Of a stretch of 61,241 nucleotides of DNA, positions 1-61,241 are shown in pieces. The notes below the pieces were generated by a model. The model was given only the letters and a program-made list of their open reading frames with translations, searched no databases and was not told the origin of the DNA. The DNA is from a virus: IMG/VR virus record IMGVR_UViG_3300028809_000014, positions 1 to 61,241 of that record; one strand, given 5' to 3'. The first letter of the stretch is position 1; each line of letters begins with the position of its first letter. The position numbers were made by a program, and so were the translations under genes.

Positions 1-146
1 CCTCTGTCGCACCGTTCAGCAGTAGAAACCCTTTAGCGGCTACAGGGTTGGACGAAATTTTTTGTTTTTCGGCCAGGGGACCACCGGGTAACGCGGAAAC
101 ACGGGAGTTTGACCAGATTCGGCACTTTCGGACCCCGGATCGGAGC

Positions 147-523
147 CAAACGCGCAAGTATCCAAACTTGGACGACTGGATCGCAGGTTTAAACGGATTT
201 GTTTGATTCCCGGGCCTGTCTGCCTAGATACCTGGATAGACCCCCATTTTTCAGGTCTCTGGCTAAAATAAATAAATTATATTTTTTGTGTAGGCTAGGC
301 AAAGACTTCAAAAAGGGGGGGGTATCTAGGTATCTAGGCAGCAGAATCAGTCGTCCAAGTATCCCCGTTTAAATTTTCAGTCGTCCAAGTATCCGCGTTT
401 AAATCTCTCGCCCTCGACGCTTCGTGATGCTGCGGCCCCGTGGTCGCAAACGCGCAAGTATCCATATATGGACGACTGGCAGACCACCAACAAACGCGCA
501 AGTATCCATATATGGACGACTGG
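147..523. repeat. Five iteron-like repeats in both orientations
   Basis: Direct-orientation copies lie at 147-179, 447-479 and 491-523, starting CAAACGCGCAAGTATCC and ending TGGACGACTGG. Inverted copies lie at 348-374 and 378-404, starting CAGTCGTCCAAGTATCC and ending CGTTTAAAT. All five share AAGTATCC, or its counterpart GGATACTT, and the GGACGACTG block. The two inverted copies are in tandem with a 30-base period; the last two direct copies are 44 bases apart and identical over their length. Likely binding sites for an initiator or regulator protein; which protein is unknown. Confidence 0.75.
220..341. repeat. 13-bp inverted repeat flanking an AT-rich segment
   Basis: CTGCCTAGATACC at 220-232 is repeated as its exact reverse complement at 329-341. 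Between the arms lies an AT-only tract (roughly 264-290) in an otherwise GC-rich genome. A second, overlapping GTATCTAG unit precedes the right arm, giving a short tandem. The arrangement fits a DNA-unwinding element bounded by protein-binding sites. Confidence 0.6.
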
Positions 524-552
524 GTGTCGGTCGAGCGGAAAACTCACAGACG

Positions 553-577
553 AAAAAAATCCGCCACGAGGGCGGAT
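553..577 (-). terminator. Rho-independent terminator of the primase operon
   Basis: On the minus strand a perfect 7-base stem (ATCCGCC / GGCGGAT, 5-base loop) is followed by a run of seven T. It lies about 20 bases past the primase-helicase stop codon, as expected for the end of that leftward operon. Confidence 0.8.
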
Positions 578-597
578 CGGTTGGCAAACGGTTTTCT

Positions 598-3132
598 TTA
601 AAACTCGTCGTCAGCGTCGAGGATCTCGTCCTTGCGCTTTTCGTAATACTCCAGCACCTTGTCAGGGTCGAGCACGTCGTTGTCCACGAACAGGGCCGGA
701 TCTTTCGACCAGAGGTACGTGCGCGAGCCGTTGATCGTCATGCGGCCGATCTGCTCGTAGCCTTCACGGTCGAGCATGGTGCCCAGGGCCTTGGCTGAAG
801 GGAACGCCACGTTGATCGCGTCGAAGGCTGCTTCGAGGTGGCCCGTGGCAACCAGCTTGCGCGAGACCAACTCCCAACCGTTGTCGTCGATCACCTCTTC
901 GAGAGTCAGAACGAACGGCGGCTTGGCGCGGCGGATCATCGCGAGCCGGGCCTTGGTGTCCGGGGCGTTGTCCATCGGCTTGAAGTCGTCGGCCTGCTTG
1001 TGATTGATCAGCCAATGACGCAGCGCGCCCGGCGACTCTTCAATGCAACCGTACAACTCGGCGTAGTAGTCCGGGTGCTCGGCCTTGAACTCCTTGAGCC
1101 GCTCGCGGTTCTGCCACTGGCTGAACAGCACGAGGTAGCGTCGGTCGTTGTCGGTGATGGGCAGCGCGTCCTTGAAGTTGGTGAAGAGCAGGTAGCTCGT
1201 CATCGCCTTGATGTTGTGGATCGGTTTGCCCTTGGGGTGGATCTCGACGATGGTGTTGGCAATGAACGGCTTGATCTTGTTGAGCACCTCGTGTTTGTTC
1301 TTGTCGTCCACCAGCCGCACTTCCTCGACGCACGCCAGCACCTGACCTTCGGCCCAGTCGCTGAAGTCCGAGTGGAAGATCTGTGCGTTGAGCATGCGCA
1401 CGTTCGAGATCCCCATGACCATTCGCATCATCTCGGCGAAGAAGGTCTTGCCGTCGCCTTCGACGCCTTGCAGCAGCACGCCGTAGCGCACGTGATCGCC
1501 CGGGTTCTGCACGACCCACGACAGCCAGTCGATCAACATGCGCTGCTCACGCTCATCAGGCAGCAAGTGGGCGATGTGCGCCTTCACGCGGTTGATCGCC
1601 TTGCGGTCACGTGGTGACAACTTCTCAGGCATGGCCGGGATCTCGTTCTCGTGGTAGGTGTTGGCGAACGTGCCGGCCTCGGTGTAGATGATGTCGTCGT
1701 CACCGGGCATGAACCGCAGACCGTTGACCACCGGCACGCGAAAGGTGTTGAGCGCTAGTTCCGATGCCGAGTTCGACGCGGCCTTCTTGCCGTCGAGCAG
1801 ATCCTTCTTCGTGAACGCCTTGCGGTCGTACATCGCGTCGAAGCCTTGCTTGCTGGCTGAGATCTTGCGCTTGAGTGAGAAGAAGCGGTCATTGCTCGTG
1901 TCGTACACCCAGTCGGTACACCACTCGGGGGTCTTGTCGTCAGCACCACCGGAAAATGCAATCGCCTTCTTGATCTCGGACAGCGGGGTCGCGGCGCCAG
2001 TGATCCCATCGAGCGACTTCTTCGCCACCTGGGACAGACGCGAGCGTGTGAGGCTGTCGATCTCGGCTTCGCGCGTGGCTGTGCGGGCCTCTTCCCATTC
2101 CTTTTGGGTCTTCGCGTTCTGGAATCGCTCTTGCAGTTCGACACCCAACTTCAGCGCCGCCGTCTCCATCGCTTCCTTCGCCATCTTCACGATGTAGCGG
2201 GCGGTGATGGGGGCACGCTTCTTGCCACGGATCGCGAACGACTTCCAGCGGCGATCCAGTTCGTCGGCGTCGTAGTTGTCGGCCTCGCTGGCCCACTCGT
2301 TCCACAACTCCAGCCCCTGGTCATCACCGTCGTACTGGTGATAGAGCGCCATGCCGATGTTGATCCACTCATCGTGGTCCTCGGGATGCGGCACCATCAT
2401 CAGGTAGTTGCGCAGTTCATCCTCTTCGATGTCGATGGCGTTGGAGTCTTCGGCCCACGGGTTGTCGTCACCACCGGATGCACCGGCAAGACGCTTACCC
2501 TTGATCTCGCTCCAGCCGCGCTCGCGTGCGAGTTCGTCGAAGTAGTCGAACAACTCTGCGATCTGGCCGGCATCGAGCGTTGGCAGATCCGCCGCGCGCA
2601 CGTTCAACGGGTTCTTCTTGTCAGGCCACGTGTACGGCTTGTTGGTGTCGGGGTGCTTGTGGAAGGCGACGAACTGCTGGCCGTCACCGAGCACCTCGAT
2701 CATCTGGTCTTGACACCACTCGTCCTGATACTTGGTCGAGCGCATCTTGCGGAAGGGCTCATCCGTGCGGAAGACGAAGAGGCGCTTGGGTGCTCGACCG
2801 ATACGCATGGGTGCAGCGCCGAATTTCTTGCGGACCCACGCGTCAACGAGTAGAGCGACCTCTTCATCACGCACGTCGATGTCGATGGCCGGTGTGTTCT
2901 TCGTCAGGACACCGACGCCGGCCCATCGGTGGCCGTCTTTATCAACCCATTCGCGGATCTGTGCCGTGGTTGCTCGTGCCTTTTGCCAGCCGTCGAAGCC
3001 GGGCGCCTTCTTTCCTACCGAGATAGGAACGACGGTGTATCCGTTTTCGATGAGACGTGGACCGTGAAGCGCGAGGTAACCGCCCTTTTGCGACAGAAAT
3101 TCCGCCTCTGTCAGCGGCTTCTTGTCGTTCAT
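598..3132 (-). CDS. Primase-polymerase / SF3-type helicase fusion
   Basis: An 844-residue replication protein. Residues about 15-190 look like a bifunctional primase-polymerase domain, with the metal-binding AIDIDV at about 82-87 and a conserved GDGQQFVAF segment. Residues about 234-310 match PriCT-2, and the C-terminal half is a D5/DUF5906-like helicase with Walker A GVEGDGKT near 556-563 and a typical TNFKDALPITDNDRRY segment. It should prime and unwind DNA at the phage origin, which lies directly downstream of its stop. The start overlaps the preceding gene (ATGA). The protein ends in the acidic tail DADDEF, a C-terminus shared with other proteins of this phage. Confidence 0.92.
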   Translation of the reverse strand: MNDKKPLTEAEFLSQKGGYLALHGPRLIENGYTVVPISVGKKAPGFDGWQKARATTAQIREWVDKDGHRWAGVGVLTKNTPAIDIDVRDEEVALLVDAWVRKKFGAAPMRIGRAPKRLFVFRTDEPFRKMRSTKYQDEWCQDQMIEVLGDGQQFVAFHKHPDTNKPYTWPDKKNPLNVRAADLPTLDAGQIAELFDYFDELARERGWSEIKGKRLAGASGGDDNPWAEDSNAIDIEEDELRNYLMMVPHPEDHDEWINIGMALYHQYDGDDQGLELWNEWASEADNYDADELDRRWKSFAIRGKKRAPITARYIVKMAKEAMETAALKLGVELQERFQNAKTQKEWEEARTATREAEIDSLTRSRLSQVAKKSLDGITGAATPLSEIKKAIAFSGGADDKTPEWCTDWVYDTSNDRFFSLKRKISASKQGFDAMYDRKAFTKKDLLDGKKAASNSASELALNTFRVPVVNGLRFMPGDDDIIYTEAGTFANTYHENEIPAMPEKLSPRDRKAINRVKAHIAHLLPDEREQRMLIDWLSWVVQNPGDHVRYGVLLQGVEGDGKTFFAEMMRMVMGISNVRMLNAQIFHSDFSDWAEGQVLACVEEVRLVDDKNKHEVLNKIKPFIANTIVEIHPKGKPIHNIKAMTSYLLFTNFKDALPITDNDRRYLVLFSQWQNRERLKEFKAEHPDYYAELYGCIEESPGALRHWLINHKQADDFKPMDNAPDTKARLAMIRRAKPPFVLTLEEVIDDNGWELVSRKLVATGHLEAAFDAINVAFPSAKALGTMLDREGYEQIGRMTINGSRTYLWSKDPALFVDNDVLDPDKVLEYYEKRKDEILDADDEF

Positions 3133-3425
3133 ACGGTCGGTGTCTTGCTGGTCTTGATTTCGAGGGGGTAGACGAGATGATCTTCAGTGATCAGCGTCGT
3201 GCCGGTGCCGGCGATGATCGTGTGCGCCATGGCGCGAGAGAAACTGCCGTTGCGGATGTGTACGAGAATGGTCACGTTGTTCGTCATCTTGAGAAACTTC
3301 GTGAAGGCCCGGATGCTGGGACGACGGCAGTGGTGAAGCGCGAGAAGATAGATGATGAAGGTGAGGCGGGCGGTGGCTCGCGCCGAGTCGGTCTTCTGAG
3401 ACTCGACCCACTTGGGAAAGTACAT
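3129..3425 (-). CDS. Small HTH protein, probable regulator
   Basis: 98 residues, first gene of the short leftward operon, translationally coupled to the primase-helicase by a 4-base overlap. The segment from about residue 35 (SIRAFTKFLKM, then a VHIRNGSFS stretch and a closing LVYPLEI) has the look of a Cro/YdaS-like helix-turn-helix seen in small phage proteins; the family assignment is by eye. A GGAG ribosome site precedes the ATG. Its place at a divergent promoter region suggests that it regulates one or both arms. Confidence 0.6.
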   Translation of the reverse strand: MYFPKWVESQKTDSARATARLTFIIYLLALHHCRRPSIRAFTKFLKMTNNVTILVHIRNGSFSRAMAHTIIAGTGTTLITEDHLVYPLEIKTSKTPTV

Positions 3426-3472
3426 AGGGATGCTCCGGTTTGGTCAGGGACGAAAATATTCTACGACAGGGC

Positions 3473-3500
3473 TTGCGACTTGCGGTGAATGCTGCATAAT
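3473..3500 (+). promoter_or_regulatory. Candidate promoter of the rightward replication operon
   Basis: TTGCGA (3473-3478) and CATAAT (3495-3500) are separated by 16 bases in the 250-base gap between divergent operons. The first downstream gene starts at 3677, leaving a leader of about 170 bases. The minus-strand counterpart is weaker: TAGAAT with no convincing -35. Confidence 0.5.
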
Positions 3501-3676
3501 GCGGTCCATGCACACAGCAAACACCCTTCACACAGCGATGCACGCCGAGGTTATCGTGTAGCATCCGCTTCCCTCCCCAGTCGGCCAAGGCCGGCATCTG
3601 ATCACTTTCCCCGGCCGACGGCAAGACTTGCCCACCTGTTGACGGCTTTCAATTCTCGGGCTATGAGGAACCTCCA

Positions 3677-4051
3677 ATGACCATCGAAACCAAAATCGAC
3701 GAACTGATCGCAGCACTCGACCGCAACACCGCCGCCCAGGGTGGCAAGACCTCGGCTGGCGCCTCGGGCTCGGCCGGCACGACGAGCACCAAGGAAACCA
3801 CGACCAAGCCGTCCGGCAAGGGCAAGGCCGCCGCCTACGAGGCGCAGCACACCAAGGCTGAGGCCCAGGCGCTCGCCAACAAGGTGAAGGACGAGAAGGG
3901 CGTGGAAGTCATCCGTGGCCTGATCAAGAAGCTGGGCTACGACAAGCTGGCCGACATCGCCAAGGCCGAAGACCTCGACAAGCTGTACGACGCGTGCGAA
4001 GCCGAACTCGGTGAAGACGACGCGGGCGGCAGCGACGACGACGGCATCTAA
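3677..4051 (+). CDS. Small acidic protein, first gene of the replication operon
   Basis: 124 residues of unknown function. A short predicted helix (residues 1-20) is followed by an Ala/Gly/Thr-rich linker (about 21-50) and a charged helical C-terminal part ending DDDGI. GAGGAA lies upstream of the ATG. It precedes the DUF2800 nuclease and DUF2815 ssDNA-binding genes, so a role as a replication or recombination accessory factor is likely but only inferred from position. Confidence 0.75.
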   Translation: MTIETKIDELIAALDRNTAAQGGKTSAGASGSAGTTSTKETTTKPSGKGKAAAYEAQHTKAEAQALANKVKDEKGVEVIRGLIKKLGYDKLADIAKAEDLDKLYDACEAELGEDDAGGSDDDGI

Positions 4052-4068
4052 TCGGCCTGGGACTGAGC

Positions 4069-5448
4069 GTGTCTGAGCATCCAATCAATCTGGTTGATCT
4101 CGCGGCGATTCGTGATGGCACCGGCCACACGATTTTCTCGCCATCGAGTTCGGCCATGTGGTTGACATGCTCAGGCTCGCTAATTCCAAACCTTCTCGCC
4201 CCCGACGACGCGGGCGAGGATGCCGCATACGGCACAGTGGCACACGAGTTGACTGAAGAGCAACTGAAAACAGGTCGTGTACCAGTGGATCGTATCGGTG
4301 AGACGGTCACCGTGAAGAACGGGAAGAACGTTTTCAAGATCCTGATCGATGAGGACATGCTGCGGCACGTGCAAACGGCCGTGGACTATTGCGAGTGGAT
4401 GCCCGGTGATCACTTCACCGAGCGTCGCGTCTTTTTTTCGGAGTACACCCCGCTAAAAAAACAGAGCGGCACGTCGGACTTCGCCAATTGCGAACCCCAC
4501 AAGTTGACGATCACCGATCACAAGTTCGGTCAAGGTGTGAAGGTCCATGCCGCGATGAACTACGACGATCCGCGCTGTGTGATCATCAACGACATCGACG
4601 ACAGCTTCGAGTTGAACGGGAATTCGCAGGGCCTGTTGTACGCCCTGGGTTTTTTCCTTGAGTACGACTGGATGTACGACTTCAAAGAGATCGTGATCCG
4701 CATCTCGCAGCCGCGTTTGGACCACTTCGACGAGTGGCGCACCACCCGAAAACACCTGCTCGCCTTTGCTGAGTTTGTTCGTCGTCGCTCGCACGACGCG
4801 TGGAAGCTCAACGCACCTCGCCGTGCCAGCACCAAGGGCTGCGAGTGGTGCAAGGTGAAGGCTGACTGCCCCACCTGGGCGGTGATGTACGAAGACATGG
4901 TGTCGGCCGCTTTCGACGTGCGTGCCGAGGCTGACATCGAGACGGTCGAGGAACTGAAGTCGCGCCTGGATGATCCGATCGATGGGTACAAGGTGCCGTT
5001 CGCCGATGCGATGAAGCTCACCACCGAGCAACTCGAAACGATCCTCACCTTCCGGCGTGCGTCAGAGAACTGGTTCAAGAAGATCGAGGAAACGTTGAAG
5101 CAACGCGCACGTGAAGGCGTTAAGCTCGGTCAATGGAAGCTGGTCGCGACGAACACACATCGCTTCTTCCGCCCTGGCGCCGTGAAGAAGATCCTCGCGC
5201 TGCCTGTGCCCACTGGCCGCAAGCCCATCACACGCGACGAACTCGTGAAAGAGACCGTTGTGTCGCCCGCAGAGGGTGAGAGAATTTTGGCGACGCACGG
5301 GTTCAAGCCCGCGCAGATCGAAACCCTGTTTGCTGACCTGACGGATCGACCGCCAGGACAGCCAACCCTAGCAAGGTCCAACGACAAGCGGCCCGAGCTA
5401 GGTGATCCGACCGATGGCGTCTTCGATGACGTGTCGGAGGATTTTTAA
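4069..5448 (+). CDS. DUF2800 protein, RecB/Cas4-like nuclease
   Basis: 459 residues, GTG start 18 bases after the previous stop. The N-terminal FSPSSSAMWLTCSGS segment is typical of DUF2800, a PD-(D/E)XK family found next to phage replication genes. Visible elements are GTVAHE (RecB-type motif I), an Asp-His-Lys motif at about 150-152 in the nuclease core, and Cys34 together with Cys258, Cys261 and Cys267, spaced like the iron-sulfur ligands of Cas4/AddB-type nucleases. It probably processes DNA ends during replication or recombination with the neighbouring DUF2815 protein. It ends in an acidic SEDF tail. Confidence 0.85.
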   Translation: MSEHPINLVDLAAIRDGTGHTIFSPSSSAMWLTCSGSLIPNLLAPDDAGEDAAYGTVAHELTEEQLKTGRVPVDRIGETVTVKNGKNVFKILIDEDMLRHVQTAVDYCEWMPGDHFTERRVFFSEYTPLKKQSGTSDFANCEPHKLTITDHKFGQGVKVHAAMNYDDPRCVIINDIDDSFELNGNSQGLLYALGFFLEYDWMYDFKEIVIRISQPRLDHFDEWRTTRKHLLAFAEFVRRRSHDAWKLNAPRRASTKGCEWCKVKADCPTWAVMYEDMVSAAFDVRAEADIETVEELKSRLDDPIDGYKVPFADAMKLTTEQLETILTFRRASENWFKKIEETLKQRAREGVKLGQWKLVATNTHRFFRPGAVKKILALPVPTGRKPITRDELVKETVVSPAEGERILATHGFKPAQIETLFADLTDRPPGQPTLARSNDKRPELGDPTDGVFDDVSEDF

Positions 5449-5487
5449 ACCCTGAAACCCCGCTTAACCGCAAACCCGGAGTATGAA

Positions 5488-6150
5488 ATGAGCAAATTGG
5501 AAGTTGTGAAGAAGGTCAAGAATGGTGTGCTGTACCACGACGACAAGGGTGTACCGCACATCCGACTCGACAACGTGCGCATTTCCTACCCCTTCGTCGG
5601 CACGCCCTCGGAAGACGAGAACGATGAGGGCAAGACGCAGAAGAAGTGGCGCATCGTCGCGATGCTGCCCAAGTCGTCGCACAAGGAACTGAAAGACCTC
5701 GTGAAAGAGCAGATCAACTTGCTGATCGCCGACGCGCAGAAGAAGGACTCGAAGGTCAAGGTGCCGATGTCGCACTGGTGCCTCGCCGACGGCGACGAGA
5801 AGGAAGACTCGAACATGGAAGGCCACTTCCTCGTGAGCGCGAGCGACGGCAAGTACCGTCCGAAGGCTCGCGATGCGCGCGGCATCCTGATCGACGACAT
5901 CGACAAGATCGACGAGACGTTCTACGGCGGCTGCTGGGGCAACGTGATGATCCGCCTCTGGTACTTCAACGGCACCTCGAAGAACAACCCGAAGAAGGCC
6001 CTCGCCAAGCGTATCGTGGCCGGCTTCGTGGGTGTGCAGTTCGTTCGCAATGACGAGCCCTTCGGTTCGGGCAAGGTGGACGACGAAGACGCCTGGGATT
6101 CGGTCGAAGGCGAAGGCGGCGGCGACGGCGAAGACGACGGCGAAATCTGA
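5488..6150 (+). CDS. DUF2815 single-stranded DNA-binding protein
   Basis: 220 residues. The body (YPFVGTPSEDE, later FYGGCWGNVMIRLWYFNG) matches DUF2815, a phage OB-fold ssDNA-binding family that normally accompanies DUF2800 and a DNA polymerase, as here. The C-terminus from about residue 195 is a Gly/Asp/Glu-rich tail ending DDGEI, like the acidic tails of SSB proteins, though it closes with Ile rather than Phe. It would coat single strands at the phage fork and recruit partners through that tail. A separate hairpin follows the stop codon. Confidence 0.85.
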   Translation: MSKLEVVKKVKNGVLYHDDKGVPHIRLDNVRISYPFVGTPSEDENDEGKTQKKWRIVAMLPKSSHKELKDLVKEQINLLIADAQKKDSKVKVPMSHWCLADGDEKEDSNMEGHFLVSASDGKYRPKARDARGILIDDIDKIDETFYGGCWGNVMIRLWYFNGTSKNNPKKALAKRIVAGFVGVQFVRNDEPFGSGKVDDEDAWDSVEGEGGGDGEDDGEI

Positions 6151-6171
6151 CCTGCGAAGGTCGCAACTCTC

Positions 6172-6187
6172 GGCCGCTTCGGCGGCC
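6172..6187. promoter_or_regulatory. UUCG-capped hairpin after the SSB-like gene
   Basis: GGCCGC and GCGGCC form a perfect 6-base stem closed by the very stable TTCG tetraloop. No T run follows, so it is more likely an mRNA-stabilising 3' structure or an attenuator than an intrinsic terminator; it could hold the ssDNA-binding message at high level. Confidence 0.55.
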
Positions 6188-6209
6188 ATTCACTCAAGAA
6201 GGAAAAATC

Positions 6210-6401
6210 ATGAAGCAAAGCAAAGTCAGTAAGGTCGGCGCGAAGGTCACTGTGACCCGTCGCAATGGCGAGAAGGTCAACGGCAAGGTCGTGAGCGTCG
6301 AAGACCGCCGCAATGGCCGCTGGGTCACGGTGAACGTCGCCGAACCCCGCAAGCCTGCTGTGCACGCCGTCGTGCGTGAATCGCAACTGACCGCGTTTTA
6401 A
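6210..6401 (+). CDS. 63-residue basic SH3/KOW-like protein
   Basis: 63 residues, Lys/Arg-rich. The pattern VGAKVTVTRRNGEKVNGKVVSVEDRR resembles a small beta-barrel (KOW or SH3-like) nucleic-acid-binding fold; this is a judgement from the strand pattern, not a family match. AAGGAAAAATC precedes the ATG. It sits between a UUCG hairpin and a strong terminator, so its transcript end is well defined. Confidence 0.7.
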   Translation: MKQSKVSKVGAKVTVTRRNGEKVNGKVVSVEDRRNGRWVTVNVAEPRKPAVHAVVRESQLTAF

Positions 6402-6417
6402 ACAGCGCGTGCTCCCC

Positions 6418-6449
6418 ACAAAGCCCGGTTCGCCGGGTTTTTGTTTTTG
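6418..6449 (+). terminator. Rho-independent terminator upstream of the polymerase gene
   Basis: CCCGG-TTCG-CCGGG stem-loop followed by TTTTTGTTTTT, directly before the DNA polymerase ribosome site. It should lower read-through into the polymerase gene relative to the ssDNA-binding protein, or be overcome by antitermination. Confidence 0.8.
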
Positions 6450-6460
6450 GAAGGAACGTT

Positions 6461-8593
6461 ATGGCATTTGTGAAAGCGCGCTCGGGAACGAAGTTCGGCG
6501 AAGAGCGCCCCACGGCAGTATCCGATACGGAGTGTCTGCCAAACTACTGGTCGATCTTCTTCAAGGATCTCGCAACCGGCCGCGTGGCAAAGATCCGCAA
6601 GATGAACGACGAGCCGCTCAACAAGCGGCAGATCGCCGCGATCATGAAGCGCTATCGCGTGGTCATGTTCAACTCGCGTCACTACGACGAACAGATGCTT
6701 GCCTACGCGATGCACGGGGCCAGCAATCGCGAGTTGAAGATCGCCAGCGACATGATCATTCAAGACGGCATGAAGCCCTGGCAGTTCTACGACTACTTCA
6801 AGTGCGACCGTCTGCCGCGCTTCGTGGACTTGATCGACTTGACCGAGGTGTCGCCAGGATCTCCAGGCAAGCCCAGCTTGAAACTGTCGGCCGCGCGCTT
6901 GCACGCTCGCAAGATCATGGAGATGCCGATCCCCCACGATCAGCCGATCACACCTGACAACATCAACATCCTCTACGAGTACGAGGACAACGACCTTGAG
7001 TTGACCGAGAACGTCTGGAACGAGTTGGCGCCGCAGATCCGCCTTCGGGCCTTGATGTCCGACGAACACAACGTCGATCTGCGTAGCAAGTCCGACGCAC
7101 AGATGGCCGAGGCTGTGCTGATTGCCGAGCTTGAGCGCATCACCGGCTCGAAGGTCAACAAGCCCGAGGTGCGCGCGAAGAAGTTCCGCTACAAGGTTCC
7201 CTCGTACATCAAGTTCAAGACGCCCGCCATGCAGGAATTGATCGCCAAGCTGGCGGTCTCTGACTTCCGCATCGATCACAGCGGCAAGGTCATCGAGCCT
7301 GACTTCCTGAAGAAGATGCCGCTGCCCCTTGGCGATGCGGTCTACACCATGGGTATCGGTGGTCTGCACTCCACCGAGAAAGCGCAGTGGTTCACGCACG
7401 ACCTTGAATGGCTGCTGCTTGATCGCGACGTGACCAGCTATTACCCGTCGATCATCCTGCTGCTGAAGCTGTTCCCTGAGCACCTGGGCCTTAACTTCCT
7501 CAAGGTTCTGCGCAAGCTCTACAACCGCCGCGTGCACGCTAAGAAGATGGCGGCCGAGTGCGCAAAGAACGGCGACAAGGAAGGCGCGCGCAAGTGGGGC
7601 GACATCGCCGAGACGCTGAAGATCGTGTTGAACGGTTTGTTCGGCAAGTTCGGCTCTCCCTACTCCTTGCTCTACGCGCCCGAGTTGATGATTCAGACCA
7701 CCATCACCGGACAACTGTCGGTGCTGATGCTGATCGAAGAACTCGTCGAGCGGGCCTTTGGCGTTGTGTCGGCGAATACCGACGGCTTTGTGACCCGCGT
7801 GCAGGCCTCGCGCCGCGACGAGTTCAACGCACTCATCATGGAGTGGGAGTGGGACACAGGTTTGAGCACGGACGAAACCGAGTACCAGTGGCTGTACTCG
7901 GCGAACGTCAACAACTACATCGCGCTCGACAAGAAGGACGGCAAGGTGAAACGCAAGGGTAAGTCTGCGACGCCTGCCGGTCCAGGTCAAAAGGGCGCAT
8001 CCGGCCTGAAGAAAAACCCGTGGGTCGAGGTGTGCATCGATGCCGTGGTTGCCTACCTCAAAGACGGCACGCCCATCGAAGACACGATCAACTATTGCGA
8101 GGACATTCGCAAGTTCGTCGGCGTCACGCGCGTCACAGGCAAGGGCGTCGTCGCGATGAAGGACGGTGAAGAAATCGGCCGTGCGATCCGGTTCTACTTC
8201 TCGACCGACACCAACACCGCGATCACCCGCAGCGACACGAACGCGCGCATCCCCAGCACGCAAGGCGCCATGCCGTTGATGGAGTTCCCGAAGGAGTTCA
8301 GCGGGGCCGACGACATCCCGGATGACATCGACTACGACTGGTACATCCGCGAGGCATACGCGGTGCTTGAGGGTTATGGCGTGCCCGTGCTCGATCCGAA
8401 GTTCAAGGGCCGCTCTGGCATCTTCACCGGCCTCATGGACGGAACGAAGACCTATCACACAGTCAACCTGCCGACCTGCGTGGCTGTGTGTGGCAAGAAG
8501 CCCAAGTCGATGCGCGAAACATGGTTGGAGATTGCAAAGCCGAATCGTGAGTTCCGCTACTGCGTCAAGTGCGTGAAGGGGAGCGACATATGA
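6461..8593 (+). CDS. Family B-type DNA polymerase with proofreading domain
   Basis: 710 residues; replicative polymerase of the phage. The N-terminal exonuclease domain shows a DxE motif (SDTE, about residue 23) and an FNSRHYDEQ segment near 68-78. Polymerase motif A is DVTSYYPSI (Asp323), motif B is KIVLNGLFGKFGS (about 387-399) and motif C is SANTDGF (Asp441). Motif C lacks the first Asp of the usual DTDS but keeps the second, which is the metal ligand known from RB69 and phi29 polymerases. The stop overlaps the next gene (ATGA), and GGAAGGA precedes the ATG. Confidence 0.88.
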   Translation: MAFVKARSGTKFGEERPTAVSDTECLPNYWSIFFKDLATGRVAKIRKMNDEPLNKRQIAAIMKRYRVVMFNSRHYDEQMLAYAMHGASNRELKIASDMIIQDGMKPWQFYDYFKCDRLPRFVDLIDLTEVSPGSPGKPSLKLSAARLHARKIMEMPIPHDQPITPDNINILYEYEDNDLELTENVWNELAPQIRLRALMSDEHNVDLRSKSDAQMAEAVLIAELERITGSKVNKPEVRAKKFRYKVPSYIKFKTPAMQELIAKLAVSDFRIDHSGKVIEPDFLKKMPLPLGDAVYTMGIGGLHSTEKAQWFTHDLEWLLLDRDVTSYYPSIILLLKLFPEHLGLNFLKVLRKLYNRRVHAKKMAAECAKNGDKEGARKWGDIAETLKIVLNGLFGKFGSPYSLLYAPELMIQTTITGQLSVLMLIEELVERAFGVVSANTDGFVTRVQASRRDEFNALIMEWEWDTGLSTDETEYQWLYSANVNNYIALDKKDGKVKRKGKSATPAGPGQKGASGLKKNPWVEVCIDAVVAYLKDGTPIEDTINYCEDIRKFVGVTRVTGKGVVAMKDGEEIGRAIRFYFSTDTNTAITRSDTNARIPSTQGAMPLMEFPKEFSGADDIPDDIDYDWYIREAYAVLEGYGVPVLDPKFKGRSGIFTGLMDGTKTYHTVNLPTCVAVCGKKPKSMRETWLEIAKPNREFRYCVKCVKGSDI

Positions 8594-8910
8594 GCGCGAA
8601 ACTCTTCTACGAGAAGACGATCAAGGAGATCGACAACATCGAGCAGCCTGCGCAGCGCTGGATGCGTGCTCGCGGTTGGATCTTCGAGAAGGTCGTCAGT
8701 CTGTCGCGCAACGGCTGGCCTGATCGTTGTGCGATCAAGTACGGACTTGTCATTTGGGTCGAGTTGAAGGCACCAAAGAAGACGCCGAAGCAACATCAAC
8801 TCGACATTCATGCGGCGATTCGTGCAAATGGCGGCACGGTCGTATGGTTCGACAACCTCGACGCCTTCAAGGCGTACTTCAGGACTATCGATGAGCAAAA
8901 CGCTTTCTAA
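8590..8910 (+). CDS. VRR-NUC domain nuclease
   Basis: 106 residues from the ATG that overlaps the polymerase stop; an in-frame GTG lies 21 bases earlier. The signature is the restriction-fold core NGWPDR..., then LVIWVELKAPKK (catalytic Glu and Lys) and a QHQLDIHAAIRANGG helix, which is how stand-alone phage VRR-NUC proteins look. The family contains Holliday-junction or flap-type endonucleases. Its place between polymerase and helicase supports a role in resolving branched replication intermediates. Its end overlaps the start of the helicase gene by about 20 bases. Confidence 0.85.
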   Translation: MSAKLFYEKTIKEIDNIEQPAQRWMRARGWIFEKVVSLSRNGWPDRCAIKYGLVIWVELKAPKKTPKQHQLDIHAAIRANGGTVVWFDNLDAFKAYFRTIDEQNAF

Positions 8911-10531
8911 AGAGATCCGGCGTCAACTCGCTGGCGTCAAGCTCAGTAGAGATGAGATGCACGAAGAGCAGGAACTGATGCTCGACTTCCTGCACAAGAC
9001 GCCCTATGCGGCCTTGTTCGCCGAGATGGGCGTTGGCAAGACCATCACTGCGTTGACCCTGGCCGTGGACCTGCTGAATTGCTTTGAGGTCAAGCGCGTG
9101 TTGATCATTGGTCCGTTGAAGGTGGCGTGCGACACGTGGCCGAAAGAGATCGCCATGTGGGACCACACGGCGCCCTTCCGCTTCACGCTTCTGCGTGAGG
9201 ACGACGACGATCCGCGTCTTGCCAAGGCTCGTGCTCGCGCGCGGGCGTTCGGCATGACCGAGGGGTTGAGTCGTGAAGACACCGACCGTATGACGGCTCG
9301 CGCCGAGACGCAAGAGCGCGAACGCATCCGCAAGGATCTTGCCAACACGAAAACGCAGATCCACGTCATCAACCGCGAAGCCGTTACGTGGCTGGTCAAT
9401 CACCATCAGGGCAAATGGCCCTATGACTTGGTGATCATCGACGAGTCGAGCAGCTTCAAGGATCACGCGGCCGACCGCTTCAAGGCTCTGGCGAAGGTGC
9501 GCAAGTACCCGCACCTTATGAAGCGTGTGATCGAGTTGACGGCGACGCCCACGGCCGAGGGTTACATGGGCCTGTGGGCGCAGATGTTCTTGCTGGATCG
9601 CGGCGAACGCCTCGGCAAGAACATCACGGCCTATCGCAAGAGCTACTTCAGCTTCAACCGGTGGTCAAAGCAGTTCGAGATCCGTCCGGGGGCCGAAGAG
9701 AAGATTCTGAAGAAGATCGCGGACATCACCATGATCGTGCGCGCGCGCGACTACGGCAAAGAGCACGTGCCCAAGGTCATCGACCGCAAGTTGACCTTGA
9801 GTCAGCGTGTGATGGGGCAATACGCGACCTTGCAAGACGAATTCGTGTTGCAACTGCCGGATGGCGAGTCGGTATCGGCAGACACGGCCGTGGCGTTGTC
9901 GTCGAAGCTGCTGCAACTTGCCTCGGGCTTTGTCTACGACACCAAGTTGTTGATGGACTGGGACACGGAAGACATCAAGCTCGTCAAGAAGGTGCATCAC
10001 ATTCATGACGAGAAGGTCGCGATGCTCAAGGAAATGGTCGAGGCGTTGCAGGGCAAGCCCGTGCTCATCGCTTACCACTTCAAGCCGTCGCTCGTGCGCT
10101 TGCTCAAGGCGTTCCCTGGCGCCGTGGTCATGGACCCCAAAGGGAAGTGCATCACCAAATGGAACAAGGGGAAGATCCCGATCCTGCTCGTGCACCCGCA
10201 GTCGGCGGGCCACGGGCTCAACCTTCAGCACGGTGGGCACAACATCATCATGTACGACATGCCCTGGTCGCTGGAGAACTACAAGCAGTTGATCGGACGC
10301 CTTGCGCGTCAAGGCCAGAAGTTCGAGGTGATCGTGCAGCGGTTGATCTGCGAAGGCACCATGGATGAAGTAGTCGCCAAGAGCCTGGACAAGAAGGACG
10401 CAACGCAAGAGGACATGTTCCGCATGCTGCGTGCGTACATCAAGGCTCGCCGCAAGATGATGGCGTTGGTGGGCCAGCCGCTGACCAAGCTCGATGTCGA
10501 GATGGACCTCGCCCTGGCTGACGAATTTTGA
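8891..10531 (+). CDS. SF2 (SNF2-like) DNA helicase
   Basis: 546 residues from the ATG at 8891, which overlaps the VRR-NUC gene. Motif I is EMGVGKT (about residue 46), motif II is IIDESSS, motif III lies around ELTATPT, and motif VI is QLIGRLARQGQ, giving a complete two-domain SF2 core of the SNF2/ComF-like type common in phage replication modules. It probably remodels DNA or displaces proteins ahead of the phage replisome. The last residues are LADEF, another acidic tail with terminal Phe. Confidence 0.88.
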   Translation: MSKTLSKEIRRQLAGVKLSRDEMHEEQELMLDFLHKTPYAALFAEMGVGKTITALTLAVDLLNCFEVKRVLIIGPLKVACDTWPKEIAMWDHTAPFRFTLLREDDDDPRLAKARARARAFGMTEGLSREDTDRMTARAETQERERIRKDLANTKTQIHVINREAVTWLVNHHQGKWPYDLVIIDESSSFKDHAADRFKALAKVRKYPHLMKRVIELTATPTAEGYMGLWAQMFLLDRGERLGKNITAYRKSYFSFNRWSKQFEIRPGAEEKILKKIADITMIVRARDYGKEHVPKVIDRKLTLSQRVMGQYATLQDEFVLQLPDGESVSADTAVALSSKLLQLASGFVYDTKLLMDWDTEDIKLVKKVHHIHDEKVAMLKEMVEALQGKPVLIAYHFKPSLVRLLKAFPGAVVMDPKGKCITKWNKGKIPILLVHPQSAGHGLNLQHGGHNIIMYDMPWSLENYKQLIGRLARQGQKFEVIVQRLICEGTMDEVVAKSLDKKDATQEDMFRMLRAYIKARRKMMALVGQPLTKLDVEMDLALADEF

Positions 10532-10535
10532 GCCG

Positions 10536-10572
10536 TGCTAGTATGTGTGCGTCGTGAATATTCACGGTGCAC
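10536..10572 (+). promoter_or_regulatory. Extended -10 promoter with palindromic operator
   Basis: TGCTAGTAT at 10536-10544 is an extended -10 element. It is followed at once by an inverted repeat at 10547-10572 whose core CGTGAATATTCACG (10553-10566) is a perfect palindrome; outer arms extend it to 13 pairs with two G-T pairs. A palindrome over the expected transcription start marks a probable regulated promoter between the replication and packaging modules. Confidence 0.55.
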
Positions 10573-10574
10573 AT

Positions 10575-10811
10575 ATGCGACAAGCCAAACCATCCAGCAA
10601 TAAGCAACTGCTTGAGTTCGAGCGGCGTACAGCCTTGGGGCCAACGTATGCCGCTCGTTTGCTTTGCGTCGCGTATGTCACATACGCTCAGTACCGCAAC
10701 GGCAGTCGGGTTCTCCCTCCATACTGCGAGGGCCACATGCGGCACCTCCTTCGCATCCCCGACAAACTCCTGCGCACGATCATCGAAGAGGAACTCTATG
10801 GCAACCGGTAA
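10575..10811 (+). CDS. Small protein before the terminase, unknown function
   Basis: 78 residues from the ATG at 10575; an in-frame GTG-type start further up (10545) would read through the palindrome and is less likely. The sequence is basic and aromatic (ARLLCVAYVTYAQYRNG) with a charged helical end. No family is recognised. It overlaps the terminase small subunit start by 14 bases. Small genes at this position often encode HNH or packaging accessories, but no HNH residues are visible. Confidence 0.55.
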   Translation: MRQAKPSSNKQLLEFERRTALGPTYAARLLCVAYVTYAQYRNGSRVLPPYCEGHMRHLLRIPDKLLRTIIEEELYGNR

Positions 10812-11415
10812 GCTGAACAACTCGCGCTCGCTCGACCCCGTGAGTCGCGCCATGCTCTATGAGGGCGTGACGCAAGGGCAGATGTGCATTCTGTTCCGCA
10901 TCGATCAGCGTAACCTCGCACGCAAGATCCACCGATGCCAGCCCGTGGGTGAACGCTCGGGCACGCCGATTTACGACTTGGCTGAGTGTGCGGCCTACCT
11001 CATCAAGCCGGCCTACGACATCGAGGCGTACATCAAGCGGATGCACTCGAACGAGTTGCCAAAGCACCTGAGCAAAGAATACTGGGCAGGCAAGCGTTCA
11101 CAGCAGGAGTACGAACTGAAGGCCGGCGACCTGTGGCCGACCGCCAAGGTGCTGGAGAAAGTCGGCGAACTCTTCAAGCTGGTCCGCATGTCGGCACTGC
11201 TCACCGTGGACAACATCGAGCGCAACAACGAACTGACCGACAAGCAGCGCGCCTTGATGAGCAGCCTGATGTACGCGATGCTCGACGAACTGCGCAAGTC
11301 CATTCAGAAGGAGTTCGCCGGCCCTGACGAAAAGCCTGTCGAACTGGATCTGAGTACGCAGATGCCCGATGAATCTGAAGAGGATGACGGTGATGAAGAA
11401 GAAGCCGAGTTCTAA
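10798..11415 (+). CDS. Terminase small subunit (Nu1/DUF1441-like)
   Basis: 205 residues from ATG 10798, chosen over longer reading because it follows GAAGAGGAA and leaves a normal protein. The N-terminal third (YEGVTQGQMCILFRI...RNLARKIHRCQP) is a winged-helix DNA-binding region as in Nu1/DUF1441 proteins, and the C-terminal half is helical. It recognises the packaging site and recruits the large subunit encoded next. The tail is highly acidic and ends EEAEF. Confidence 0.85.
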   Translation: MATGKLNNSRSLDPVSRAMLYEGVTQGQMCILFRIDQRNLARKIHRCQPVGERSGTPIYDLAECAAYLIKPAYDIEAYIKRMHSNELPKHLSKEYWAGKRSQQEYELKAGDLWPTAKVLEKVGELFKLVRMSALLTVDNIERNNELTDKQRALMSSLMYAMLDELRKSIQKEFAGPDEKPVELDLSTQMPDESEEDDGDEEEAEF

Positions 11416-13492
11416 GAAATACGCGTCGCTCAATTCGATCTTCGTTGATCTGGCTGAGATGCTTCAGCCGCCAGAACAGATCAGCGTTTCTCAAGCGGCC
11501 GAGCGATATCGCAAACTGAACAATCCGGGCTCGTACACGGGCGATTGGAAGAACTCCATGGTGCCGCCGATGGTGGAGCCGATGGACATGATGATTTCGC
11601 GCAATCACGAAGGCGTGATCTTCGTCGCGCCCGCTCAGACCGGTAAGACGGACTCGCTCGTGGTCAACACCCTCGTGTACCACATCAAGGTCAACCCGAT
11701 GGACGTGATGCTTGTGTGCCCCACGCAGATCGACGCACGTGACTTCTCTTTCCGGCGTATCGACCGCCTGCACCGCCACAGCACGGAAGTCGGCGACATG
11801 TTGATGCCGGGTTCGTCGGGCGATAACGTCTACGACAAGCACTACCGCAACGGCATGCTGTTCACGCTCGGCTGGCCGACGGCCTCACAACTCGCGGGTA
11901 AGCCGATTCCGATCATGCTGCTTACCGACCGTGACCGCATGGACGACGACGTTGAAGGCGACGGCGAGCCCTACGACCTTTCGGCGAAGCGGACCACAAC
12001 CTTCGGCAGCTATGCGATGACGATGGCCGAGTCGTCGCCGTCTAAGCCCATCACGGACCTGAAGTACATCTGCAAGGGTCATGAGGCGCCGCCAAGCGAA
12101 GGCATCCTCAAGCTCTACAACCGTGGCGACCGCCGCCGCTGGCACTGGCCGTGCCCTTTCTGCAATCAATACTTCGAGGGCAACTTCACCGATCTTGAGT
12201 GGGACAACGACATGATCGGCACGAACCACGAGAAGGCCAGCACCGTGCGCATGGTGTGTCCGCACTGCAAGGAGCGGATCGCCCCTGACTACCGAGAAGA
12301 GATGCAGTCGTGGGGCCAGTGGCTGAAGGACGGCCAGAAGATCGACAGCAAGGGGCGCGTAACCGGCCCTGAGCCAAAGACGCGCATCGCGTCGTTCTGG
12401 CTGAACGGCGTGGCCGCTGCATTTACGTCCTGGCGCAAGCTGGTGTCGGTCTATCTCGATGCCTACGACGAGTTCAACCGCACGGGCTCGGAAGAAGCGC
12501 TGCGCAAGTTCTACAACACCGACTTGGGCGAACCTTACTATCCGCAGTCGTTCTCCGAGGATGATCGCAAGCCCGAGGTGATCCGCTCGCGCGCCGATAA
12601 GTTGCTCGGGCAACACCTCGTGCCGCCTGGAACGAACTTCCTGATCGCCACCATCGACACGCAGACCAACAAGTGGGTCGTGCAGGTGTTTGCGATTCGC
12701 GGCGGTGAGCGCTTCGACATGGTTGTCATCGACCGGTTCGACATCAAGTATTCGGCGCGGCTCAACGAGAACGACGAACGCCACTGGGTGAAGCCGCACA
12801 AGGAGCTTGAGGACTGGGACCAGATCACCGAGCAGGTCATCAAGAAACGCTACGTGCTCGACGAGCCCGATAACAAGGGTCAGCGCCGCACGATGGGCAT
12901 CTGGTACACCACGTGTGACTCCGGTGGCCGTAAGGGTGTGGCGACCATGGCCTACAACTACTATCGCCGGCTGCGCGCGCAGAACATGCATCGCAACTTC
13001 ATGTTGCTGCGTGGCGATCACGGCTTGAACCTGCCGCGCACTCGCATCGGTTACCCGGACTCGAATCAGAAGGGCTTGCTCGCTGGCGCGCGCGGCGACA
13101 TTCCCGTGCTGTTTCTGAACTCGAATCAGTTGAAGGACGACTTGAACAGTCGCCTTGGTTGTCTGACCCCGGGCATGGGTATGTACATCACCCCAACATG
13201 GTTGCCCGACAACTTCTACACCGAGCTTTGCGCCGAGATCCGCACGCCGAAGGGTTGGGAGAACCCGAACGACGCTCGTAATGAATCAACCGACTTGAGC
13301 TATTACTGCATCGGCGTTTGCGTGTCCGAGATCATCTCCATCGAGCGCATCAACTGGGAAAATCCGCCCGCCTGGGCGAGCGCCGATTGGGACGTGAACC
13401 TGAGCGTCGCCATTGATGAAGAAGACGGTCGATTTGCTCCTAATCTACAATCCCGCTACGATTTTGCCGCCGCTGGCAAGGCTCTTGCTTAA
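11393..13492 (+). CDS. Terminase large subunit, GpA family
   Basis: 699 residues from ATG 11393, which has GAGG upstream; ATG 11369 is an in-frame alternative. The N-terminal ATPase shows Walker A-like APAQTGKT and Walker B-type IMLLTDRDRMDDD. A zinc-ribbon-like pair (CPFCNQ and CPHCKE) follows, then the nuclease domain with IATIDTQ and later acidic residues. It packages DNA into proheads and cuts concatemers. The gene overlaps the small-subunit gene out of frame. GpA-type terminases usually cut at cohesive-end sites, but I cannot place a cos site. Confidence 0.93.
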   Translation: MKKKPSSKKYASLNSIFVDLAEMLQPPEQISVSQAAERYRKLNNPGSYTGDWKNSMVPPMVEPMDMMISRNHEGVIFVAPAQTGKTDSLVVNTLVYHIKVNPMDVMLVCPTQIDARDFSFRRIDRLHRHSTEVGDMLMPGSSGDNVYDKHYRNGMLFTLGWPTASQLAGKPIPIMLLTDRDRMDDDVEGDGEPYDLSAKRTTTFGSYAMTMAESSPSKPITDLKYICKGHEAPPSEGILKLYNRGDRRRWHWPCPFCNQYFEGNFTDLEWDNDMIGTNHEKASTVRMVCPHCKERIAPDYREEMQSWGQWLKDGQKIDSKGRVTGPEPKTRIASFWLNGVAAAFTSWRKLVSVYLDAYDEFNRTGSEEALRKFYNTDLGEPYYPQSFSEDDRKPEVIRSRADKLLGQHLVPPGTNFLIATIDTQTNKWVVQVFAIRGGERFDMVVIDRFDIKYSARLNENDERHWVKPHKELEDWDQITEQVIKKRYVLDEPDNKGQRRTMGIWYTTCDSGGRKGVATMAYNYYRRLRAQNMHRNFMLLRGDHGLNLPRTRIGYPDSNQKGLLAGARGDIPVLFLNSNQLKDDLNSRLGCLTPGMGMYITPTWLPDNFYTELCAEIRTPKGWENPNDARNESTDLSYYCIGVCVSEIISIERINWENPPAWASADWDVNLSVAIDEEDGRFAPNLQSRYDFAAAGKALA

Positions 13493-13506
13493 AAGGACTC
13501 ACTCAC

Positions 13507-13761
13507 ATGGCCTGCACTCCCGAAAAATGCGCGAAGCTCGAAGCCGATTTGGCTGACGCTCTGGCCGCTCTTCACAAGATCAACACGGGCGGTTCGGCCC
13601 GTGTTGTCGTTGATCAGAACGGTGAGCGTGTCGAGTTCACTGCTGTGAATCTCAACGGCTTGCGCAGCTACATCAACTCGTTGAATGCGCAACTTGTGGC
13701 GTGCGGTTGCCCCGGGCACTCGCTACCCACGCCCAGCGGCCCGGCGATGTTCATCTTCTGA
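13507..13761 (+). CDS. Head-tail joining protein, gpW family
   Basis: 84 residues; small protein between terminase and portal, the lambda W position. It has an N-terminal helix rich in Ala/Leu and the segment VDQNGERVEFTAVNLNGLRSYI, matching the beta-hairpin plus helix of gpW-like proteins. In the virion it would sit below the portal and stabilise packaged DNA. Its C-terminus has a Cys/Pro/Gly-rich extension. Confidence 0.8.
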   Translation: MACTPEKCAKLEADLADALAALHKINTGGSARVVVDQNGERVEFTAVNLNGLRSYINSLNAQLVACGCPGHSLPTPSGPAMFIF

Positions 13762-13769
13762 GGCACACC

Positions 13770-15398
13770 ATGGCAAAACCACCCAAGATCACCACGGCCA
13801 TCGAGCCGACCAAGGAACTCGCGCTATCCGGTGGCGGCGGTATCGAAGGTGCCGAGCGCACGAGCCGAGAGTTGCTTCGCTGGACGCCCGCGATCATTGG
13901 CCCCGATCAGCAGATCAGCCCGATCAAGGACATGGCCGACGCGCGCGGGCGCGACATGCTCCAGAACGATGGCTACGCCCTTGGCGCGAACTACACCCAC
14001 CGCGACAGCATCGTTGGCGGCGAGTACCGTTTGAACGCACAGCCCGACTTCCTGGCTCTCGGTGCTGACGAGGACTGGGCTGACGAGTTTCAAGAGATCG
14101 TCGAGAGTCGCTTCAACCTCGTGGCGAACAGCACGAAGAACTGGTTGGACGCGGCGGGCTCGACGAACTTCACCGGTCAGATCCGCCTAGGTGTCGGCTG
14201 CTTCATGATGACCGGTGAGGTGTTGGCAACGTCCGAGTGGATGCGCTCGGATCTTCGTCGCCCCTGCAAGACGGCCATTCAGATGATCGCCCCCGCACGA
14301 CTGAGCAATCCGTCGGGTGAGGCCGATACCTTCTATCGTCGTCGCGGTGTGCAGCGTGATCGTTTCGGCAAGCCGCTGGGCTATCACATTCGCTCGCGCT
14401 TCCCGAGCATGGGCTACTTCGATGGCCCGGACCCTTACGTCTGGAACTACGTGCCCGCGACGAAGCCGTGGGGCCGCCAGATGGTGATCCACATCGTCGA
14501 GGCTCTTCAGCCGGACCAGACGCGCGGGATCTCCGACATGGTGTCGGTGCTGAAGAACATGCGCATGACGCAGAAGTTCCAAGACGTGGTGCTGCAAAAC
14601 GCCGTCGTTAATGCGACCTACGCGGCGGCCATCGAATCCGAACTGCCGCGTGAACTGGTCTTCGGTTCGATGGGCGCGGGTCAAGGTGCTGCCGGCCTCA
14701 ACGAGATGATCCAGGCCTACATGACTGGCCTTGGCGAGTTCCTCGAAGGCTCGACAAACATCAAGCTCGACGGCGTGAAGATGCCGCACCTCTATCCGGG
14801 CACCAAGCTGACGATGAAGCCGGCCGGCACGCCGGGCGGTGTCGGCACGGACTTCGAGCAATCCCTGCTGCGCCACACGGCCGCTGCGCTCGGTCTGAGC
14901 TACGAGCAGTTCTCTCGCGACTACACCAAGACGAACTACTCGTCGGCGCGTGCATCTATGGCTGAGACGTGGAAGTACATGAGCGCGCGCAAGAAGATGG
15001 TGGCCGACCGTCTCGCCAACAGCATTTACATGCTGTGGCTGGAGGAAGAACTGAACAACGGCAACGTGCCGCTGCCTCCTGGGCTGTCGGTGGCTGACCT
15101 GTACCGTGATCCGCTGAAGCTCGAAGCGCTGTGCGCCTGCGACTGGATCGGCGCCTCGCGCGGCCAGATCGACGAACTGAAGGAAACGCAGGCGGCAGTG
15201 ATGCGGATCAAGTCCGGCCTGTCCACCTACGAAGCCGAGAACTCGCGACTGGGCCAAGACTGGCGTCGCGTGTTCCGTCAGCGCAAGCGCGAGCAGAAGC
15301 TGATCGACGAGTACGGCCTGGAGTTCGACACGGCCGCCACCAAGCCGGGCGTCAATGACGCTCAAAACACCATGCGTAATGCAGGAGAAGAACAATGA
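13770..15398 (+). CDS. Portal protein, lambda gpB family
   Basis: 542 residues from ATG 13770, the start nearest the preceding stop. Typical features of lambda-type portals are the GRDMLQNDGYALGANYTHRDSIVGG region near residue 60, the SWDIE-like middle with RSRFPS, and a C-terminal DYTKTNYSSARAS segment (about 390-402). Twelve copies form the DNA entry ring, binding terminase during packaging and gpW afterwards. The stop overlaps the protease gene (ATGA). Confidence 0.92.
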   Translation: MAKPPKITTAIEPTKELALSGGGGIEGAERTSRELLRWTPAIIGPDQQISPIKDMADARGRDMLQNDGYALGANYTHRDSIVGGEYRLNAQPDFLALGADEDWADEFQEIVESRFNLVANSTKNWLDAAGSTNFTGQIRLGVGCFMMTGEVLATSEWMRSDLRRPCKTAIQMIAPARLSNPSGEADTFYRRRGVQRDRFGKPLGYHIRSRFPSMGYFDGPDPYVWNYVPATKPWGRQMVIHIVEALQPDQTRGISDMVSVLKNMRMTQKFQDVVLQNAVVNATYAAAIESELPRELVFGSMGAGQGAAGLNEMIQAYMTGLGEFLEGSTNIKLDGVKMPHLYPGTKLTMKPAGTPGGVGTDFEQSLLRHTAAALGLSYEQFSRDYTKTNYSSARASMAETWKYMSARKKMVADRLANSIYMLWLEEELNNGNVPLPPGLSVADLYRDPLKLEALCACDWIGASRGQIDELKETQAAVMRIKSGLSTYEAENSRLGQDWRRVFRQRKREQKLIDEYGLEFDTAATKPGVNDAQNTMRNAGEEQ

Positions 15399-16777
15399 GT
15401 GATATCGCAGCCCGCGCAGCTTTGACGCGTATGAACCTGCGCGAGATCGCGCTGTCGCCGCTCTACTCGGGCACCGCCCTGGCCGCTGACATCGCCTACA
15501 TGGCGAAGACCGACCCGGACGAGGCACAGACCAAGTTCCTGAAGAACCGCGCCGAGCACTGCGCGGCTTTCGGTCTCGACGGCCGCGATCAGGACAAGCC
15601 GTTTGCCTTTGCGGCCGGCCTCGCGATCATCCCGGTGACGGGCACGCTCGTGAATCGCTTCAGTTGGTCCTACGGCTCGATCACCGGCTACAACTTCATT
15701 CGTTCACAACTGCGGATGGCCCTGGCCGACGAGGACGTGACCGGCATCGTGTTCGACGTGAACAGCTACGGCGGCGAGGCGGCGGGTTGCTTCGAGCTTG
15801 CCGACGAGATCTACGCAGCGCGTTCCGAGAAGCCGTCCCTGGCCGTGGTGGACTCGAATGCCTACAGCGCTGGTTATGCCGTCGGCTCGGCGGCTTCGCG
15901 CATGGTCGTGATCCCCAGCGCGGGCGTCGGCTCCATCGGTGTGATCGCAATGCACATCGACATGAGCAAGATGCTGGAGGACTGGGGCCTGAAGATCAGC
16001 CTCATCTTCGAGGGCGCCAACAAGGCCGACGGCAACCCCTTCGAGGCCCTATCGGACGACGCTCGCAAGAACATCAAAGCGGGCATCCACACCTCCTATG
16101 AATCCTTCGTTTCTCTGGTCGCTAAACAGCGAGCAGTGGACGCAAAGGTTGTGCGTGAGACACAATCACGCGGTTTTCGGGCTGAAGAGGCTCTGTCTCT
16201 CGGCCTTATCGACGCTATTGCATCGCCCTCAGAAGCGGTGCAAGCGTTCCTCGGCGAGCTTTCCGGCTCGACTCTTAAACTTGAAATGAAGGAAGTCACT
16301 ATGACTGCAACCACCGCGCCGGCCGCCACCACCGAGGCCCAAGCGACCCAAGCCGCCGCTGATCAAGCACGCGTTGAAGAACGCGCCCGCGTGACCGGCA
16401 TCCTCAACTGCGAACACGCCCAGGCAAACCCGAAGCTGGCAAACCACTTCGCGTTCAACACGTCGATGTCCGTGGCCGATGCGACCGCCGCCCTGGCTGC
16501 TGCTGCCCCCGAGAAGGCTGCAACGCCGGCCACGCCCGCCGCCCCGGCTACCGGCGCTGCTGCTGCTGCTCCTGCCGCATCGACCCGTGCTTCGACCGAG
16601 AACGCCAACAACTTCAACGCGGCCATGGCCGGCACGCAGAACCCCAACGTGGGCGCTGACGGCGGCGGTGAAGGCGGCGGCGAGGGCGGCGGTCAGCAGA
16701 TGACCGCAGGCCAGCGCGCCGCCGCTGCCCATCGCTTGGCGACGGGCTCGGACATGGCCGCCAACGCGAAGAAGTGA
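15395..16777 (+). CDS. Prohead protease (S49 family) with C-terminal scaffold
   Basis: 460 residues. The first 290 residues are a ClpP/S49-type protease: the catalytic serine is Ser158 in NAYSAGYAVGSAAS, preceded by VNSYGGEA and followed by the GVGSIGVI strand. The rest is an Ala/Gly-rich, low-complexity scaffold region. This corresponds to lambda gpC, which matures the prohead. An in-frame start at 16301 would make the scaffold alone, as with lambda Nu3. Confidence 0.9.
   Translation: MSDIAARAALTRMNLREIALSPLYSGTALAADIAYMAKTDPDEAQTKFLKNRAEHCAAFGLDGRDQDKPFAFAAGLAIIPVTGTLVNRFSWSYGSITGYNFIRSQLRMALADEDVTGIVFDVNSYGGEAAGCFELADEIYAARSEKPSLAVVDSNAYSAGYAVGSAASRMVVIPSAGVGSIGVIAMHIDMSKMLEDWGLKISLIFEGANKADGNPFEALSDDARKNIKAGIHTSYESFVSLVAKQRAVDAKVVRETQSRGFRAEEALSLGLIDAIASPSEAVQAFLGELSGSTLKLEMKEVTMTATTAPAATTEAQATQAAADQARVEERARVTGILNCEHAQANPKLANHFAFNTSMSVADATAALAAAAPEKAATPATPAAPATGAAAAAPAASTRASTENANNFNAAMAGTQNPNVGADGGGEGGGEGGGQQMTAGQRAAAAHRLATGSDMAANAKK
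16289..16295 (+). promoter_or_regulatory. Internal ribosome binding site for nested scaffold
   Basis: AAGGAAG stands five bases before an in-frame ATG inside the protease gene, a far better Shine-Dalgarno match than chance spacing would give. It decides the start of the nested scaffold. Confidence 0.65.
16301..16777 (+). CDS. Nested scaffold protein (Nu3-like), in frame in the protease gene
   Basis: 158 residues, identical to the C-terminal third of the protease and started at an internal ATG with its own ribosome site. The N-terminal part is helical and Ala/Glu-rich; the middle is an Ala/Pro linker and then a Gly-rich stretch. In lambda, Nu3 is made the same way from gene C and forms the core around which capsid protein assembles before being degraded. 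The start is inferred from the site and from lambda precedent. Confidence 0.65.
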   Translation: MTATTAPAATTEAQATQAAADQARVEERARVTGILNCEHAQANPKLANHFAFNTSMSVADATAALAAAAPEKAATPATPAAPATGAAAAAPAASTRASTENANNFNAAMAGTQNPNVGADGGGEGGGEGGGQQMTAGQRAAAAHRLATGSDMAANAKK

Positions 16778-16819
16778 TAATCGCGCGGTCCCAACCTTTT
16801 CAACTTCAGGAGAAACGAC

Positions 16820-17191
16820 ATGGCAGTCAACGATCTCGCAGGTAGCGCCCTCGAAGGCACCTACACCCCCGAGCAGCTTTACGCCGGTGAAGCGCCCATC
16901 ATCACGGGCGCGGCCAAGGCCACCACCGACATCAGCAAGTACGAAGTGGTCAAGAAGTCCACGACGACCGGCACCGTGGCCCGTGTGGCGACCGTCGGCT
17001 CCGACCTGGGCCAGGACTACGTGATCGCCGCGCAGCCCAGCGCCAACGGCAAGGACACGCCCTACTTCGACGCCGGCTTCTTCAACCACGCTGTGCTCAT
17101 CTGGCCGTCGGATCTCGACACGCTGGTCAAGCGCCAAGCGTTCTTCCGTGGTACCACCATCCGCGTCGGCGCCATCGTGCCCGGCCACTGA
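16820..17191 (+). CDS. Head decoration protein, gpD family
   Basis: 123 residues. A short gene between scaffold and major capsid with a beta-rich sequence (YTPEQLYAGEAP, then a C-terminal RTTTIRVGA-like ending) matches the lambda gpD/HDPD family, trimeric caps that stabilise the expanded capsid. AGGAGAAACGAC precedes the ATG. A GATAAT element lies about 40 bases upstream. Confidence 0.88.
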   Translation: MAVNDLAGSALEGTYTPEQLYAGEAPIITGAAKATTDISKYEVVKKSTTTGTVARVATVGSDLGQDYVIAAQPSANGKDTPYFDAGFFNHAVLIWPSDLDTLVKRQAFFRGTTIRVGAIVPGH

Positions 17192-17245
17192 TCGGCGGCT
17201 CCTTCAACTCACAACAACTTTCCCGCAACTTCACGGAGTCACACC

Positions 17246-18304
17246 ATGGCAATGGATCTCTACAGCACCGCAGACATGCTCGACGTTCTGCGTTACACGC
17301 GCCAGCCCACCCGCTGGTTCCTCGACCGCTTCTTCCCGCGCGCGATCAACTTCACCACCGAGCAGATCTTCTTCGACCGCGTGTTCGACGACAACCGCCT
17401 GATGGCTCCGTTCGTCGTGCCGAACGTGCAGGGTCGTGTGCTCGGCATGACCGGCTACGACAGCGTGTCGTTCAAGCCGGCCTACGTGAAGCCGAAGTAC
17501 GTGGTCGATCCCAACATGGTGCTGCCGCGTCGTGCTGGCGAGACCCCGTTCACCGGCACCCTGTCGCCGCAACAGCGCAAGGATGCGGTCATGGCCGAAC
17601 TCACGCAGAAGGGCCGCGACGCCATCGCCAACCGAAACGAATGGCTCGGCGCACAGGCGCTGCAATACGGTCAAGTCACCATCGTCGGCGAGGACTACCC
17701 CTCGACGCTGGTGGACTTCCGTCGTGACGCATCGCTCACCAGCGTGCTGACCGGCGCGGCCCGCTGGAGCCAAGCGACCTCCGACCCGGATGCGAACCTG
17801 CGCTTCATGCGCAATCGCTCGAACATCCTGTCGGGCTCGCGCATCACCGACTACGTGTTCGGCCAGGACGCCTGGGAGAAGTACACCAGCCGCGTGAACG
17901 TGCGTGACCAGATGGACAAGCGCTACGACGGCTACGACTCGCGCGTGTCGATGGTGCTGGACGGCTACGAGGGCGTCGAGTACGTCGGCCGCCTGGGTGG
18001 CCTGGACGGCAAGGGCAAGATGGACATCTGGATTCACACGGGCAAGCTGATCGACCCCGTGGACAACACCGAGAAGTTCATCTTCGACCAGAACTCGGTG
18101 ATGGGCGTGTCGGCACAGACCGTTCAAGGTGTGCGCTGCTTCGGCGCCATCAAGGACTTCGACGCGAACCTCCAGGCGCTGGAGATCTTCGCGAAGAACT
18201 GGCGCAACGAAGACCCGAGCGTCGAGTACATCCTGATGCAGTCGGCGCCGCTGATGATCCCGAAGCAGCCCAACGGCACCTTCCTGATCGACACGGGCAC
18301 CTGA
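17246..18304 (+). CDS. Major capsid protein, lambda gpE family
   Basis: 352 residues. The N-terminal YTRQPTRWFLDRFFPRAI segment and the central YDSRVSMVLDGYEGVEYVGR stretch are typical of gpE-type HK97-fold capsid proteins; length equals the lambda protein (341) within a few residues. It forms the capsid shell. A clear intrinsic terminator follows, which fits the high expression expected of this gene. Confidence 0.93.
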   Translation: MAMDLYSTADMLDVLRYTRQPTRWFLDRFFPRAINFTTEQIFFDRVFDDNRLMAPFVVPNVQGRVLGMTGYDSVSFKPAYVKPKYVVDPNMVLPRRAGETPFTGTLSPQQRKDAVMAELTQKGRDAIANRNEWLGAQALQYGQVTIVGEDYPSTLVDFRRDASLTSVLTGAARWSQATSDPDANLRFMRNRSNILSGSRITDYVFGQDAWEKYTSRVNVRDQMDKRYDGYDSRVSMVLDGYEGVEYVGRLGGLDGKGKMDIWIHTGKLIDPVDNTEKFIFDQNSVMGVSAQTVQGVRCFGAIKDFDANLQALEIFAKNWRNEDPSVEYILMQSAPLMIPKQPNGTFLIDTGT

Positions 18305-18322
18305 TCGTTTCACCCCGCAAGG

Positions 18323-18348
18323 CCCGAGCAATCCCGCTCGGGTCTTTT
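18323..18348 (+). terminator. Rho-independent terminator after the capsid gene
   Basis: CCCGAG and CTCGGG form a 6-base stem around an 8-base loop, followed by TCTTTT. It should separate the abundant head transcript from the connector and tail genes. Confidence 0.75.
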
Positions 18349-18372
18349 CAACTTTCAAAGGAGATCCACAAC

Positions 18373-18624
18373 ATGTCCAAGACCCAATCGACCGGCGCCT
18401 CCACTCGCACCGTCAGCCGCGTCCCCCGCTGCACCGTCGTCATCGTGCGTGACGGCAAGCAAGTCGTGCCCGAAGTCGGCAAGGCTTTCGACTTCACGGC
18501 CCAGGAAGTGGCCGACATCGAGAAGTCCTCGGTCAAGGCGCTGTATCCCACCGAAGGCGCGAGCGCGGGTTCGCTGACCTCCGTGGACGACGGCCGCTCG
18601 GTCTCGACCGACAGCGAGATCTAA
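18373..18624 (+). CDS. Small protein after the capsid gene, FI-position
   Basis: 83 residues, in the place of lambda FI between the major capsid and the joining protein. The sequence is Ser/Thr-rich at both ends with a central VVIVRDGKQVVPEVGKAFDFTA-like stretch; no family is recognised. AAAGGAGA lies upstream of the ATG. It may be a capsid or packaging accessory; that is inferred from position alone. Confidence 0.7.
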   Translation: MSKTQSTGASTRTVSRVPRCTVVIVRDGKQVVPEVGKAFDFTAQEVADIEKSSVKALYPTEGASAGSLTSVDDGRSVSTDSEI

Positions 18625-18629
18625 TCGCA

Positions 18630-18980
18630 ATGGCTGCATTCGACTTTGCAGCCGCTAAAGCGTCGGTTCGCCGCGTGGTGCAAGACACCCTCGGCGTTCC
18701 GGCGCTTTACCGCGAGAGCGATATGGCCGATATCCCGGTTGGTCTCACCGCACGCTGGCACAACAAGATTGACCGCTTCGGCGACATCGAGAACCAGGGA
18801 TATGCGGAGTTCATCCAGGGTATCGACCGAATCGTTCTTATCCCTTCCGACACCCCCGCGCTCGTGTTCAAGAAAGACGTGCTCATCGAGTTCCCGGCCT
18901 ACGGCAAAGTCTTCAGCCTTCAGGTGAAGGAGAAGAGCAGCGGCCCACTCGAAGAGATCTGGCAAGTCGCAGAGCTATGA
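18630..18980 (+). CDS. Head-tail joining protein (FII-like)
   Basis: 116 residues. Gene order (capsid, small protein, this, gpZ, gpU) and a beta-rich sequence with a DRIVLIPSDTPALV stretch point to the FII-type head-completion protein that bridges the connector and tail terminator. The start is six bases after the previous stop. It overlaps the gpZ-like gene by four bases. Confidence 0.72.
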   Translation: MAAFDFAAAKASVRRVVQDTLGVPALYRESDMADIPVGLTARWHNKIDRFGDIENQGYAEFIQGIDRIVLIPSDTPALVFKKDVLIEFPAYGKVFSLQVKEKSSGPLEEIWQVAEL

Positions 18981-19567
18981 CCGCATTCGTCCTGGCTCAA
19001 GGTCTCGACAGCGTGTATCGCTTCTTCGAGGCGCTGCCGGACGTTGCCGAGCAAGCAGCGGTGCTCGCCGTCAACGACGTTGCCGAGCGCCAGGGCATCA
19101 CCGCCATGCGCCAAGAGATGCGCAAGGAAGTTGACTTCCCAAAGGGCTATCTCGAAGGCGAGCGCCTTCAGGTCGTGAAGAAGGCCCGCAAGGGCGACAT
19201 CAGCGCCATGATCCGTGGCCGTGACCGCGCCACTTCCCTCGCCCGCTTTGCCGAAGGGCAGAACCCCGAGAACACCAAAGGTCGAGGCGTGCGTGTACGC
19301 GTGAGCCCAGGCCAAACGCGCACGATGCCCAAAGCCTTCATGGTGCGGCTGAAGAACGGCAACCTGGGCGTTGCTGTGCGGCTCAGAGAGGGCGATCAGA
19401 TGCGCAGGTCATCTAAGGCCTTCAAGCTCAAGGACAACACCTTCTTGCTCTACGGTCCTTCCGTCGATCAAGTCTTTCGCGGTGTGGCAGAGGACGCGAC
19501 CCCCGAGATCCAACGTCTGCTCACCACCCAGTTCCTACGTCAATTCGCGAGGCTCTCCCGTGGCTGA
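18977..19567 (+). CDS. Minor tail protein, gpZ-like
   Basis: 196 residues, about the size of lambda gpZ (192). It begins with a helical region and contains basic patches (VKKARKGD, RGVRVRVSPGQTR) typical of prophage minor tail protein Z. In lambda this protein is needed for correct head-tail joining. It overlaps its neighbours at both ends (ATGA start, 8-base overlap at the end). Confidence 0.78.
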   Translation: MTAFVLAQGLDSVYRFFEALPDVAEQAAVLAVNDVAERQGITAMRQEMRKEVDFPKGYLEGERLQVVKKARKGDISAMIRGRDRATSLARFAEGQNPENTKGRGVRVRVSPGQTRTMPKAFMVRLKNGNLGVAVRLREGDQMRRSSKAFKLKDNTFLLYGPSVDQVFRGVAEDATPEIQRLLTTQFLRQFARLSRG

Positions 19568-20078
19568 TCCATTCCGTCTTACCGTTCTCAAGCGTCTCAC
19601 GGCCGTGCTCGAAGAGACGCTCGACCCACCCGCCGAATTCAACACCGTTGGCAAGGTTCAACGCGGCCGGCTGTTGACCGGCGAAGAAAGTTCCCTGCCG
19701 TATATCACCGTGGTCGAGGCCCCGCGCTCAGGCTTCAACGCCTACGTGGGCGGCCAGGAAGCAACGAAGACCACGTGGCCGCTGCTCGTTCAGGGCTACT
19801 GCAACGACGATTTGAAAGAGCCGACCGACGCGCTCTATCGCTTCGGGCATGAAGTGTCTCTGCGCCTCGCGGCTATCACGGCCATGAAGGACGACGGCAG
19901 TGGCCGCGAGGCGTACCCGCAGTTCCACATGCTGGGCCGTGACGATGAGAACCGGCCGTTGATCGCGGCCTTCGAGTTCGGCCCACTCATCGTTCGTCCA
20001 CAAGATCCCGCACAGAGCGTGAAGGCTTGTTTCTACTTGCCGGTCACGATCACTTTCGCCAGGGAGGTAAGCGCTTAA
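19560..20078 (+). CDS. Tail terminator protein, gpU-like
   Basis: 172 residues from a GTG start inside the end of the gpZ-like gene; longer readings would overlap gpZ by about 200 bases. The N-terminal DPFRLTVLKRLTAVLEE helix, a TGEESSLPYITVVEAP segment and a late PVTITFAREV strand fit the gpU family, which caps the tail tube and stops its polymerisation. Position between gpZ and the tube protein agrees. Confidence 0.75.
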   Translation: MADPFRLTVLKRLTAVLEETLDPPAEFNTVGKVQRGRLLTGEESSLPYITVVEAPRSGFNAYVGGQEATKTTWPLLVQGYCNDDLKEPTDALYRFGHEVSLRLAAITAMKDDGSGREAYPQFHMLGRDDENRPLIAAFEFGPLIVRPQDPAQSVKACFYLPVTITFAREVSA

Positions 20079-20137
20079 AGACCAATGAGCCATAATCCGC
20101 ACCGCAAGTTTTTTTCCACTCTCTAAGGAGCATCACC

Positions 20138-20974
20138 ATGCCAATCACCGCAGACCTTGGCGGCAAGGACTACACCCTCGGCCGGGGCAAGATCTTCTTC
20201 GACCGCTACCCGGACGGCGTTGCCATCAACGCAACGACCCAGGGTTCGGGCGAACGCTACTTCGGCAACACGCCCGAGTTCTCGACCACCAGCACGTCGG
20301 AAGACCTCGACCACTTCGACAGCGACTCTGGCATCCGCACGAAGGACGACTCCGTGCAGTTGTCGTTCGACCGCACCGGCACCGTCGTGTGCGACAACAT
20401 CTCGGCCGACAACATCGCGCTCCAGTTCCTCGGCGACGATCCCACCACGGTCGTGACCGCTTCGGCAACCGCCGTGGTCGATTCCGACAAGGTGGGCGTG
20501 AAGCGCGGCACCTTCATCCAACTCGGTGCCACGACCGCTTTGCCCTCGGGCGTGCGCAACGTGTCCAACGTGCTGGTCAGCAAGGTCGTCAGCGGCACGC
20601 CGACTCCGGTCACGCCGGCCGGCAACATCGAAGTGGACGAAGCCCTGGGCCGCGTCTACATCGAAGACGTTGCCACGGCCACCGGCATCGCCGACGGCGA
20701 CACGCTGCGCTTCACCTACGACGTTGCCGCCACGTCGCGCGAGCAGGTCATCTCGAAGAACAAGTCGATCTACGGCGCGCTGCGCTACGTGGCCGACAAC
20801 CCGAAGGGCACGAACCGCGACTTCTACTTCCCGTATGTCAAGCTGACCCCCGACGGCGACTACGCCTTCAAGGGCGACGACTGGCAGCAGATGACCTTCG
20901 CGGTCGAGATCCTGAAGAAGGCCTCGAACATCGAGTCGGTCTACGTGGACGGCCGCGCCGTCGTGACGCCGTAA
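20138..20974 (+). CDS. Major tail tube protein
   Basis: 278 residues, beta-rich, following the tail terminator and preceding the G/GT pair, which is the place of lambda gpV. Features include an early LGRGKIFFDRYPDG stretch, a frequent Thr/Val strand pattern and a short C-terminal FAVEILKKASNIESVYVDGRA-like end. It should stack into the tail tube. CTAAGGAG lies upstream of the ATG, and a CATAAT element stands 42 bases before it. Confidence 0.85.
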   Translation: MPITADLGGKDYTLGRGKIFFDRYPDGVAINATTQGSGERYFGNTPEFSTTSTSEDLDHFDSDSGIRTKDDSVQLSFDRTGTVVCDNISADNIALQFLGDDPTTVVTASATAVVDSDKVGVKRGTFIQLGATTALPSGVRNVSNVLVSKVVSGTPTPVTPAGNIEVDEALGRVYIEDVATATGIADGDTLRFTYDVAATSREQVISKNKSIYGALRYVADNPKGTNRDFYFPYVKLTPDGDYAFKGDDWQQMTFAVEILKKASNIESVYVDGRAVVTP

Positions 20975-20987
20975 GCGAAAGGGGATC

Positions 20988-21434
20988 ATGAGCTTCGCCC
21001 ACTACAAAGCACCGAAGCGCGTTTTCCCCATGAGCGATAAAGAAGGCCAGTCGGTAACCCTGACTGGCCTTTCGCTTGTGGCAATCGCCTCGCTACTCGA
21101 AGAACACATCGACGATCTCGAATCGCTCTGGTCGCTGGCCTTCTCTGGCCGTAGCATCAGCGTGAACGACTACGACACCCTGGCGCCGATCCTGATGACG
21201 CACGCGCCCGGTCTGGTCGCCAACATCATCGCGCTCGCGGCCGGCCTACCCGAAGAAGCACCGCTGGTCGAGAAGATGTCGGCGCCACGACAAATCGAAA
21301 TGCTGATCGCTATCGGCGATCTCACCTTCGAGGAAGTGGGTGGCGTAAAAAAATGCATGGAGATGGTCTCGGGTCTCATGAAGAACATGATGGGCCAAAC
21401 GGCGACGGTCAAGAAGACCGTGAAACGCCGCTGA
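20988..21434 (+). CDS. Tail assembly chaperone, gpG-like
   Basis: 148 residues made by normal decoding. It follows the tube protein and precedes the tape measure, and has a C-terminal helical part, as in gpG-type chaperones. Near its end the reading frame passes an A AAA AAA heptamer that allows the longer GT product. The chaperone coats the tape measure protein and helps recruit tube subunits; it is not found in the virion in lambda. Confidence 0.85.
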   Translation: MSFAHYKAPKRVFPMSDKEGQSVTLTGLSLVAIASLLEEHIDDLESLWSLAFSGRSISVNDYDTLAPILMTHAPGLVANIIALAAGLPEEAPLVEKMSAPRQIEMLIAIGDLTFEEVGGVKKCMEMVSGLMKNMMGQTATVKKTVKRR

Positions 21435-21673
21435 CCCGTTTCTACCTGGGCCTTCGCCGAGATGTCAGCCTACTACTGTCCGAAGGTCATGAACATGCAC
21501 GAGAGTACCCGGTCGTGCATGTGTGGAATGAAGCAAGGATTGTTCGTCAACGTCACTCGACACGCCGCTTCCGTGATTCAGCGTTGACGCAATTGATCCT
21601 TTCCACCCTCTTCAACAAGAAGGCTGGGAAGGAACTTCAAAAGCTGTTGAAGAAGGTGGCTGAAAGTGATTAA
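20988..21673 (+). CDS. Tail assembly chaperone GT, -1 frameshift product
   Basis: Joined product of 228 residues: 122 from the upstream frame up to the slippery site and 106 from the -1 frame starting at 21353. The T part has no ribosome site of its own at a sensible place and ends 8 bases into the tape measure gene. Conservation of this frameshift across lambda-like tails makes the fusion very likely. The T domain (FYLGLRRDVSLLLSEGHEHAREYP) should bind the tube protein. Confidence 0.82.
21347..21353 (+). promoter_or_regulatory. Slippery heptamer A AAA AAA for -1 frameshift
   Basis: Seven A in the register X XXY YYZ: upstream codons read GTA AAA AAA TGC, and after a one-base slip the next codon is ATG at 21353, opening a 106-codon frame. 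Two tRNA-Lys can re-pair fully, so slippage should be efficient. Confidence 0.85.
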
Positions 21674-24600
21674 CAAGCAAGAGATCGATCTGCTGATCCG
21701 GGCTTCGGTTCAGAACAAGCAGGATTTGCAGAGCATCCCGAAGACCATCAAGGCCCTCGAAGATGCACTTGACCGTCAGGCGGCCGCCGCGAAACGCGGT
21801 GAGTCGTCCATCGACGAACTCAAGGCCACGCTCTTGTCCCTCCAACAAACCCAAAGTGCTCTCACGAGCAACGCGGGTCTTGTTGGGGCTTTTCAAAAGC
21901 TCGGCGAAACCGTACAGCGCACCGAAGAGCGTGTCGCCCGCACGGCAAAGACCTACGAGGACTACCGCAAGCGCCTCGACGGGTTGAACGATGTCACGGA
22001 GAAGCAGCAAGAGCGCCTCATCAAGCTCTCGCAGGCTTCCGAGCGCGCCAACAGCACGCTGTCGAAGCAACGTCTCAGCTACACCGAGATGGCTGCGGCG
22101 CTCAAGACTGCCGGCATCGAGACCAACAACCTCGCCGACGCTGAACTCAAGATCCGCGATGCCGCCGCGCAGCTTGGCGTGGTGATGAACAAGAACCAAG
22201 CCGCGATCACCAACTACGGCGACGCGGTGCGCAAGGCTCGCGACGAAGAGAAGAAACGCGCCGCCGATGCTGCCGCCAACGCGCAAGCGCAAGTGGCTGC
22301 ACAACGGGCCATCGAGGCACAGCAGCAACGCCTCCTGGCCGCCAGTAACAAGGCCGCCATCGCTGCTGCCGCTGCGAAAGACGCGTTCGCTCAAGACAAC
22401 GCGCTCATCACCCAGGCCGACAACGCCGAGCGCGCTGCTCGCAGCTACACGTCGCTCGCTCGCGCGGCAAAGGATCTGAGCCCGGCAACGATCACGCTGC
22501 GTGAGGCCGTGAACCAACTGATCAATCCGGTCAACAAAGCCACGCAGAGCATCGACGGCCTGGAGAAGTCCTTGATGGACACGGGCAAATCGATTGGCAG
22601 CATCAAGGGCCCGGTGCGCGAGTACAACCAGTCGCTCAAGGCGCTGAGCGATGCGCAGAAGGCAATCGGCGCGCAATCGCAACTGGTTCAGGACTTCCAG
22701 CAGCAGGCCGCCGCGCTGCGGGCCGCTCGCACGGAATTCACCCAGGCGCGCGCACAGGTCCAGCAGTACGCCGATGCGGTCCGCCAAGGGGGTGATAGCG
22801 GGCAACGCTTTGCGAAGGCTCTGGCAGACGCGCAGGTACGCGCACGGGCCACTGCCGAAGCGCTTAACGCCCAGGTCCAGGCAACCCGGAACTCCCGCGA
22901 GGCTTTGGAGCGCGCTGGGATCTCGACCCGAGCCCTGGCTGACGCCGAACAGCGTCTCGTGCAGGCCGCCCGCACGTCAGTCTCGCAACTGAATGCGCTC
23001 AAGCAGGCCGTGACTGAATACGGCGTCGCCAGCGAGAAGGCTGGCAAGCAAAGTCTTGGCGCGGGCGACGGCGAGCGCACCACGCTGAACTTCGCGCAGC
23101 GCTTGCGCGGCCAGATCCTGTCGCTGACCGCCAGCTATGTTGGTCTGTTCGGCGCAATCCAACAGGCCAAGGGCGCCATCGACTCGATGGTTGGCCTGCA
23201 AACGATCAACCAGCGAATTGCCGTTGGCTTGGACACGACCGACCCGCGCAAGGTGGGCCAGGAGTTCGATTACCTGCGCAGCCGTGCGGACTTCTACGGT
23301 GTTGGTCTGCGCGCCCTGGCCGACAGCTACGGCTCGTTCGCTATCGCCTCGCGCAGTGCGAACCAAGACGCCAAGACCACGCGCTTCGAGTTTGAGCAAC
23401 TCACGGCGGGTTTTCGCGTGATGAAGTTGACGACCGATCAGCAGTCGCGCGCGTTTGCCCAGGTCAACCAGATCTTGAGCAAGACCAAGCCTGAACTCGA
23501 AGACATCAAGACCATCGCCGAGGCCGGCTTTCCGGCGCAATCGATCATGGCAAAGGGTCTGCGTGAGATCGGCGTGGCGGGCATTCGCGCCGGCACCGAA
23601 GTGCAGGACATGGCAAAGCTGATGAAAGATGGCCTGCTGTCATCGCAAGACGCGGTGCTTGGCTTGGCTGTCGGCATTCAGAAGACCATGGGCAATCAAG
23701 TGCCCGCTGCTGTCAAGACGCTGCAAGCCGAACTCGGCCGCTTCGAGACAGCCTGGTTTGATTTTCAAAACAAGGTCGCTGAGTCCGGCTTCGGTGAGGC
23801 GTTCCAACGTGCGCTCGTCAACGTGCGCGAGTTCCTCAATAGCGAAGACGGCAGCAAGGCGGCCGAGTCCATCGGCAAGGCGTTCGAGGCCATCACCAAC
23901 GGCGCGATCCTTCTGCTGAAGAACATCGAGACCGTGAAGACGTTGAGCGAAGCCTTCATCGCCCTGTGGGTGACGGCGCGTTTCAGCGAAGCGGTCACCG
24001 GCCTCGCCAATCTGAAGAACGGCGTCGATGGCGTTGGCAAGGAGATCACGAAGACGCAGAAGATCTTCAAGGCCTTCGACGCGTTGATCATTGGCTGGAC
24101 CATCGGTACCGTGATCCGCCAGAAGTTCGCCATCGTGCGCGAGGCCGGCGAGTGGATGGCCGACGGGCTTGAAGCGACCTGGGCCGTGATCTCGAACTCG
24201 TTCCTTGCGATGGTCAACGTGTTGCCGATCTACTTCACGAACGCGCTGAAGCGAATGGTCAATAACATGGGCGGCCCGCTCACCGCAATCGCGAAGGGCT
24301 TCTCGAACATCGCTGGCGCCATCGGCCTGGATGGCACGAAGACCGCGCTCGACAAGGCTGTGCAAACCGTCACCTTCGAGTACGAGGACACGAAGGACGT
24401 GGTAGCGAAGGCCCGCGCGCAACTGGACAAGGATCTGGCCGCGATCAAGTCCAACCGCGCGTTCCTGAGCACGAAGCGCGAAGGTGTGGTGCTTGCTGCC
24501 GGTGCGACGGATATCACGCCGACCGGTCGCCCCGCTCGCTCGGGCACGCGGCTTGAAGACGACAAGAAGGCCGAGGCCGCAGCGAAGAAGCGTCTTGCCG

Positions 24601-26012
24601 ACATCGAGTCGATCACCAAGTCACTCGAATCGCTGACGGTGCGCAGCGACAAGGCGCAGAGCGATTCGCTCGAAGCGCAACTCAAGGCCGTGGACGTGCA
24701 GTACGAGGCGCTGTCTCGCCGCATCAAGGCCCTGGGCGGTAAGGAAGGCGCAGAGTTCGCCAAGGCGTTCGCTGATGGCATCTCCAGCTTGAAGGGCCAG
24801 ATCACGGACAACTTCAACAAGAAGCTCGCAGACGAACAGGCCTCGTTGACCAAGAAGCTCGAAGACGCCGAGGCTGCTGCCGGTCGTCGTAGCAAGGACT
24901 CGCTCGATGCGCGGCTGAAGGCTGTGACCGACAAGTACGCACAGACCTATCGCGAGATCGACGAACTGCGCCGCAAGCTCATCGACAACGGTCAGGACGC
25001 GGGTGTTGCCGATCAGATGAAGACTCGTCTCGACCTGGGTGTGCAGGAGATCCAGAACCTCGAAAAGACGAAGTTCATCGAAGACCAACTGCGCGACAAG
25101 GCCCAGGAGGTGAACAACCTCGTGCAGGCCCGCAATGCCACCATCCAGGCGAACAAGGAACTCGAAGAGGCCGGACTGATCAACAACGCCGAACTGCGTG
25201 ATCGCATCCGCAATACGGTCGAGCAGACACAGCCGGCCATCCAGGCGCTCACCGCTTCGGGCATTGCGTTCGCGCAGTCGCTCGACTCGGCGTTCGATCC
25301 TGCGAAGGTGCAGCAGTTCATCGCGAAGATGCAACTGGCCGTGGCTACCGGTCAATCGCTGAACAAAGAGTTCGAGATCACGCAGAAGCAGTTGAGCGAC
25401 GCCATCGCCAACAACGGCGCCAAGGCGTTCAACACCATGGCCGACGCAATCGGTCAGGCGGTGAACAAGCAGATGTCGTGGAGCGATGCGCTGAAGGCCA
25501 CGGGCCGGGCCGCGTTGCAGTTCTTCGCGGACATGCTCAAGTGGTATGCCGAGGCAATCATCAAGCAGCAGATCTTGAACTCGCTTCAGACCGGCAGCAG
25601 CGGTGGCAGCTTTCTGAAGTTCTTCGGCGCGCTGTTCGGCGTGGGCGTGAATCACGAAGGTGGTGTTGTCGGTGACGTGAACAACCGCACGCGCAATGTC
25701 TCGCCGCTGTGGTTTGCCAACGCACCGCGCTATCACACGGGCGGTCTCGCTGGCATCGCGCCGAACGAGTTCCCGGCCATCCTGAAGCGAAACGAAGAAG
25801 TGCTCACCGAAGGCGACCCGCGCAACGTGCTCAACGGCGGTCTCAATCCGTCAGGCGGTGGCGGTGCCGGCTCGCCGACGAGCGTGGTGCTCGTCGATAG
25901 CCGCGAGCGTGTGCCACAAGCCATGGCCGGCTCGGCAGGCGGCAAGGTCGTGGTGCAGCAGATCAAAGACAACCTCCCGACTATTCGGGCGATGCTCAAA
26001 GGAGGAAATTGA
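21666..26012 (+). CDS. Tape measure protein
   Basis: 1448 residues from a GTG start, the largest gene. The first 480 residues are a long Ala/Gln/Arg-rich coiled coil. Residues about 480-660 match the tape-measure core domain (SYVGLFGAIQQAKGAID, then GFRVMKLTTDQQ and AGFPAQSIMAKGLREIG). Hydrophobic segments near 755-815 (FIALWVTARF, IIGWTIGTVI) may insert into the host membrane. More coiled coil follows. It sets tail length; at about 0.15 nm per residue the tail would be near 215 nm, an estimate from the general rule. Confidence 0.93.
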   Translation: MINKQEIDLLIRASVQNKQDLQSIPKTIKALEDALDRQAAAAKRGESSIDELKATLLSLQQTQSALTSNAGLVGAFQKLGETVQRTEERVARTAKTYEDYRKRLDGLNDVTEKQQERLIKLSQASERANSTLSKQRLSYTEMAAALKTAGIETNNLADAELKIRDAAAQLGVVMNKNQAAITNYGDAVRKARDEEKKRAADAAANAQAQVAAQRAIEAQQQRLLAASNKAAIAAAAAKDAFAQDNALITQADNAERAARSYTSLARAAKDLSPATITLREAVNQLINPVNKATQSIDGLEKSLMDTGKSIGSIKGPVREYNQSLKALSDAQKAIGAQSQLVQDFQQQAAALRAARTEFTQARAQVQQYADAVRQGGDSGQRFAKALADAQVRARATAEALNAQVQATRNSREALERAGISTRALADAEQRLVQAARTSVSQLNALKQAVTEYGVASEKAGKQSLGAGDGERTTLNFAQRLRGQILSLTASYVGLFGAIQQAKGAIDSMVGLQTINQRIAVGLDTTDPRKVGQEFDYLRSRADFYGVGLRALADSYGSFAIASRSANQDAKTTRFEFEQLTAGFRVMKLTTDQQSRAFAQVNQILSKTKPELEDIKTIAEAGFPAQSIMAKGLREIGVAGIRAGTEVQDMAKLMKDGLLSSQDAVLGLAVGIQKTMGNQVPAAVKTLQAELGRFETAWFDFQNKVAESGFGEAFQRALVNVREFLNSEDGSKAAESIGKAFEAITNGAILLLKNIETVKTLSEAFIALWVTARFSEAVTGLANLKNGVDGVGKEITKTQKIFKAFDALIIGWTIGTVIRQKFAIVREAGEWMADGLEATWAVISNSFLAMVNVLPIYFTNALKRMVNNMGGPLTAIAKGFSNIAGAIGLDGTKTALDKAVQTVTFEYEDTKDVVAKARAQLDKDLAAIKSNRAFLSTKREGVVLAAGATDITPTGRPARSGTRLEDDKKAEAAAKKRLADIESITKSLESLTVRSDKAQSDSLEAQLKAVDVQYEALSRRIKALGGKEGAEFAKAFADGISSLKGQITDNFNKKLADEQASLTKKLEDAEAAAGRRSKDSLDARLKAVTDKYAQTYREIDELRRKLIDNGQDAGVADQMKTRLDLGVQEIQNLEKTKFIEDQLRDKAQEVNNLVQARNATIQANKELEEAGLINNAELRDRIRNTVEQTQPAIQALTASGIAFAQSLDSAFDPAKVQQFIAKMQLAVATGQSLNKEFEITQKQLSDAIANNGAKAFNTMADAIGQAVNKQMSWSDALKATGRAALQFFADMLKWYAEAIIKQQILNSLQTGSSGGSFLKFFGALFGVGVNHEGGVVGDVNNRTRNVSPLWFANAPRYHTGGLAGIAPNEFPAILKRNEEVLTEGDPRNVLNGGLNPSGGGGAGSPTSVVLVDSRERVPQAMAGSAGGKVVVQQIKDNLPTIRAMLKGGN

Positions 26013-26013
26013 A

Positions 26014-27690
26014 GTGAGCGCAACCCCTGTGTTCGAGTTCGATGTGCCGGCGCCATACGACGCCAGCTTCACCCACGGCGAAAAGGCCCTGGCCGTGCAC
26101 GACCCGATGAGCGCCACCCCGCCGCTGTCGGGCTACTACTTGGCGCGCTGGCTTCCGGTGCCGGCCGGCCTGTACGTGCTCAAGTCCGTGGTCGATGACG
26201 CGGCGCAGTGGTTCGTCGGTGTTGCGGTCGTGCTGTCCTCGCAGAAGAACCAAGGTGTGTTCGAGACGCAGATCTACTTTCCGCCTGGAACGACGCGGAT
26301 GGATCTGACTTTGCAGAACATCGACACCCTGGCTGCGCAATGCTTCGTCGCGTTCTCGCTGCATCAGGCCGGCCGGCTGATCTATGCGTCGTCGGCCGAT
26401 GGCTGGATGTTCGACACGACACCCATCGCCGATGCGGATCTCGGCCCGGCCCCGGACCCGCGTGCGAGCCTGCCCGTGTTCTCGGTCCTGCCGAACTGGG
26501 GTGAAGCCATCCTCGAACGCCTGGAGTGGTTCAGCGACGTGATGGTGAGCGAGAGCGGCGCCGAGATGCGCCGTTCGATTCGTCCTGAACCCCGCCGCTC
26601 GGTCGAGGCCAGCTTCCTCCGCGCAGGGTCTCAGCGCTCGATGCTCGACACCTTCTTCGCGGCCATCGGGCAGAAGATCTTCATGATGCCGCTATGGTTC
26701 GAGCAGTACCGCCCACCGCAAGGTCTTGCCATGGGGCAAACGGTGATCACCGTGGATGACGGCACGCTGGCATGGCGAGCCTTCCGCCCCAACGATCTGG
26801 TCATCATCATGGACCGCAATCCCAACGACTACGACATTGCCACGGTGTTTTCGGTGGACACGGCCCTGGGCGAGATCACGCTGACCGGCTCGCTGCCCCG
26901 CGCCTGGAGCTACGGGTCGCGAGTGATTCCGTTGCGCAAGGTGCGCATCACCGAGCCGCCCGAACTGGCGAACCCCACGTCGCGCGTCGGCCGCTCCCGT
27001 GCGCGCTTCATGCTCGAAGAGCCCGAGCAGCAAGTCACGCCGGACTGGGTTGGCGGTGAGGGGCGACAGTTCCCGTTCAAGCCGAACCGTGCGACCGACA
27101 TGACGATGGTCTACAACCGGATCACCTACTCCATCGACAACGAGACCGCAACGCCGACCAATCTGGATCTCGGCAATCGTGCTCTCATCGCGCAACGTCT
27201 GGAGTTGCTGCTGTTCGGCCGCCAACTCACCGCCGAGTTGCGCGCATGGCTGGGCGAGACCCGTGGCCGCACGCGTCGCTTCTACCTGCCGACCTACGAG
27301 ATGGACATCATCCCCAAGCAGGATCTCGTGGGCTCGCAGATCGTGGCTGAGCCGATGGGCTTTGCCGACTACATGACTCAGCCGCAGGAGGCTCGTCGCT
27401 ACATCGGTGTCCATCTGACCAGCGGTGCCACGGTGTATCGGCGCATCGCCAGTATCACCGCCGTGCGTTCGACCTACGGCCGCGTGACGAGCGAGATCTT
27501 CACGCTCACCACGCCGTTCGACGACGTGATCTCTGTCGGCGAGATCCGTCGCATCGACTTCATGGTGCCATCGCGCTTCGATCAGGACGCTTTCGAGTTG
27601 ACGCACTACGTGGACGAGAACGCCGCCGTGGGTGTCAACGTGGTCACACGCTCTACCGATTCGGCGGGCATGCCGGACTTGATCGTCTAA
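26014..27690 (+). CDS. Tail protein after the tape measure, distal-tail position
   Basis: 558 residues from GTG 26014 with GGAGGA upstream. It lies between tape measure and the BR0599 protein, where siphoviruses keep the distal tail or baseplate hub protein. The sequence is beta-rich, with LARWLPVPAGLYVLKS early, a repeated pattern of Thr/Val strands, and TRRFYLPTYEMD later. I do not recognise a named family with certainty; a tail tip structural role is inferred from order. Confidence 0.72.
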   Translation: MSATPVFEFDVPAPYDASFTHGEKALAVHDPMSATPPLSGYYLARWLPVPAGLYVLKSVVDDAAQWFVGVAVVLSSQKNQGVFETQIYFPPGTTRMDLTLQNIDTLAAQCFVAFSLHQAGRLIYASSADGWMFDTTPIADADLGPAPDPRASLPVFSVLPNWGEAILERLEWFSDVMVSESGAEMRRSIRPEPRRSVEASFLRAGSQRSMLDTFFAAIGQKIFMMPLWFEQYRPPQGLAMGQTVITVDDGTLAWRAFRPNDLVIIMDRNPNDYDIATVFSVDTALGEITLTGSLPRAWSYGSRVIPLRKVRITEPPELANPTSRVGRSRARFMLEEPEQQVTPDWVGGEGRQFPFKPNRATDMTMVYNRITYSIDNETATPTNLDLGNRALIAQRLELLLFGRQLTAELRAWLGETRGRTRRFYLPTYEMDIIPKQDLVGSQIVAEPMGFADYMTQPQEARRYIGVHLTSGATVYRRIASITAVRSTYGRVTSEIFTLTTPFDDVISVGEIRRIDFMVPSRFDQDAFELTHYVDENAAVGVNVVTRSTDSAGMPDLIV

Positions 27691-27714
27691 CATTGCCATC
27701 CGCAAAGGAATGAG

Positions 27715-28536
27715 ATGACCTATCAGCAATACGATCAATCAATCGAAGACGGCCAACCGGTCGAGTTCTTCGCTTTCGCGTTGGGGACTAACGTCTTCCG
27801 CTACACGAACAGCGCCAAGAACGAGATGACACCGGACGGCTTTGTGTGGCAGTCGGCCGCGATCTCGCACGACGGCTTCAAACAGACCGGTGAGTCGGCC
27901 ACGGACGCAACGGTGATCACGATGCCGAGCGAACTGACGCCGGCCATGATCTTCGCTACGTCGCCGCCCTCGGGCAAGATGGCCGTGCGCATCCTGCGCA
28001 AGCAGCGTGACGACAACGAGACCCGCGTGACCTACATCGGCACGGTCTCTCAGGTCAATCTCGATGAGCCAGGCAAGGCGACCGTCACGTGCGAGACGCT
28101 CTCGGCCTCGATGCAACGCAGCGGTTTGCGTCTGCCATGGCAGCGCACGTGCCCGTATGCGCTGTACGACCCGGTGACGTGTGGCGTCGATCCTGAACCC
28201 CTGGCCGTCAACGTCAAGATCTTGCAGGTCAGCGGCTTTTGGGTTCGTACCGACGTGGCGGGCAGCTATCCCGACGGCCGCTTCGCTGGCGGCTTCTTCC
28301 GTTGGAACGCGGCGGCACGCGGTCTGGAGTACCGACAGATCGAAGCGCACGTCGGTTTTGACCTGCGGCTCTTCGGCGTGATCAACGACCTGTACGTGGG
28401 GCAGGAGTTGCAGATCTTCCCTGGCTGTGCGCGCACCGTCGCGGCATGCCTTTCGTTCGACAACCTGGGCCGATACGGCGGTGTGCCGAACATGCCCGGC
28501 CGCTCGCCGTTCGACGGCAACCCTGTCTTTTACTAG
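27715..28536 (+). CDS. Tail tip protein, phage BR0599/DUF2163 family
   Basis: 273 residues. The opening (YQQYDQSIEDGQPVEFF, then a YTNS segment), the PSELTP region and the Cys pair in RTCPYALYDPVTCG are hallmarks of the BR0599/DUF2163 family, which takes the place of lambda gpL in many siphoviruses and gene transfer agents. In those it is a hub protein linking the tube to the J-like tip. AAAGGAATG covers the ribosome site. Confidence 0.85.
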   Translation: MTYQQYDQSIEDGQPVEFFAFALGTNVFRYTNSAKNEMTPDGFVWQSAAISHDGFKQTGESATDATVITMPSELTPAMIFATSPPSGKMAVRILRKQRDDNETRVTYIGTVSQVNLDEPGKATVTCETLSASMQRSGLRLPWQRTCPYALYDPVTCGVDPEPLAVNVKILQVSGFWVRTDVAGSYPDGRFAGGFFRWNAAARGLEYRQIEAHVGFDLRLFGVINDLYVGQELQIFPGCARTVAACLSFDNLGRYGGVPNMPGRSPFDGNPVFY

Positions 28537-28545
28537 GAGCACGCA

Positions 28546-28773
28546 ATGGGATGGGACACACTGATCTACTTGATCGCGTCGTATGTAATCAGCTACGCGC
28601 TGACGCCGAAGCAGAAGCCGCCCAAGCCGGCCGCGTTCGAGGATCTCGACATTCCACAGATCGAAGAGGGCACCGCACAAGGCGTCGTTTTCGGTGACTG
28701 CTGGACCGGTGACTGGCAAGTCCTGGCTGTCGGCAACTACCGCACTGTGCCAATCACAGCGGGAGGCAAGTGA
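28546..28773 (+). CDS. Small tail assembly protein with hydrophobic N-terminus
   Basis: 75 residues. Residues 4-19 (DTLIYLIASYVISYAL) form a hydrophobic stretch, then comes a Lys/Pro-rich part and FGDCWTGDWQVL, a segment seen near the N-terminus of longer tail-tip proteins. It sits where lambda keeps K/I-type assembly genes. The stop overlaps the next start (TGATG). No firm family. Confidence 0.65.
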   Translation: MGWDTLIYLIASYVISYALTPKQKPPKPAAFEDLDIPQIEEGTAQGVVFGDCWTGDWQVLAVGNYRTVPITAGGK

Positions 28774-28973
28774 TGAGCGAGATCATCGTTCGAGCAGAGC
28801 ACGTGCGTCGTGCGGGTCTGTGCGGTCGCGGTATGCGGCAATGGTTCAAGGCGCACAACCTTGACTTGCTGGACTTCATCAACAACGGGATGCCGGAAAG
28901 CAAGGTCGTCGCACTGAACGATGCTCTTGCCAATCGTGCACTAGAGATTGCAAAGAAAGAGGTGACCAAATGA
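28773..28973 (+). CDS. Small tail assembly protein
   Basis: 66 residues from ATG 28773; an in-frame GTG at 28770 is equally close. An MSEIIVRAEHVRRAGLCGRG start and a DLLDFINNG helix recall short proteins found just before the tail-tip gene in related siphoviruses; I know of no function for them. It overlaps the tip gene by four bases. Confidence 0.65.
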   Translation: MSEIIVRAEHVRRAGLCGRGMRQWFKAHNLDLLDFINNGMPESKVVALNDALANRALEIAKKEVTK

Positions 28974-31900
28974 GCGGTGGCGGCGGAAGCGGCATTCGGG
29001 GGTACTGGTACTTCCTGGGACTCCACATGGGCATTGGCCGTGGACCGATCAACTCCGTGGTCGAGATGCGCGTGGGCGATAAGACGCTCGTGAACATCGA
29101 GATTGCCGGCGACGCCGTGTTCCCGATCTACCGGCCGGATCTGTTTGGCGGTGAAGACGCTGAAGGTGGTGTCGGCGGTGCGTGCTACGTGATGATGGGT
29201 GGCCCCACGCAAGAGGCTCCGTTGGCGTTGCGCACGATGATCGGTGGCGGGATCATTCCGGCCGTGTTGCCCGGCTTCCGTCGCATGGCGACCATCTTCT
29301 TCGACGGCTTCATTGCGGCCATCAACCCGTACCCCAAGCCGTGGAAGTTCCGTGTGCGCCGCACGACCGCTGGCTGGGACGGCGCACCGTGGTACCCCGA
29401 GAAGTGCCTGATCGAACTCACGCGCCCGTGGACGCTCGCTGAGATCACGAGCAGCCCGATGATCCACGCGATGAACCCGGCACACATCTTCTACGAGGTG
29501 ATGACGAACCGTGAGTGGGGCCGAGGCCTTCCGCGTGCGGCCATGGATGATGCCAACCTGCGCGCCGTGGCTGACGCTCTGCATGCCGAAGGGTTCGGCC
29601 TTTGCCTGCGTTGGACGCGCAGCGACAGCATCGAGACTTTCGTTCAGTCGATCCTCGATCACATCGGCGCCGTCATGCGGCCGAACCTTGTGACGGGCGA
29701 ACTGCAACTCAAGCTGCTGCGCGACGACTACGTGTTTGCGGATCTGCCGCTGTTCACGAACGAGTCCGGCTTGCTCGACATCACCGAGGCCTCCGTGGCC
29801 GCAACGCCGACGATCATCAACCACGTGCGTGTGAACTTCAACGATCCGATCACGGGCAAGGCTGCGAGCGTGGGCACGCACAACCTCGCGGGCGTGCAAG
29901 GGTCGGACGGTGAGATCAACACCCAGGTGAAGGACTACCCTGGACTGTGCACACCGGATCTGGCTGCGCGCGTGGCCTTGCGGGATCTACGCCTGTCGAG
30001 CAACTCGCTGCGCCGCTTCACGCTCACGCTGGATCGCCGTGGCGCCGACGTGCGGCCGGGCGACGTGATCCGCATTCAAGACCCGACGCGGATGATCCCG
30101 GACATGGCCGTGCGTGTTGGCCGCTTCGAGGATGGCCCGATGACCGACGGCCGCATTCGGATCACCGCCGTGCAGGACGTGTTCTCGCTGAGCGCCGCGT
30201 CGTACATCGGCAATCAGCCGCCATCGTGGGAAGCGCCGAACACGACGCCGTGCATTGGCTACAACCGCTCGTTCGAGATCCCTTACTTCATGCTGGCCCG
30301 CATGATGAGCAAGGCGGATCTCGACTACCTCGATGACGATGAAGGCCGGCTCGGTGAAGTCGTTGAGCTTGGCGGCCGTCCGATGAACTCGGGCTACCGT
30401 TTGGCTGTGCGCAACGGCGCGCCGACTGAAGAGGACATCCCTGACGCTGACACCGACTACTGTCCGACCGTGCCTGCGCACTGGGATGGTGGTGACTGCG
30501 TGCGCGTGGTTGTTGGTGAAGGTGGAGTTGTCATCAACGTTGCGCCCGCTTGGTCGCCTATGCCCGATCCTGATTACGGAGACATAACTCTGTACATGCA
30601 CGGGACCGTTGTGAGTCCTGATGGCTTGACGTTGAGCACAGCCGACGGGCCCGTGTCAGCACCACAGTACGTGGATATCAGCGGCGGCTCTGAGAACTAC
30701 CTTTTTTCGGATCAGTCACTTCGAGTTGAATTCAATGAAGGAAGCAATCCAGAGTTGACTCCGACGATGCCGTTGCGACTTTATAACGGCACGACTCTCG
30801 TCTATAGCAGCACGCTCTACCGCGCGGGAGGTACCTTCCCTGGGTTCCCGGACGTGGCCGTCTACTTCGAGCGCCCTGTCGCAGATATCGCCGTTGTTCC
30901 GTGGCCTGAGTTTCCAGCTACACACTCGACCGTGCCGAGCAACCCGATGGCTCCGTTCGTTGGCGAGAGTCTGCGCATGGAACTCGGTGATGTGCCAGAG
31001 CGCGTTGTCGAGGCGTGCTGCGTGTGTCTTGAGATCCGCATGCACGGCGCGCCTGTGTCGGCTGGTCTTCCGTATCAACACTTCGTCACTGATGGTGTCA
31101 TCGACACGCCGAGCAGCTTGACGCCATCACCACTCACCCCGTCCTGGGGTAGCCCGTATGTGAGTGAAGAAGAAGGGGTCTACAACTATTCGGATACCAG
31201 TCTTGTCTTCGGCTTTCAACCCGATACGAGCCCGTTCCTTACGAACGTGATGACCTGCAAGGTGTACGACGACGATGATGGTGGCGCGTTGGTCTACGAG
31301 ACAGTTCTCTATCGGCCTGACGCGATTACTTCTGGCTCAACGGCGCCGTACTACGAACGTCCGATGGCTTCATGGCCGGCCGACATTCAGGCGACTTACC
31401 CGCTGCTCCACACGTCGCCGCCGTCGAACCCTGCCGTCGCTCTTGCCGGTCACAACCTGCGGTTCGTCTTGAACACGGCCAGTGCGTGCTGCGGTGGGTT
31501 GCCGTCTTCATGCAACGGCTACTACGAGTTCACCGACCGTGATGTTGACAGTCGTGCCGGTGCTATTTTGGTTATGCGTTCCATTGGCAGTTTGGTGACG
31601 GGCCTTCGAGACGCGCATGACGGCGGCACATCATGTAGCACGATCCTCGGCTTCATACCCACCTACGTCACGCAGTTCAATCTACCGCAAGTCGGCTATG
31701 TTGAAGACGGCAGTGTCGTCACTCTTTCAACTTTCGTGCCAGGGAACGGTGAGAGCAACACCAGTGACTATACGCAGAACTTGATCCTTGAGATTGACGA
31801 CGTGAACTATGGTTGGTGGACATGCAACTTCGCGGCTGACGGCACGTTGCTTAGTTTTGTTGACAACACGACCTACGGGCCAACCGTGCAGATCGGCGGG

Positions 31901-32044
31901 GTTGGCGGCGCTGCGGAAATGACGATCTTCCCTGGCGCCCTGGCGAAAGGCGGTTATTTCCCGAATCAACACGTCCTCACGGACATCAGCGATCATGAAG
32001 CATGGCTGACGTGCATCATCCCAGCCTGCGCTATCGAACTCTAA
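28970..32044 (+). CDS. J-like tail tip / host-specificity protein
   Basis: 1024 residues. The first about 500 residues are tip-protein-like (Phage-tail_3 type): a Gly-rich start, LVNIEIAGDAVFP, then WTRSDSIETFVQSILDHIGA and VTGELQLKLLRDDYVF. Residues 567-686 and 730-843 are two related copies of a beta-sandwich-like unit, each ending with a Cys-Cys pair, inserted before a C-terminal Cys-containing domain. The later half has a lower GC content and different codon use than the first, as expected for a host-range region. It should form the tip and contact the receptor. Confidence 0.8.
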   Translation: MSGGGGSGIRGYWYFLGLHMGIGRGPINSVVEMRVGDKTLVNIEIAGDAVFPIYRPDLFGGEDAEGGVGGACYVMMGGPTQEAPLALRTMIGGGIIPAVLPGFRRMATIFFDGFIAAINPYPKPWKFRVRRTTAGWDGAPWYPEKCLIELTRPWTLAEITSSPMIHAMNPAHIFYEVMTNREWGRGLPRAAMDDANLRAVADALHAEGFGLCLRWTRSDSIETFVQSILDHIGAVMRPNLVTGELQLKLLRDDYVFADLPLFTNESGLLDITEASVAATPTIINHVRVNFNDPITGKAASVGTHNLAGVQGSDGEINTQVKDYPGLCTPDLAARVALRDLRLSSNSLRRFTLTLDRRGADVRPGDVIRIQDPTRMIPDMAVRVGRFEDGPMTDGRIRITAVQDVFSLSAASYIGNQPPSWEAPNTTPCIGYNRSFEIPYFMLARMMSKADLDYLDDDEGRLGEVVELGGRPMNSGYRLAVRNGAPTEEDIPDADTDYCPTVPAHWDGGDCVRVVVGEGGVVINVAPAWSPMPDPDYGDITLYMHGTVVSPDGLTLSTADGPVSAPQYVDISGGSENYLFSDQSLRVEFNEGSNPELTPTMPLRLYNGTTLVYSSTLYRAGGTFPGFPDVAVYFERPVADIAVVPWPEFPATHSTVPSNPMAPFVGESLRMELGDVPERVVEACCVCLEIRMHGAPVSAGLPYQHFVTDGVIDTPSSLTPSPLTPSWGSPYVSEEEGVYNYSDTSLVFGFQPDTSPFLTNVMTCKVYDDDDGGALVYETVLYRPDAITSGSTAPYYERPMASWPADIQATYPLLHTSPPSNPAVALAGHNLRFVLNTASACCGGLPSSCNGYYEFTDRDVDSRAGAILVMRSIGSLVTGLRDAHDGGTSCSTILGFIPTYVTQFNLPQVGYVEDGSVVTLSTFVPGNGESNTSDYTQNLILEIDDVNYGWWTCNFAADGTLLSFVDNTTYGPTVQIGGVGGAAEMTIFPGALAKGGYFPNQHVLTDISDHEAWLTCIIPACAIEL
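30668..31499 (+). repeat. Tandem domain duplication inside the J-like gene
   Basis: Two protein repeats of about 115-120 residues: each runs through (N)Y-(L/N)-(F/Y)SD-(Q/T)SL, an LVY(S/E) strand followed by LYR, YFERP or YYERP, then P-x3-PSNP-x-(A/V) and a LR strand, ending with Ala-Cys-Cys. DNA identity between copies is low, so the duplication is old or under diversifying selection. Confidence 0.7.
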
Positions 32045-32053
32045 GGAATCCAT

Positions 32054-32899
32054 ATGGCAGCAATCGACTACAACATCCGCAGCGTTCTCAATCAGATGTG
32101 CCCCAACGCAATGCTTGAAGGCGTGATGGCGCTTGCAGGCGGCCCGACGGCCACGGCGATCTTTCGCATGCAACACGTCAGCAACATGGTCAGCAACCCT
32201 GACGTGCGCATCGGCCAAGGGGTCATGATCCAAGACGAGATCATGCGCATCGAAGCGTTCACTGACACGTCGTTGATCCTGGCCCGTGGTTGTGCCGACA
32301 CGATCCCGCAGGCGCACACCGACGGGGCGATGATCTGGTTCTTCGATGGGTGGATGGGCACGGACAACCAAGAGTACATCTCGGGCGAGACCATCGGCGT
32401 CAAGGCGCTACCCACGACGGTCGGCGGTACGAGCGTACCGGTTGACGGCGTGCCGCCCACGCAGTTGATCTTTAACAGCCGGCAGGTGCGGCCGTATGCG
32501 CCCGGGAACATGAAGGCGAACGGCGACATCTGGACGACCTCGCACGACATCACCTTGGCCGCTCCAACGCTGACCCTTACATGGGCGCACCGTGACCGCA
32601 AGACGCAGCACGACATCTTGGTGGCGCACCACGAGGCAGGCACCGGCCTGGAGGCTGGATCGAGCTACACGATCCGCGCACTGAGCACCACGGGCACCGA
32701 GCGTGCGGCCTACACGGGCGTGACCGACGAGACCTGGGCATACACGTTGGCGCAGGCGCAAACGGACTACGGCATCACCCCTGGCACGGGGCCGGCGTTC
32801 GTCGAAGGGATCATCGAGTTGAAGACCGTGCGAGACGGCTTTGACTCGTGGTCGATCTACCGCATTCCCTTCCGCGTCTCCAACGAAGTGACGCCCTAG
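32054..32899 (+). CDS. Tail tip-associated protein, C-terminal domain of J-type proteins
   Basis: 281 residues. The second half (RQVRPYAPGNMKANGD, LTLTWAHRDRKTQ) resembles a fibronectin-like segment that in other siphoviruses is part of the long tip protein. Here it is a separate gene 10 bases after the J-like gene. It therefore probably completes the tip complex. A TATAAT element and a short hairpin follow its stop codon. Confidence 0.65.
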   Translation: MAAIDYNIRSVLNQMCPNAMLEGVMALAGGPTATAIFRMQHVSNMVSNPDVRIGQGVMIQDEIMRIEAFTDTSLILARGCADTIPQAHTDGAMIWFFDGWMGTDNQEYISGETIGVKALPTTVGGTSVPVDGVPPTQLIFNSRQVRPYAPGNMKANGDIWTTSHDITLAAPTLTLTWAHRDRKTQHDILVAHHEAGTGLEAGSSYTIRALSTTGTERAAYTGVTDETWAYTLAQAQTDYGITPGTGPAFVEGIIELKTVRDGFDSWSIYRIPFRVSNEVTP

Positions 32900-32918
32900 C
32901 CAAAACCGGGCGGCGGCC

Positions 32919-32924
32919 TATAAT
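32919..32924 (+). promoter_or_regulatory. TATAAT element upstream of the 81-residue gene
   Basis: A perfect TATAAT followed by CTGC, with no good -35. Related elements (GATAATCGC at 16776, CATAATCCGC at 20091, CATAATGCGG at 3495) stand before other gene groups. It may be a weak or activator-dependent promoter; the GCGGC/GCCGC arms around it could instead form a hairpin. Confidence 0.35.
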
Positions 32925-32977
32925 CTGCCGCGCATTACCCTGTTTCCCCTCTGTAGTCAATCTGAAAGGAATCACCC

Positions 32978-33223
32978 ATGGCAGCACAAGAGCAAACCAC
33001 GCCGAACCTCGGCCTGGAGATCGGTCGGCTCGGCGACGAGTTCGCCATCCGCAAGAACTTCGAGAAGATCGACGAGGCATTCGCAGGTCTCGCCGAGCCA
33101 GCTGAACCGGTCGAGCCCGGCACGCTGGCAATGTTGACGGCAGGTACCGACACCGTGCCGCGTCTGTTCAGCGCGAAGGACATCAGCGACTTCGTGAACG
33201 CCAAGATCGCAGCCATCCCCTGA
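32978..33223 (+). CDS. Small tail-fibre region protein
   Basis: 81 residues. Pattern TPNLGLEIGRLGDEFAIRKNFEKIDEAF is a helical fragment similar to the start of some short tail-fibre or fibre-attachment proteins; then a Pro/Glu linker and a helical end. GAAAGGAATCACCC precedes the ATG. A terminator follows. Function unproven; probably structural, linking fibres to the tip. Confidence 0.65.
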   Translation: MAAQEQTTPNLGLEIGRLGDEFAIRKNFEKIDEAFAGLAEPAEPVEPGTLAMLTAGTDTVPRLFSAKDISDFVNAKIAAIP

Positions 33224-33248
33224 TCCACTGGCGCACGCCAACCCTCGG

Positions 33249-33283
33249 ACCATCAGCGATCACACGACGCTGGTGGTCTTTTC
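33249..33283 (+). terminator. Rho-independent terminator between tip and fibre genes
   Basis: ACCATCAGCG pairs with CGCTGGTGGT over ten bases (one G-T pair) around a nine-base loop, followed by CTTTT. It separates the tail-tip cluster from the fibre genes. Confidence 0.7.
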
Positions 33284-33310
33284 ACATCAAGCATTTGAAA
33301 GACAAACATC

Positions 33311-34891
33311 ATGAGCGATACGTTCTTCCCAATCGGCAAACTCCCCATCAAGGCCATCGACAACGGTGACGGCACCTACTCGATCTCGACCAGCGGCGGT
33401 GGCGGGGGCGGCGGTGCAGATCGCGAGCTGTCGATCACGACCTACCGTGCGAACAAGAACTTCACGGGCGCGACCACGGGCAACCTGATCACGGCTACGC
33501 GCATGATCGACGTGAGCGGCACGGAGCCCACGCAAGTCGGCGACACGGTGTGGCGCAACGAGACAACGAACACGGTACTTGCCGGCGCACCTCTGGCCGC
33601 AGACATCGATCTGGCGACGGGCGGTGGTGGCGCCACGAATGCCGAGATGACTGTGTTGATCGAGGCGCAGACGGCAGCGATCAAGGCCGGCGTGATTGCT
33701 ACGGGCAACGTGGCCGATAACGCGACGGACTCGGGTAATGCCATCAAGGTCGCCGGTATTAACAAGACCGCCCGTCCCACTTATGGCGCGGACTCTCGGG
33801 TTCCTTTGCACATGGATACCCGAGGCAACTTGTTCACGTCTATCTCAAGTGGCACGGACGTGGCGGTAGTTAGCCCGAGCAAAATTGACGCAATGCCTAA
33901 TACCACGGTATCGCTTGCAACCACGGGTTATGGCTTTGTTTATAACGGTACAAACTGGGACCGCATGCGGGGCAGTGTGAACGGTCTGTTCATGCAAGGT
34001 AACGTTGCCTCTGCCGTGGCCGACGCAGGTAACCCGCTGAAGCTGGGCGCTGTCTATAGCAATGCGCAGATTCCGGTCGCAACCGGTCAACGCACGAATC
34101 TGTACACCACGCTTCACGGTTCTTTGCTGGTTGCACAGGAAAATGGTGCAGGACTGTCCGACTCGATGCAGGCCTACGCGACGATTGGCCGTAACGGGTC
34201 CGATCTTCTGTTTGGCTCAGCAAACATGGTCTACGACGGCAGCAACTACCTGCGCATGCGCGGGGGCCTGCAAGGCGTGATGATGCAAGGTGGCACGGCC
34301 AGCGGTTCTACTGACGCAGGCAACCCAGTGAAGATCGGTGGCGTCTACAGCGTCACCCCCGCCAACATCTCAGATGGTCAGCGCGGGAACATCCGCATTG
34401 GCTTTAACGGGGCCGTGATTCAATCGCCAAACTTCGGGGCAACCGCCGCAGCCGACACGAATAACAACAACGTTGTTCGCGGTGTTCTGGACAACGGCAA
34501 CAACCAGATCATCCAATTGGTTGGTTCCGTGGTCCATAACGGCACAACGTGGGACCGCATGCGCGGCGATACGACCGGCCTTGCCGTCAACGTGCTCAAG
34601 GCCCCACTCGTCGCCCGCAAGCTCACGGTCAGCGGCACGACCGCTGAGGTGGCTCTGACCGGTGGCTGCAAGCGCGTGTCGATCTACAACCGTGGCACCG
34701 ACACGCGTTTCGTGATCGCCAACGCAACGGGCGGCACGGTCAACAACGCAACGGACCACTTCATCGCTGCCGGTGAGCGATTGGAGTTCGGCAACCTGGA
34801 CATCAGCGTTGGCGCCACGCCGTTCATCAAGGTCATCCGCGACAGCGCTGTGTCGGCGGACGGCGAACTCAACATCACGGAGCTTTCGTAA
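33311..34891 (+). CDS. Repeat-containing tail fibre or tip protein
   Basis: 526 residues. A short DNGDGTYSIS strand and Gly-rich linker (30-36) lead to a beta-repetitive body with three copies of a (T/N)W-DRMRG-like motif (YNGTNWDRMRG, YDGSNYLRMRG, HNGTTWDRMRG), spaced by 85-110 residues and each preceded by a GFVYNG/NMVYDG/SVVHNG strand. Such WDRxRG repeats occur in many phage virion proteins. The C-terminal about 100 residues form a compact domain. It shares a TAATG overlap with the next gene, so both probably form one fibre assembly. Confidence 0.7.
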   Translation: MSDTFFPIGKLPIKAIDNGDGTYSISTSGGGGGGGADRELSITTYRANKNFTGATTGNLITATRMIDVSGTEPTQVGDTVWRNETTNTVLAGAPLAADIDLATGGGGATNAEMTVLIEAQTAAIKAGVIATGNVADNATDSGNAIKVAGINKTARPTYGADSRVPLHMDTRGNLFTSISSGTDVAVVSPSKIDAMPNTTVSLATTGYGFVYNGTNWDRMRGSVNGLFMQGNVASAVADAGNPLKLGAVYSNAQIPVATGQRTNLYTTLHGSLLVAQENGAGLSDSMQAYATIGRNGSDLLFGSANMVYDGSNYLRMRGGLQGVMMQGGTASGSTDAGNPVKIGGVYSVTPANISDGQRGNIRIGFNGAVIQSPNFGATAAADTNNNNVVRGVLDNGNNQIIQLVGSVVHNGTTWDRMRGDTTGLAVNVLKAPLVARKLTVSGTTAEVALTGGCKRVSIYNRGTDTRFVIANATGGTVNNATDHFIAAGERLEFGNLDISVGATPFIKVIRDSAVSADGELNITELS

Positions 34892-36966
34892 TGAAGTCGC
34901 GCGCCACTCGAATGAGACAGATCGGGGGCCGCGTGCTCCCTATCGCTGCTGTCGTTGCTTCGATCTTCACCACGGCCGCCTCGCAAGGTGCGCAGATGTG
35001 GCGATACGAAGCGGGGGACATGAGTTCGATGTATCAGGATTCAATCGGCTCCAGTCCGGTTTTCAAGTTGGAACAACCTGTAGGTTTGATGCTCGACAAG
35101 TCCAAGGAGACCACGAGCGCAATCAACGTAGCTCCCGAGCTTGTGTCGGCCAATTGGCCCACGCAAAACGTGTCTTGGGTTGTCGCCGATGGTGTTGCGT
35201 CGTGCTCTGGAACGGGTACAGGTTCTACGGCTACTGTGTCTGGAACCCTGCAAGCTCGCAAGATTTACAGAGCTGAGTTTGAAGTCTTCGAGTACGTCAG
35301 CGGTTCGGTGACATTGCCCTATGACGGATCAGGCCAGAACGCGAAGTTTGTAAACGGCACAGGCAAATACTCGCACACGTTCATTCCAGTTGGCTCGGCT
35401 CTCGCCATCTACAGCAATCTTTTCGTAGGTAAGGTTCGCAACGTGCGGCTATATGAAGTGCCGTTCACTGAGTTAGTGACGAATGGCTATTTCGACACGG
35501 ACCTTTCAGGCTGGACGCCAACGAACGTCGGGGCCGGTACATCCACGTGGTCAGCAGGTACGGTTGCTATCGACAGTGGTGCAACCACGGGGGACAGCAC
35601 ACGTATTCGTCAGGCTGTTGTCGCTATCGCAGGCTGGTATGAAATCCAATGGACAGTGACAAATTGGACCGGGCTTTCCGTTAACAATCGAATCACCGTT
35701 GGCTCGACTCCTGGGAACACGGATTATCTTGCGGTGAACATTGGGGCTAACGGGCTGGGTCGTCGTGTCTTCTACGCGTCCGCTGGAACTCTCAACATTG
35801 AGGTGCTGTCCAGTAACGCATCTGGCACGCGGAATCAGTTCAATCTTGACGCTGTGACGATGCGCGCAGTCCCCGGCAACCACCGCTACCAACCTACGTC
35901 CACGGCACGGCCTGTGTTGAGTGCTCGGTTGAACCTGCTCACGTACAGTGAACAGATGGACAACGCCGCATGGTCCAAGCAGCCGGGCGGTGTGGGGACA
36001 GCCCCTGTTGTCACTGCAAATCAAGCGACCGCACCTGATGGGACGATGACGGCTGACTTGGTGACTTTCGCACTTAATGGCGGCACAACCAGCGCGGATA
36101 TCTCCCAGCTACAAGCCTCGGCTACGTCCGTTGTCAACGGGGGCACTTATACCGCGTCTATCTGGATGAGAACAAGTGACGGCTCTACTGTTTCCGTTAA
36201 CTTGGTTAATGCAGCAGGGCAAATTCTGGCTGCGTCGGTCACTCCTGCATGGCAGCGCTTTTCTGTCGGTGGTTTGTCTTCAGCTACAGGCAGCAGTAAT
36301 TTGCGTGTTCGCCTTAGAGGCGCTGAAGGTACGGCCAACGCAGCAAGCCTGTATCTGTGGGGCGCACAGCAAGTTATCGGTAGCGCCCCTGAGCGCTATC
36401 AACGCATCGTCGCAGCCACGGACTACGACGCAGCGGGCTTCCCGTCTTACCTGAAGTACGACGGCGTTGATGATTGCTTGTTCACGCCGGGCAACGTGGA
36501 CTTCACGAACACGGACAAGATCACCGTGGTCACGGGCATTCAGAAGAACAGTGATACAGGCGCAGGCGTTGTTTTTGAGTTTGGGCCATCCATCAGTACA
36601 GCAGACGGCAGCTTTGCTATTTTTGCTCCTGCCTCGGCAGCACCAAATATCCAATGGCTCGCACGCGGGACAATTCTGGTCAGCACAACGCCATCAGGCT
36701 ACCCCGCGCCATCACGCTTAGTTGTCTCCGGTCAGAATGACATCAGCGGTGCCCGCAGTGTCATTCGAGTTGGTGGTGTCGCATTGAATAATGCCAATGG
36801 GCAAGGTACTGGAAACTATGGCAGTTACCCGCTTTACTTCGGACGGCGGGCCAACGCATCGCTGCAATGGAACGGCCAAGAGTACAGCAGTATGGGTATC
36901 GGCCAGAAGCTGTCGCCTGACAACCTACTAACCCTTGAGCGGTACACCGCAGGAGTTACGCAATGA
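34891..36966 (+). CDS. Receptor-binding tail fibre with lectin-like C-terminus
   Basis: 691 residues. After an N-terminal hydrophobic stretch (about 15-33) comes MWRYEAGDMSSMYQDS...EQPVGLMLDKS, an element common to fibre proteins of high-GC proteobacterial phages. Two carbohydrate-binding-like beta domains follow (about 190-330 and 350-505), then a laminin-G/concanavalin-type domain (about 505-680). The gene has a lower GC content than the head genes. It probably reads surface polysaccharide and decides host range. Confidence 0.72.
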   Translation: MKSRATRMRQIGGRVLPIAAVVASIFTTAASQGAQMWRYEAGDMSSMYQDSIGSSPVFKLEQPVGLMLDKSKETTSAINVAPELVSANWPTQNVSWVVADGVASCSGTGTGSTATVSGTLQARKIYRAEFEVFEYVSGSVTLPYDGSGQNAKFVNGTGKYSHTFIPVGSALAIYSNLFVGKVRNVRLYEVPFTELVTNGYFDTDLSGWTPTNVGAGTSTWSAGTVAIDSGATTGDSTRIRQAVVAIAGWYEIQWTVTNWTGLSVNNRITVGSTPGNTDYLAVNIGANGLGRRVFYASAGTLNIEVLSSNASGTRNQFNLDAVTMRAVPGNHRYQPTSTARPVLSARLNLLTYSEQMDNAAWSKQPGGVGTAPVVTANQATAPDGTMTADLVTFALNGGTTSADISQLQASATSVVNGGTYTASIWMRTSDGSTVSVNLVNAAGQILAASVTPAWQRFSVGGLSSATGSSNLRVRLRGAEGTANAASLYLWGAQQVIGSAPERYQRIVAATDYDAAGFPSYLKYDGVDDCLFTPGNVDFTNTDKITVVTGIQKNSDTGAGVVFEFGPSISTADGSFAIFAPASAAPNIQWLARGTILVSTTPSGYPAPSRLVVSGQNDISGARSVIRVGGVALNNANGQGTGNYGSYPLYFGRRANASLQWNGQEYSSMGIGQKLSPDNLLTLERYTAGVTQ

Positions 36967-37355
36967 GCAAGCATGGTCTCTTTGGCATTCGTCGTTGGCG
37001 TGATGACAAATCAGGGCGAGAAGGTTTGTCCTTCTGGTGCCCTGGCTGTAAGTCGGCACACAGCATCGGGCTCAGCGGTCCTGGCCCTAACTGGAGCTTC
37101 AACGGCGACTACGACAAGCCTGTGCTGTCACCAAGCATTCTCGTGTCTATCGGTGGTGAAGGAACGCGTGACCCCGACACGGGCCTGCCGTATCCACGGG
37201 AAACCCTGTGCCACTCGTTCGTCGGCTGCAATGGCGCGCAGCCAGGACAGATCGTCTACCTGGGTGACAGCGGCGCACATGAACTTCGAGGTGCGCACGA
37301 CCTTGAACCATGGCCGCGCGACTACGGCTTCGGCTCTGAAGGAGATGACCAATGA
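36963..37355 (+). CDS. DUF6527-like zinc-ribbon protein
   Basis: 130 residues, overlapping the fibre gene by four bases. FWCPGCKSAH and a CNGAQPGQIVYLGDS-like end fit DUF6527, a small family in phages often mislabelled as ammonia monooxygenase. CxxC and later Cys/His residues (CHSF, CNG) could bind one zinc. Role unknown; the family usually lies near tail or lysis genes. Confidence 0.7.
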   Translation: MSKHGLFGIRRWRDDKSGREGLSFWCPGCKSAHSIGLSGPGPNWSFNGDYDKPVLSPSILVSIGGEGTRDPDTGLPYPRETLCHSFVGCNGAQPGQIVYLGDSGAHELRGAHDLEPWPRDYGFGSEGDDQ

Positions 37356-37756
37356 CGTACATCCACCGTTGCATGATCGTGCCCGCTGCGAACGCGCCAC
37401 TTGCGCGCGAATTGGTCGTGGTGCTTGCCGGCGAGCCTGCGGCCAACATGTTCACCACGGGTCTGTCGCCAACCGGAGATGAGCCGTTCACGCACTTCAT
37501 CTCGTCGGGCATGATCGAGGACACGTTCGGCGCGGTGCTCACCGATCCTGCCTTGATGGCATCGCTCTGCGTGAACGCCGGCAGGCAGATCACCGAGGTC
37601 GAGTGTGCGGCTCTCCTGGCCGCGTGCGACATCAGCGAAGACGATCCGTTCGTTGCGCTGGAACGCCTGAACCTCGTGATGCTGACGGCTGAGCAACTGG
37701 CCGAACGTGCGGCGGCACGACAGGCCGCAAATGGCGGGGTGGTGCTCAATGGCTAA
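37352..37756 (+). CDS. Hypothetical protein between fibre and lysis genes
   Basis: 134 residues, ATGA overlap with the previous gene. Composition is Ala-rich with two helical regions and a EDDPFVALERLNL segment; no family or membrane segment is recognised. Size and position resemble small phage proteins between fibres and endolysin that may be fibre assembly aids, but nothing in the sequence proves this. Confidence 0.65.
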   Translation: MTYIHRCMIVPAANAPLARELVVVLAGEPAANMFTTGLSPTGDEPFTHFISSGMIEDTFGAVLTDPALMASLCVNAGRQITEVECAALLAACDISEDDPFVALERLNLVMLTAEQLAERAAARQAANGGVVLNG

Positions 37757-37787
37757 AATCTCCCAAGACCCACCATCTGGAGAAGCA

Positions 37788-38174
37788 ATGTCATCCGACA
37801 CCCAACCCGGCAAATTGCTCGACAGCCACGGCCAACCGATCAAGCACTCACGCGTGAAGCTCGACTTCACGATCAACATCCCCACGTTGATCTCGATCAT
37901 CAGCCTGAGTGCCGGTTTGGCGACCTGGGGCGTGCGCACCTACTACGAGATGAGCGCGCGCACTGATCGCAACACTTACGACCTCGCCGTTCTTCAAGAT
38001 CGCCTTCGTGCGATTGAAGGGCAGGTCACCCAGGTACGAGCCGACAACAGCACCTCGGTGCAGGCTCTACGCGGCGAGATCCGTGTTGATCTGCTGGAGA
38101 TCAAAGGGACTCTCAAAGACCTCATGTTCCGCCAGCCGGGCGGCGGTCGCAACCTTCAAGAATGGAGCCGATAG
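37788..38174 (+). CDS. Membrane protein of the lysis cassette, possible holin
   Basis: 128 residues from ATG 37788, which has GGAGAAG upstream; ATG 37749 would overlap the previous gene and lacks such a site. One membrane segment (about 28-50, TLISIISLSAGLATWGVR) is followed by a coiled coil (about 60-110). It lies directly before the putative endolysin. It could be a holin or a membrane anchor for lysis; single-span plus coiled coil is not diagnostic. Confidence 0.6.
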   Translation: MSSDTQPGKLLDSHGQPIKHSRVKLDFTINIPTLISIISLSAGLATWGVRTYYEMSARTDRNTYDLAVLQDRLRAIEGQVTQVRADNSTSVQALRGEIRVDLLEIKGTLKDLMFRQPGGGRNLQEWSR

Positions 38175-38873
38175 ATGGCAACTAGCAAGTCTCTTCCCCG
38201 TGGCATTCGCGCGAACAATCCGGGCAACATCGACCGCAACCCCGCCAACAAGTGGCAAGGTCTCGCGGCCGACCAAAGCAGCGATTCGCGGTTCTGCGTG
38301 TTCACCGATCCGACCTGGGGTATCCGCGCCCTGGCCGTGACCCTGACCAGCTATCAGGACAAGTACGGCATCCGCACGATCAAGGACATCATCGGCCGCT
38401 GGGCGCCGGGCCACGAGAACGACACCGATGCCTACGTGCGCATGGTCGCGCAGCAAACCGGCCTGACGGCAACGATGCGCCTGGATCTGCACGACTACCA
38501 GTTCATGGAGCCCATCGTGCAGGCCATCATCCGCCACGAGAACGGCAAGGGCCCGCTGAGCACGCCCAACACGTGGTACGGCCAGGACGTGATCGACTCG
38601 GCCCTGGCGCGTGCCGGCATCGTCAAGAAGGCATCCATGGTTGCCAAGGTGCCCGTGACCCGCGAGACCGTGGCTGCGACCTCGGTGGGTACGCTGGGCG
38701 TGGCGCAACTCGCGGACATGGCCCCGCAGATCTCGGCCGCGCTGGACAAGTCGCAAGACAACCTGTCCTCGGGCTCGTGGGTGCGCATCGTCATCGGCGT
38801 CGCCACCATCGCCTTCGCGGTCTATATCGCGTGGTCGCAGGTCAAGAAGCACAAGCTGGGGGTGGTCGAGTGA
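38175..38873 (+). CDS. Putative peptidoglycan hydrolase with C-terminal membrane anchor
   Basis: 232 residues. The N-terminal RGIRANNPGNIDRNPANKWQ and DIIGRWAPGHENDTDAYVRMV segments belong to a lysozyme-like phage family sometimes called structural protein P5. The C-terminus (about 203-221, IVIGVATIAFAVYIAW) is a membrane segment followed by a basic end. A membrane-tethered hydrolase next to spanins suggests an endolysin; catalysis is inferred from family resemblance, as no catalytic residue can be assigned with certainty. Confidence 0.72.
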   Translation: MATSKSLPRGIRANNPGNIDRNPANKWQGLAADQSSDSRFCVFTDPTWGIRALAVTLTSYQDKYGIRTIKDIIGRWAPGHENDTDAYVRMVAQQTGLTATMRLDLHDYQFMEPIVQAIIRHENGKGPLSTPNTWYGQDVIDSALARAGIVKKASMVAKVPVTRETVAATSVGTLGVAQLADMAPQISAALDKSQDNLSSGSWVRIVIGVATIAFAVYIAWSQVKKHKLGVVE

Positions 38874-39142
38874 TTACCGTGCTCATGGCCCGCCTGCAAG
38901 GCTGGGCGCTCACCACGCTGGCTGTCTTAGCCGTGTTGGTGGGCGCCTACGCTTACGGCCATCGCACGGCCAAGAAGGCGGCGAAGAAGGAATCGGATCT
39001 GGCCGAGGCACAGCGCGCGACGGCCGGCGCGAAAGGAGTTGAAGATGCAAGGCGTGAAGTCGATAAGCTGCCTGACGGTGGCGCTGCTGATGAGCTTCGT
39101 CGTGACTGGATGCGAGACGACCCCGCCGATCCGCCACCCTGA
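38870..39142 (+). CDS. Rz: i-spanin, Rz-like
   Basis: 90 residues from a GTG that overlaps the endolysin stop. One N-terminal membrane segment (about 12-30, LTTLAVLAVLVGAYAYG) precedes a charged helical periplasmic part ending in a Pro-rich tail. The out-of-frame lipoprotein gene inside its 3' half identifies the pair as spanins, which fuse inner and outer membranes as the last step of lysis. This also points to a Gram-negative host. Confidence 0.82.
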   Translation: MITVLMARLQGWALTTLAVLAVLVGAYAYGHRTAKKAAKKESDLAEAQRATAGAKGVEDARREVDKLPDGGAADELRRDWMRDDPADPPP

Positions 39143-39257
39143 CTTCTGTGCCACGGCCGCGCCGATCTTCATCAGCAAGGCCGACGTGATCTCGGATCGA
39201 ACGGCTCGCCGGATCTTGGAACACAACCTCTCCGGTCGAAAGCTCTGCGGTTGGTAG
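39045..39257 (+). CDS. Rz1: o-spanin lipoprotein, Rz1-like, overlapping Rz
   Basis: 70 residues in the +1 frame relative to Rz, starting 98 bases before the Rz stop and reaching 115 bases past it. A signal peptide (VKSISCLTVALLMSFVVTGC) ends in the lipobox VTGC, so the mature protein begins at that Cys and is held in the outer membrane. AAAGGAG lies six bases before ATG 39045. Overlap of this kind is typical of Rz/Rz1. Confidence 0.82.
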   Translation: MQGVKSISCLTVALLMSFVVTGCETTPPIRHPDFCATAAPIFISKADVISDRTARRILEHNLSGRKLCGW

Positions 39258-39275
39258 GATCTAACCGCCAAAAGG

Positions 39276-39299
39276 AAAGCCCGCTTAGGCGGGCTTTTT
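39276..39299. terminator. Bidirectional terminator between late and leftward operons
   Basis: GCCCGC-TTAG-GCGGGC stem with AAA before and TTTTT after. It can end both the rightward virion/lysis transcript (stop at 39257) and the leftward operon (last stop at 39322). Confidence 0.85.
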
Positions 39300-39321
39300 C
39301 ACGTGTGAAGCTACCTACCCC

Positions 39322-39675
39322 TTAGTCATCTGCGTAAAGGCGCCCTGCGGTCGATCCGATTGGCTTCGCCAAGGCCAGATCACCCATGGCTCTAGCCAAC
39401 CTAGCGCGACAGTGGCGAACATAGGCCTTCTTTCGTTCGACGTAGGCGGCCATGGCTTCCTCGGCGGTCGGATGCGCGTAGCGCTTGCGTGACGAGTTCG
39501 ACACCCAACGGCGTTCTCCCCAGCCATCGATCCAGAAGCCGCACTTGGTCACCTTGGTCACGGCGAAGCGGAGCAATTGCAATTCAGGGGCGCTCACGCC
39601 ATATCGGTCGGCGTCAGCGTCGATGACCACGGAGTAGCGTTTAGCCTCGTAGCGGTAGAGGACTTGATCGGTCAC
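39322..39675 (-). CDS. Small basic phage protein, last gene of the leftward operon
   Basis: 117 residues from a GTG overlapping the previous stop (GTGA). A beta-rich first half (YRYEAKRYSVVIDAD) leads to GFWIDGWGERRWVSNSSRKRYAHPT and a basic helix (EEAMAAYVERKKAYVRHCRARL). Proteins with this RKRYA-x-PT-x-EEA pattern recur in many phages without known function. Its basic helix suggests nucleic-acid contact, which is unproven. Confidence 0.72.
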   Translation of the reverse strand: MTDQVLYRYEAKRYSVVIDADADRYGVSAPELQLLRFAVTKVTKCGFWIDGWGERRWVSNSSRKRYAHPTAEEAMAAYVERKKAYVRHCRARLARAMGDLALAKPIGSTAGRLYADD

Positions 39676-39962
39676 AGCGACTCCTTTTGAGCCTTGGCCG
39701 ATCTGACCACGCTCTGGCCCTTGCTGGTGATGTATACCTCGCCGTACCCGACATCGGTGTAGCGGATCTTGACGTAGTTCTCGGCCGCGAGCTTCTGGCA
39801 ATAGCCCGCGCCAGATCTCGTGGCCTGTTGCGACCATAGGCCGCGTGTACCTGTGCGGTGGCCGGCCAGGAAACGTTGAGCGATAGCGCCGACCATACAG
39901 CCGGGGTGCGAGGCGATGAACTCCAGCACCTCCAGGCGCTTGGGTGTGAGGTTGAAGGTCAT
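39672..39962 (-). CDS. Winged-helix DNA-binding protein
   Basis: 96 residues from ATG 39962. LTPKRLEVLEFIASHPGCMVGAI opens a MarR-like winged helix: helix 1, then a helix-turn-helix (GAIAQRFL...GYCQKLAAENYVKIRY) and a wing (GEVYITSKG). It is likely a regulator or a DNA-binding accessory. It lies two genes from the 3' end of the operon and overlaps both neighbours by four bases. Confidence 0.75.
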   Translation of the reverse strand: MTFNLTPKRLEVLEFIASHPGCMVGAIAQRFLAGHRTGTRGLWSQQATRSGAGYCQKLAAENYVKIRYTDVGYGEVYITSKGQSVVRSAKAQKESL

Positions 39963-40588
39963 GGCGTCACCGGGGCCGAGAACCACGTGCGCAGTGCGTT
40001 GCTGCAAATGTTCGCGATCTCGCTCTTCGTTGCCGCGCGCGGCTCGGCCGAGACGAAGCCGGCTTTCGGTTTGAAGTAGACATGCGCGAGATCCTCGCCG
40101 ACACGCTTGCGCTTGACCAGGGTCACGGTGCCGCGCCGGCAATCGGTCCAGTGAATCTCATCGGCCGCTTGCTCGTAGGTCTCGCCTTCGGTGTATTCGG
40201 TACAGCCGTCCGGTGCGTCGAGGCCTGTCTTGCAGGTTATCCAGGCCTGCTCGTCGTGCAGCGACTTGAGACCTTCGCCCGGCTTGATGGTGCGCTTGGT
40301 CATGAGCACGGGGTAAAGACCTTCGGTCGTGTTACTGACCTCCTTGTACTTCCAGTTGATCAGCGAACCCGCGACGATCAGCGACTTGAAGTGCCACGGA
40401 TGGTCGTGGATCTCCGACACGCCTTTGACCTTGTAGCGGTCGTCCCAAACGTGCAGGCGGATGTCGTCCGTCAGGTAGGTGCGCAGCATGCCGAAGCCCT
40501 GCAACGTCCAGTCGTAGGCGTGCGGGGCCGACAGGATCTTGTGGACCAACGCCTTGGTTGGATCGAAGTCGATGTTGAACTCTTTCAC
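39959..40588 (-). CDS. Cupin-like metal-binding protein
   Basis: 209 residues from GTG 40588 with AAGGAG upstream. The central HDHPWHFKSLIVAGSLINW holds the HxH of a cupin barrel, with a further His in the KSLHDEQAWIT segment and in DEIHWTD; these could bind one metal ion. Similar cupin-like proteins occur in phages next to unrelated genes. It might be a dioxygenase or sugar-type epimerase, or a binding protein; the sequence does not decide. Early codon use matches its neighbours. Confidence 0.68.
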   Translation of the reverse strand: MKEFNIDFDPTKALVHKILSAPHAYDWTLQGFGMLRTYLTDDIRLHVWDDRYKVKGVSEIHDHPWHFKSLIVAGSLINWKYKEVSNTTEGLYPVLMTKRTIKPGEGLKSLHDEQAWITCKTGLDAPDGCTEYTEGETYEQAADEIHWTDCRRGTVTLVKRKRVGEDLAHVYFKPKAGFVSAEPRAATKSEIANICSNALRTWFSAPVTP

Positions 40589-40598
40589 CGTTTTCTCC

Positions 40599-40997
40599 TT
40601 AGAAACAAAACCAGCCAGGGCACTTGGTGCACTTAATCCCACCGCCGCGTTGCGCGACAACGTTGTGTTTGCAGTTCGGATCTGCATCCCACAGCTCTTC
40701 GTCTTCTTCAAGCATCTCGTCGAACGTCTTTTCGACTTCGGCGACGAACGCAGAAGGCGCCGGACGTTTACACATGAAGCGGCCGGGCATTCCAGCGCTT
40801 GGCGGCGCGAAGTGACCATCGCCAGTCAGGATCTCGCCGCAGTTCATGCATTCACGAACGCCCTGAAGACGATATTCGATGGGGATCTCTTGACCCTTGC
40901 CGACCGCAGCCCGAACCTCTTCTCCGAAGCGCATCATTCTGACCTGCCGCAGCTTCCATGCGTTGTGCCTGTTGGCGTCGCGTTGTTTTCGGTTCAT
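40599..40997 (-). CDS. Cys-rich putative zinc-binding protein
   Basis: 132 residues from ATG 40997 with GAAGGAGCG upstream. Two Cys clusters are visible: CMNCG ... MCKRP (about 52-76) and CKHN ... CTKCPGWFCF at the very end. The layout suggests two zinc sites. The middle is an acidic helix (EEDEELWDAD). No family is recognised. Confidence 0.68.
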   Translation of the reverse strand: MNRKQRDANRHNAWKLRQVRMMRFGEEVRAAVGKGQEIPIEYRLQGVRECMNCGEILTGDGHFAPPSAGMPGRFMCKRPAPSAFVAEVEKTFDEMLEEDEELWDADPNCKHNVVAQRGGGIKCTKCPGWFCF

Positions 40998-41524
40998 CGT
41001 CCGCTCCTTCCACGCGTGCGCCATGAGGGGCCCTGTTGACGTTCCAACGACGCGAAGGCTTTCTTGGCCCGCTCGATTGCGTCGTCCATGTTGTTGACCG
41101 CCATGCGGGCACGAGCCATAGCGGCCGTCTCGGCGCCGAGCGAGGTCTTGTTCGGCTCGCAGTCGTAATGATTGCCGGTGGGGCCATAGCGCGGCTGGCC
41201 GTCGAGCACGGGCTTCTTGCAGATCTCGCACACATGCGCGGCCGGTTTAGCTGCACGCACTCGATCAATGCGGTCCTGCGCGACCTCGCCGACTTGCCCT
41301 GAGCCCTCGAACGTCGGGGCCGTGATGTCGCACACCCGCTCGATGTTCTTCATCATGTCCTCGGCGTCGGCGATGCAACCGCAGACGGCCCAGGCGTGGA
41401 TCTCGTCCGTGATCGATCGGAGGCGCAGGATCTCTTCGGCCATGGCGCGCACGACCAGAGGTGGGAGTGGCTCCGTGGTCGAGACTGCGTGCAAGATTGC
41501 TCGACCGATGTCTGCGCGGTTCAT
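40994..41524 (-). CDS. Hypothetical protein with CxxC pair
   Basis: 176 residues from ATG 41524, ATGA-coupled at both ends. The first 60 residues are helical and contain a Cys-Gly-Cys (AVCGCIAD). A HVCEICKKPVLDGQ motif near 112 with a later Cys-bearing YDCEPN segment resembles a LIM-like zinc knuckle, and the C-terminal part is a basic helix. Function unknown; the Cys residues may tie it to the neighbouring Cys-rich protein. Confidence 0.68.
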   Translation of the reverse strand: MNRADIGRAILHAVSTTEPLPPLVVRAMAEEILRLRSITDEIHAWAVCGCIADAEDMMKNIERVCDITAPTFEGSGQVGEVAQDRIDRVRAAKPAAHVCEICKKPVLDGQPRYGPTGNHYDCEPNKTSLGAETAAMARARMAVNNMDDAIERAKKAFASLERQQGPSWRTRGRSGR

Positions 41525-41817
41525 GCGTGATCTCCGAAGAGGCCTTGAAGGAAACGGAATAACAACGACGGCGTGCGTTCGTTGAGTCGGTTGCGCCCAC
41601 GGTGAGTGATGTAGAACCGATAGCGGTAGACCTTGGTGTTGGGGATGGATTCTCTGGTGAACTCGACGCAATGCCAGTCAACCATGTCGAAGGTACGCGA
41701 GTAGACAAACGGGCGCCACTGGCCGGTCTTTTCCGCGATCTCATTGCCGAACAGTGGGCCGTGATCGCGCAGCGCTTCAAGAATTGCGAATTGCTTGTGG
41801 GTGAAGAAGCCATTCAT
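41521..41817 (-). CDS. Winged-helix protein
   Basis: 98 residues. FFTHKQFAILEALRDHGPLFGNEIAEKTG is a winged-helix start, with a recognition helix near 35-45 and a wing around VYRYRFYITHRGRNR. It is the second such protein in the operon (the other is at 39672). It likely binds DNA or contacts host regulators. The start overlaps the preceding membrane-protein gene. Confidence 0.72.
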   Translation of the reverse strand: MNGFFTHKQFAILEALRDHGPLFGNEIAEKTGQWRPFVYSRTFDMVDWHCVEFTRESIPNTKVYRYRFYITHRGRNRLNERTPSLLFRFLQGLFGDHA

Positions 41818-42197
41818 TTCGAGATCCTTTCGACAGCAGCGGCACGCAGTGTGTCGAGCGCTCCTTTCTCACGACCGCAATATTTGCAGCGTGGCGTGCC
41901 GAAGCCGCGCCGTTCAAAGACGCAAAACACGTCCTGCTCGGCCATGCAGTAACTGGCGAGCTTTTGATCCATGTCCTCCATCTCTTCGAGGTTTCTTTCG
42001 ACAGATTCACGCTGCTCTGCGACTTCGGATCGCATGCCGTTGATCATGTTCGCGACCTCGGTGGCGCCCTGCTTGCGGCCGTCCTCGTGACCACGGGCGT
42101 AGCCGTGCTTGCAGCCCAGGCGGTAGCTGATCGCTTGACCGAAAAACATGACGACGATGCAGGCCATCGTTGGCCAGAAGTATTCAGTGACTTCCAT
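41814..42197 (-). CDS. Membrane protein with coiled coil and Cys motif
   Basis: 127 residues from ATG 42197. The N-terminal segment (about 8-25, WPTMACIVVMFFGQAISY) is a membrane span, followed by HGYARGHEDGRKQG, a coiled coil (about 55-85) and CKYCGRE, a half zinc knuckle. This architecture is common for accessory phage proteins without known role. The start lies inside the end of the next gene upstream (14-base overlap). Confidence 0.68.
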   Translation of the reverse strand: MEVTEYFWPTMACIVVMFFGQAISYRLGCKHGYARGHEDGRKQGATEVANMINGMRSEVAEQRESVERNLEEMEDMDQKLASYCMAEQDVFCVFERRGFGTPRCKYCGREKGALDTLRAAAVERISK

Positions 42198-42450
42198 TTG
42201 CAAGCTCCATTTGGTTGAAGGATTCGATCTCGACAATACGCTTGGCCTCGCACTTGGCGCGGTATTCAGCGTCCTTTCGCGCCCAGTGGGCTTCACGAAG
42301 CATCCGTGCGAACGGTTCGTTGTTCATGCGATTGACCGCGTTACACGCCTCGATCTTCAACGCCCGATAGATGCCCGTGTTTTCCTTTCGAGTCATCCTT
42401 CGATTGAGTACGCGCCAGTAGCCGTCGCGAAAGAAGATGTGCGGGATCAT
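42184..42450 (-). CDS. Small basic helical protein
   Basis: 88 residues, rich in Arg and Ala; PHIFFRDGYWRVLNRRMTRKEN start and a long helix (about 40-75, with AEYRAKCEAKRIVEIE). No family is recognised. It overlaps both neighbours, so it is translated as part of the operon. A nucleic-acid-binding or adaptor role is possible but not shown. Confidence 0.65.
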   Translation of the reverse strand: MIPHIFFRDGYWRVLNRRMTRKENTGIYRALKIEACNAVNRMNNEPFARMLREAHWARKDAEYRAKCEAKRIVEIESFNQMELANGSH

Positions 42451-42983
42451 GGCTGCTCGTCCTCGTCCATACGGGCCAGCGTCTCCCAGGTGTTTTCGAC
42501 CCGCTCGATGACCGCCTGTTTTCTGAACGCCAGCCAGGGCATCTCCATGATCTCGTTGCGCAGGTCAGCCAGGGCACGGTAGCGGCGGTTCGCGGCGCCG
42601 GCCTGTGTAGCGCGCTCGCGGATGCACGGAACGGCCATGGCTGCAAGCATCGGCGCCTTGCTGTCGTTGCTGCCCCTGGTCGTGATGTTGCGCACACCGT
42701 TGGTCGGTACGTCGGCCGGACGCCAGATGTGCCCGCAGTTGTGGCACAGGTGCGAGCGGTGCGGCGGGTTGGTCCATGCAATATCGGTCTCTTTCCAATC
42801 CGCGCCATCTTCGGGCATGTCGGGGCGGTCAAGGTGCTGCTGACCGCAGTTCGGGCAGAACAAGATCATGTTGATCGGGTCTTGCGCGTGGTCGGGGCGG
42901 CTCACGATGCGCATCAGGATGCCGATGATCACGAGCACAGGCACGGCGATCACCAGAAGAACGTCGGAATCGAAGTCAGCCAT
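42447..42983 (-). CDS. Membrane-anchored zinc-ribbon protein
   Basis: 178 residues. One N-terminal membrane span (about 8-25, LLVIAVPVLVIIGILM) precedes a zinc ribbon made of FCPNCGQQH and LCHNCGHIWRP. The segment PPHRSHLC, then HIWRPADVPTNGV, is a recognisable theme of many small phage proteins. The C-terminal part is helical and acidic at the end. Function unknown; membrane attachment is unusual for this ribbon. Confidence 0.72.
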   Translation of the reverse strand: MADFDSDVLLVIAVPVLVIIGILMRIVSRPDHAQDPINMILFCPNCGQQHLDRPDMPEDGADWKETDIAWTNPPHRSHLCHNCGHIWRPADVPTNGVRNITTRGSNDSKAPMLAAMAVPCIRERATQAGAANRRYRALADLRNEIMEMPWLAFRKQAVIERVENTWETLARMDEDEQP

Positions 42984-43318
42984 TAGATGTTCCTTCCGAT
43001 GCGATCCATCGCTTTTTCGAGTTCGGTAATACCGCTCTCGATGTTGAACAACACGCTCTCGCCGACCGACTCACGGATGCCCGCGAGGTGCTCGATGATC
43101 ACGGTCATGTCGGCCGACCGTTTGCACGTCTCAGCCTCGATCAGCTTGCGCAGGGTGTCGGCCGATTGCGACGACTCGATGGTGCTACCGTCGCCCAGGC
43201 GCACGAAGCTGGCAACGCCACGATACGCAGAGGCACCCAGTGCTACCGTGATGGCCTTGATGTCGTCAGCCGCAACGATGGCGACGAGACCGTTCAGAGG
43301 TGCGTAGATCTCGATCAT
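42983..43318 (-). CDS. Hypothetical protein
   Basis: 111 residues. Beta-rich first half (VAIVAADDIKAITVALG, FVRLGDGSTIESS) and a helical second half; the start fits a small single-domain fold. No family is recognised. It overlaps the zinc-ribbon gene start by one base (TAATG type) and follows the 167-residue gene with a two-base gap. Confidence 0.68.
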   Translation of the reverse strand: MIEIYAPLNGLVAIVAADDIKAITVALGASAYRGVASFVRLGDGSTIESSQSADTLRKLIEAETCKRSADMTVIIEHLAGIRESVGESVLFNIESGITELEKAMDRIGRNI

Positions 43319-43320
43319 GG

Positions 43321-43824
43321 TCAGGCCTTCCGCGTGCGCCGGATGTTGTCCGACCAGAGGTATTCGCCGTCTTCGATACGCGTCACGTGGACGCCGAGAG
43401 GCACGTCCGGCGTGAACTCGGGGATGCGAACCATCTTCGTCAACGCGTTGAAGTCTTTCACGTCACTCACGCCGGGCACGTTGACGTTGAGAACCGGACG
43501 CACGCCATCGTGCCAACGTTCTGTGTCGGCATGCGTCTCGACCGGCTGACGCACCACGGCGCGCACGTCCGGCACCATCAGGTAGGCGCCCATGCGTGGC
43601 GGGAAGCCCGACACGAGGCGGATCGTGACCACTTCGTCGCGGGCAAGTGCGAGGTTGATCACGGCTTGCACGCATTCGAGCGTGGTCTTCATTTGGCTTT
43701 CGGCGTAGAGCCCGAGCGCGTCTTTGATGGCATCAGAGATCATCGCGTTGTCCACGACCCCGTTTTCGTCGGGGAAGACGCAGGCAGCAATGCACGCGTC
43801 AATCTGGTCTTGGGTCAGCAACAT
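43321..43824 (-). CDS. Hypothetical protein
   Basis: 167 residues. A helical N-terminus (LTQDQIDACIAACVF) is followed by a beta-rich half with HVTRIEDGEYLWSDNIRR at the end. No motif that allows a function is visible. It stands in the middle of the long leftward operon, ten bases downstream of a lipoprotein gene. Confidence 0.68.
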   Translation of the reverse strand: MLLTQDQIDACIAACVFPDENGVVDNAMISDAIKDALGLYAESQMKTTLECVQAVINLALARDEVVTIRLVSGFPPRMGAYLMVPDVRAVVRQPVETHADTERWHDGVRPVLNVNVPGVSDVKDFNALTKMVRIPEFTPDVPLGVHVTRIEDGEYLWSDNIRRTRKA

Positions 43825-43833
43825 GGTGTTTCC

Positions 43834-44037
43834 TCAGTAAATGATCTTGGTATCGCGGCACGTCATGATGAACGTGAGTTGCGGGGCCTTGCCCGTTATG
43901 CGATGACGGATTGACGCGGGATCACAGCGCGTCACGAATGCGTTGAAGTCTCGATGAGCTTGCGTTTCATTGGTGTCGCCGCAAGCAGCGAGCACGACCA
44001 CGCAGACCAGAACGAGCACACGCTTGACTGTCAACAT
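43834..44037 (-). CDS. Small lipoprotein
   Basis: 67 residues with a signal peptide (VKRVLVLVCVVVLAAC) and lipobox LAAC; the mature part is only about 48 residues, with two further Cys that could form a disulfide. Small phage lipoproteins are often made early and act in superinfection exclusion at the receptor; that is possible here, but unproven. Confidence 0.72.
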   Translation of the reverse strand: MLTVKRVLVLVCVVVLAACGDTNETQAHRDFNAFVTRCDPASIRHRITGKAPQLTFIMTCRDTKIIY

Positions 44038-44053
44038 GGTCGTGCTCCTTTCG

Positions 44054-44284
44054 TCAGAACGAGTCGTCGTCGGCCGGAAGCTCTTCTTCCAGGGCTTCGG
44101 CGATCAGGTTGAGCGCGGCGGCCAGGGCGCGGGCGATGGCGGGCACGTCGGACTCCAGCCAGAAGACGCCGTTGCGCTTGCCATCGGGGCGCGCGGCAGG
44201 GCTGAAGCCCATCTCCTTGATCCGGTCAACGCTCAGTTCGACCTCCAGCTTCTTGCAGAGGTCCGTGGTGGAAATAGCGGCCAT
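44054..44284 (-). CDS. Small protein with acidic ADDDSF tail
   Basis: 76 residues from ATG 44284, preceded by AAAGG; the longer in-frame reading would run into the dUTPase gene. The fold looks helical (TDLCKKLEVELSVDRIKEMGF, then ARALAAALNLIAEALEEE). FSPAARPDGKRNGVFW in the middle recalls the short loops of HTH-like phage proteins. The last residues are ELPADDDSF, the acidic plus Phe type of end shared by several proteins here. Confidence 0.7.
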   Translation of the reverse strand: MAAISTTDLCKKLEVELSVDRIKEMGFSPAARPDGKRNGVFWLESDVPAIARALAAALNLIAEALEEELPADDDSF

Positions 44285-44318
44285 GGTTGTTTTGCCTTTC
44301 AGTAGCGGGGTTGGTTGA

Positions 44319-44936
44319 TCAGAGGTCGTCGCTTGTGGGGCCGGGGTCGTTCCATTCGATGCCGGGGTTGGCACCTTTGGTACGCCAGCCGTGTTTGCCT
44401 TCGGAGCCGAACGGATCTGCGCCGGGGTTGTCGGCGTAACGGTCGGTCGAGCCGAAGCCGCCCGTGCCGCGTGCGGTCGTGCCGAGTTCATCGACGACCT
44501 CGAACTGCACGCGGGGAATCGGGATGATCATGGCCTGGGCAATGCGGTCGCCGGGCTTGACGGTGAAGTGTTTAGCGTTCGTGTCGGCCGTCAGCTTGAC
44601 CATGATCTCACCACGATAGTCAGAGTCGATGATGCCGACGCAGTTGGCGAGCCGCACGTCGCTCTTGAAGCCGTGGCCGCTGCGCGAGAAGATCTGCATG
44701 ACCCAGCCGGGCGGGATCTCAACAGCGAGGCCAGTGCGGAAAACGCCAACATCGTCAGCCCACATGGAGCTTTGTGCCCAGGTGTTGTCTTCGTCCCAGT
44801 CTGCCGGCGCAACGGCGTGCAGGTCAAAGCATGCGGCCTGGAGCGACTGGTAATCGGGCACGATGGCCGCCTCGTGGAGCTTCTTCAGCTTGACGACGAG
44901 CGGGTCAGCCATGCAGGTGCGAAAGGTATTGGTCAT
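44319..44936 (-). CDS. dut: dUTPase with C-terminal extension
   Basis: 205 residues from ATG 44936, coupled to the preceding lipoprotein gene by ATGA. All five trimeric dUTPase motifs are visible: the AACFDLHA start, SRSGHGFK, GIIDSDYRGEI (catalytic Asp), GDRIAQAMI and RGTGGFGST. It removes dUTP and gives dUMP for thymidylate synthesis. It is longer than the usual 150 residues: about 40 residues follow motif V and end PGPTSDDL, close to the KGPSDDDF end of the exonuclease. Confidence 0.92.
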   Translation of the reverse strand: MTNTFRTCMADPLVVKLKKLHEAAIVPDYQSLQAACFDLHAVAPADWDEDNTWAQSSMWADDVGVFRTGLAVEIPPGWVMQIFSRSGHGFKSDVRLANCVGIIDSDYRGEIMVKLTADTNAKHFTVKPGDRIAQAMIIPIPRVQFEVVDELGTTARGTGGFGSTDRYADNPGADPFGSEGKHGWRTKGANPGIEWNDPGPTSDDL

Positions 44937-45331
44937 GGTGCGACTTTCAGGTTGATGTCGGGAACGATTGCGGCGGGCTTGAACACGACCACGTAGTGAT
45001 ACGTGCCAACCTTGGCCGGTTCGAGTTGTTCGATGAAGTACGTCACGTTGTCGGACAGCCCGAGGAAGTGCTTCTTGTACGCGCCAGGGCCGACCTTGCA
45101 AGTGATCGAGACCTTTTTCGGGCTGTCGTCATTGCCTCGACTGCAAAGCCCTTCGATGCTGAGCATGTAGTCACCCGTGATGCCGTTGTAAAAGACGACG
45201 CGGCGATTGATCTCGAAGTTGTCGGCGGCTTGTGAGAGGTTGCGCGAGGCAACGTCGGCGTCGGAAGAACAGGCGCCAAGGCCGATGGCGGCAAGGAGTG
45301 TGATGAGGGTTGTCTTTATCATGATGCTCAC
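44933..45331 (-). CDS. Beta-sandwich lipoprotein
   Basis: 132 residues. Signal peptide (IKTTLITLLAAIGLGAC) with lipobox LGAC. The mature part begins SSDADVASRNLSQAADNFEINRRVVFYNGITGDY; this SQAADNFEINRR-VVFYNGITG theme is known from phages as a beta-sandwich lipoprotein. Outer-membrane location is likely. The role is not established; exclusion of related phages is one idea. Start ATG 45331 overlaps the previous gene. Confidence 0.8.
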   Translation of the reverse strand: MSIMIKTTLITLLAAIGLGACSSDADVASRNLSQAADNFEINRRVVFYNGITGDYMLSIEGLCSRGNDDSPKKVSITCKVGPGAYKKHFLGLSDNVTYFIEQLEPAKVGTYHYVVVFKPAAIVPDINLKVAP

Positions 45332-45684
45332 AGCGATGAAGGTTGAGGGGCAGGTGATGGCGGCATGCGCCCATAGCCGGGAGGGCGTTGAGGCATGACA
45401 TATCCGCCCGAGGCTAACTTCTTGGCAGCAGGCTCGGGCAACTTCACGCCGTCGGCCTGTAGACGCGCAATGCGCTTCTTGTGCATGGCGGCCGAAGCGG
45501 CGAAGTGCTCGCTCCAGGCCGTGTCCTCGACGAGCTTCAGCATCGACTCGGCGAGTTGCTGTTGGGCCACGGTCTCGGCCGTCGGTGCCTTCGCGTGGCC
45601 CCAGCGGCGCGCGAGGTGCGCCAGGATGAAGGCCAACACGACGAAGATGCCGAAGCCGATCACGGCTTGGATGTTGTTAGACAT
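45328..45684 (-). CDS. Single-span membrane protein
   Basis: 118 residues. One N-terminal membrane segment (about 6-24, QAVIGFGIFVVLAFILAHL) is followed by a helical cytoplasmic or periplasmic part and a Pro-rich end (PQRPPGYGRMPPSPAPQP). No family is recognised. It overlaps both neighbours, four bases with the lipoprotein gene downstream and eight bases upstream. Confidence 0.68.
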   Translation of the reverse strand: MSNNIQAVIGFGIFVVLAFILAHLARRWGHAKAPTAETVAQQQLAESMLKLVEDTAWSEHFAASAAMHKKRIARLQADGVKLPEPAAKKLASGGYVMPQRPPGYGRMPPSPAPQPSSL

Positions 45685-46462
45685 CGACGCCTGCTCCTAC
45701 CTTGTCGTTAAGTAGCACATGAAAGACCTTCGTCAACGCCTGCACCGAGGCTTCGGGCACGTGGCACAGACGATCACTGTTGATCGCAAAAAGTGCGACG
45801 ATTTTCTTGGTCGCATCAACGCCGAACATGCTTCTGTAGTCAGTCGCGGCTTCGTTCATATCGGCCCGCGTGAACTCGGACGGCGCCACGGCTTTCTCGG
45901 GGATGACGTATTCGCCCTTGTCGCCGACGACACCGGGAATCGGCGCGGCCGAAGCGATCCCGCCCGTGGCATAGCTCACGTTGCTGGCGAACTTGGTGTT
46001 CTCGATCTCGTTCAGGTAGGTCACGATGCCGGCGAGGTAGTTGATGCCGCCCAGCATCTCGTTCACGCGGGCCTCGTGCGTCGGCAGGTTGATGCCTTCG
46101 GTGATCTTCTTGACGGCCTGGAAGACCATGCCGAGCGGCGAGTTGATCATCTGGCTGATCGACTGCATGCGCTGCTTGTGGAACGGGATGTCGCCGCCCA
46201 GGTTGTGGCGGGCGTGACCTTTGCCGCTGGCCGCTTGCTTGTAGGCCGAGATCAGCACGTGTTCGAGCTTTTCGTAGCCTTCGGTCGTTTCGGTGTCGTT
46301 GAACTTGAGGGTTTGCATGTCGAGGTACTCTCCGATGAATGCTGCAAGCAGCGGTTTGATGAATTCGGCTTCCCTGTAGCGCCGCCAATCGTTCATTTGC
46401 GCCCAGTGGGCGCGCATACTGTCGGCGGCACTCTCGTAGAAGGGTTCGTTGTCGTCTAGCAT
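45677..46462 (-). CDS. Helical protein of unknown function, possibly MazG-like
   Basis: 261 residues from ATG 46462; a TTG lies six bases earlier. No good ribosome site is seen, so translation may depend on coupling to the gene ending eight bases before. The sequence is mostly helical, with INSPLGMVFQAVKKITEGINLPTHEARVNEMLGGINYLAGIVTYL resembling MazG/HisE-type NTP pyrophosphatase helices; this is a weak resemblance only and no full Glu/Asp metal set is seen. Confidence 0.65.
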   Translation of the reverse strand: MLDDNEPFYESAADSMRAHWAQMNDWRRYREAEFIKPLLAAFIGEYLDMQTLKFNDTETTEGYEKLEHVLISAYKQAASGKGHARHNLGGDIPFHKQRMQSISQMINSPLGMVFQAVKKITEGINLPTHEARVNEMLGGINYLAGIVTYLNEIENTKFASNVSYATGGIASAAPIPGVVGDKGEYVIPEKAVAPSEFTRADMNEAATDYRSMFGVDATKKIVALFAINSDRLCHVPEASVQALTKVFHVLLNDKVGAGVDV

Positions 46463-46470
46463 TTGCAATA

Positions 46471-46803
46471 CTATACACGAGAATTTTCGTAACCGAAGTG
46501 AATTTTTTGTCGTCCAAGGAATTCGGCCCGGGTCAGTTCCACGGTCAGACCGGCAGCAATGCTGTCGCCGTTGATCGGCAAAGGCTCACCGGGCAAGGTT
46601 GCCCAGTAGTCATCGCTTTCCGGGATGTGCCAATACCGCACGCCCGGAATATCGAACTCAAGCATGCCTTCCTGCTTGATCGCTTCGATGGACGACTCAG
46701 CCTCATAAAGGCAAAGAACCGGGCGACGCCCGGCTTTAACCTCTTCGCGAATGTGTTGGCGCATGAGCGCCAGGGCCTCAGCCCGCTTGTTGGCGTATTT
46801 CAT
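46471..46803 (-). CDS. Hypothetical protein
   Basis: 110 residues, a helical basic start (KYANKRAEALALMRQHIREEV) and a beta-rich second half with PGVRYWHIPESDDYWATLPGEP. No family is recognised. The gene is two bases after the exonuclease stop and eight bases before the start of the next gene, so it belongs to the same transcript. Confidence 0.65.
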   Translation of the reverse strand: MKYANKRAEALALMRQHIREEVKAGRRPVLCLYEAESSIEAIKQEGMLEFDIPGVRYWHIPESDDYWATLPGEPLPINGDSIAAGLTVELTRAEFLGRQKIHFGYENSRV

Positions 46804-46805
46804 GA

Positions 46806-47414
46806 TCAGAAGTCGTCATCGCTAGGCCCCTTTACGCTCTTCTTCAGATTCATGAAGCACGACGCAATGGCTCGGGCCTGCCACTTTGCATCGTCGAGCG
46901 CGTGATGGGCCACGGCCTTCGGATCGTTGATGCTGCCGTCACGGTGGGGGTCATAGCCGATCAAGTAGTCAGCCACGTCAACCACGGTGCGCATGTCGCG
47001 GATCGAACGGAAGTGCCATGGCTCCTTCAACCCCACCGTACCCGTGTCGTAGGCGTGCTCCAGCCACGTGATGTCGGCCGTAGCGCCGTTGCCCCACGGC
47101 TGTACCTGGCCGGGCAGCGCGCGACCCCAGGAGGTGAACTGCTGCAACGCGGTTGCGAGTGCGAGTTTCAGGCGGCCGGTGTCCTGAAAGAGTTGGCGCG
47201 CCTCGGCGTTCTGCCGCATCCACCATGCCACGGTCTCGCCGTCCACGCGCGCGTTCTTGCAGGCGCTCGCGAACTCGATCTCTTCGTAGTAGGTCTGACC
47301 CAGCTTGCCGCTGCGTCGGTCGAACGCTACGGCGCCGATGGCGATCACTGGTGCGTCCCAGCGCTTGCCCAGGCTTTCGCAGTCAACGGCCACGTCGATG
47401 TATGGGCTCTTCAT
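46806..47414 (-). CDS. DEDDh 3'-5' exonuclease (Rv2179c-like)
   Basis: 202 residues. Motif I is AVDCESLG (Asp, Glu near residues 10-12), motif II is GNGATADITWLEHAY (Asp near 115) and motif III is HHALDDAKWQA (His and Asp near 172-176), which makes a complete DEDDh set. It matches the Rv2179c-like 3'-5' exoribonuclease family; DNA trimming is also possible. The C-terminus is KGPSDDDF, an acidic tail with terminal Phe. Confidence 0.85.
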   Translation of the reverse strand: MKSPYIDVAVDCESLGKRWDAPVIAIGAVAFDRRSGKLGQTYYEEIEFASACKNARVDGETVAWWMRQNAEARQLFQDTGRLKLALATALQQFTSWGRALPGQVQPWGNGATADITWLEHAYDTGTVGLKEPWHFRSIRDMRTVVDVADYLIGYDPHRDGSINDPKAVAHHALDDAKWQARAIASCFMNLKKSVKGPSDDDF

Positions 47415-47863
47415 TTCACAATTCCTAGCGCCGCGTGAACGGCAGAGCGAGCGTACCGACGGACGTTCTCTGCGTCCGCGTCGCTCAGTTGGTTGACGGT
47501 GGTGCCATGGATGCTGAAGGCCAGTTGTTCCGTAGCCGCCGTGTAGTCGATGGCGACCGCAGGCACATCCTTCATGCCCAGGGTTTCGATGTACCTGTCA
47601 GCACCGATGCTGGCAAGGCGGCGCAGCGTGCCCTCGGCCGCGCGATAGGTCTTGTCCTGCTTGCCATGCAGGAAGGCGCTCACGTAGGCCTTCTCGATGT
47701 GCGGCAGCATCGACGCAGTGGGCGGCAAGATGTGCGGCCGGGCGATGTAGAACGGTGTGACCTCGCGGATCACCTCGTGCCCATCGGGTTTCTTGCCAAG
47801 CACACACGTCCGGTTGCCCGAGGTGTACGTGACGACCCAGCCGTCAGGCGTTGTTGCGCTCAT
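47411..47863 (-). CDS. Hypothetical protein
   Basis: 150 residues from ATG 47863 (AAGGAG ten bases upstream); a GTG three codons earlier is closer to the ribosome site. The first half is beta-rich (GWVVTYTSGNRTCVLGKKPDG), the second helical. The gene overlaps its upstream neighbour by 20 bases and the exonuclease start by four. No recognised family; small phage proteins of this type often adapt host enzymes, but that is speculation. Confidence 0.66.
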   Translation of the reverse strand: MSATTPDGWVVTYTSGNRTCVLGKKPDGHEVIREVTPFYIARPHILPPTASMLPHIEKAYVSAFLHGKQDKTYRAAEGTLRRLASIGADRYIETLGMKDVPAVAIDYTAATEQLAFSIHGTTVNQLSDADAENVRRYARSAVHAALGIVK

Positions 47864-48173
47864 ATTGCTCACGCTCCTTGTCGGTGTAACGCCAGCGGAA
47901 GTAATGCTCGGTGCCGTAGCTCTCGGACCAGCAGGTCAGCGTGCCGTAGGCCGCCTTGATGATCACGCGACCCTCGAACAACGCCTGCCCGGTGAAGTCG
48001 TCGTTGTCGCAGATCTCGATCTTGATACCGGCCTTGGCGAGCAACTCCTTGAAACGCAACGCGAGCACAGACGGCAGATCGCGCAGCGGGTGGTAGAAGT
48101 CGTGAAGCTGCATGGCTGACATGCGGATCGTGATCTTGTGCGAGCCTTCAGAATTCGTCATCAGCAGCGACAT
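47844..48173 (-). CDS. Hypothetical protein
   Basis: 109 residues from ATG 48173; ATG 48161 is an alternative with less overlap. A beta-helix-beta layout with HKITIRMSAMQLHDFYHPL and a closing WRYTDKEREQYERNN. The early part overlaps the 3' end of the 116-residue gene by 26 bases. No family is recognised. Confidence 0.64.
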   Translation of the reverse strand: MSLLMTNSEGSHKITIRMSAMQLHDFYHPLRDLPSVLALRFKELLAKAGIKIEICDNDDFTGQALFEGRVIIKAAYGTLTCWSESYGTEHYFRWRYTDKEREQYERNNA

Positions 48174-48498
48174 GCTTGGCTCCCTTCTGCGCGTAGGCGA
48201 TCCACGAGTAGGTCTTCCCCTGGCCGCGCCGCGCCTCGTGCATCGGCCCATATGCGACAGGCTGACCCTTCTTGTCGTGCGTGCCGTGGGAGTACCACTT
48301 CCACACGTAGATGTCGCCGTCGATGTCGTCAACGGTTTGCATGGTCATGAGCCCCGTCTTGACGCTGCGCAACAGCAGCACACCGTGAATCGGAATGCCG
48401 GCCTCACGCAGTGCGTTCATGACGTGAACGTTGTGCCCGATGTCGTTGGTGATCGTGCGCAACGCGTCTGCGTCATAACGCACTTCGATGATCTGCAT
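48148..48498 (-). CDS. Protein with acidic AADDEF tail
   Basis: 116 residues. The sequence starts MQIIEVRYDADALRTITND and contains GDIYVWKWYSHGTHDKKGQPVAYG; a mixed alpha/beta small domain. The end is HVAADDEF, again an acidic residue run closed by Phe. Function unknown. GGACCATCT precedes the ATG, so the ribosome site is weak, and coupling to the upstream gene (nine-base gap) may help. Confidence 0.68.
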   Translation of the reverse strand: MQIIEVRYDADALRTITNDIGHNVHVMNALREAGIPIHGVLLLRSVKTGLMTMQTVDDIDGDIYVWKWYSHGTHDKKGQPVAYGPMHEARRGQGKTYSWIAYAQKGAKHVAADDEF

Positions 48499-48507
48499 AG
48501 ATGGTCC

Positions 48508-48819
48508 TTAAAAATCGTTGTCGTAAGGCCCTTCGAGACGCCACACGCGCACACCGGGGCTCTCGTGTGAAGGGTCGTCGTAGGTATGGCGAAAGCACAC
48601 GCCCAGGCCGGCGCGCAGGAACGGCTTGCGCAGGAACTCGACATCAGCCAGTTGCGCGTCAGGCACGAAGAAGGAGTCGCGGCCAGGGATGAACCGCTTG
48701 AACTTCTCCACCAGATGCTGCACCGCAGGGTCAGGCGGCCGGCCGGTGCGCGGCTTGTAGGCCGGGTCCGTGATGAGCACGGTGTGCTCGGCCAGTAGCT
48801 TGATGTCGGACTTGCGCAT
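48508..48819 (-). CDS. Protein with acidic PYDNDF tail
   Basis: 103 residues. KLLAEHTVLITDPAYKPRTG start, then a loop, GRDSFFVPDAQLADVEF and CFRHTYDDPSHESPG. Beta-rich with a basic centre. The C-terminus is RLEGPYDNDF, matching the KGPSDDDF end of the exonuclease in form. No family is recognised. Confidence 0.68.
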   Translation of the reverse strand: MRKSDIKLLAEHTVLITDPAYKPRTGRPPDPAVQHLVEKFKRFIPGRDSFFVPDAQLADVEFLRKPFLRAGLGVCFRHTYDDPSHESPGVRVWRLEGPYDNDF

Positions 48820-48820
48820 C

Positions 48821-49063
48821 TCAGACGTGGCGAAGCGTCTTGACGCGTTGCACGGCGTTCTTCGAGATCACGCCGGCCGCCTGCGCGCGGGCCAGTTCCT
48901 CGGGCGGCATCGCATGCACAGGGTATCGGCTGTGCCATGCGTTCTTCGCCATGTAGAGCAGGTCAGCGTGCACGCGCTGGGGAAACTTCTCACGAAGCTC
49001 GTTGTAGATCTTCGTGAGGCCGGGGCGACGCTCTTCAGCGTACTCAAGACGCGACTTGCTCAT
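48821..49063 (-). CDS. Small basic helical protein
   Basis: 80 residues from ATG 49063. It starts SKSRLEYAEERRPGLTKIYNELREKFP; helices with a basic overall charge and a VISKNAVQRVKTLRHV end. This could be a nucleic-acid-binding helix bundle. The start is two bases after the stop of the previous gene. Confidence 0.62.
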   Translation of the reverse strand: MSKSRLEYAEERRPGLTKIYNELREKFPQRVHADLLYMAKNAWHSRYPVHAMPPEELARAQAAGVISKNAVQRVKTLRHV

Positions 49064-49065
49064 GG

Positions 49066-49554
49066 TCAGATCGCGTTGTCCGGGTGTTCGGCCAGGAGCG
49101 CGGCCCAGGGCTTGGGCGGCCACTTGGCGGCACCATGGTTGGCGCTGGCCGACTCGGGCGTCTGGAACTGCGGACCCCAGTTGTGGCCGTCCCAGTGGCT
49201 GAAGCCGATGGTGACCATGCCGTCGAGCGCTTCGCTGTCGATCACGGCGTCGTCCTGCTCGGTCACGTAGACGCCCACGCGCGCGGGCGGCACTTCCTTC
49301 GGGTAGAAGACGGAGATCTGGAGGATCTCGCCCGTGGGCATCACGACTTCGCCGCCGATGGGCACCTCGAACATCTTGACCGTCGGCTTGGGCGTCTTCG
49401 AGATGGTCGGGTTTTCGTTGCGCAGGAAGGCGTCGGTGTCGATCACCAGGGCCTGCGTTTCGCCGACGGCAGGCGGGCTGAGTTCACCCACGGGTACGTC
49501 CTTGGGCGGAATGTGCCCTTCGATCTTCGGTTCCTTGCGGAGTTCGTTGTTCAT
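49066..49554 (-). CDS. Hypothetical protein after RdgC
   Basis: 162 residues, directly following rdgC in the operon (stop and start one base apart). A disordered, Glu/Pro-rich N-terminal half leads to a beta-rich domain with VFYPKEVPPARVGVYVTEQDDAV and HWDGHNWGPQFQTPESA. No family; its coupling to rdgC suggests a shared role in DNA metabolism, which is only an inference. Confidence 0.65.
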   Translation of the reverse strand: MNNELRKEPKIEGHIPPKDVPVGELSPPAVGETQALVIDTDAFLRNENPTISKTPKPTVKMFEVPIGGEVVMPTGEILQISVFYPKEVPPARVGVYVTEQDDAVIDSEALDGMVTIGFSHWDGHNWGPQFQTPESASANHGAAKWPPKPWAALLAEHPDNAI

Positions 49555-50547
49555 TTAAAAATCCTCGTCGTTGGTGGTGGAATCGGACTCGTCGGCCGGG
49601 CCGGCAAGTTCCGCGCTGATCGCGGTCACGAGACGACGATAGGTCGTTGCCGTGAGCCACGCGATGGAAAAGAACGCGGTGTCTTTGTCTTCACCACGCT
49701 CTTCGTTGTTGCCTTCGTTCGTCGTGCCGATGGTGCAGCCACGGAAGCACAGCTTGTCGTCGAAGCGGAAGGACATGAGCGGATCGACTTCGCCTTCCTC
49801 GATCCAGTCCATGCCAAGCTCGTGCACGTCGTAGTCGGCCTTCAGCAGGGCCTGGATCTCGTGGGCGCCGATGTCGCGGTCCTTGACGCTCACAACGCGC
49901 TTCTCGGGGCCTTTGAACTTGCCCTCGCTACGCGGATAGAACACCGCTTCGCCGTGCGTGTCGCGGGCCACGCCGTTGAGGTAGCTCACGACGCTCTTCT
50001 CGAACGACAGCGGGCTCGGCGTGAAGTCGTAGAAGGTATTGAAGAAGTTGAACACGATGTCGCAAACCGACTGCGCCTTCTTACCGGCCGCGCAGAAGAC
50101 GAACATCTGCGACTCGGGCGTGATCATCACGTAAACCATCTGTTCACGGATGAACGCCTTGGGGAGCATCTCGAACTCCACCTCGTCACGGGTTTGCGCC
50201 CATTCCTTTTTGCTGCCAGGGCGGCCGGTGAGATCTGCCAACGCGGCCATGCGCACCTTGACCTCTGCATCGCGCACCTTGGCCGGTAGGATGCGTTCGT
50301 TGATCTTGATGCCCAGCAGCACAGCGGCGCCGTTCAGGTCGAGCATGTAGCGGTCGTCGCCGTCGATCTCGGCAAAGCCCAGGCGCGAGTACGAGCCGCC
50401 CGAGGGCTCCATCGCTTCGACCTGCTGCGTTTCGATGTCGTCATTCAGGTTCAGCAGGCCGGCCATCAGATCGTTGCCGGTGAGGTGCTTGGCGCCGTCG
50501 TTGACCGTGAGGTTGTAGACGACAAAATTCTTGAAAGGGTTGCTCAT
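49555..50547 (-). CDS. rdgC: RdgC-like recombination-associated protein
   Basis: 330 residues. FKNFVVYNLTV start, GIKINERILPAKVRDAEVK and the KKEWAQTRDEVEFEMLPKAF segment are hallmarks of RdgC, a ring-forming DNA-binding protein that limits RecA in bacteria. In a phage it may control host RecA activity or protect phage DNA ends. The end is STTNDEDF, an acidic tail not seen in the cellular proteins I know, matching other proteins of this phage. Confidence 0.9.
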   Translation of the reverse strand: MSNPFKNFVVYNLTVNDGAKHLTGNDLMAGLLNLNDDIETQQVEAMEPSGGSYSRLGFAEIDGDDRYMLDLNGAAVLLGIKINERILPAKVRDAEVKVRMAALADLTGRPGSKKEWAQTRDEVEFEMLPKAFIREQMVYVMITPESQMFVFCAAGKKAQSVCDIVFNFFNTFYDFTPSPLSFEKSVVSYLNGVARDTHGEAVFYPRSEGKFKGPEKRVVSVKDRDIGAHEIQALLKADYDVHELGMDWIEEGEVDPLMSFRFDDKLCFRGCTIGTTNEGNNEERGEDKDTAFFSIAWLTATTYRRLVTAISAELAGPADESDSTTNDEDF

Positions 50548-50557
50548 GGTTTACTCC

Positions 50558-51100
50558 TTAGATCTTGATGACCTCGAACGCAGATACGGGGGTGCCATCC
50601 TCCCAGCAAAGCCCAGGGATGGGTCGCAGTTCGTCCAGTGAGTGCCCGTGCAGGATGCCGCTATTCACTACGAGAACCTTACGCATCACCTGATTGAGCG
50701 GTGTGCTTTGGGCGGTCACGCGTTGCAGCGTGCGAATGAAGAACTCGTCGTCCGTTTGGCTGAAGCCGATGATCTTGGCGTCGGTGCTCATGTCGATGTC
50801 ATTCAAACCGAACACGACAGCACGGTCGATGATTGCCACGCGGGTACGTTCCACAGAAGGCCTCCAGAAGTCAGTAGGGTTGAAGCCGCCCCACTGGCAC
50901 AAAGCCAAGAAGTTCGGCACGTCGGGTGCAGTCTTGTTGTTGCGGATGCGGCTCAACGTCGCAGGCAGCACGCCAGTGACCGTCGAGACCTCACGCATGT
51001 TCATGTCGCGCTCGTGCGCCTTGTTGTTGAGTGCCAGCCAGAAGGCAACGCCGTCAAACGCGCCCTTGGTCATCTCGCGGTCGCTGGGTGCTCCTGGCAT
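50558..51100 (-). CDS. HTH regulator (XRE-like)
   Basis: 180 residues from ATG 51100 (TAATG overlap); ATG 51073 is an alternative. A helix-turn-helix is visible at MNMREVSTVTGVLPATLSRIRNNKTAPDVP (about 34-63). The C-terminal part is a mixed domain with AAFE-like and IPGLCWEDG segments. It may repress operon promoters or regulate host genes. It does not carry an obvious peptidase Ser/Lys pair, so a cI-type induced repressor is unlikely. Confidence 0.75.
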   Translation of the reverse strand: MPGAPSDREMTKGAFDGVAFWLALNNKAHERDMNMREVSTVTGVLPATLSRIRNNKTAPDVPNFLALCQWGGFNPTDFWRPSVERTRVAIIDRAVVFGLNDIDMSTDAKIIGFSQTDDEFFIRTLQRVTAQSTPLNQVMRKVLVVNSGILHGHSLDELRPIPGLCWEDGTPVSAFEVIKI

Positions 51101-51387
51101 TACCAGCCTCGGCGAAGAGTGATCTCACCAGCGCGCGCTTTGTTGGCGAGCTTGGTGCCTGCGGGCCAGCCGGCGCGCGGCATCTTGTGGTGGCGTTCGA
51201 TGCGATAGCCGCTCTTCGTGCGCTGACGGCGCGCAGGTCGGCCGCTGTCGGCGTAGTCCTCGTTCGACACGAAGAAACGACGGTCACCGGCCGCCGTTAG
51301 CGTGTCGATCAGTTGGCCGGTCTTTTCAGCGGCCATCGTTGCAGCAGCGCTGAATGCGGCCATGGCGGCCGAGGTAATGAGCTTCAC
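51100..51387 (-). CDS. Small basic protein
   Basis: 95 residues from a GTG overlapping the preceding gene stop. The first 25 residues are Ala/Met/Thr-rich and helical, the remainder strongly basic (RRQRTKSGYRIERHHK, then a Trp/Lys/Arg-rich end). This layout fits a nucleic-acid-binding protein. No family is recognised; it precedes the HTH regulator. Confidence 0.62.
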   Translation of the reverse strand: MKLITSAAMAAFSAAATMAAEKTGQLIDTLTAAGDRRFFVSNEDYADSGRPARRQRTKSGYRIERHHKMPRAGWPAGTKLANKARAGEITLRRGW

Positions 51388-51605
51388 TTGGTTCCTTCCG
51401 AGAGTTTGTCGATGATGCGTTCGGCCGTGTTCAGGTCGAGGATCGCAGCTTCGATCTTCTTGACCGCTGCATTGGCGGCCATGCGTGCGCTGACGGCCTG
51501 GGAGAAGTTGGTCTTGGTCTCCAGTTGCTTGGTGCGCAGGTTGACGTTCTCCCGCGCGAGGTGGGCCGCGTCACGGATGACAGCGATGTTGATGGCAGTG
51601 GTCAT
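51384..51605 (-). CDS. Small helical protein
   Basis: 73 residues, almost entirely helical with heptad-like spacing (RDAAHLARENVNLRTKQLETK and a later KKIEAAILDLNTAERIID). A coiled-coil dimer is likely. Function is unknown. Confidence 0.65.
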   Translation of the reverse strand: MTTAINIAVIRDAAHLARENVNLRTKQLETKTNFSQAVSARMAANAAVKKIEAAILDLNTAERIIDKLSEGTK

Positions 51606-51635
51606 GATGATCCGATGGTTGAAGGGATGACGAGT

Positions 51636-52184
51636 TTAATCGTCCTTGCCGATCACGGAGCGCACGTCCGAGGGCGGCGTCACGCGAGCGAAAAAGCGGT
51701 CGTTCGCGAGCACCTTGATCCGTGCGCGCAGCAGGTCCAACTCGGCATCGCTCATCAGCGCGGTCAATGCTTCGATACGCTCGAACGCGGCCATACCGGC
51801 CGTCTCGTCCATTGCTGCGTCGGTCACAGAGGCCTTGCACGTGCCCTGCTGTCGCTCGATCTTGTCCAGAATATCCAGGGCATGAGCAACCGTCGATGTG
51901 GTCTCGAAGTCCGACGTAGGCTCGGCCGCGCGACGCGCTTCCGCGTGGCCCAGGCTCTTAGTGTGATTGAAAGCCAGGAGTTGCAGCGTGAGTTGCCGCG
52001 TCATGGCGTTGATCTGGTCCGTGGTCATCTCCAAGAAGAGATCGCCGACCACTTCACCGTCGCTCTCGTTCTCGGTCAACTGGCGGTGCGTGGTCTGCAC
52101 CTGTTCGGAGAAAGCCTGGATCTTGGCAACGAGTGCGGCGCGGCCCTCGTGTTGCTTGACTGGGGTGTAGGTGTAAGTTGCCAT
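51636..52184 (-). CDS. Helical protein of unknown function
   Basis: 182 residues, helical throughout (HEGRAALVAKIQAFSEQVQTT, MTRQLTLQLLAFNHTKSLG, MSDAELDLLRARIKVLAND). No catalytic motif is seen. The end KDD is short and acidic. It is one of the early genes of the leftward operon, so it could be a host-interaction factor; this is inference. Confidence 0.66.
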   Translation of the reverse strand: MATYTYTPVKQHEGRAALVAKIQAFSEQVQTTHRQLTENESDGEVVGDLFLEMTTDQINAMTRQLTLQLLAFNHTKSLGHAEARRAAEPTSDFETTSTVAHALDILDKIERQQGTCKASVTDAAMDETAGMAAFERIEALTALMSDAELDLLRARIKVLANDRFFARVTPPSDVRSVIGKDD

Positions 52185-52186
52185 GG

Positions 52187-52513
52187 TTAGAACTCTTTCT
52201 TAGGGAAGGGACGGTGGTTGTTGGGAACGACTTTAAGGCGATAGACGTAGACCCAGGCGGGAAAGCCCATGCCTCGCATCTGCGTCAGACCACTCGCGTG
52301 ACGGGTCAACGTGCCACGCGAGTACATCTCGCCGAGATCACGACCGAGTTGCGGAATCTTGTTCGCGCCGAACGGCATGATGAAGACCTGCTTAGGCTTG
52401 CACGCTCGCTCGTATGCATCAACGAACCCTCGGTCGAGAACATCGACGCTTGCTGTAAGCGTGTTGGTGTCGATGTACTTCTCGATCCAGGCGAAACGGT
52501 CGAGGGGCTTCAC
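52187..52513 (-). CDS. Hypothetical protein
   Basis: 108 residues from a GTG that overlaps the next gene upstream (GTGA). Mixed alpha/beta with QVFIMPFGANKIPQLGRDLGEMYSRGTLTRH. It opens MKPL like its upstream neighbour but shares nothing else with it. The end PFPKKEF is basic and so does not belong to the acidic-tail set. Confidence 0.65.
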   Translation of the reverse strand: MKPLDRFAWIEKYIDTNTLTASVDVLDRGFVDAYERACKPKQVFIMPFGANKIPQLGRDLGEMYSRGTLTRHASGLTQMRGMGFPAWVYVYRLKVVPNNHRPFPKKEF

Positions 52514-52767
52514 GGCTGATCGCCTTCCTGGGGCACGGTGCCTTGCGCCGGGGCGTTGGCACGAAGCTCCTGCTTCAGGCGGCGTACCTTACGTTCCATT
52601 GCGTTGATGTGCTTGCGCAGAGCGGTGCGGGTGTCGTTGTAATCGGTCTCGGCGACGTTCACTGCGTTACCGACGCCCCACTCTTGCAACAAACCGTGGT
52701 GCCGTGCCGCTTCGTCGAACTCGGTGAACAGTCGCTCGCTGGTTGGCGTGAGGGTGAGGGGCTTCAT
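52510..52767 (-). CDS. Small helical protein
   Basis: 85 residues. TPTSERLFTEFDEAARHHGLLQEWG start and a long basic helix (about 45-68, ALRKHINAMERKVRRLKQEL) that may be a coiled coil. The last residues are Pro/Gln/Glu. It overlaps neighbours on both sides by four bases. Confidence 0.65.
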   Translation of the reverse strand: MKPLTLTPTSERLFTEFDEAARHHGLLQEWGVGNAVNVAETDYNDTRTALRKHINAMERKVRRLKQELRANAPAQGTVPQEGDQP

Positions 52768-53042
52768 AGCTTGATCTCGGGGAAGAGACGCACGAGGTCA
52801 TCGGCGTGCGGCGAACGCATCGGGTGAGCGCCATAGCGCAACGAGCGAACGGCCGACGCGATAGCTTCGCCCTGTTCGCTCGTCAACCCTGCGGCGGTAG
52901 GCACAGCCAAACGAGTCAGTAGTTCGTCGGCCGCGATGGTCGATTGGTGCGCAGCAAACTCGATGTTGTTCTTGGTTGCCTTATGACCGACGAGCATTGC
53001 GGCCATCAGTTGGGTTGCGATCTCGGCGCGTTGGTTGGTCAT
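52764..53042 (-). CDS. Small helical protein, second gene of the operon
   Basis: 92 residues from ATG 53042 with GAAAGGAACAAG upstream. Helical and Ala-rich (TQLMAAMLVGHKATKNNIEFAAHQ). No family. As one of the first genes behind the operon promoter it is probably made early in infection. Confidence 0.66.
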   Translation of the reverse strand: MTNQRAEIATQLMAAMLVGHKATKNNIEFAAHQSTIAADELLTRLAVPTAAGLTSEQGEAIASAVRSLRYGAHPMRSPHADDLVRLFPEIKL

Positions 53043-53053
53043 GCTTGTTCCTT

Positions 53054-53725
53054 TCAAAGATAGACGAACGTCGTCTTGGGGTGGGAGATCACCGTGCAGG
53101 CGATCCCTTTGTTGTCGATGTAGTGGCGCTTGACCTTGCACGACACCGTGGCCTTCTGGCCCTTTTTGATGAAGTCGGCGCGGCCCTTGTAGCGAAACTG
53201 GTTGCCACTGTCGTCGGCCATGATGAACCAGTAGGAGATCCCGCTGTCATAGTGACTGAACGAGTAGCCTTGCACCTCCATGATGTGCTCGCAGGTCAGG
53301 TCGAGCGACAGTTTGTCGCCTTCCTGGCCGACGTAAGCACTGGCCGCACGTTGCTTGTCGATCTTCTCTTGGTTGGCCTGCTTGAACTCGGCGATCCGGT
53401 TCTGCCGTGCGGCCATAGACTCGAAGCACGCCTCGACCTGCTTGGCGCTCAGCTTGCCGTACTTGTCAAACGACTCCACCATCTTCTGCACGAACGCTGG
53501 CAGCTTGTGCACGAACGCTGGCAGCTTGTGCATCGGGTGGCTCATGCGGTAGGCGCCCTCATCTTCACCCGTGTTCTCCAGCGGATAGCCATTGCCCGTC
53601 AGCACCTCGTTCAAGAACTGCTGCTTCGCCGAGGTACGGCAAAACGTCTTGCGTGCATTCCAGATGATCGCGCGCTTGGTCGCGTTCTCGTAGGCCTGCT
53701 CGTTCTCGATGTAGTGACTGGTCAT
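53054..53725 (-). CDS. Possible OB-fold protein, first gene of the long leftward operon
   Basis: 223 residues. An N-terminal helical half with a tandem KLPAFVH/KLPAFVQ duplication and then Lys/Gln helices leads to a beta-rich C-terminal half (about 140-223: SLDLTCEHIMEVQGYSFSHY, YWFIMADDSGNQFRYKG, KATVSCKVKRHYID) with the strand pattern of an OB fold. Nucleic-acid binding is plausible. It lies right behind the strong promoter at 53805. Confidence 0.68.
   Translation of the reverse strand: MTSHYIENEQAYENATKRAIIWNARKTFCRTSAKQQFLNEVLTGNGYPLENTGEDEGAYRMSHPMHKLPAFVHKLPAFVQKMVESFDKYGKLSAKQVEACFESMAARQNRIAEFKQANQEKIDKQRAASAYVGQEGDKLSLDLTCEHIMEVQGYSFSHYDSGISYWFIMADDSGNQFRYKGRADFIKKGQKATVSCKVKRHYIDNKGIACTVISHPKTTFVYL
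53487..53528 (-). repeat. 21-bp exact tandem repeat in the first operon gene
   Basis: Two identical 21-base units in register duplicate seven codons (KLPAFVH, KLPAFVQ) without breaking the frame. It looks like a recent slippage duplication; copy number may vary between isolates. Confidence 0.85.
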
Positions 53726-53804
53726 GGTTGGCGTATAGGGTGGTAAGCGTTTCTGAAGGGTGCCTCGTCCTGGGCGCGAGATCTTTTGCGTTGACGTTTA
53801 TCGA

Positions 53805-53833
53805 ATGCTAGTGATGTAGTTCAACCTTGTCAA
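53805..53833 (-). promoter_or_regulatory. Promoter of the long leftward operon
   Basis: Minus strand: perfect TTGACA (53833-53828), 17-base spacer, TAGCAT (53810-53805). The first gene starts 80 bases downstream. No other comparable promoter is seen for the following 14 kb, so this one may serve all genes down to 39322. Confidence 0.8.
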
Positions 53834-53840
53834 CAGAATT

Positions 53841-54236
53841 TCAGGTCGGGTCAATAGTGTCGTCGAGCGAGATGCACGTGACGATCACCAGCACGTAGAT
53901 CAGGCCGGCCAGGGTCTGCACGTCGGTCACCTCGACCGTGTAGCGGTTGCCCGTGCGGTTGCTGGCGCGCTGCACGAGTGGATTGGTGTTGTTGCGCAGC
54001 TTCACCCGCAGGGCAGGCAGGGTGTCCGGCAGATCCACGAGCCGCAGCCCGGGGTCAACCGCCTCGACGCGGGCGGCCGACTGGCCCAGGCCCAGGCGTT
54101 CGATCTGGCCGGTGAAGCCGTTGTTCTCGCGGACCTGGGTGGGCGCGGCACGTTGCACGTCGTCGTCCTTGTGGGTCATGGCGTCGGCGAGCAGAAGGGC
54201 TTTCTCGGTACGGCTGGCCTTGGTGGAAGTAAGCAT
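53841..54236 (-). CDS. Early leftward protein with hydrophobic C-terminus
   Basis: 131 residues from ATG 54236. The start MLTSTKASRTEKALLLADAMTH is helical, the middle has a basic/Asn-rich loop, and the end YTVEVTDVQTLAGLIYVLVIVTCISLDD has a hydrophobic stretch that is too short or mixed to be a sure membrane span. Strong promoter directly upstream and a second one just past its stop mark it as its own early unit. Function unknown. Confidence 0.68.
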   Translation of the reverse strand: MLTSTKASRTEKALLLADAMTHKDDDVQRAAPTQVRENNGFTGQIERLGLGQSAARVEAVDPGLRLVDLPDTLPALRVKLRNNTNPLVQRASNRTGNRYTVEVTDVQTLAGLIYVLVIVTCISLDDTIDPT

Positions 54237-54269
54237 GAAGTAACTCCAGGGTTGGTTGATGAAGGCTCG

Positions 54270-54299
54270 ATCATAACTGTCTATCAAATGCAGTGTCAA
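54270..54299 (-). promoter_or_regulatory. Strong promoter of the 131-residue gene
   Basis: Minus strand: TTGACA (54299-54294), 18-base spacer, TATGAT (54275-54270). An ACTG/CAGT inverted pair lies in the spacer. The gene starts 34 bases downstream. This is the best consensus match in the window. Confidence 0.82.
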
Positions 54300-54719
54300 T
54301 GTTTTTCCCGAACTCCTTTGCAAAAGTGTTTGCCGAATGACCGCCGAACGGTTTGGCTGATCGACTTGCAAAAATCTTGAGCAAAATTCCGCCGAAGTAA
54401 GCGGCCGAACTCGACAGCCGAACGAGTTGCCGGAAGGCGCCGCCAAACCGCCGACCGAAGTCAAACGCTTTTGGCCGTTTGTTCTGAAAAATGCAGAGGG
54501 AAAAACAGACAAAGTAAGCGGTGAGGGCCTGGTCCTTTCACGGTTGGATTCGTTCTAGGTGTCACCGTTCCACGTATACGCGTAGGCGTGCACGAGATTT
54601 TGCCGGATGCTCCCAAAACCATAGCACGATCGCTAGGCGTGGCGCGGTGGGCCAGCGGTTTTGGTAGGTGCTGCGCGACGCATGGCCATCGCGGCGCCCG
54701 GGGTCTAGGTGAAAACCCC
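54300..54719. other. Non-coding divergent region with GCCGAA repeats
   Basis: No gene is visible between the promoters on each side. GCCGAA occurs at 54332, 54343, 54391, 54404 and 54417, with spacings of 11, 48, 13 and 13 bases, and degenerate copies continue to about 54457. The right half (54520-54719) holds nothing I can name. The repeat group may bind a regulator of both divergent units. Confidence 0.5.
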
Positions 54720-54749
54720 TTGACACTCTCGGGAAGTGACCGTGAGAAT
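54720..54749 (+). promoter_or_regulatory. Rightward promoter PR1 with CACT-N7-AGTG operator
   Basis: TTGACA at 54720-54725, 18-base spacer, GAGAAT at 54744-54749. An inverted repeat CACT-N7-AGTG (54724-54738) starts inside the -35 box. The same layout, preceded by AACCCC, is found at 55418. First gene starts 34 bases after the -10. Confidence 0.75.
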
Positions 54750-54782
54750 CGAGGTTCGATCAATTCACCCTGAGGTTTTGCT

Positions 54783-54944
54783 ATGGCATCCCGTACCCCC
54801 ACCACGAACCAATTGCGCAAGCGCGCAGCATGGGAACAGATCGCCGGCTTTGTGCCGGTCGAATGGAAAGACAGCCGCACGGCCCGCCCGCGTGTCGCCC
54901 CTTCCCGCAATGACCGCAGCCGCACGCAAGGGGCGCAAGCATGA
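54783..54944 (+). CDS. 53-residue basic protein, first gene of the right arm
   Basis: 53 residues: MASRTPTTNQLRKRAAWEQIAG start and an Arg-rich second half (RTARPRVAP, RNDRSRTQG). GAGG lies before the ATG. The stop overlaps the next gene (ATGA), which supports it as a real gene despite its size. A nucleic-acid-binding role is possible; nothing more is visible. Confidence 0.62.
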   Translation: MASRTPTTNQLRKRAAWEQIAGFVPVEWKDSRTARPRVAPSRNDRSRTQGAQA

Positions 54945-55153
54945 GCCGCGAACGTAGCGAAGCCTGGGCCAATGAGGCCATGCGCGTGAAGTCGGCCAGT
55001 GTGCCTCGCACCTGGGCGCCCAGGGCCCGCAAGTCGGAGCCCGTATGGCTTATCTCGGGCCTCGTGGTCATCGGCGTTATCAGTACCTGCGCCCTGGTTG
55101 GGTACATCCTGGCCGGTGGCGGGCGTTCTATCCTTTCCGCACTGGGGGTTTGA
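54941..55153 (+). CDS. Small membrane protein
   Basis: 70 residues. A charged N-terminal part with Arg/Ser is followed by one membrane span (about 36-58, WLISGLVVIGVISTCALVGYIL) and a short Gly/Ser end. The gene is coupled by ATGA to the preceding one. It is an early-type membrane protein; role unknown. Confidence 0.65.
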   Translation: MSRERSEAWANEAMRVKSASVPRTWAPRARKSEPVWLISGLVVIGVISTCALVGYILAGGGRSILSALGV

Positions 55154-55155
55154 CC

Positions 55156-55407
55156 ATGGCAAAGACGAATCACATGAGTGCCCGCGCGACCCCTGAAGGT
55201 CGCGACCTTTTGCTGTATCAGTCACTGTATCGGCGTGCGCGACAGGCATCCGAAGCGCTCAAGCGGCTGTACCTGAAGCGCGACCGTCCGAGCATCGACA
55301 AGGATGCACTTTGGGAGGGTCACTACGCTTGCCGACTTGAGGCCGAAAGGTTCGTCTCCCTGGCATTGGAGACCGGGCGGATTTTGACCGTCTTTTACGA
55401 CGACTAG
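55156..55407 (+). CDS. Small helical protein
   Basis: 83 residues from ATG 55156, two bases after the previous stop. Helical and rich in Arg/Leu (LLLYQSLYRRARQASEALKRLYLKR) with an end ILTVFYDD. No family. It closes the three-gene unit behind promoter PR1; a second copy of the promoter follows at once. Confidence 0.65.
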   Translation: MAKTNHMSARATPEGRDLLLYQSLYRRARQASEALKRLYLKRDRPSIDKDALWEGHYACRLEAERFVSLALETGRILTVFYDD

Positions 55408-55417
55408 GGTAAACCCC

Positions 55418-55447
55418 TTGACACTGCCTCGCAGTGACATCGATAAT
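55418..55447 (+). promoter_or_regulatory. Rightward promoter PR2 with CACT-N7-AGTG operator
   Basis: TTGACA at 55418-55423, 18-base spacer, GATAAT at 55442-55447, with CACT-N7-AGTG at 55422-55436 in the same position as in PR1. Next gene starts 36 bases after the -10. Shared bases run from AACCCC to AGTGAC. Confidence 0.8.
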
Positions 55448-55482
55448 CCCCATACCGATTAATTACTTCACGAGGTTTCCCG

Positions 55483-56304
55483 ATGGCTTCTATCTCTCTT
55501 GGCTCCATGAAGCGCGAACTGTGCGGCGGCCAGTTCGTCATGACCCTTGCCATCGACGGCAAGGCTTTCTTTTCGTTCATCGGTTGGATGAACAATACCC
55601 GCCCGGACATGATCAGCCTCAACACCTACGGGTCGGCAGACATGTTGGAACTCGCTAAGGGTCTCGCCGGCCTGAAGATGAACCGCAGCTATCGCATTTC
55701 CCGCTTCCTGCCTACCGCGATTGAGGGCGACTTTCGCCGTCAACAGGCCACCGCCCGCGCCATGATCACGCAGCCCGTCGAAACGAAAGAAAGCTATCTT
55801 TTGAATTTGCAAGACTTCAGCGAATATCATGCCCGTCGTGCTATGGGCAACCGCAATTGCGCCATGGAGCTAATCAGCAGTGGCCGTGAAGGCTGGCACG
55901 TCGAAAAGGATATCGCTGATTACCGTGCGGTCGCGCTTAAAGAACAAATGCGCGCGGCTGACGCGTTCATGAAAATCGCAGGTGTTCGCGGCCTGTTTGA
56001 TACCCCGGGCATGGATGACGCGCACGCCGTCGAATGCGAACCCTCGCGTATCGACCCTGCGCCCGTAGCGACCCTCTTTTCTGTTCGTCGCTGCGACACA
56101 TGCGGCGCGATGCTTGACGGCACCGAAGGCGCACATGTGTGCATCGACACGTATAAGGCGAGCTACCGCGAAAAGGCGTTCAATGCTTACGGCCGTTATG
56201 CGATCTATTGCGCCCGTGCCAGCGTCACGCCCTATGCGTTCCCCGAGTGGTTCGCTGACTGCTACATGGGCCACGAATCCGACCCCGCCGCTAACTGGAA
56301 TTGA
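55483..56304 (+). CDS. Large right-arm protein with Cys motif
   Basis: 273 residues; CGAGG precedes the ATG. An N-terminal beta region (GGQFVMTLAIDGKAFFSFIGW) and helical middle lead to a Cys pair (RRCDTCGAMLDG) with a later HVCID, possibly a zinc site near 202-222. The end is aromatic. It is the first gene behind PR2, so probably made early. No family recognised. Confidence 0.68.
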   Translation: MASISLGSMKRELCGGQFVMTLAIDGKAFFSFIGWMNNTRPDMISLNTYGSADMLELAKGLAGLKMNRSYRISRFLPTAIEGDFRRQQATARAMITQPVETKESYLLNLQDFSEYHARRAMGNRNCAMELISSGREGWHVEKDIADYRAVALKEQMRAADAFMKIAGVRGLFDTPGMDDAHAVECEPSRIDPAPVATLFSVRRCDTCGAMLDGTEGAHVCIDTYKASYREKAFNAYGRYAIYCARASVTPYAFPEWFADCYMGHESDPAANWN

Positions 56305-56314
56305 AGGAAACACT

Positions 56315-56461
56315 ATGCGCCACATTCAAGCCATCATCCGCGCCGCAGCGCACGCCCTTGCCGTTGCACGTGGCCGCTTGGGCCGCCGTGCTGCCCTGCG
56401 TCACATTGATGCAGTGCTCATGCGCGAAGCCCGCGCGCAAGTCATCGCCCGTCTGTTCTAA
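56315..56461 (+). CDS. 48-residue basic helical protein
   Basis: 48 residues, almost pure helix with nine Arg and many Ala (IIRAAAHALAVARGRLGRRAAL). GAAGGAAA before the ATG and tight spacing (10 bases after the previous stop, 15 before the next gene) favour a real gene. A small nucleic-acid- or membrane-active peptide is possible. Confidence 0.55.
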   Translation: MRHIQAIIRAAAHALAVARGRLGRRAALRHIDAVLMREARAQVIARLF

Positions 56462-56476
56462 CTCCGAGGTATCACC

Positions 56477-57046
56477 ATGACCGAAAAGCACGTTACTTCC
56501 ATGCGCATCGTCAACATGCAAAGCGCCGCCTACTCTGACGGTACCGCCAGCCTCATTAATTGCACGTTTAAGACGGGTATCGATGCGGCCCGCATCCTGG
56601 GTGACGGTACGTTGCAAAACCCGCTCTGCGTCGGTCCTACGCCCGATGCCATCGATCTGACGCTGGCGCCTTCGGATGACTTTCTCAGGAATGTGCTGTG
56701 CACGGCCTGCGAGGGCGGTTCGAACTACTGGGCCGCATTCAAGTGCCTGGAAACGCATGAGGGCGAGTACGGGCCGGAATGGCAACGTGTGCGCGTGACG
56801 GACGTGGAAGAAGTAGATACGGGCAAGCATGAGGTAGGTTTCACGGAATTGCGCGAGGGCATCCGCCGCATCCTGGCTGGCGATATGACCGACAAAGCCA
56901 GCCATGCACAGATCGCCGTGCACCATCGCGCGGCCCTGTTTCAAGCGCTCATCGCAGAGCCTGGGGGCGACGCGGGCATGGTTGACGGCGACCTCGCAGA
57001 CTGCGTTATGCAATGCGCGGCCCTGGGCCGCATCGTCTACGGTTAA
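56477..57046 (+). CDS. Hypothetical right-arm protein
   Basis: 189 residues. Mixed alpha/beta; NSYWAAFKCLETHEGEYG-type centre and a helical end with TDKASHAQIAVHHRAALFQAL. Its closing part (QIAVHHRAALFQALIAEPGGDAG, DLADCVMQC) resembles short host-takeover type proteins from large phages in that it pairs a small fold with a helix, but no family assignment is made. Confidence 0.66.
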   Translation: MTEKHVTSMRIVNMQSAAYSDGTASLINCTFKTGIDAARILGDGTLQNPLCVGPTPDAIDLTLAPSDDFLRNVLCTACEGGSNYWAAFKCLETHEGEYGPEWQRVRVTDVEEVDTGKHEVGFTELREGIRRILAGDMTDKASHAQIAVHHRAALFQALIAEPGGDAGMVDGDLADCVMQCAALGRIVYG

Positions 57047-57065
57047 GCACACACAAGGACTCATC

Positions 57066-57782
57066 ATGAAAACCATTGAACAATTGCAAGCCGAGCACGA
57101 AAAGCAAATCGCGGCACTCAAGGCAGAGCGTGCCATCGCAGATAAGCTGGTCGCGGCTGGCCTGCCTGCCCCCGACTATGTTGGCGGCGCGCTGTATGGG
57201 GCCATCGGCTTGACGTATCGCAGGGTGGGCAACATGAGCGCGGCTATCGACCTCATGAGCCGCTTCCCCTCTATCGTGCCTTTCGCAGTGCTGCGCGGTA
57301 GCTTCACCATCATGGCCGTTGAAAGTGCACTGTCTGAAAAGTACAGCGAATGCAAACGCGACACTGGGCGCACCAGTGGTGACTATGCGTGTCGCCTTGA
57401 CGTGCGGCATATCGAGGACTCGCCTGCGCCCACTGCGGCGCGCCTGGAGTTTTTCACGCGCATCGACGGAACGCTTTTCAGCGTCAGCCTTGAGTTTGGC
57501 TCGGGTTACATCGACTCATGCCCTGGCCTACGCCCCAGGCGTGTCGAAACCCGTGGTTTCAGAAACCGCCTTGAATCTGTCACGTTCAATGCAAACGAGG
57601 TTGCTTACAGCATGGCCGATGGTTTTCTTAGCTACGGCTCGGGCGATATGGGGCCTATCAAGAAAAGCGCGGATCACCGTTATCTGTTCGTGAGTGATCA
57701 CGGGCAGGATGAATGCACGATCAATGAATGCTCGCATGCAGTCGCGCAACTTCGCAACCTCGCAGCACAAATCGGAGAATGA
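57066..57782 (+). CDS. Hypothetical right-arm protein with coiled-coil start
   Basis: 238 residues from ATG 57066. A coiled coil (3-30, IEQLQAEHEKQIAALKAERA) precedes a globular domain with several beta segments (FFTRIDGTLFSVSLEFGSGY) and an end helix. The gene ends ATCGGAGAATGACCATG, the junction repeated at the next gene end. Its role is unknown. Confidence 0.68.
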   Translation: MKTIEQLQAEHEKQIAALKAERAIADKLVAAGLPAPDYVGGALYGAIGLTYRRVGNMSAAIDLMSRFPSIVPFAVLRGSFTIMAVESALSEKYSECKRDTGRTSGDYACRLDVRHIEDSPAPTAARLEFFTRIDGTLFSVSLEFGSGYIDSCPGLRPRRVETRGFRNRLESVTFNANEVAYSMADGFLSYGSGDMGPIKKSADHRYLFVSDHGQDECTINECSHAVAQLRNLAAQIGE

Positions 57783-58028
57783 CCATGGCTGACATTTTCA
57801 TTCTCAAGGTGTCGTGCGACAACGATGCATTTACTGACGGTGGCCGCGATGACGAGTTGGTCCGTATCCTGCGCGAGACCGCCGACAAGATTGAGCGCCT
57901 GGGCGCATCGGGCTTCTTTGAAACGATCCACGATATCAACGGTAACGCCGTTGGATCGCACGCGGTCAAACCGCGCGACTACTTCACCAACCATCCGCTT
58001 AGCGCACTCATCGGAGAATGACCATGGC
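57769..58028 (+). repeat. Repeated gene-junction cassette
   Basis: ATCGGAGAATGACCATGGCT joins consecutive genes at about 57773 and again at about 58012, combining a ribosome site (GGAG), the stop (TGA) of one gene and the ATG of the next. GGGGAA-TGATCATG variants do the same at 58948 and 59076. Confidence 0.7.
57785..58021 (+). CDS. Small right-arm protein
   Basis: 78 residues from ATG 57785 (ATG 57779 also possible). It opens ADIFILKVSCDNDAFTDGGRDDELVRIL, has a helix and then a ETIHDINGNAVGSHAV stretch. It sits between two identical junction cassettes, so it can be seen as an exchangeable gene unit. No family. Confidence 0.65.
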   Translation: MADIFILKVSCDNDAFTDGGRDDELVRILRETADKIERLGASGFFETIHDINGNAVGSHAVKPRDYFTNHPLSALIGE

Positions 58029-58506
58029 TTACTTCGCGACCTTTTTTCAATTCGCCGTGTACCCCGTGGGCAGCACTGAAGTTATCGAGGCATGTGGAGA
58101 CCGCGCCATCATCATTTTGGATGGCCGTGAGTCCACGCTTAACCATGAACGCATCGCCGCACGCGTGGCACGTGAGCGCGGCTATGTGGGGTACAAACTC
58201 CACAAGGGGTTGATCAACGGCCCGCACGTCAGCACGATGCTGCGCACGGTCTACCGTTACAGCGCATGCCTGCTTGACGGAACGGAACTGTATAAGCAAC
58301 ACACGGCGCAGGCCATCGGCGATGCAGTCATTGCACACGAGGAAGCGGCGCAAGGGCGTGGCCCTCAAATCGCCTACACGTATGACCACAAGGCCGGCCA
58401 AGCCTTCCCCTATACAACCTGGGCGCGCGATGAGTCCGGGCACTGGGTTGGATCGCAACACCGTTCGTTTGATGACGTGCGCGCCGCAGTCATCACACAC
58501 GCTTAA
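58024..58506 (+). CDS. Hypothetical right-arm protein
   Basis: 160 residues from ATG 58024 (ATG 58018 overlaps the previous stop and is an alternative). A mixed fold with ACGDRAIIILDGRESTLNHERIAAR early and a Gln/Ala-rich YTYDHKAGQAFPYTTWA later. No catalytic motif is evident. Confidence 0.66.
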   Translation: MAYFATFFQFAVYPVGSTEVIEACGDRAIIILDGRESTLNHERIAARVARERGYVGYKLHKGLINGPHVSTMLRTVYRYSACLLDGTELYKQHTAQAIGDAVIAHEEAAQGRGPQIAYTYDHKAGQAFPYTTWARDESGHWVGSQHRSFDDVRAAVITHA

Positions 58507-58515
58507 GGGGTAATC

Positions 58516-58956
58516 ATGGCTCAACAATTCGCAAACGTGTCCTGCAAATACGGCGCGCCCATGGGTCGCAGTGCTGACGCAAACCTTGACGACTCGCCTA
58601 ACTCGGTGCGCCTGTTTCGTGTGAACCTCGATAGCGGCGGTTATGACGATGGCGGGGCTTACTGGGGCACTGGTTGCCGGCTCTACTGTGCTATCGATGC
58701 GGACGGCGCGCGTCAGTTCGTGCGGGCAATGACGCGTGAACGTGCGGCCTTTGTGTTGGGTGTCAGTGATCGCGCGTTGAAAGCCAAACTGCATCGCCAT
58801 GGCCTTGAATACGGCCAAGCGTTGATCGATGGCCGGGCACCCATGCCCATGGTGCAGCGTGGCTCCTGGGGCGAAGTGCAGGGCACGCGTGAGCACGCAA
58901 TGGAATGGATGCGCGAGTCCGGCCACTATCACGACGGAACACCGAAAGGGGAATGA
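58516..58956 (+). CDS. Hypothetical right-arm protein
   Basis: 146 residues. The N-terminal half is beta-rich (NSVRLFRVNLDSGGYDDGGAYWG), with Cys residues around YWGTGCRLYCA; the C-terminal half is helical with VLGVSDRALKAKLHRHGLEYG, which could be a small helix-turn-helix. AAGGGGTAATC lies before the ATG. Function unknown. Confidence 0.66.
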   Translation: MAQQFANVSCKYGAPMGRSADANLDDSPNSVRLFRVNLDSGGYDDGGAYWGTGCRLYCAIDADGARQFVRAMTRERAAFVLGVSDRALKAKLHRHGLEYGQALIDGRAPMPMVQRGSWGEVQGTREHAMEWMRESGHYHDGTPKGE

Positions 58957-58958
58957 TC

Positions 58959-59084
58959 ATGTTTAGCGCTACCACGTATCAAGGCAAGCCGGCTGTTTAC
59001 GACTCGGTTTCCCGGGTGTTCTATTTCTGCAATTCTCATCGTCGTGCGGTTGAGTGGGCGCGCGAATTGAACGAGGGGAAGTGA
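58959..59084 (+). CDS. 41-residue protein
   Basis: 41 residues (MFSATTYQGKPAVYDSVSRV, then FYFCNSHRRAVEWARELNEG). It fills exactly the space between two genes, starts three bases after a stop codon and ends two bases before the next start, with AAAGGGGAA as ribosome site. These junctions make it a credible micro-gene. A short beta-helix fold is likely. Confidence 0.6.
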   Translation: MFSATTYQGKPAVYDSVSRVFYFCNSHRRAVEWARELNEGK

Positions 59085-59086
59085 TC

Positions 59087-59473
59087 ATGAAAACACACAA
59101 AGCCATTCGCAACCGCTGGGCGCTTCGCATTCAACCCGGCGACCGCGTTGACTACCACTCTGCCCGCGTGGCCGGGTGTATCAACAGGGGCACGGTCGAG
59201 CGCATCCAAACCGAGTCAACGGGCGTGCGGGTTGTCATGACCTCAGGCGCAACATGCGCGCCGGATGACGTGACCGTGGTGCATATCGAAAAGGGCGCGC
59301 CCGTGCTGCGTCGCGGTGCGGGTATCGAAGTGCCTACGACTCGCAACGGTCGGCCCCGCTATCGCTGGGTGCAGGGTTGGTTTATCGACTACGGCCATGG
59401 CCGCGTCAGCACGCTCATGCGTCTCGCCGAAGCGCGGGCCGTGCTGCGTGAAGCAAAGGGAAAGCAAGCATGA
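59087..59473 (+). CDS. Hypothetical right-arm protein, SH3-like
   Basis: 128 residues from ATG 59087, which has GAGGGGAA upstream. The first half (WALRIQPGDRVDYHSARVAGC...GTVERIQ) reads like a small SH3-like barrel, then RPRYRWVQGWFIDYGHGRV and a helix. It may bind nucleic acid; not proven. It overlaps the next gene by four bases. Confidence 0.66.
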   Translation: MKTHKAIRNRWALRIQPGDRVDYHSARVAGCINRGTVERIQTESTGVRVVMTSGATCAPDDVTVVHIEKGAPVLRRGAGIEVPTTRNGRPRYRWVQGWFIDYGHGRVSTLMRLAEARAVLREAKGKQA

Positions 59474-59787
59474 TCAAAATCGAACAAATCGGCCTGCCTG
59501 TTGAGGGCACGTCGTGGAGCTACGGCGCCAGCCATATGCGTCAAATCCATATCCGTGACGCGGGTGCACTTTGCGGCCTGTACCCGATGCCCCGCATGGG
59601 GGAGGAAACGATTGTCGGCATCAAACCCGACGTTCGTTTCTCGGGCTTTAAAAAGCGGCTTGTCGTAATGAACGTGGCCGGGGCTTACTTCCTCGCCAGC
59701 AGTGACGCGCCCGTTAGCGAGTGGCCTGCCGTGTTTGGCGTCGAGGTCATCGGGCCCATGGTCGAGACGCATAAGGGGAAAGCATGA
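59470..59787 (+). CDS. Hypothetical right-arm protein
   Basis: 105 residues. Beta-rich with IKIEQIGLPVEGTSWSYGASHMRQ and KKRLVVMNVAGAYFLASS; a compact single domain. Overlaps neighbours by four bases on both sides. No family recognised. Confidence 0.65.
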   Translation: MIKIEQIGLPVEGTSWSYGASHMRQIHIRDAGALCGLYPMPRMGEETIVGIKPDVRFSGFKKRLVVMNVAGAYFLASSDAPVSEWPAVFGVEVIGPMVETHKGKA

Positions 59788-60071
59788 AAACGCTCGAATG
59801 GGACAACTATGAATTCAAGGTCGCGGCTCACTTCCTGGCGGCCATGATCAACGGCGACTTCAGCGGCATGACTTCGGATGAGTGCATGGCGTACCGCACG
59901 TTTGAACAGGCAGCGTATGCCACCGCAAAGGCAAGCGGGCTCACGGTGGGGCACTGGGCCGATGACCCGGACGACAGTGAAGGCAATGGCTACGGCGTGT
60001 GCGCGATCACTGGTGAAGTCGCAGGACGCGTGCCGGTCAAACTCATGTGCTATCGGGCGGTGGATGCATGA
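59784..60071 (+). CDS. Small protein, possibly DUF6926-like
   Basis: 95 residues. The pattern VAAHFLAAMINGDFSGMTSDECMAYRTFE then WADDPDD...GVCAITGEVAGRVPVKLMCY recalls small phage proteins of the DUF6926 type (NGD-x-SG with a late C-x-ITG motif). That match is from memory and moderate. Role unknown. Confidence 0.65.
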   Translation: MKTLEWDNYEFKVAAHFLAAMINGDFSGMTSDECMAYRTFEQAAYATAKASGLTVGHWADDPDDSEGNGYGVCAITGEVAGRVPVKLMCYRAVDA

Positions 60072-60274
60072 TGACAACCCCACGCATCCGTAACGTAGAC
60101 CGCAAGCCCTGGCGCCCTGGTGCATGGATCACTGAAGGCGGCGACGTGGTGTTTGTGCCATCGGAACAGGCGAACCAAGCGGCCATGGCAACGATCAACG
60201 GAACGCCCGTAGTCATCGCCCGTGCCATGGCCGCCGCAGATCACACCATCAACTCCAAAAAGGACCAATCGTGA
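60068..60274 (+). CDS. Small right-arm protein
   Basis: 68 residues from ATG 60068, which overlaps the previous stop; ATG 60071 follows directly. Basic start (PRIRNVDRKPWRPGAW), beta hairpin, and an Ala-rich helix. No family recognised. It overlaps the next gene (GTGA). Confidence 0.62.
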   Translation: MMTTPRIRNVDRKPWRPGAWITEGGDVVFVPSEQANQAAMATINGTPVVIARAMAAADHTINSKKDQS

Positions 60275-60576
60275 AATTCAAAGACATTCCCCCAGGCTTC
60301 CGTTTTCACCTTGAGGGTGATCTGCCCGGCGCGTCCGACCGGGTGAAGATTGACGGCACGCGGTCGATGTTCGTTGACGTGGTAGGCAACACGTCGGGGC
60401 CGGTAGAGCGCATGCCAGCTAACACCCTGGTGAAGCCCCGCCCCATGCAGGCCGCACGCCCGACCATGACCAGCCGCGCAGTGACGGCCTATATCGGCGG
60501 GGTCATCCGCGAGGCCCGGATGCGGGGCTTTGATGAATCGACGCCCATGCGTGCGCTGGGTAAGGGACAGGCATGA
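60271..60576 (+). CDS. Hypothetical right-arm protein
   Basis: 101 residues from a GTG start. The opening FKDIPPGFRFHLEGDLPGASDRVKI is a motif I have seen in short phage proteins of unknown function, with a beta barrel-like first half; the end is helical and basic. It overlaps the last gene of the arm by four bases. Confidence 0.65.
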   Translation: MKFKDIPPGFRFHLEGDLPGASDRVKIDGTRSMFVDVVGNTSGPVERMPANTLVKPRPMQAARPTMTSRAVTAYIGGVIREARMRGFDESTPMRALGKGQA

Positions 60577-60749
60577 GCCCGGGTGCATGGTGGATGACCC
60601 TGCTATCGGGCCTATGCGCCCTGGTGGGGGTAGGTGCTGGGGCTTGGACATACTATGTGGATCGTGACCCCGTGAGTGCTGTCCTAGTGCTGGTGGGCAT
60701 GGTATTCGTGTCTGCCTTCCTTCAGCCGGAGTCGCCCCTACGCACATAG
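60573..60749 (+). CDS. 58-residue two-span membrane protein, last gene of the arm
   Basis: 58 residues with two hydrophobic segments (about 7-26, WMTLLSGLCALVGVGAGAW, and about 34-50, AVLVLVGMVFVSAF) separated by a short charged loop (YYVDRDP). The ATG overlaps the previous stop. Small two-span proteins of phages are sometimes holin-like, but this one is far from the lysis genes, so an early membrane role is more likely. Confidence 0.62.
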   Translation: MSPGAWWMTLLSGLCALVGVGAGAWTYYVDRDPVSAVLVLVGMVFVSAFLQPESPLRT

Positions 60750-61241
60750 GCTAGGCCCTACCCTCTGACTCATCGACCCGCCCTAGTGGCGGGTTTTCTT
60801 TTGGCCCCTCGCACAGTGCTGCGGCAGGGGTACACACGGGGCGCCTAACCGCAATGGTCGGGCCTATGCATGCCTACCCATGGGCATGGCCCTACAGCTA
60901 CACCACGAGACGCATAGACCTGCCTACAGCTACACCCTGTGGCAGGGGGAACGGGCGCGCCTGCATGCGGCATGTGCGGGGCTTGGCCCTAGGCAAACGC
61001 TTTCCCTTTGCAGGCTATGCCATGGCACGGTCAATCAAACGCGCGCGTTTAAATCGTGGGCATGGGTACGCATGGGCATAGCAGGATGAGCCTACAGGGC
61101 ACGAACGTGTGCAGGACTGCCCGTGCTATGGCCTAGCCTGCGTTCGCCTCTCTGTGGGGCTGCGCGGGGGCACGGTGGGGCGGTCGGAGTCCCTGGCCGG
61201 TTGGCGATGGGTCCCTCTAGCCCTGGACGGCAGGCCGGGAG
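60750..61241. other. Non-coding right end, joins the origin region if circular
   Basis: No gene is visible. The stretch holds the right-arm terminator, a 14-base direct repeat (CCTACAGCTACACC at 60891 and 60923), many CATGGGCATGG-like short repeats and, at 61037-61050, the perfect palindrome AAACGCGCGCGTTT followed by AAATC. That palindrome joins the two outer parts of the left-end iterons (AAACGCGC and GCGTTTAAATC), so both ends probably belong to one replication region. Confidence 0.55.
60777..60802 (+). terminator. Rho-independent terminator of the right arm
   Basis: CCCGCC and GGCGGG form a 6-base stem around a 5-base loop, followed by TTTTCTTTT, 27 bases after the last stop codon. Confidence 0.85.

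Follow-up and report, generated by a model that had tools for sequence, protein, structure and literature searches.

Unrelated proteins of Casjensviridae-like phages share an acidic C-terminal tail with a terminal residue that follows the phage lineage

The question raised by the phage DNA analyzed here (hereafter the window, i.e., the whole stretch of 61,241 nucleotides of the IMG/VR record IMGVR_UViG_3300028809_000014) is why so many of its unrelated proteins end in acidic residues followed by Phe, and which partner would read such an end. Short docking tails are known from phage T7, where two proteins carry them, and from T4, where three do. The original prediction, made from the window sequence, listed nine acidic-Phe tails, and all of them were found in the predicted places by separate gene calling and direct translation (Table 1); the acidic end TSDDL of the dUTPase and the acidic -GI/-EI ends of three small proteins were reproduced by gene calling as well. 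A further, weaker acidic-Phe end, recognized in the window by the same criterion, belongs to a VRR-NUC-like endonuclease, the family of which mostly lacks the tail. No homologue of the dUTPase was detected in the sampled relatives.

Table 1. C-termini of window proteins, with the occurrence of the tail in each family and its agreement with the prevailing terminal residue of the genome
Protein	Coordinates	Strand	C-terminus	Matches and remarks	Genomes with tail	Genome's residue matched
Prim-Pol/DUF5906 primase-helicase	598..3132	-	DADDEF	PF09250, PF08707, PF19263; PHROG 1156 DNA primase	29/36	
124-aa protein	3677..4051	+	SDDDGI	PHROG 7721	31/32	21/31 (loosest)
DUF2800 (Cas4/RecB-like) nuclease	4156..5448	+	DVSEDF	PF10926 2.3e-51	23/39	
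T7/Enc34-type single-stranded DNA-binding protein (SSB)	5488..6150	+	EDDGEI	PF10991 4.1e-20 (above cut-off); PHROG 112 Gp2.5-like	39/39	
Family B-like DNA polymerase	6461..8593	+	VKGSDI (weak, no clear tail)	PHROG 1252; family B matches		
VRR-NUC-like endonuclease	8590..8910	+	DEQNAF (weak)	PHROG 93 endonuclease	2/37	
SNF2/SF2 helicase	8891..10531	+	ALADEF	PF00176, PF00271	15/39	
Terminase small subunit	10798..11415	+	EEEAEF	PHROG 141 7.3e-39	23/27	21/21
83-aa protein	18373..18624	+	STDSEI	directly 3' of major capsid gene; tail family	22/35	19/21
76-aa protein	44054..44284	-	ADDDSF		6/6 members	each member
dUTPase	44319..44936	-	TSDDL (acidic, terminal Leu)	PF00692 3.9e-18		
DEDD-type 3'-5' exonuclease	46806..47414	-	PSDDDF	PF16473 6.4e-44	8/15	
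116-aa protein	48148..48498	-	AADDEF		11/12	11/11
103-aa protein	48508..48819	-	PYDNDF		10/18	10/10
RdgC-like recombination protein	49555..50547	-	TNDEDF	PHROG 724; NCBIfam RdgC	27/27	26/27

Judging by its gene content, the window derives from a Casjensviridae-like (Chi/Nazgul-like) phage: its core gene set is common to Chi, Enc34 and BcepNazgul, and the terminase, portal, capsid, tape measure protein, SSB, DUF2800 and SNF2 helicase are shared by the window and the named members. The comparison set comprised the window and 38 relatives (39 genomes in all, with 88 proteins in the window and 2,684 in the relatives); genes were called with our own gene caller, by which a few start sites or small genes may have been assigned wrongly. 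Viral contigs were also probed with single sequences: the RdgC and exonuclease probes recovered no relatives there, and the primase probe recovered 9 (none in genome contigs), while the SSB profile was too variable for contig scanning.

The expected enrichment of acidic-Phe ends was confirmed, as 10 of the 88 window proteins end in this way versus 21 of the 2,684 proteins of the 38 relatives (p = 1.6e-8), and within the window the acidic tail and the terminal Phe are associated with each other (Fisher p = 6.5e-5). Acidic C-termini with a terminal hydrophobic residue number 15 in the window, whereas internal positions of these proteins predict 2.2; in the 39 genomes they were found in 15.5% of called genes and 0.8% of spurious ORFs, with 11.1 per genome compared to 2.0 in 15 other phages. 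In T7, used as a control, two proteins and no more have an acidic-Phe end (EEADEDGDF and TDWSNDTDF); we take them to be gp2.5 and gp4.

Nearly all relatives carry the tail on the same families, i.e., the SSB, primase-helicase, DUF2800, SNF2 helicase, terminase small subunit, RdgC, exonuclease and small proteins; tails are nearly absent from Bhz60 and AhaSv. One terminal residue prevails in each genome, this being Leu in most, but Val for the Chi group and Ile for phiA034, and the Phe version was seen in the window genome alone. What persists of the proposed Phe-ended tag is, therefore, a shared acidic tail, Phe being the window's version of an acidic end closed by a hydrophobic residue (Leu, Val, Ile or Phe, depending on the lineage). 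The tail extends beyond replication proteins, since the terminase small subunit and the small protein encoded after the capsid gene are tailed too.

The last residue agreed between families within genomes at 0.302, as compared to 0.188 ± 0.006 after permutation of the labels inside each family (z = 19.9), and at 0.774 versus 0.453 ± 0.061 when the families were simulated independently on the concatenated phage tree (0/500); for the pairs not both ending in Leu, the agreement was 0.498 against 0.067 simulated, with 0.152 in the largest simulation. The concordance recurred in a second contig set (24/88 versus 5.4% permuted, 14.3% at the largest), and proteins of rare families with strongly acidic, hydrophobic ends matched the residue of their genome in 60 of 72 cases. 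The penultimate residue also belongs to the code (z = 9.0, and z = 21 for the last two residues), and motifs typical of a lineage, DPAAGL for example, are found on more than one gene. Such a concerted change of the terminal residue in unrelated families fits a common receptor.

Motifs repeated on several genes would also be produced if the tails had spread within each genome by DNA copying (gene conversion or duplication) and were of recent descent. This origin appears extremely improbable: the agreement of synonymous codons at the shared tail positions is 0.513, with 0.504 expected, the DNA upstream of the tails is unrelated (mean identity 0.298), and many of the tailed families are old orthologues having the tail in most genomes. 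As the codon agreement is what codon usage predicts, copying of the tails as DNA was rejected.

Nor would a receptor be needed if the tails were generic acidic extensions, serving solubility, DNA mimicry or DNA repulsion, the residue preference of which is set by mutation bias; an acidic tail alone can tune DNA binding, since Enc34 SSB binds dsDNA once its tail is removed (PMC5686142). Mutation bias, however, would touch all proteins, whereas in Chi the terminal Val closes 10 of 19 acidic ends and 1 of 51 others, and genomes of similar G+C content use different residues. Against generic tails stand the absence of tails from structural proteins and the extension of the code to the penultimate residue and to the lineage motifs, and we regard this explanation as unlikely.

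The terminal residue follows the phage lineage, not the host. Two phages of Serratia marcescens differ in it (Val in Smarc5, Leu in Smarc1), as does another same-host pair (Ile in phiA034, Leu in AVP3), and Val is common to Chi, Enc34, KPN137, Smarc5 and Stilesk, which infect different enterobacterial hosts. These observations bear on the suggestion of the original prediction that the tails mimic the C-terminus of the host SSB (DDDIPF) and fill the SSB-binding pockets of host proteins. The window tails are indeed acidic and Phe-ended like that of SSB. The host motif relies on a terminal Pro-Phe, and the pockets read the terminal Phe; the Pro-Phe is not kept in the phages, as the window tails end in [DEAS]-Phe and those of nearly all relatives in Leu, Val or Ile. 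Since the two S. marcescens phages use different residues, host SSB pockets are not supported as the receptor, and we consider such mimicry highly improbable.

It is probable, in our opinion, that about a dozen proteins of these phages share a docking peptide read by a common partner, the pocket of which shifts by lineage. The tail would consist of a disordered acidic stretch and a terminal hydrophobic residue (Phe on 10 window proteins), and the partner, most likely phage-encoded, would have a pocket for the terminal residue and a basic surface for the acids. In this way, the tail may gather replication, recombination and packaging proteins at one place, or set them competing for that place, and a change of the pocket in a lineage would be followed by all the tails, giving this lineage a terminal residue of its own. 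The earlier idea that numerous unrelated proteins carry the same docking peptide is retained in that the same families are tailed and their residue shifts in concert, and amended in that Phe is not the motif itself. Whether the tails amount to a genome-wide C-terminal address code of Casjensviridae, with one phage receptor, co-evolving tails and a private residue per lineage, possibly separating the machinery of co-infecting phages, seems to us evenly balanced. That the receptor is a single one, as well as what it is, we infer.

The phage DNA polymerase, one of the hubs originally proposed, has a direct precedent in T7, where the acidic tails of gp4 bind to basic patches of gp5, a protein that gp2.5 contacts too (PMC12593628), and T7 carries the same acidic-Phe ends; besides, a polymerase of either type is encoded in 39/39 genomes, and the family A type is never tailed. 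The enzyme, however, is of family A in 20 genomes and family B-like in 19, never both, with no detectable homology between the two types (hhalign probability 0.4%); the tails are kept with either enzyme, and the Val, Ile and Leu codes all occur among the genomes with family A. The polymerase as the sole receptor is therefore doubtful, and we judge it rather unlikely.

The search among other phage proteins gave no clear receptor. Comparison of code distance with protein distance yielded modest partial correlations, the highest being those of the SNF2 helicase and DUF2800, and singled out no family. In the column-by-column scan, code-associated columns (p <= 0.05) made up 17-23% in DUF2800, SSB, helicase, primase and VRR-NUC and 4-13% in most structural proteins, with 18% in the portal. 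No universal sliding clamp family was found among the 39 genomes, and a small tailed family of the Nazgul group, clamp-like by eye, gave no PDB match and an AlphaFold model with a pLDDT of 33.

The SSB is universal, never replaced and always tailed, and in crystals the tail of Enc34 SSB sits in a groove of the adjacent SSB molecule (PMC5686142). For these reasons the T7/Enc34-type SSB is the leading candidate receptor, proposed here tentatively; some other phage protein is a possible receptor as well, and is suggested with the same caution. The AlphaFold model of the window SSB (input rows from the window and viral contigs only) had a mean pLDDT of 88 and an OB-fold with a long capping helix (66-86), its top Foldseek matches being Enc34 SSB 5odj (E = 3e-18) and 5odl and T7 gp2.5 1je5 (E = 6e-7). 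The tail is disordered in this model (pLDDT < 50), which makes the model silent on docking.

T7 gp2.5, which shares its fold with the window SSB, and gp4 likewise bear an acidic disordered C-terminus with a terminal hydrophobic residue on unrelated replication proteins. T7 has two such proteins, whereas Casjensviridae-like genomes have about 11 each, including the terminase small subunit and RdgC; unlike in T7, the terminal residue is here lineage-dependent and the polymerase type is not constant. In T4, the C-terminal sliding-clamp motifs are carried by three proteins (gp43, gp55 and gp33), in contrast to the phages studied here with no universal clamp found. The peptide of bacterial SSB is also an acidic stretch with a terminal hydrophobic residue used for docking; there, one tailed protein serves many pocketed partners, whereas here many proteins are tailed, without conservation of the Pro-Phe. 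Enc34 SSB (DUF2815) belongs to the same protein family as the SSB of the window, and its tail affects DNA binding; the considered portions of that work deal with the SSB tail only and say nothing of such a tail on other phage proteins (PMC5686142). In the literature searched, mostly non-subscription papers, no earlier description of the shared tail was found.

A whole phage family appears to tag about a dozen unrelated proteins with a tail, the terminal residue of which changes in concert, and this offers a natural experiment in receptor-peptide co-evolution. The last few residues could place uncharacterized phage proteins in DNA metabolism, and the question which partner reads the tail is directly testable. 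Tails of the gp2.5/gp4 type were found on both the SSB and the primase families (Table 1), the window SSB lacking the Phe. The code is not strict, Ile instead of Phe being the last residue of the window SSB and of its 124-aa and 83-aa proteins.

The whole virus record (61,241 bases) yielded 88 proteins in our own gene set, produced with an independent gene caller and corrected by hand in one case, the terminase small subunit (TerS). Its core genes match those of Casjensviridae, e.g., Chi, Enc34, BcepNazgul and FoX4. Searches of Pfam, PHROGs and NCBIfam confirmed the Prim-Pol primase-helicase, DUF2800 nuclease, Enc34-type SSB, SNF2/SF2 helicase, TerS, dUTPase, DEDD exonuclease, RdgC and family B-like DNA polymerase. 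The nine acidic C-termini with terminal Phe of the original prediction proved exact, both by independent gene calling and by direct translation. Ends were counted as acidic if the six positions ahead of the final residue carry a net charge of at most -2; by this definition, terminal Phe was found in 10 of the 20 acidic-ended window proteins versus 5 of the 68 others (Fisher test, 6.5e-5), and the anticipated enrichment of acidic-Phe ends was likewise observed (10/88 in the window versus 21/2684 in 38 relatives, p = 1.6e-8). Acidic ends with a hydrophobic last residue numbered 11.1 per genome (range 2-18) in the 39 Casjensviridae-like genomes versus 2.0 in 15 other phages, and comprised 15.5% of called genes versus 0.8% of spurious ORFs in the same genomes. 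The T7 control displayed exactly two acidic-Phe ends, which we take to be those of gp2.5 and gp4. In the window, SSB and two further tails terminate in Ile rather than Phe, and the dUTPase tail had no homologue for comparison. A structural protein ending in FDGNPVFY (SPFDGDPVF in relatives) meets the acidic-hydrophobic definition in six genomes, and this end looks unrelated to the tail system.

Phe tails had been expected to be either shared by the relatives or absent from them, and neither outcome was seen: the same families are tailed, but their last residue is not Phe. It is mostly Val in Chi, Enc34, KPN137, Smarc5 and Stilesk (e.g., DDDDEV), Ile in phiA034 (DDEI), in SESS1 and G028 (LI/MI) and mostly in R22L, and Leu in most others. 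The Phe version was absent from the 38 relatives and from 50 further contig stretches with readable tail families; it is the window lineage's own version of the tail, since the closest relatives (G002, G018, G020, G023, G026, FoX4 and G029) use Leu. The BcepNazgul/G001/G027 group has DPAAGL-like ends, and DPAAGL or DPA[ADEGS][DG]L occurs on several unrelated proteins of these three genomes, AH2 and G011; this lineage motif extends the code past the last residue. The R22L phage also encodes, besides the family's own SSB, a 137-aa protein with the bacterial SSB tail DDLDDDIPF.

Agreement in the last residue between families of one genome was 0.302, versus 0.188 ± 0.006 upon permutation within protein families. 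In a stricter test, with each family simulated independently along a tree of eleven structural proteins, the observed agreement of 0.774 (0.453 ± 0.061 simulated) was reached in none of 500 simulations, and pairs not both Leu gave 0.498 versus 0.067 (largest simulated value 0.152). In a second set of contig stretches, freed of known duplicates of the first, 24/88 agreed versus 5.4% under plain permutation, which ignores relatedness. The genome's residue was followed closely by TerS (21/21), RdgC (26/27) and the family of the 116-aa protein at 48148 (11/11), loosely by the 124-aa family (21/31), and by 60 of 72 rare-family proteins with strongly acidic, hydrophobic ends. The tailed families are mutually unrelated. 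Copying of the tails as DNA was ruled out, because their codon choice equals the codon-usage prediction. Judging from these sequence comparisons, a common reader would best explain the tails, because the last residue is largely constant per genome and switched together across many unrelated genes. No earlier account of the shared tail was found in open-access papers.

This putative reader tracks phage lineage, not host, because the Serratia marcescens phages Smarc5 and Smarc1 differ in terminal residue, as do the Aeromonas phages phiA034 and AVP3, and Val is common to phages of five enterobacterial genera. The proposed docking on SSB-binding pockets of host proteins is thereby rendered unlikely. 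The phage polymerase, also proposed as the hub, is suggested by analogy with T7 (PMC12593628), but the tails persist under either polymerase type, family A in 20 genomes and an unrelated family B-like enzyme in 19. Each genome has exactly one type, never both; the swap is a repeated non-homologous replacement within one phage family. None of our analyses singled out the receptor. SSB is the leading candidate, albeit a tentative and rather doubtful one, because it is universal, never replaced, tailed in 39/39 genomes, and its tail enters the groove of a neighbouring molecule in the crystals described in PMC5686142.

Coordinates of the features discussed (window positions; record positions for relatives)
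Genome	Position	Feature
Window	220-341	inverted repeat
Window	3677-4051 (+)	124-aa family
Window	5488-6150	SSB
Window	6461-8593	DNA polymerase
Window	27715-28536	structural protein
G001	47321-48058	218-252 aa tailed family
G003	8472-9128	218-252 aa tailed family
G027	54268-55026	218-252 aa tailed family
BcepNazgul	9682-10395	218-252 aa tailed family

The tailed family of 218-252 aa displays a sliding-clamp-like pattern by eye; one relative is called RusA-like in PHROGs, no PDB match was found, and the AlphaFold model had no usable fold. Adjoining the primase gene, about 120 bases match their own reverse strand at 75%, and this inverted repeat is possibly a terminator or origin.
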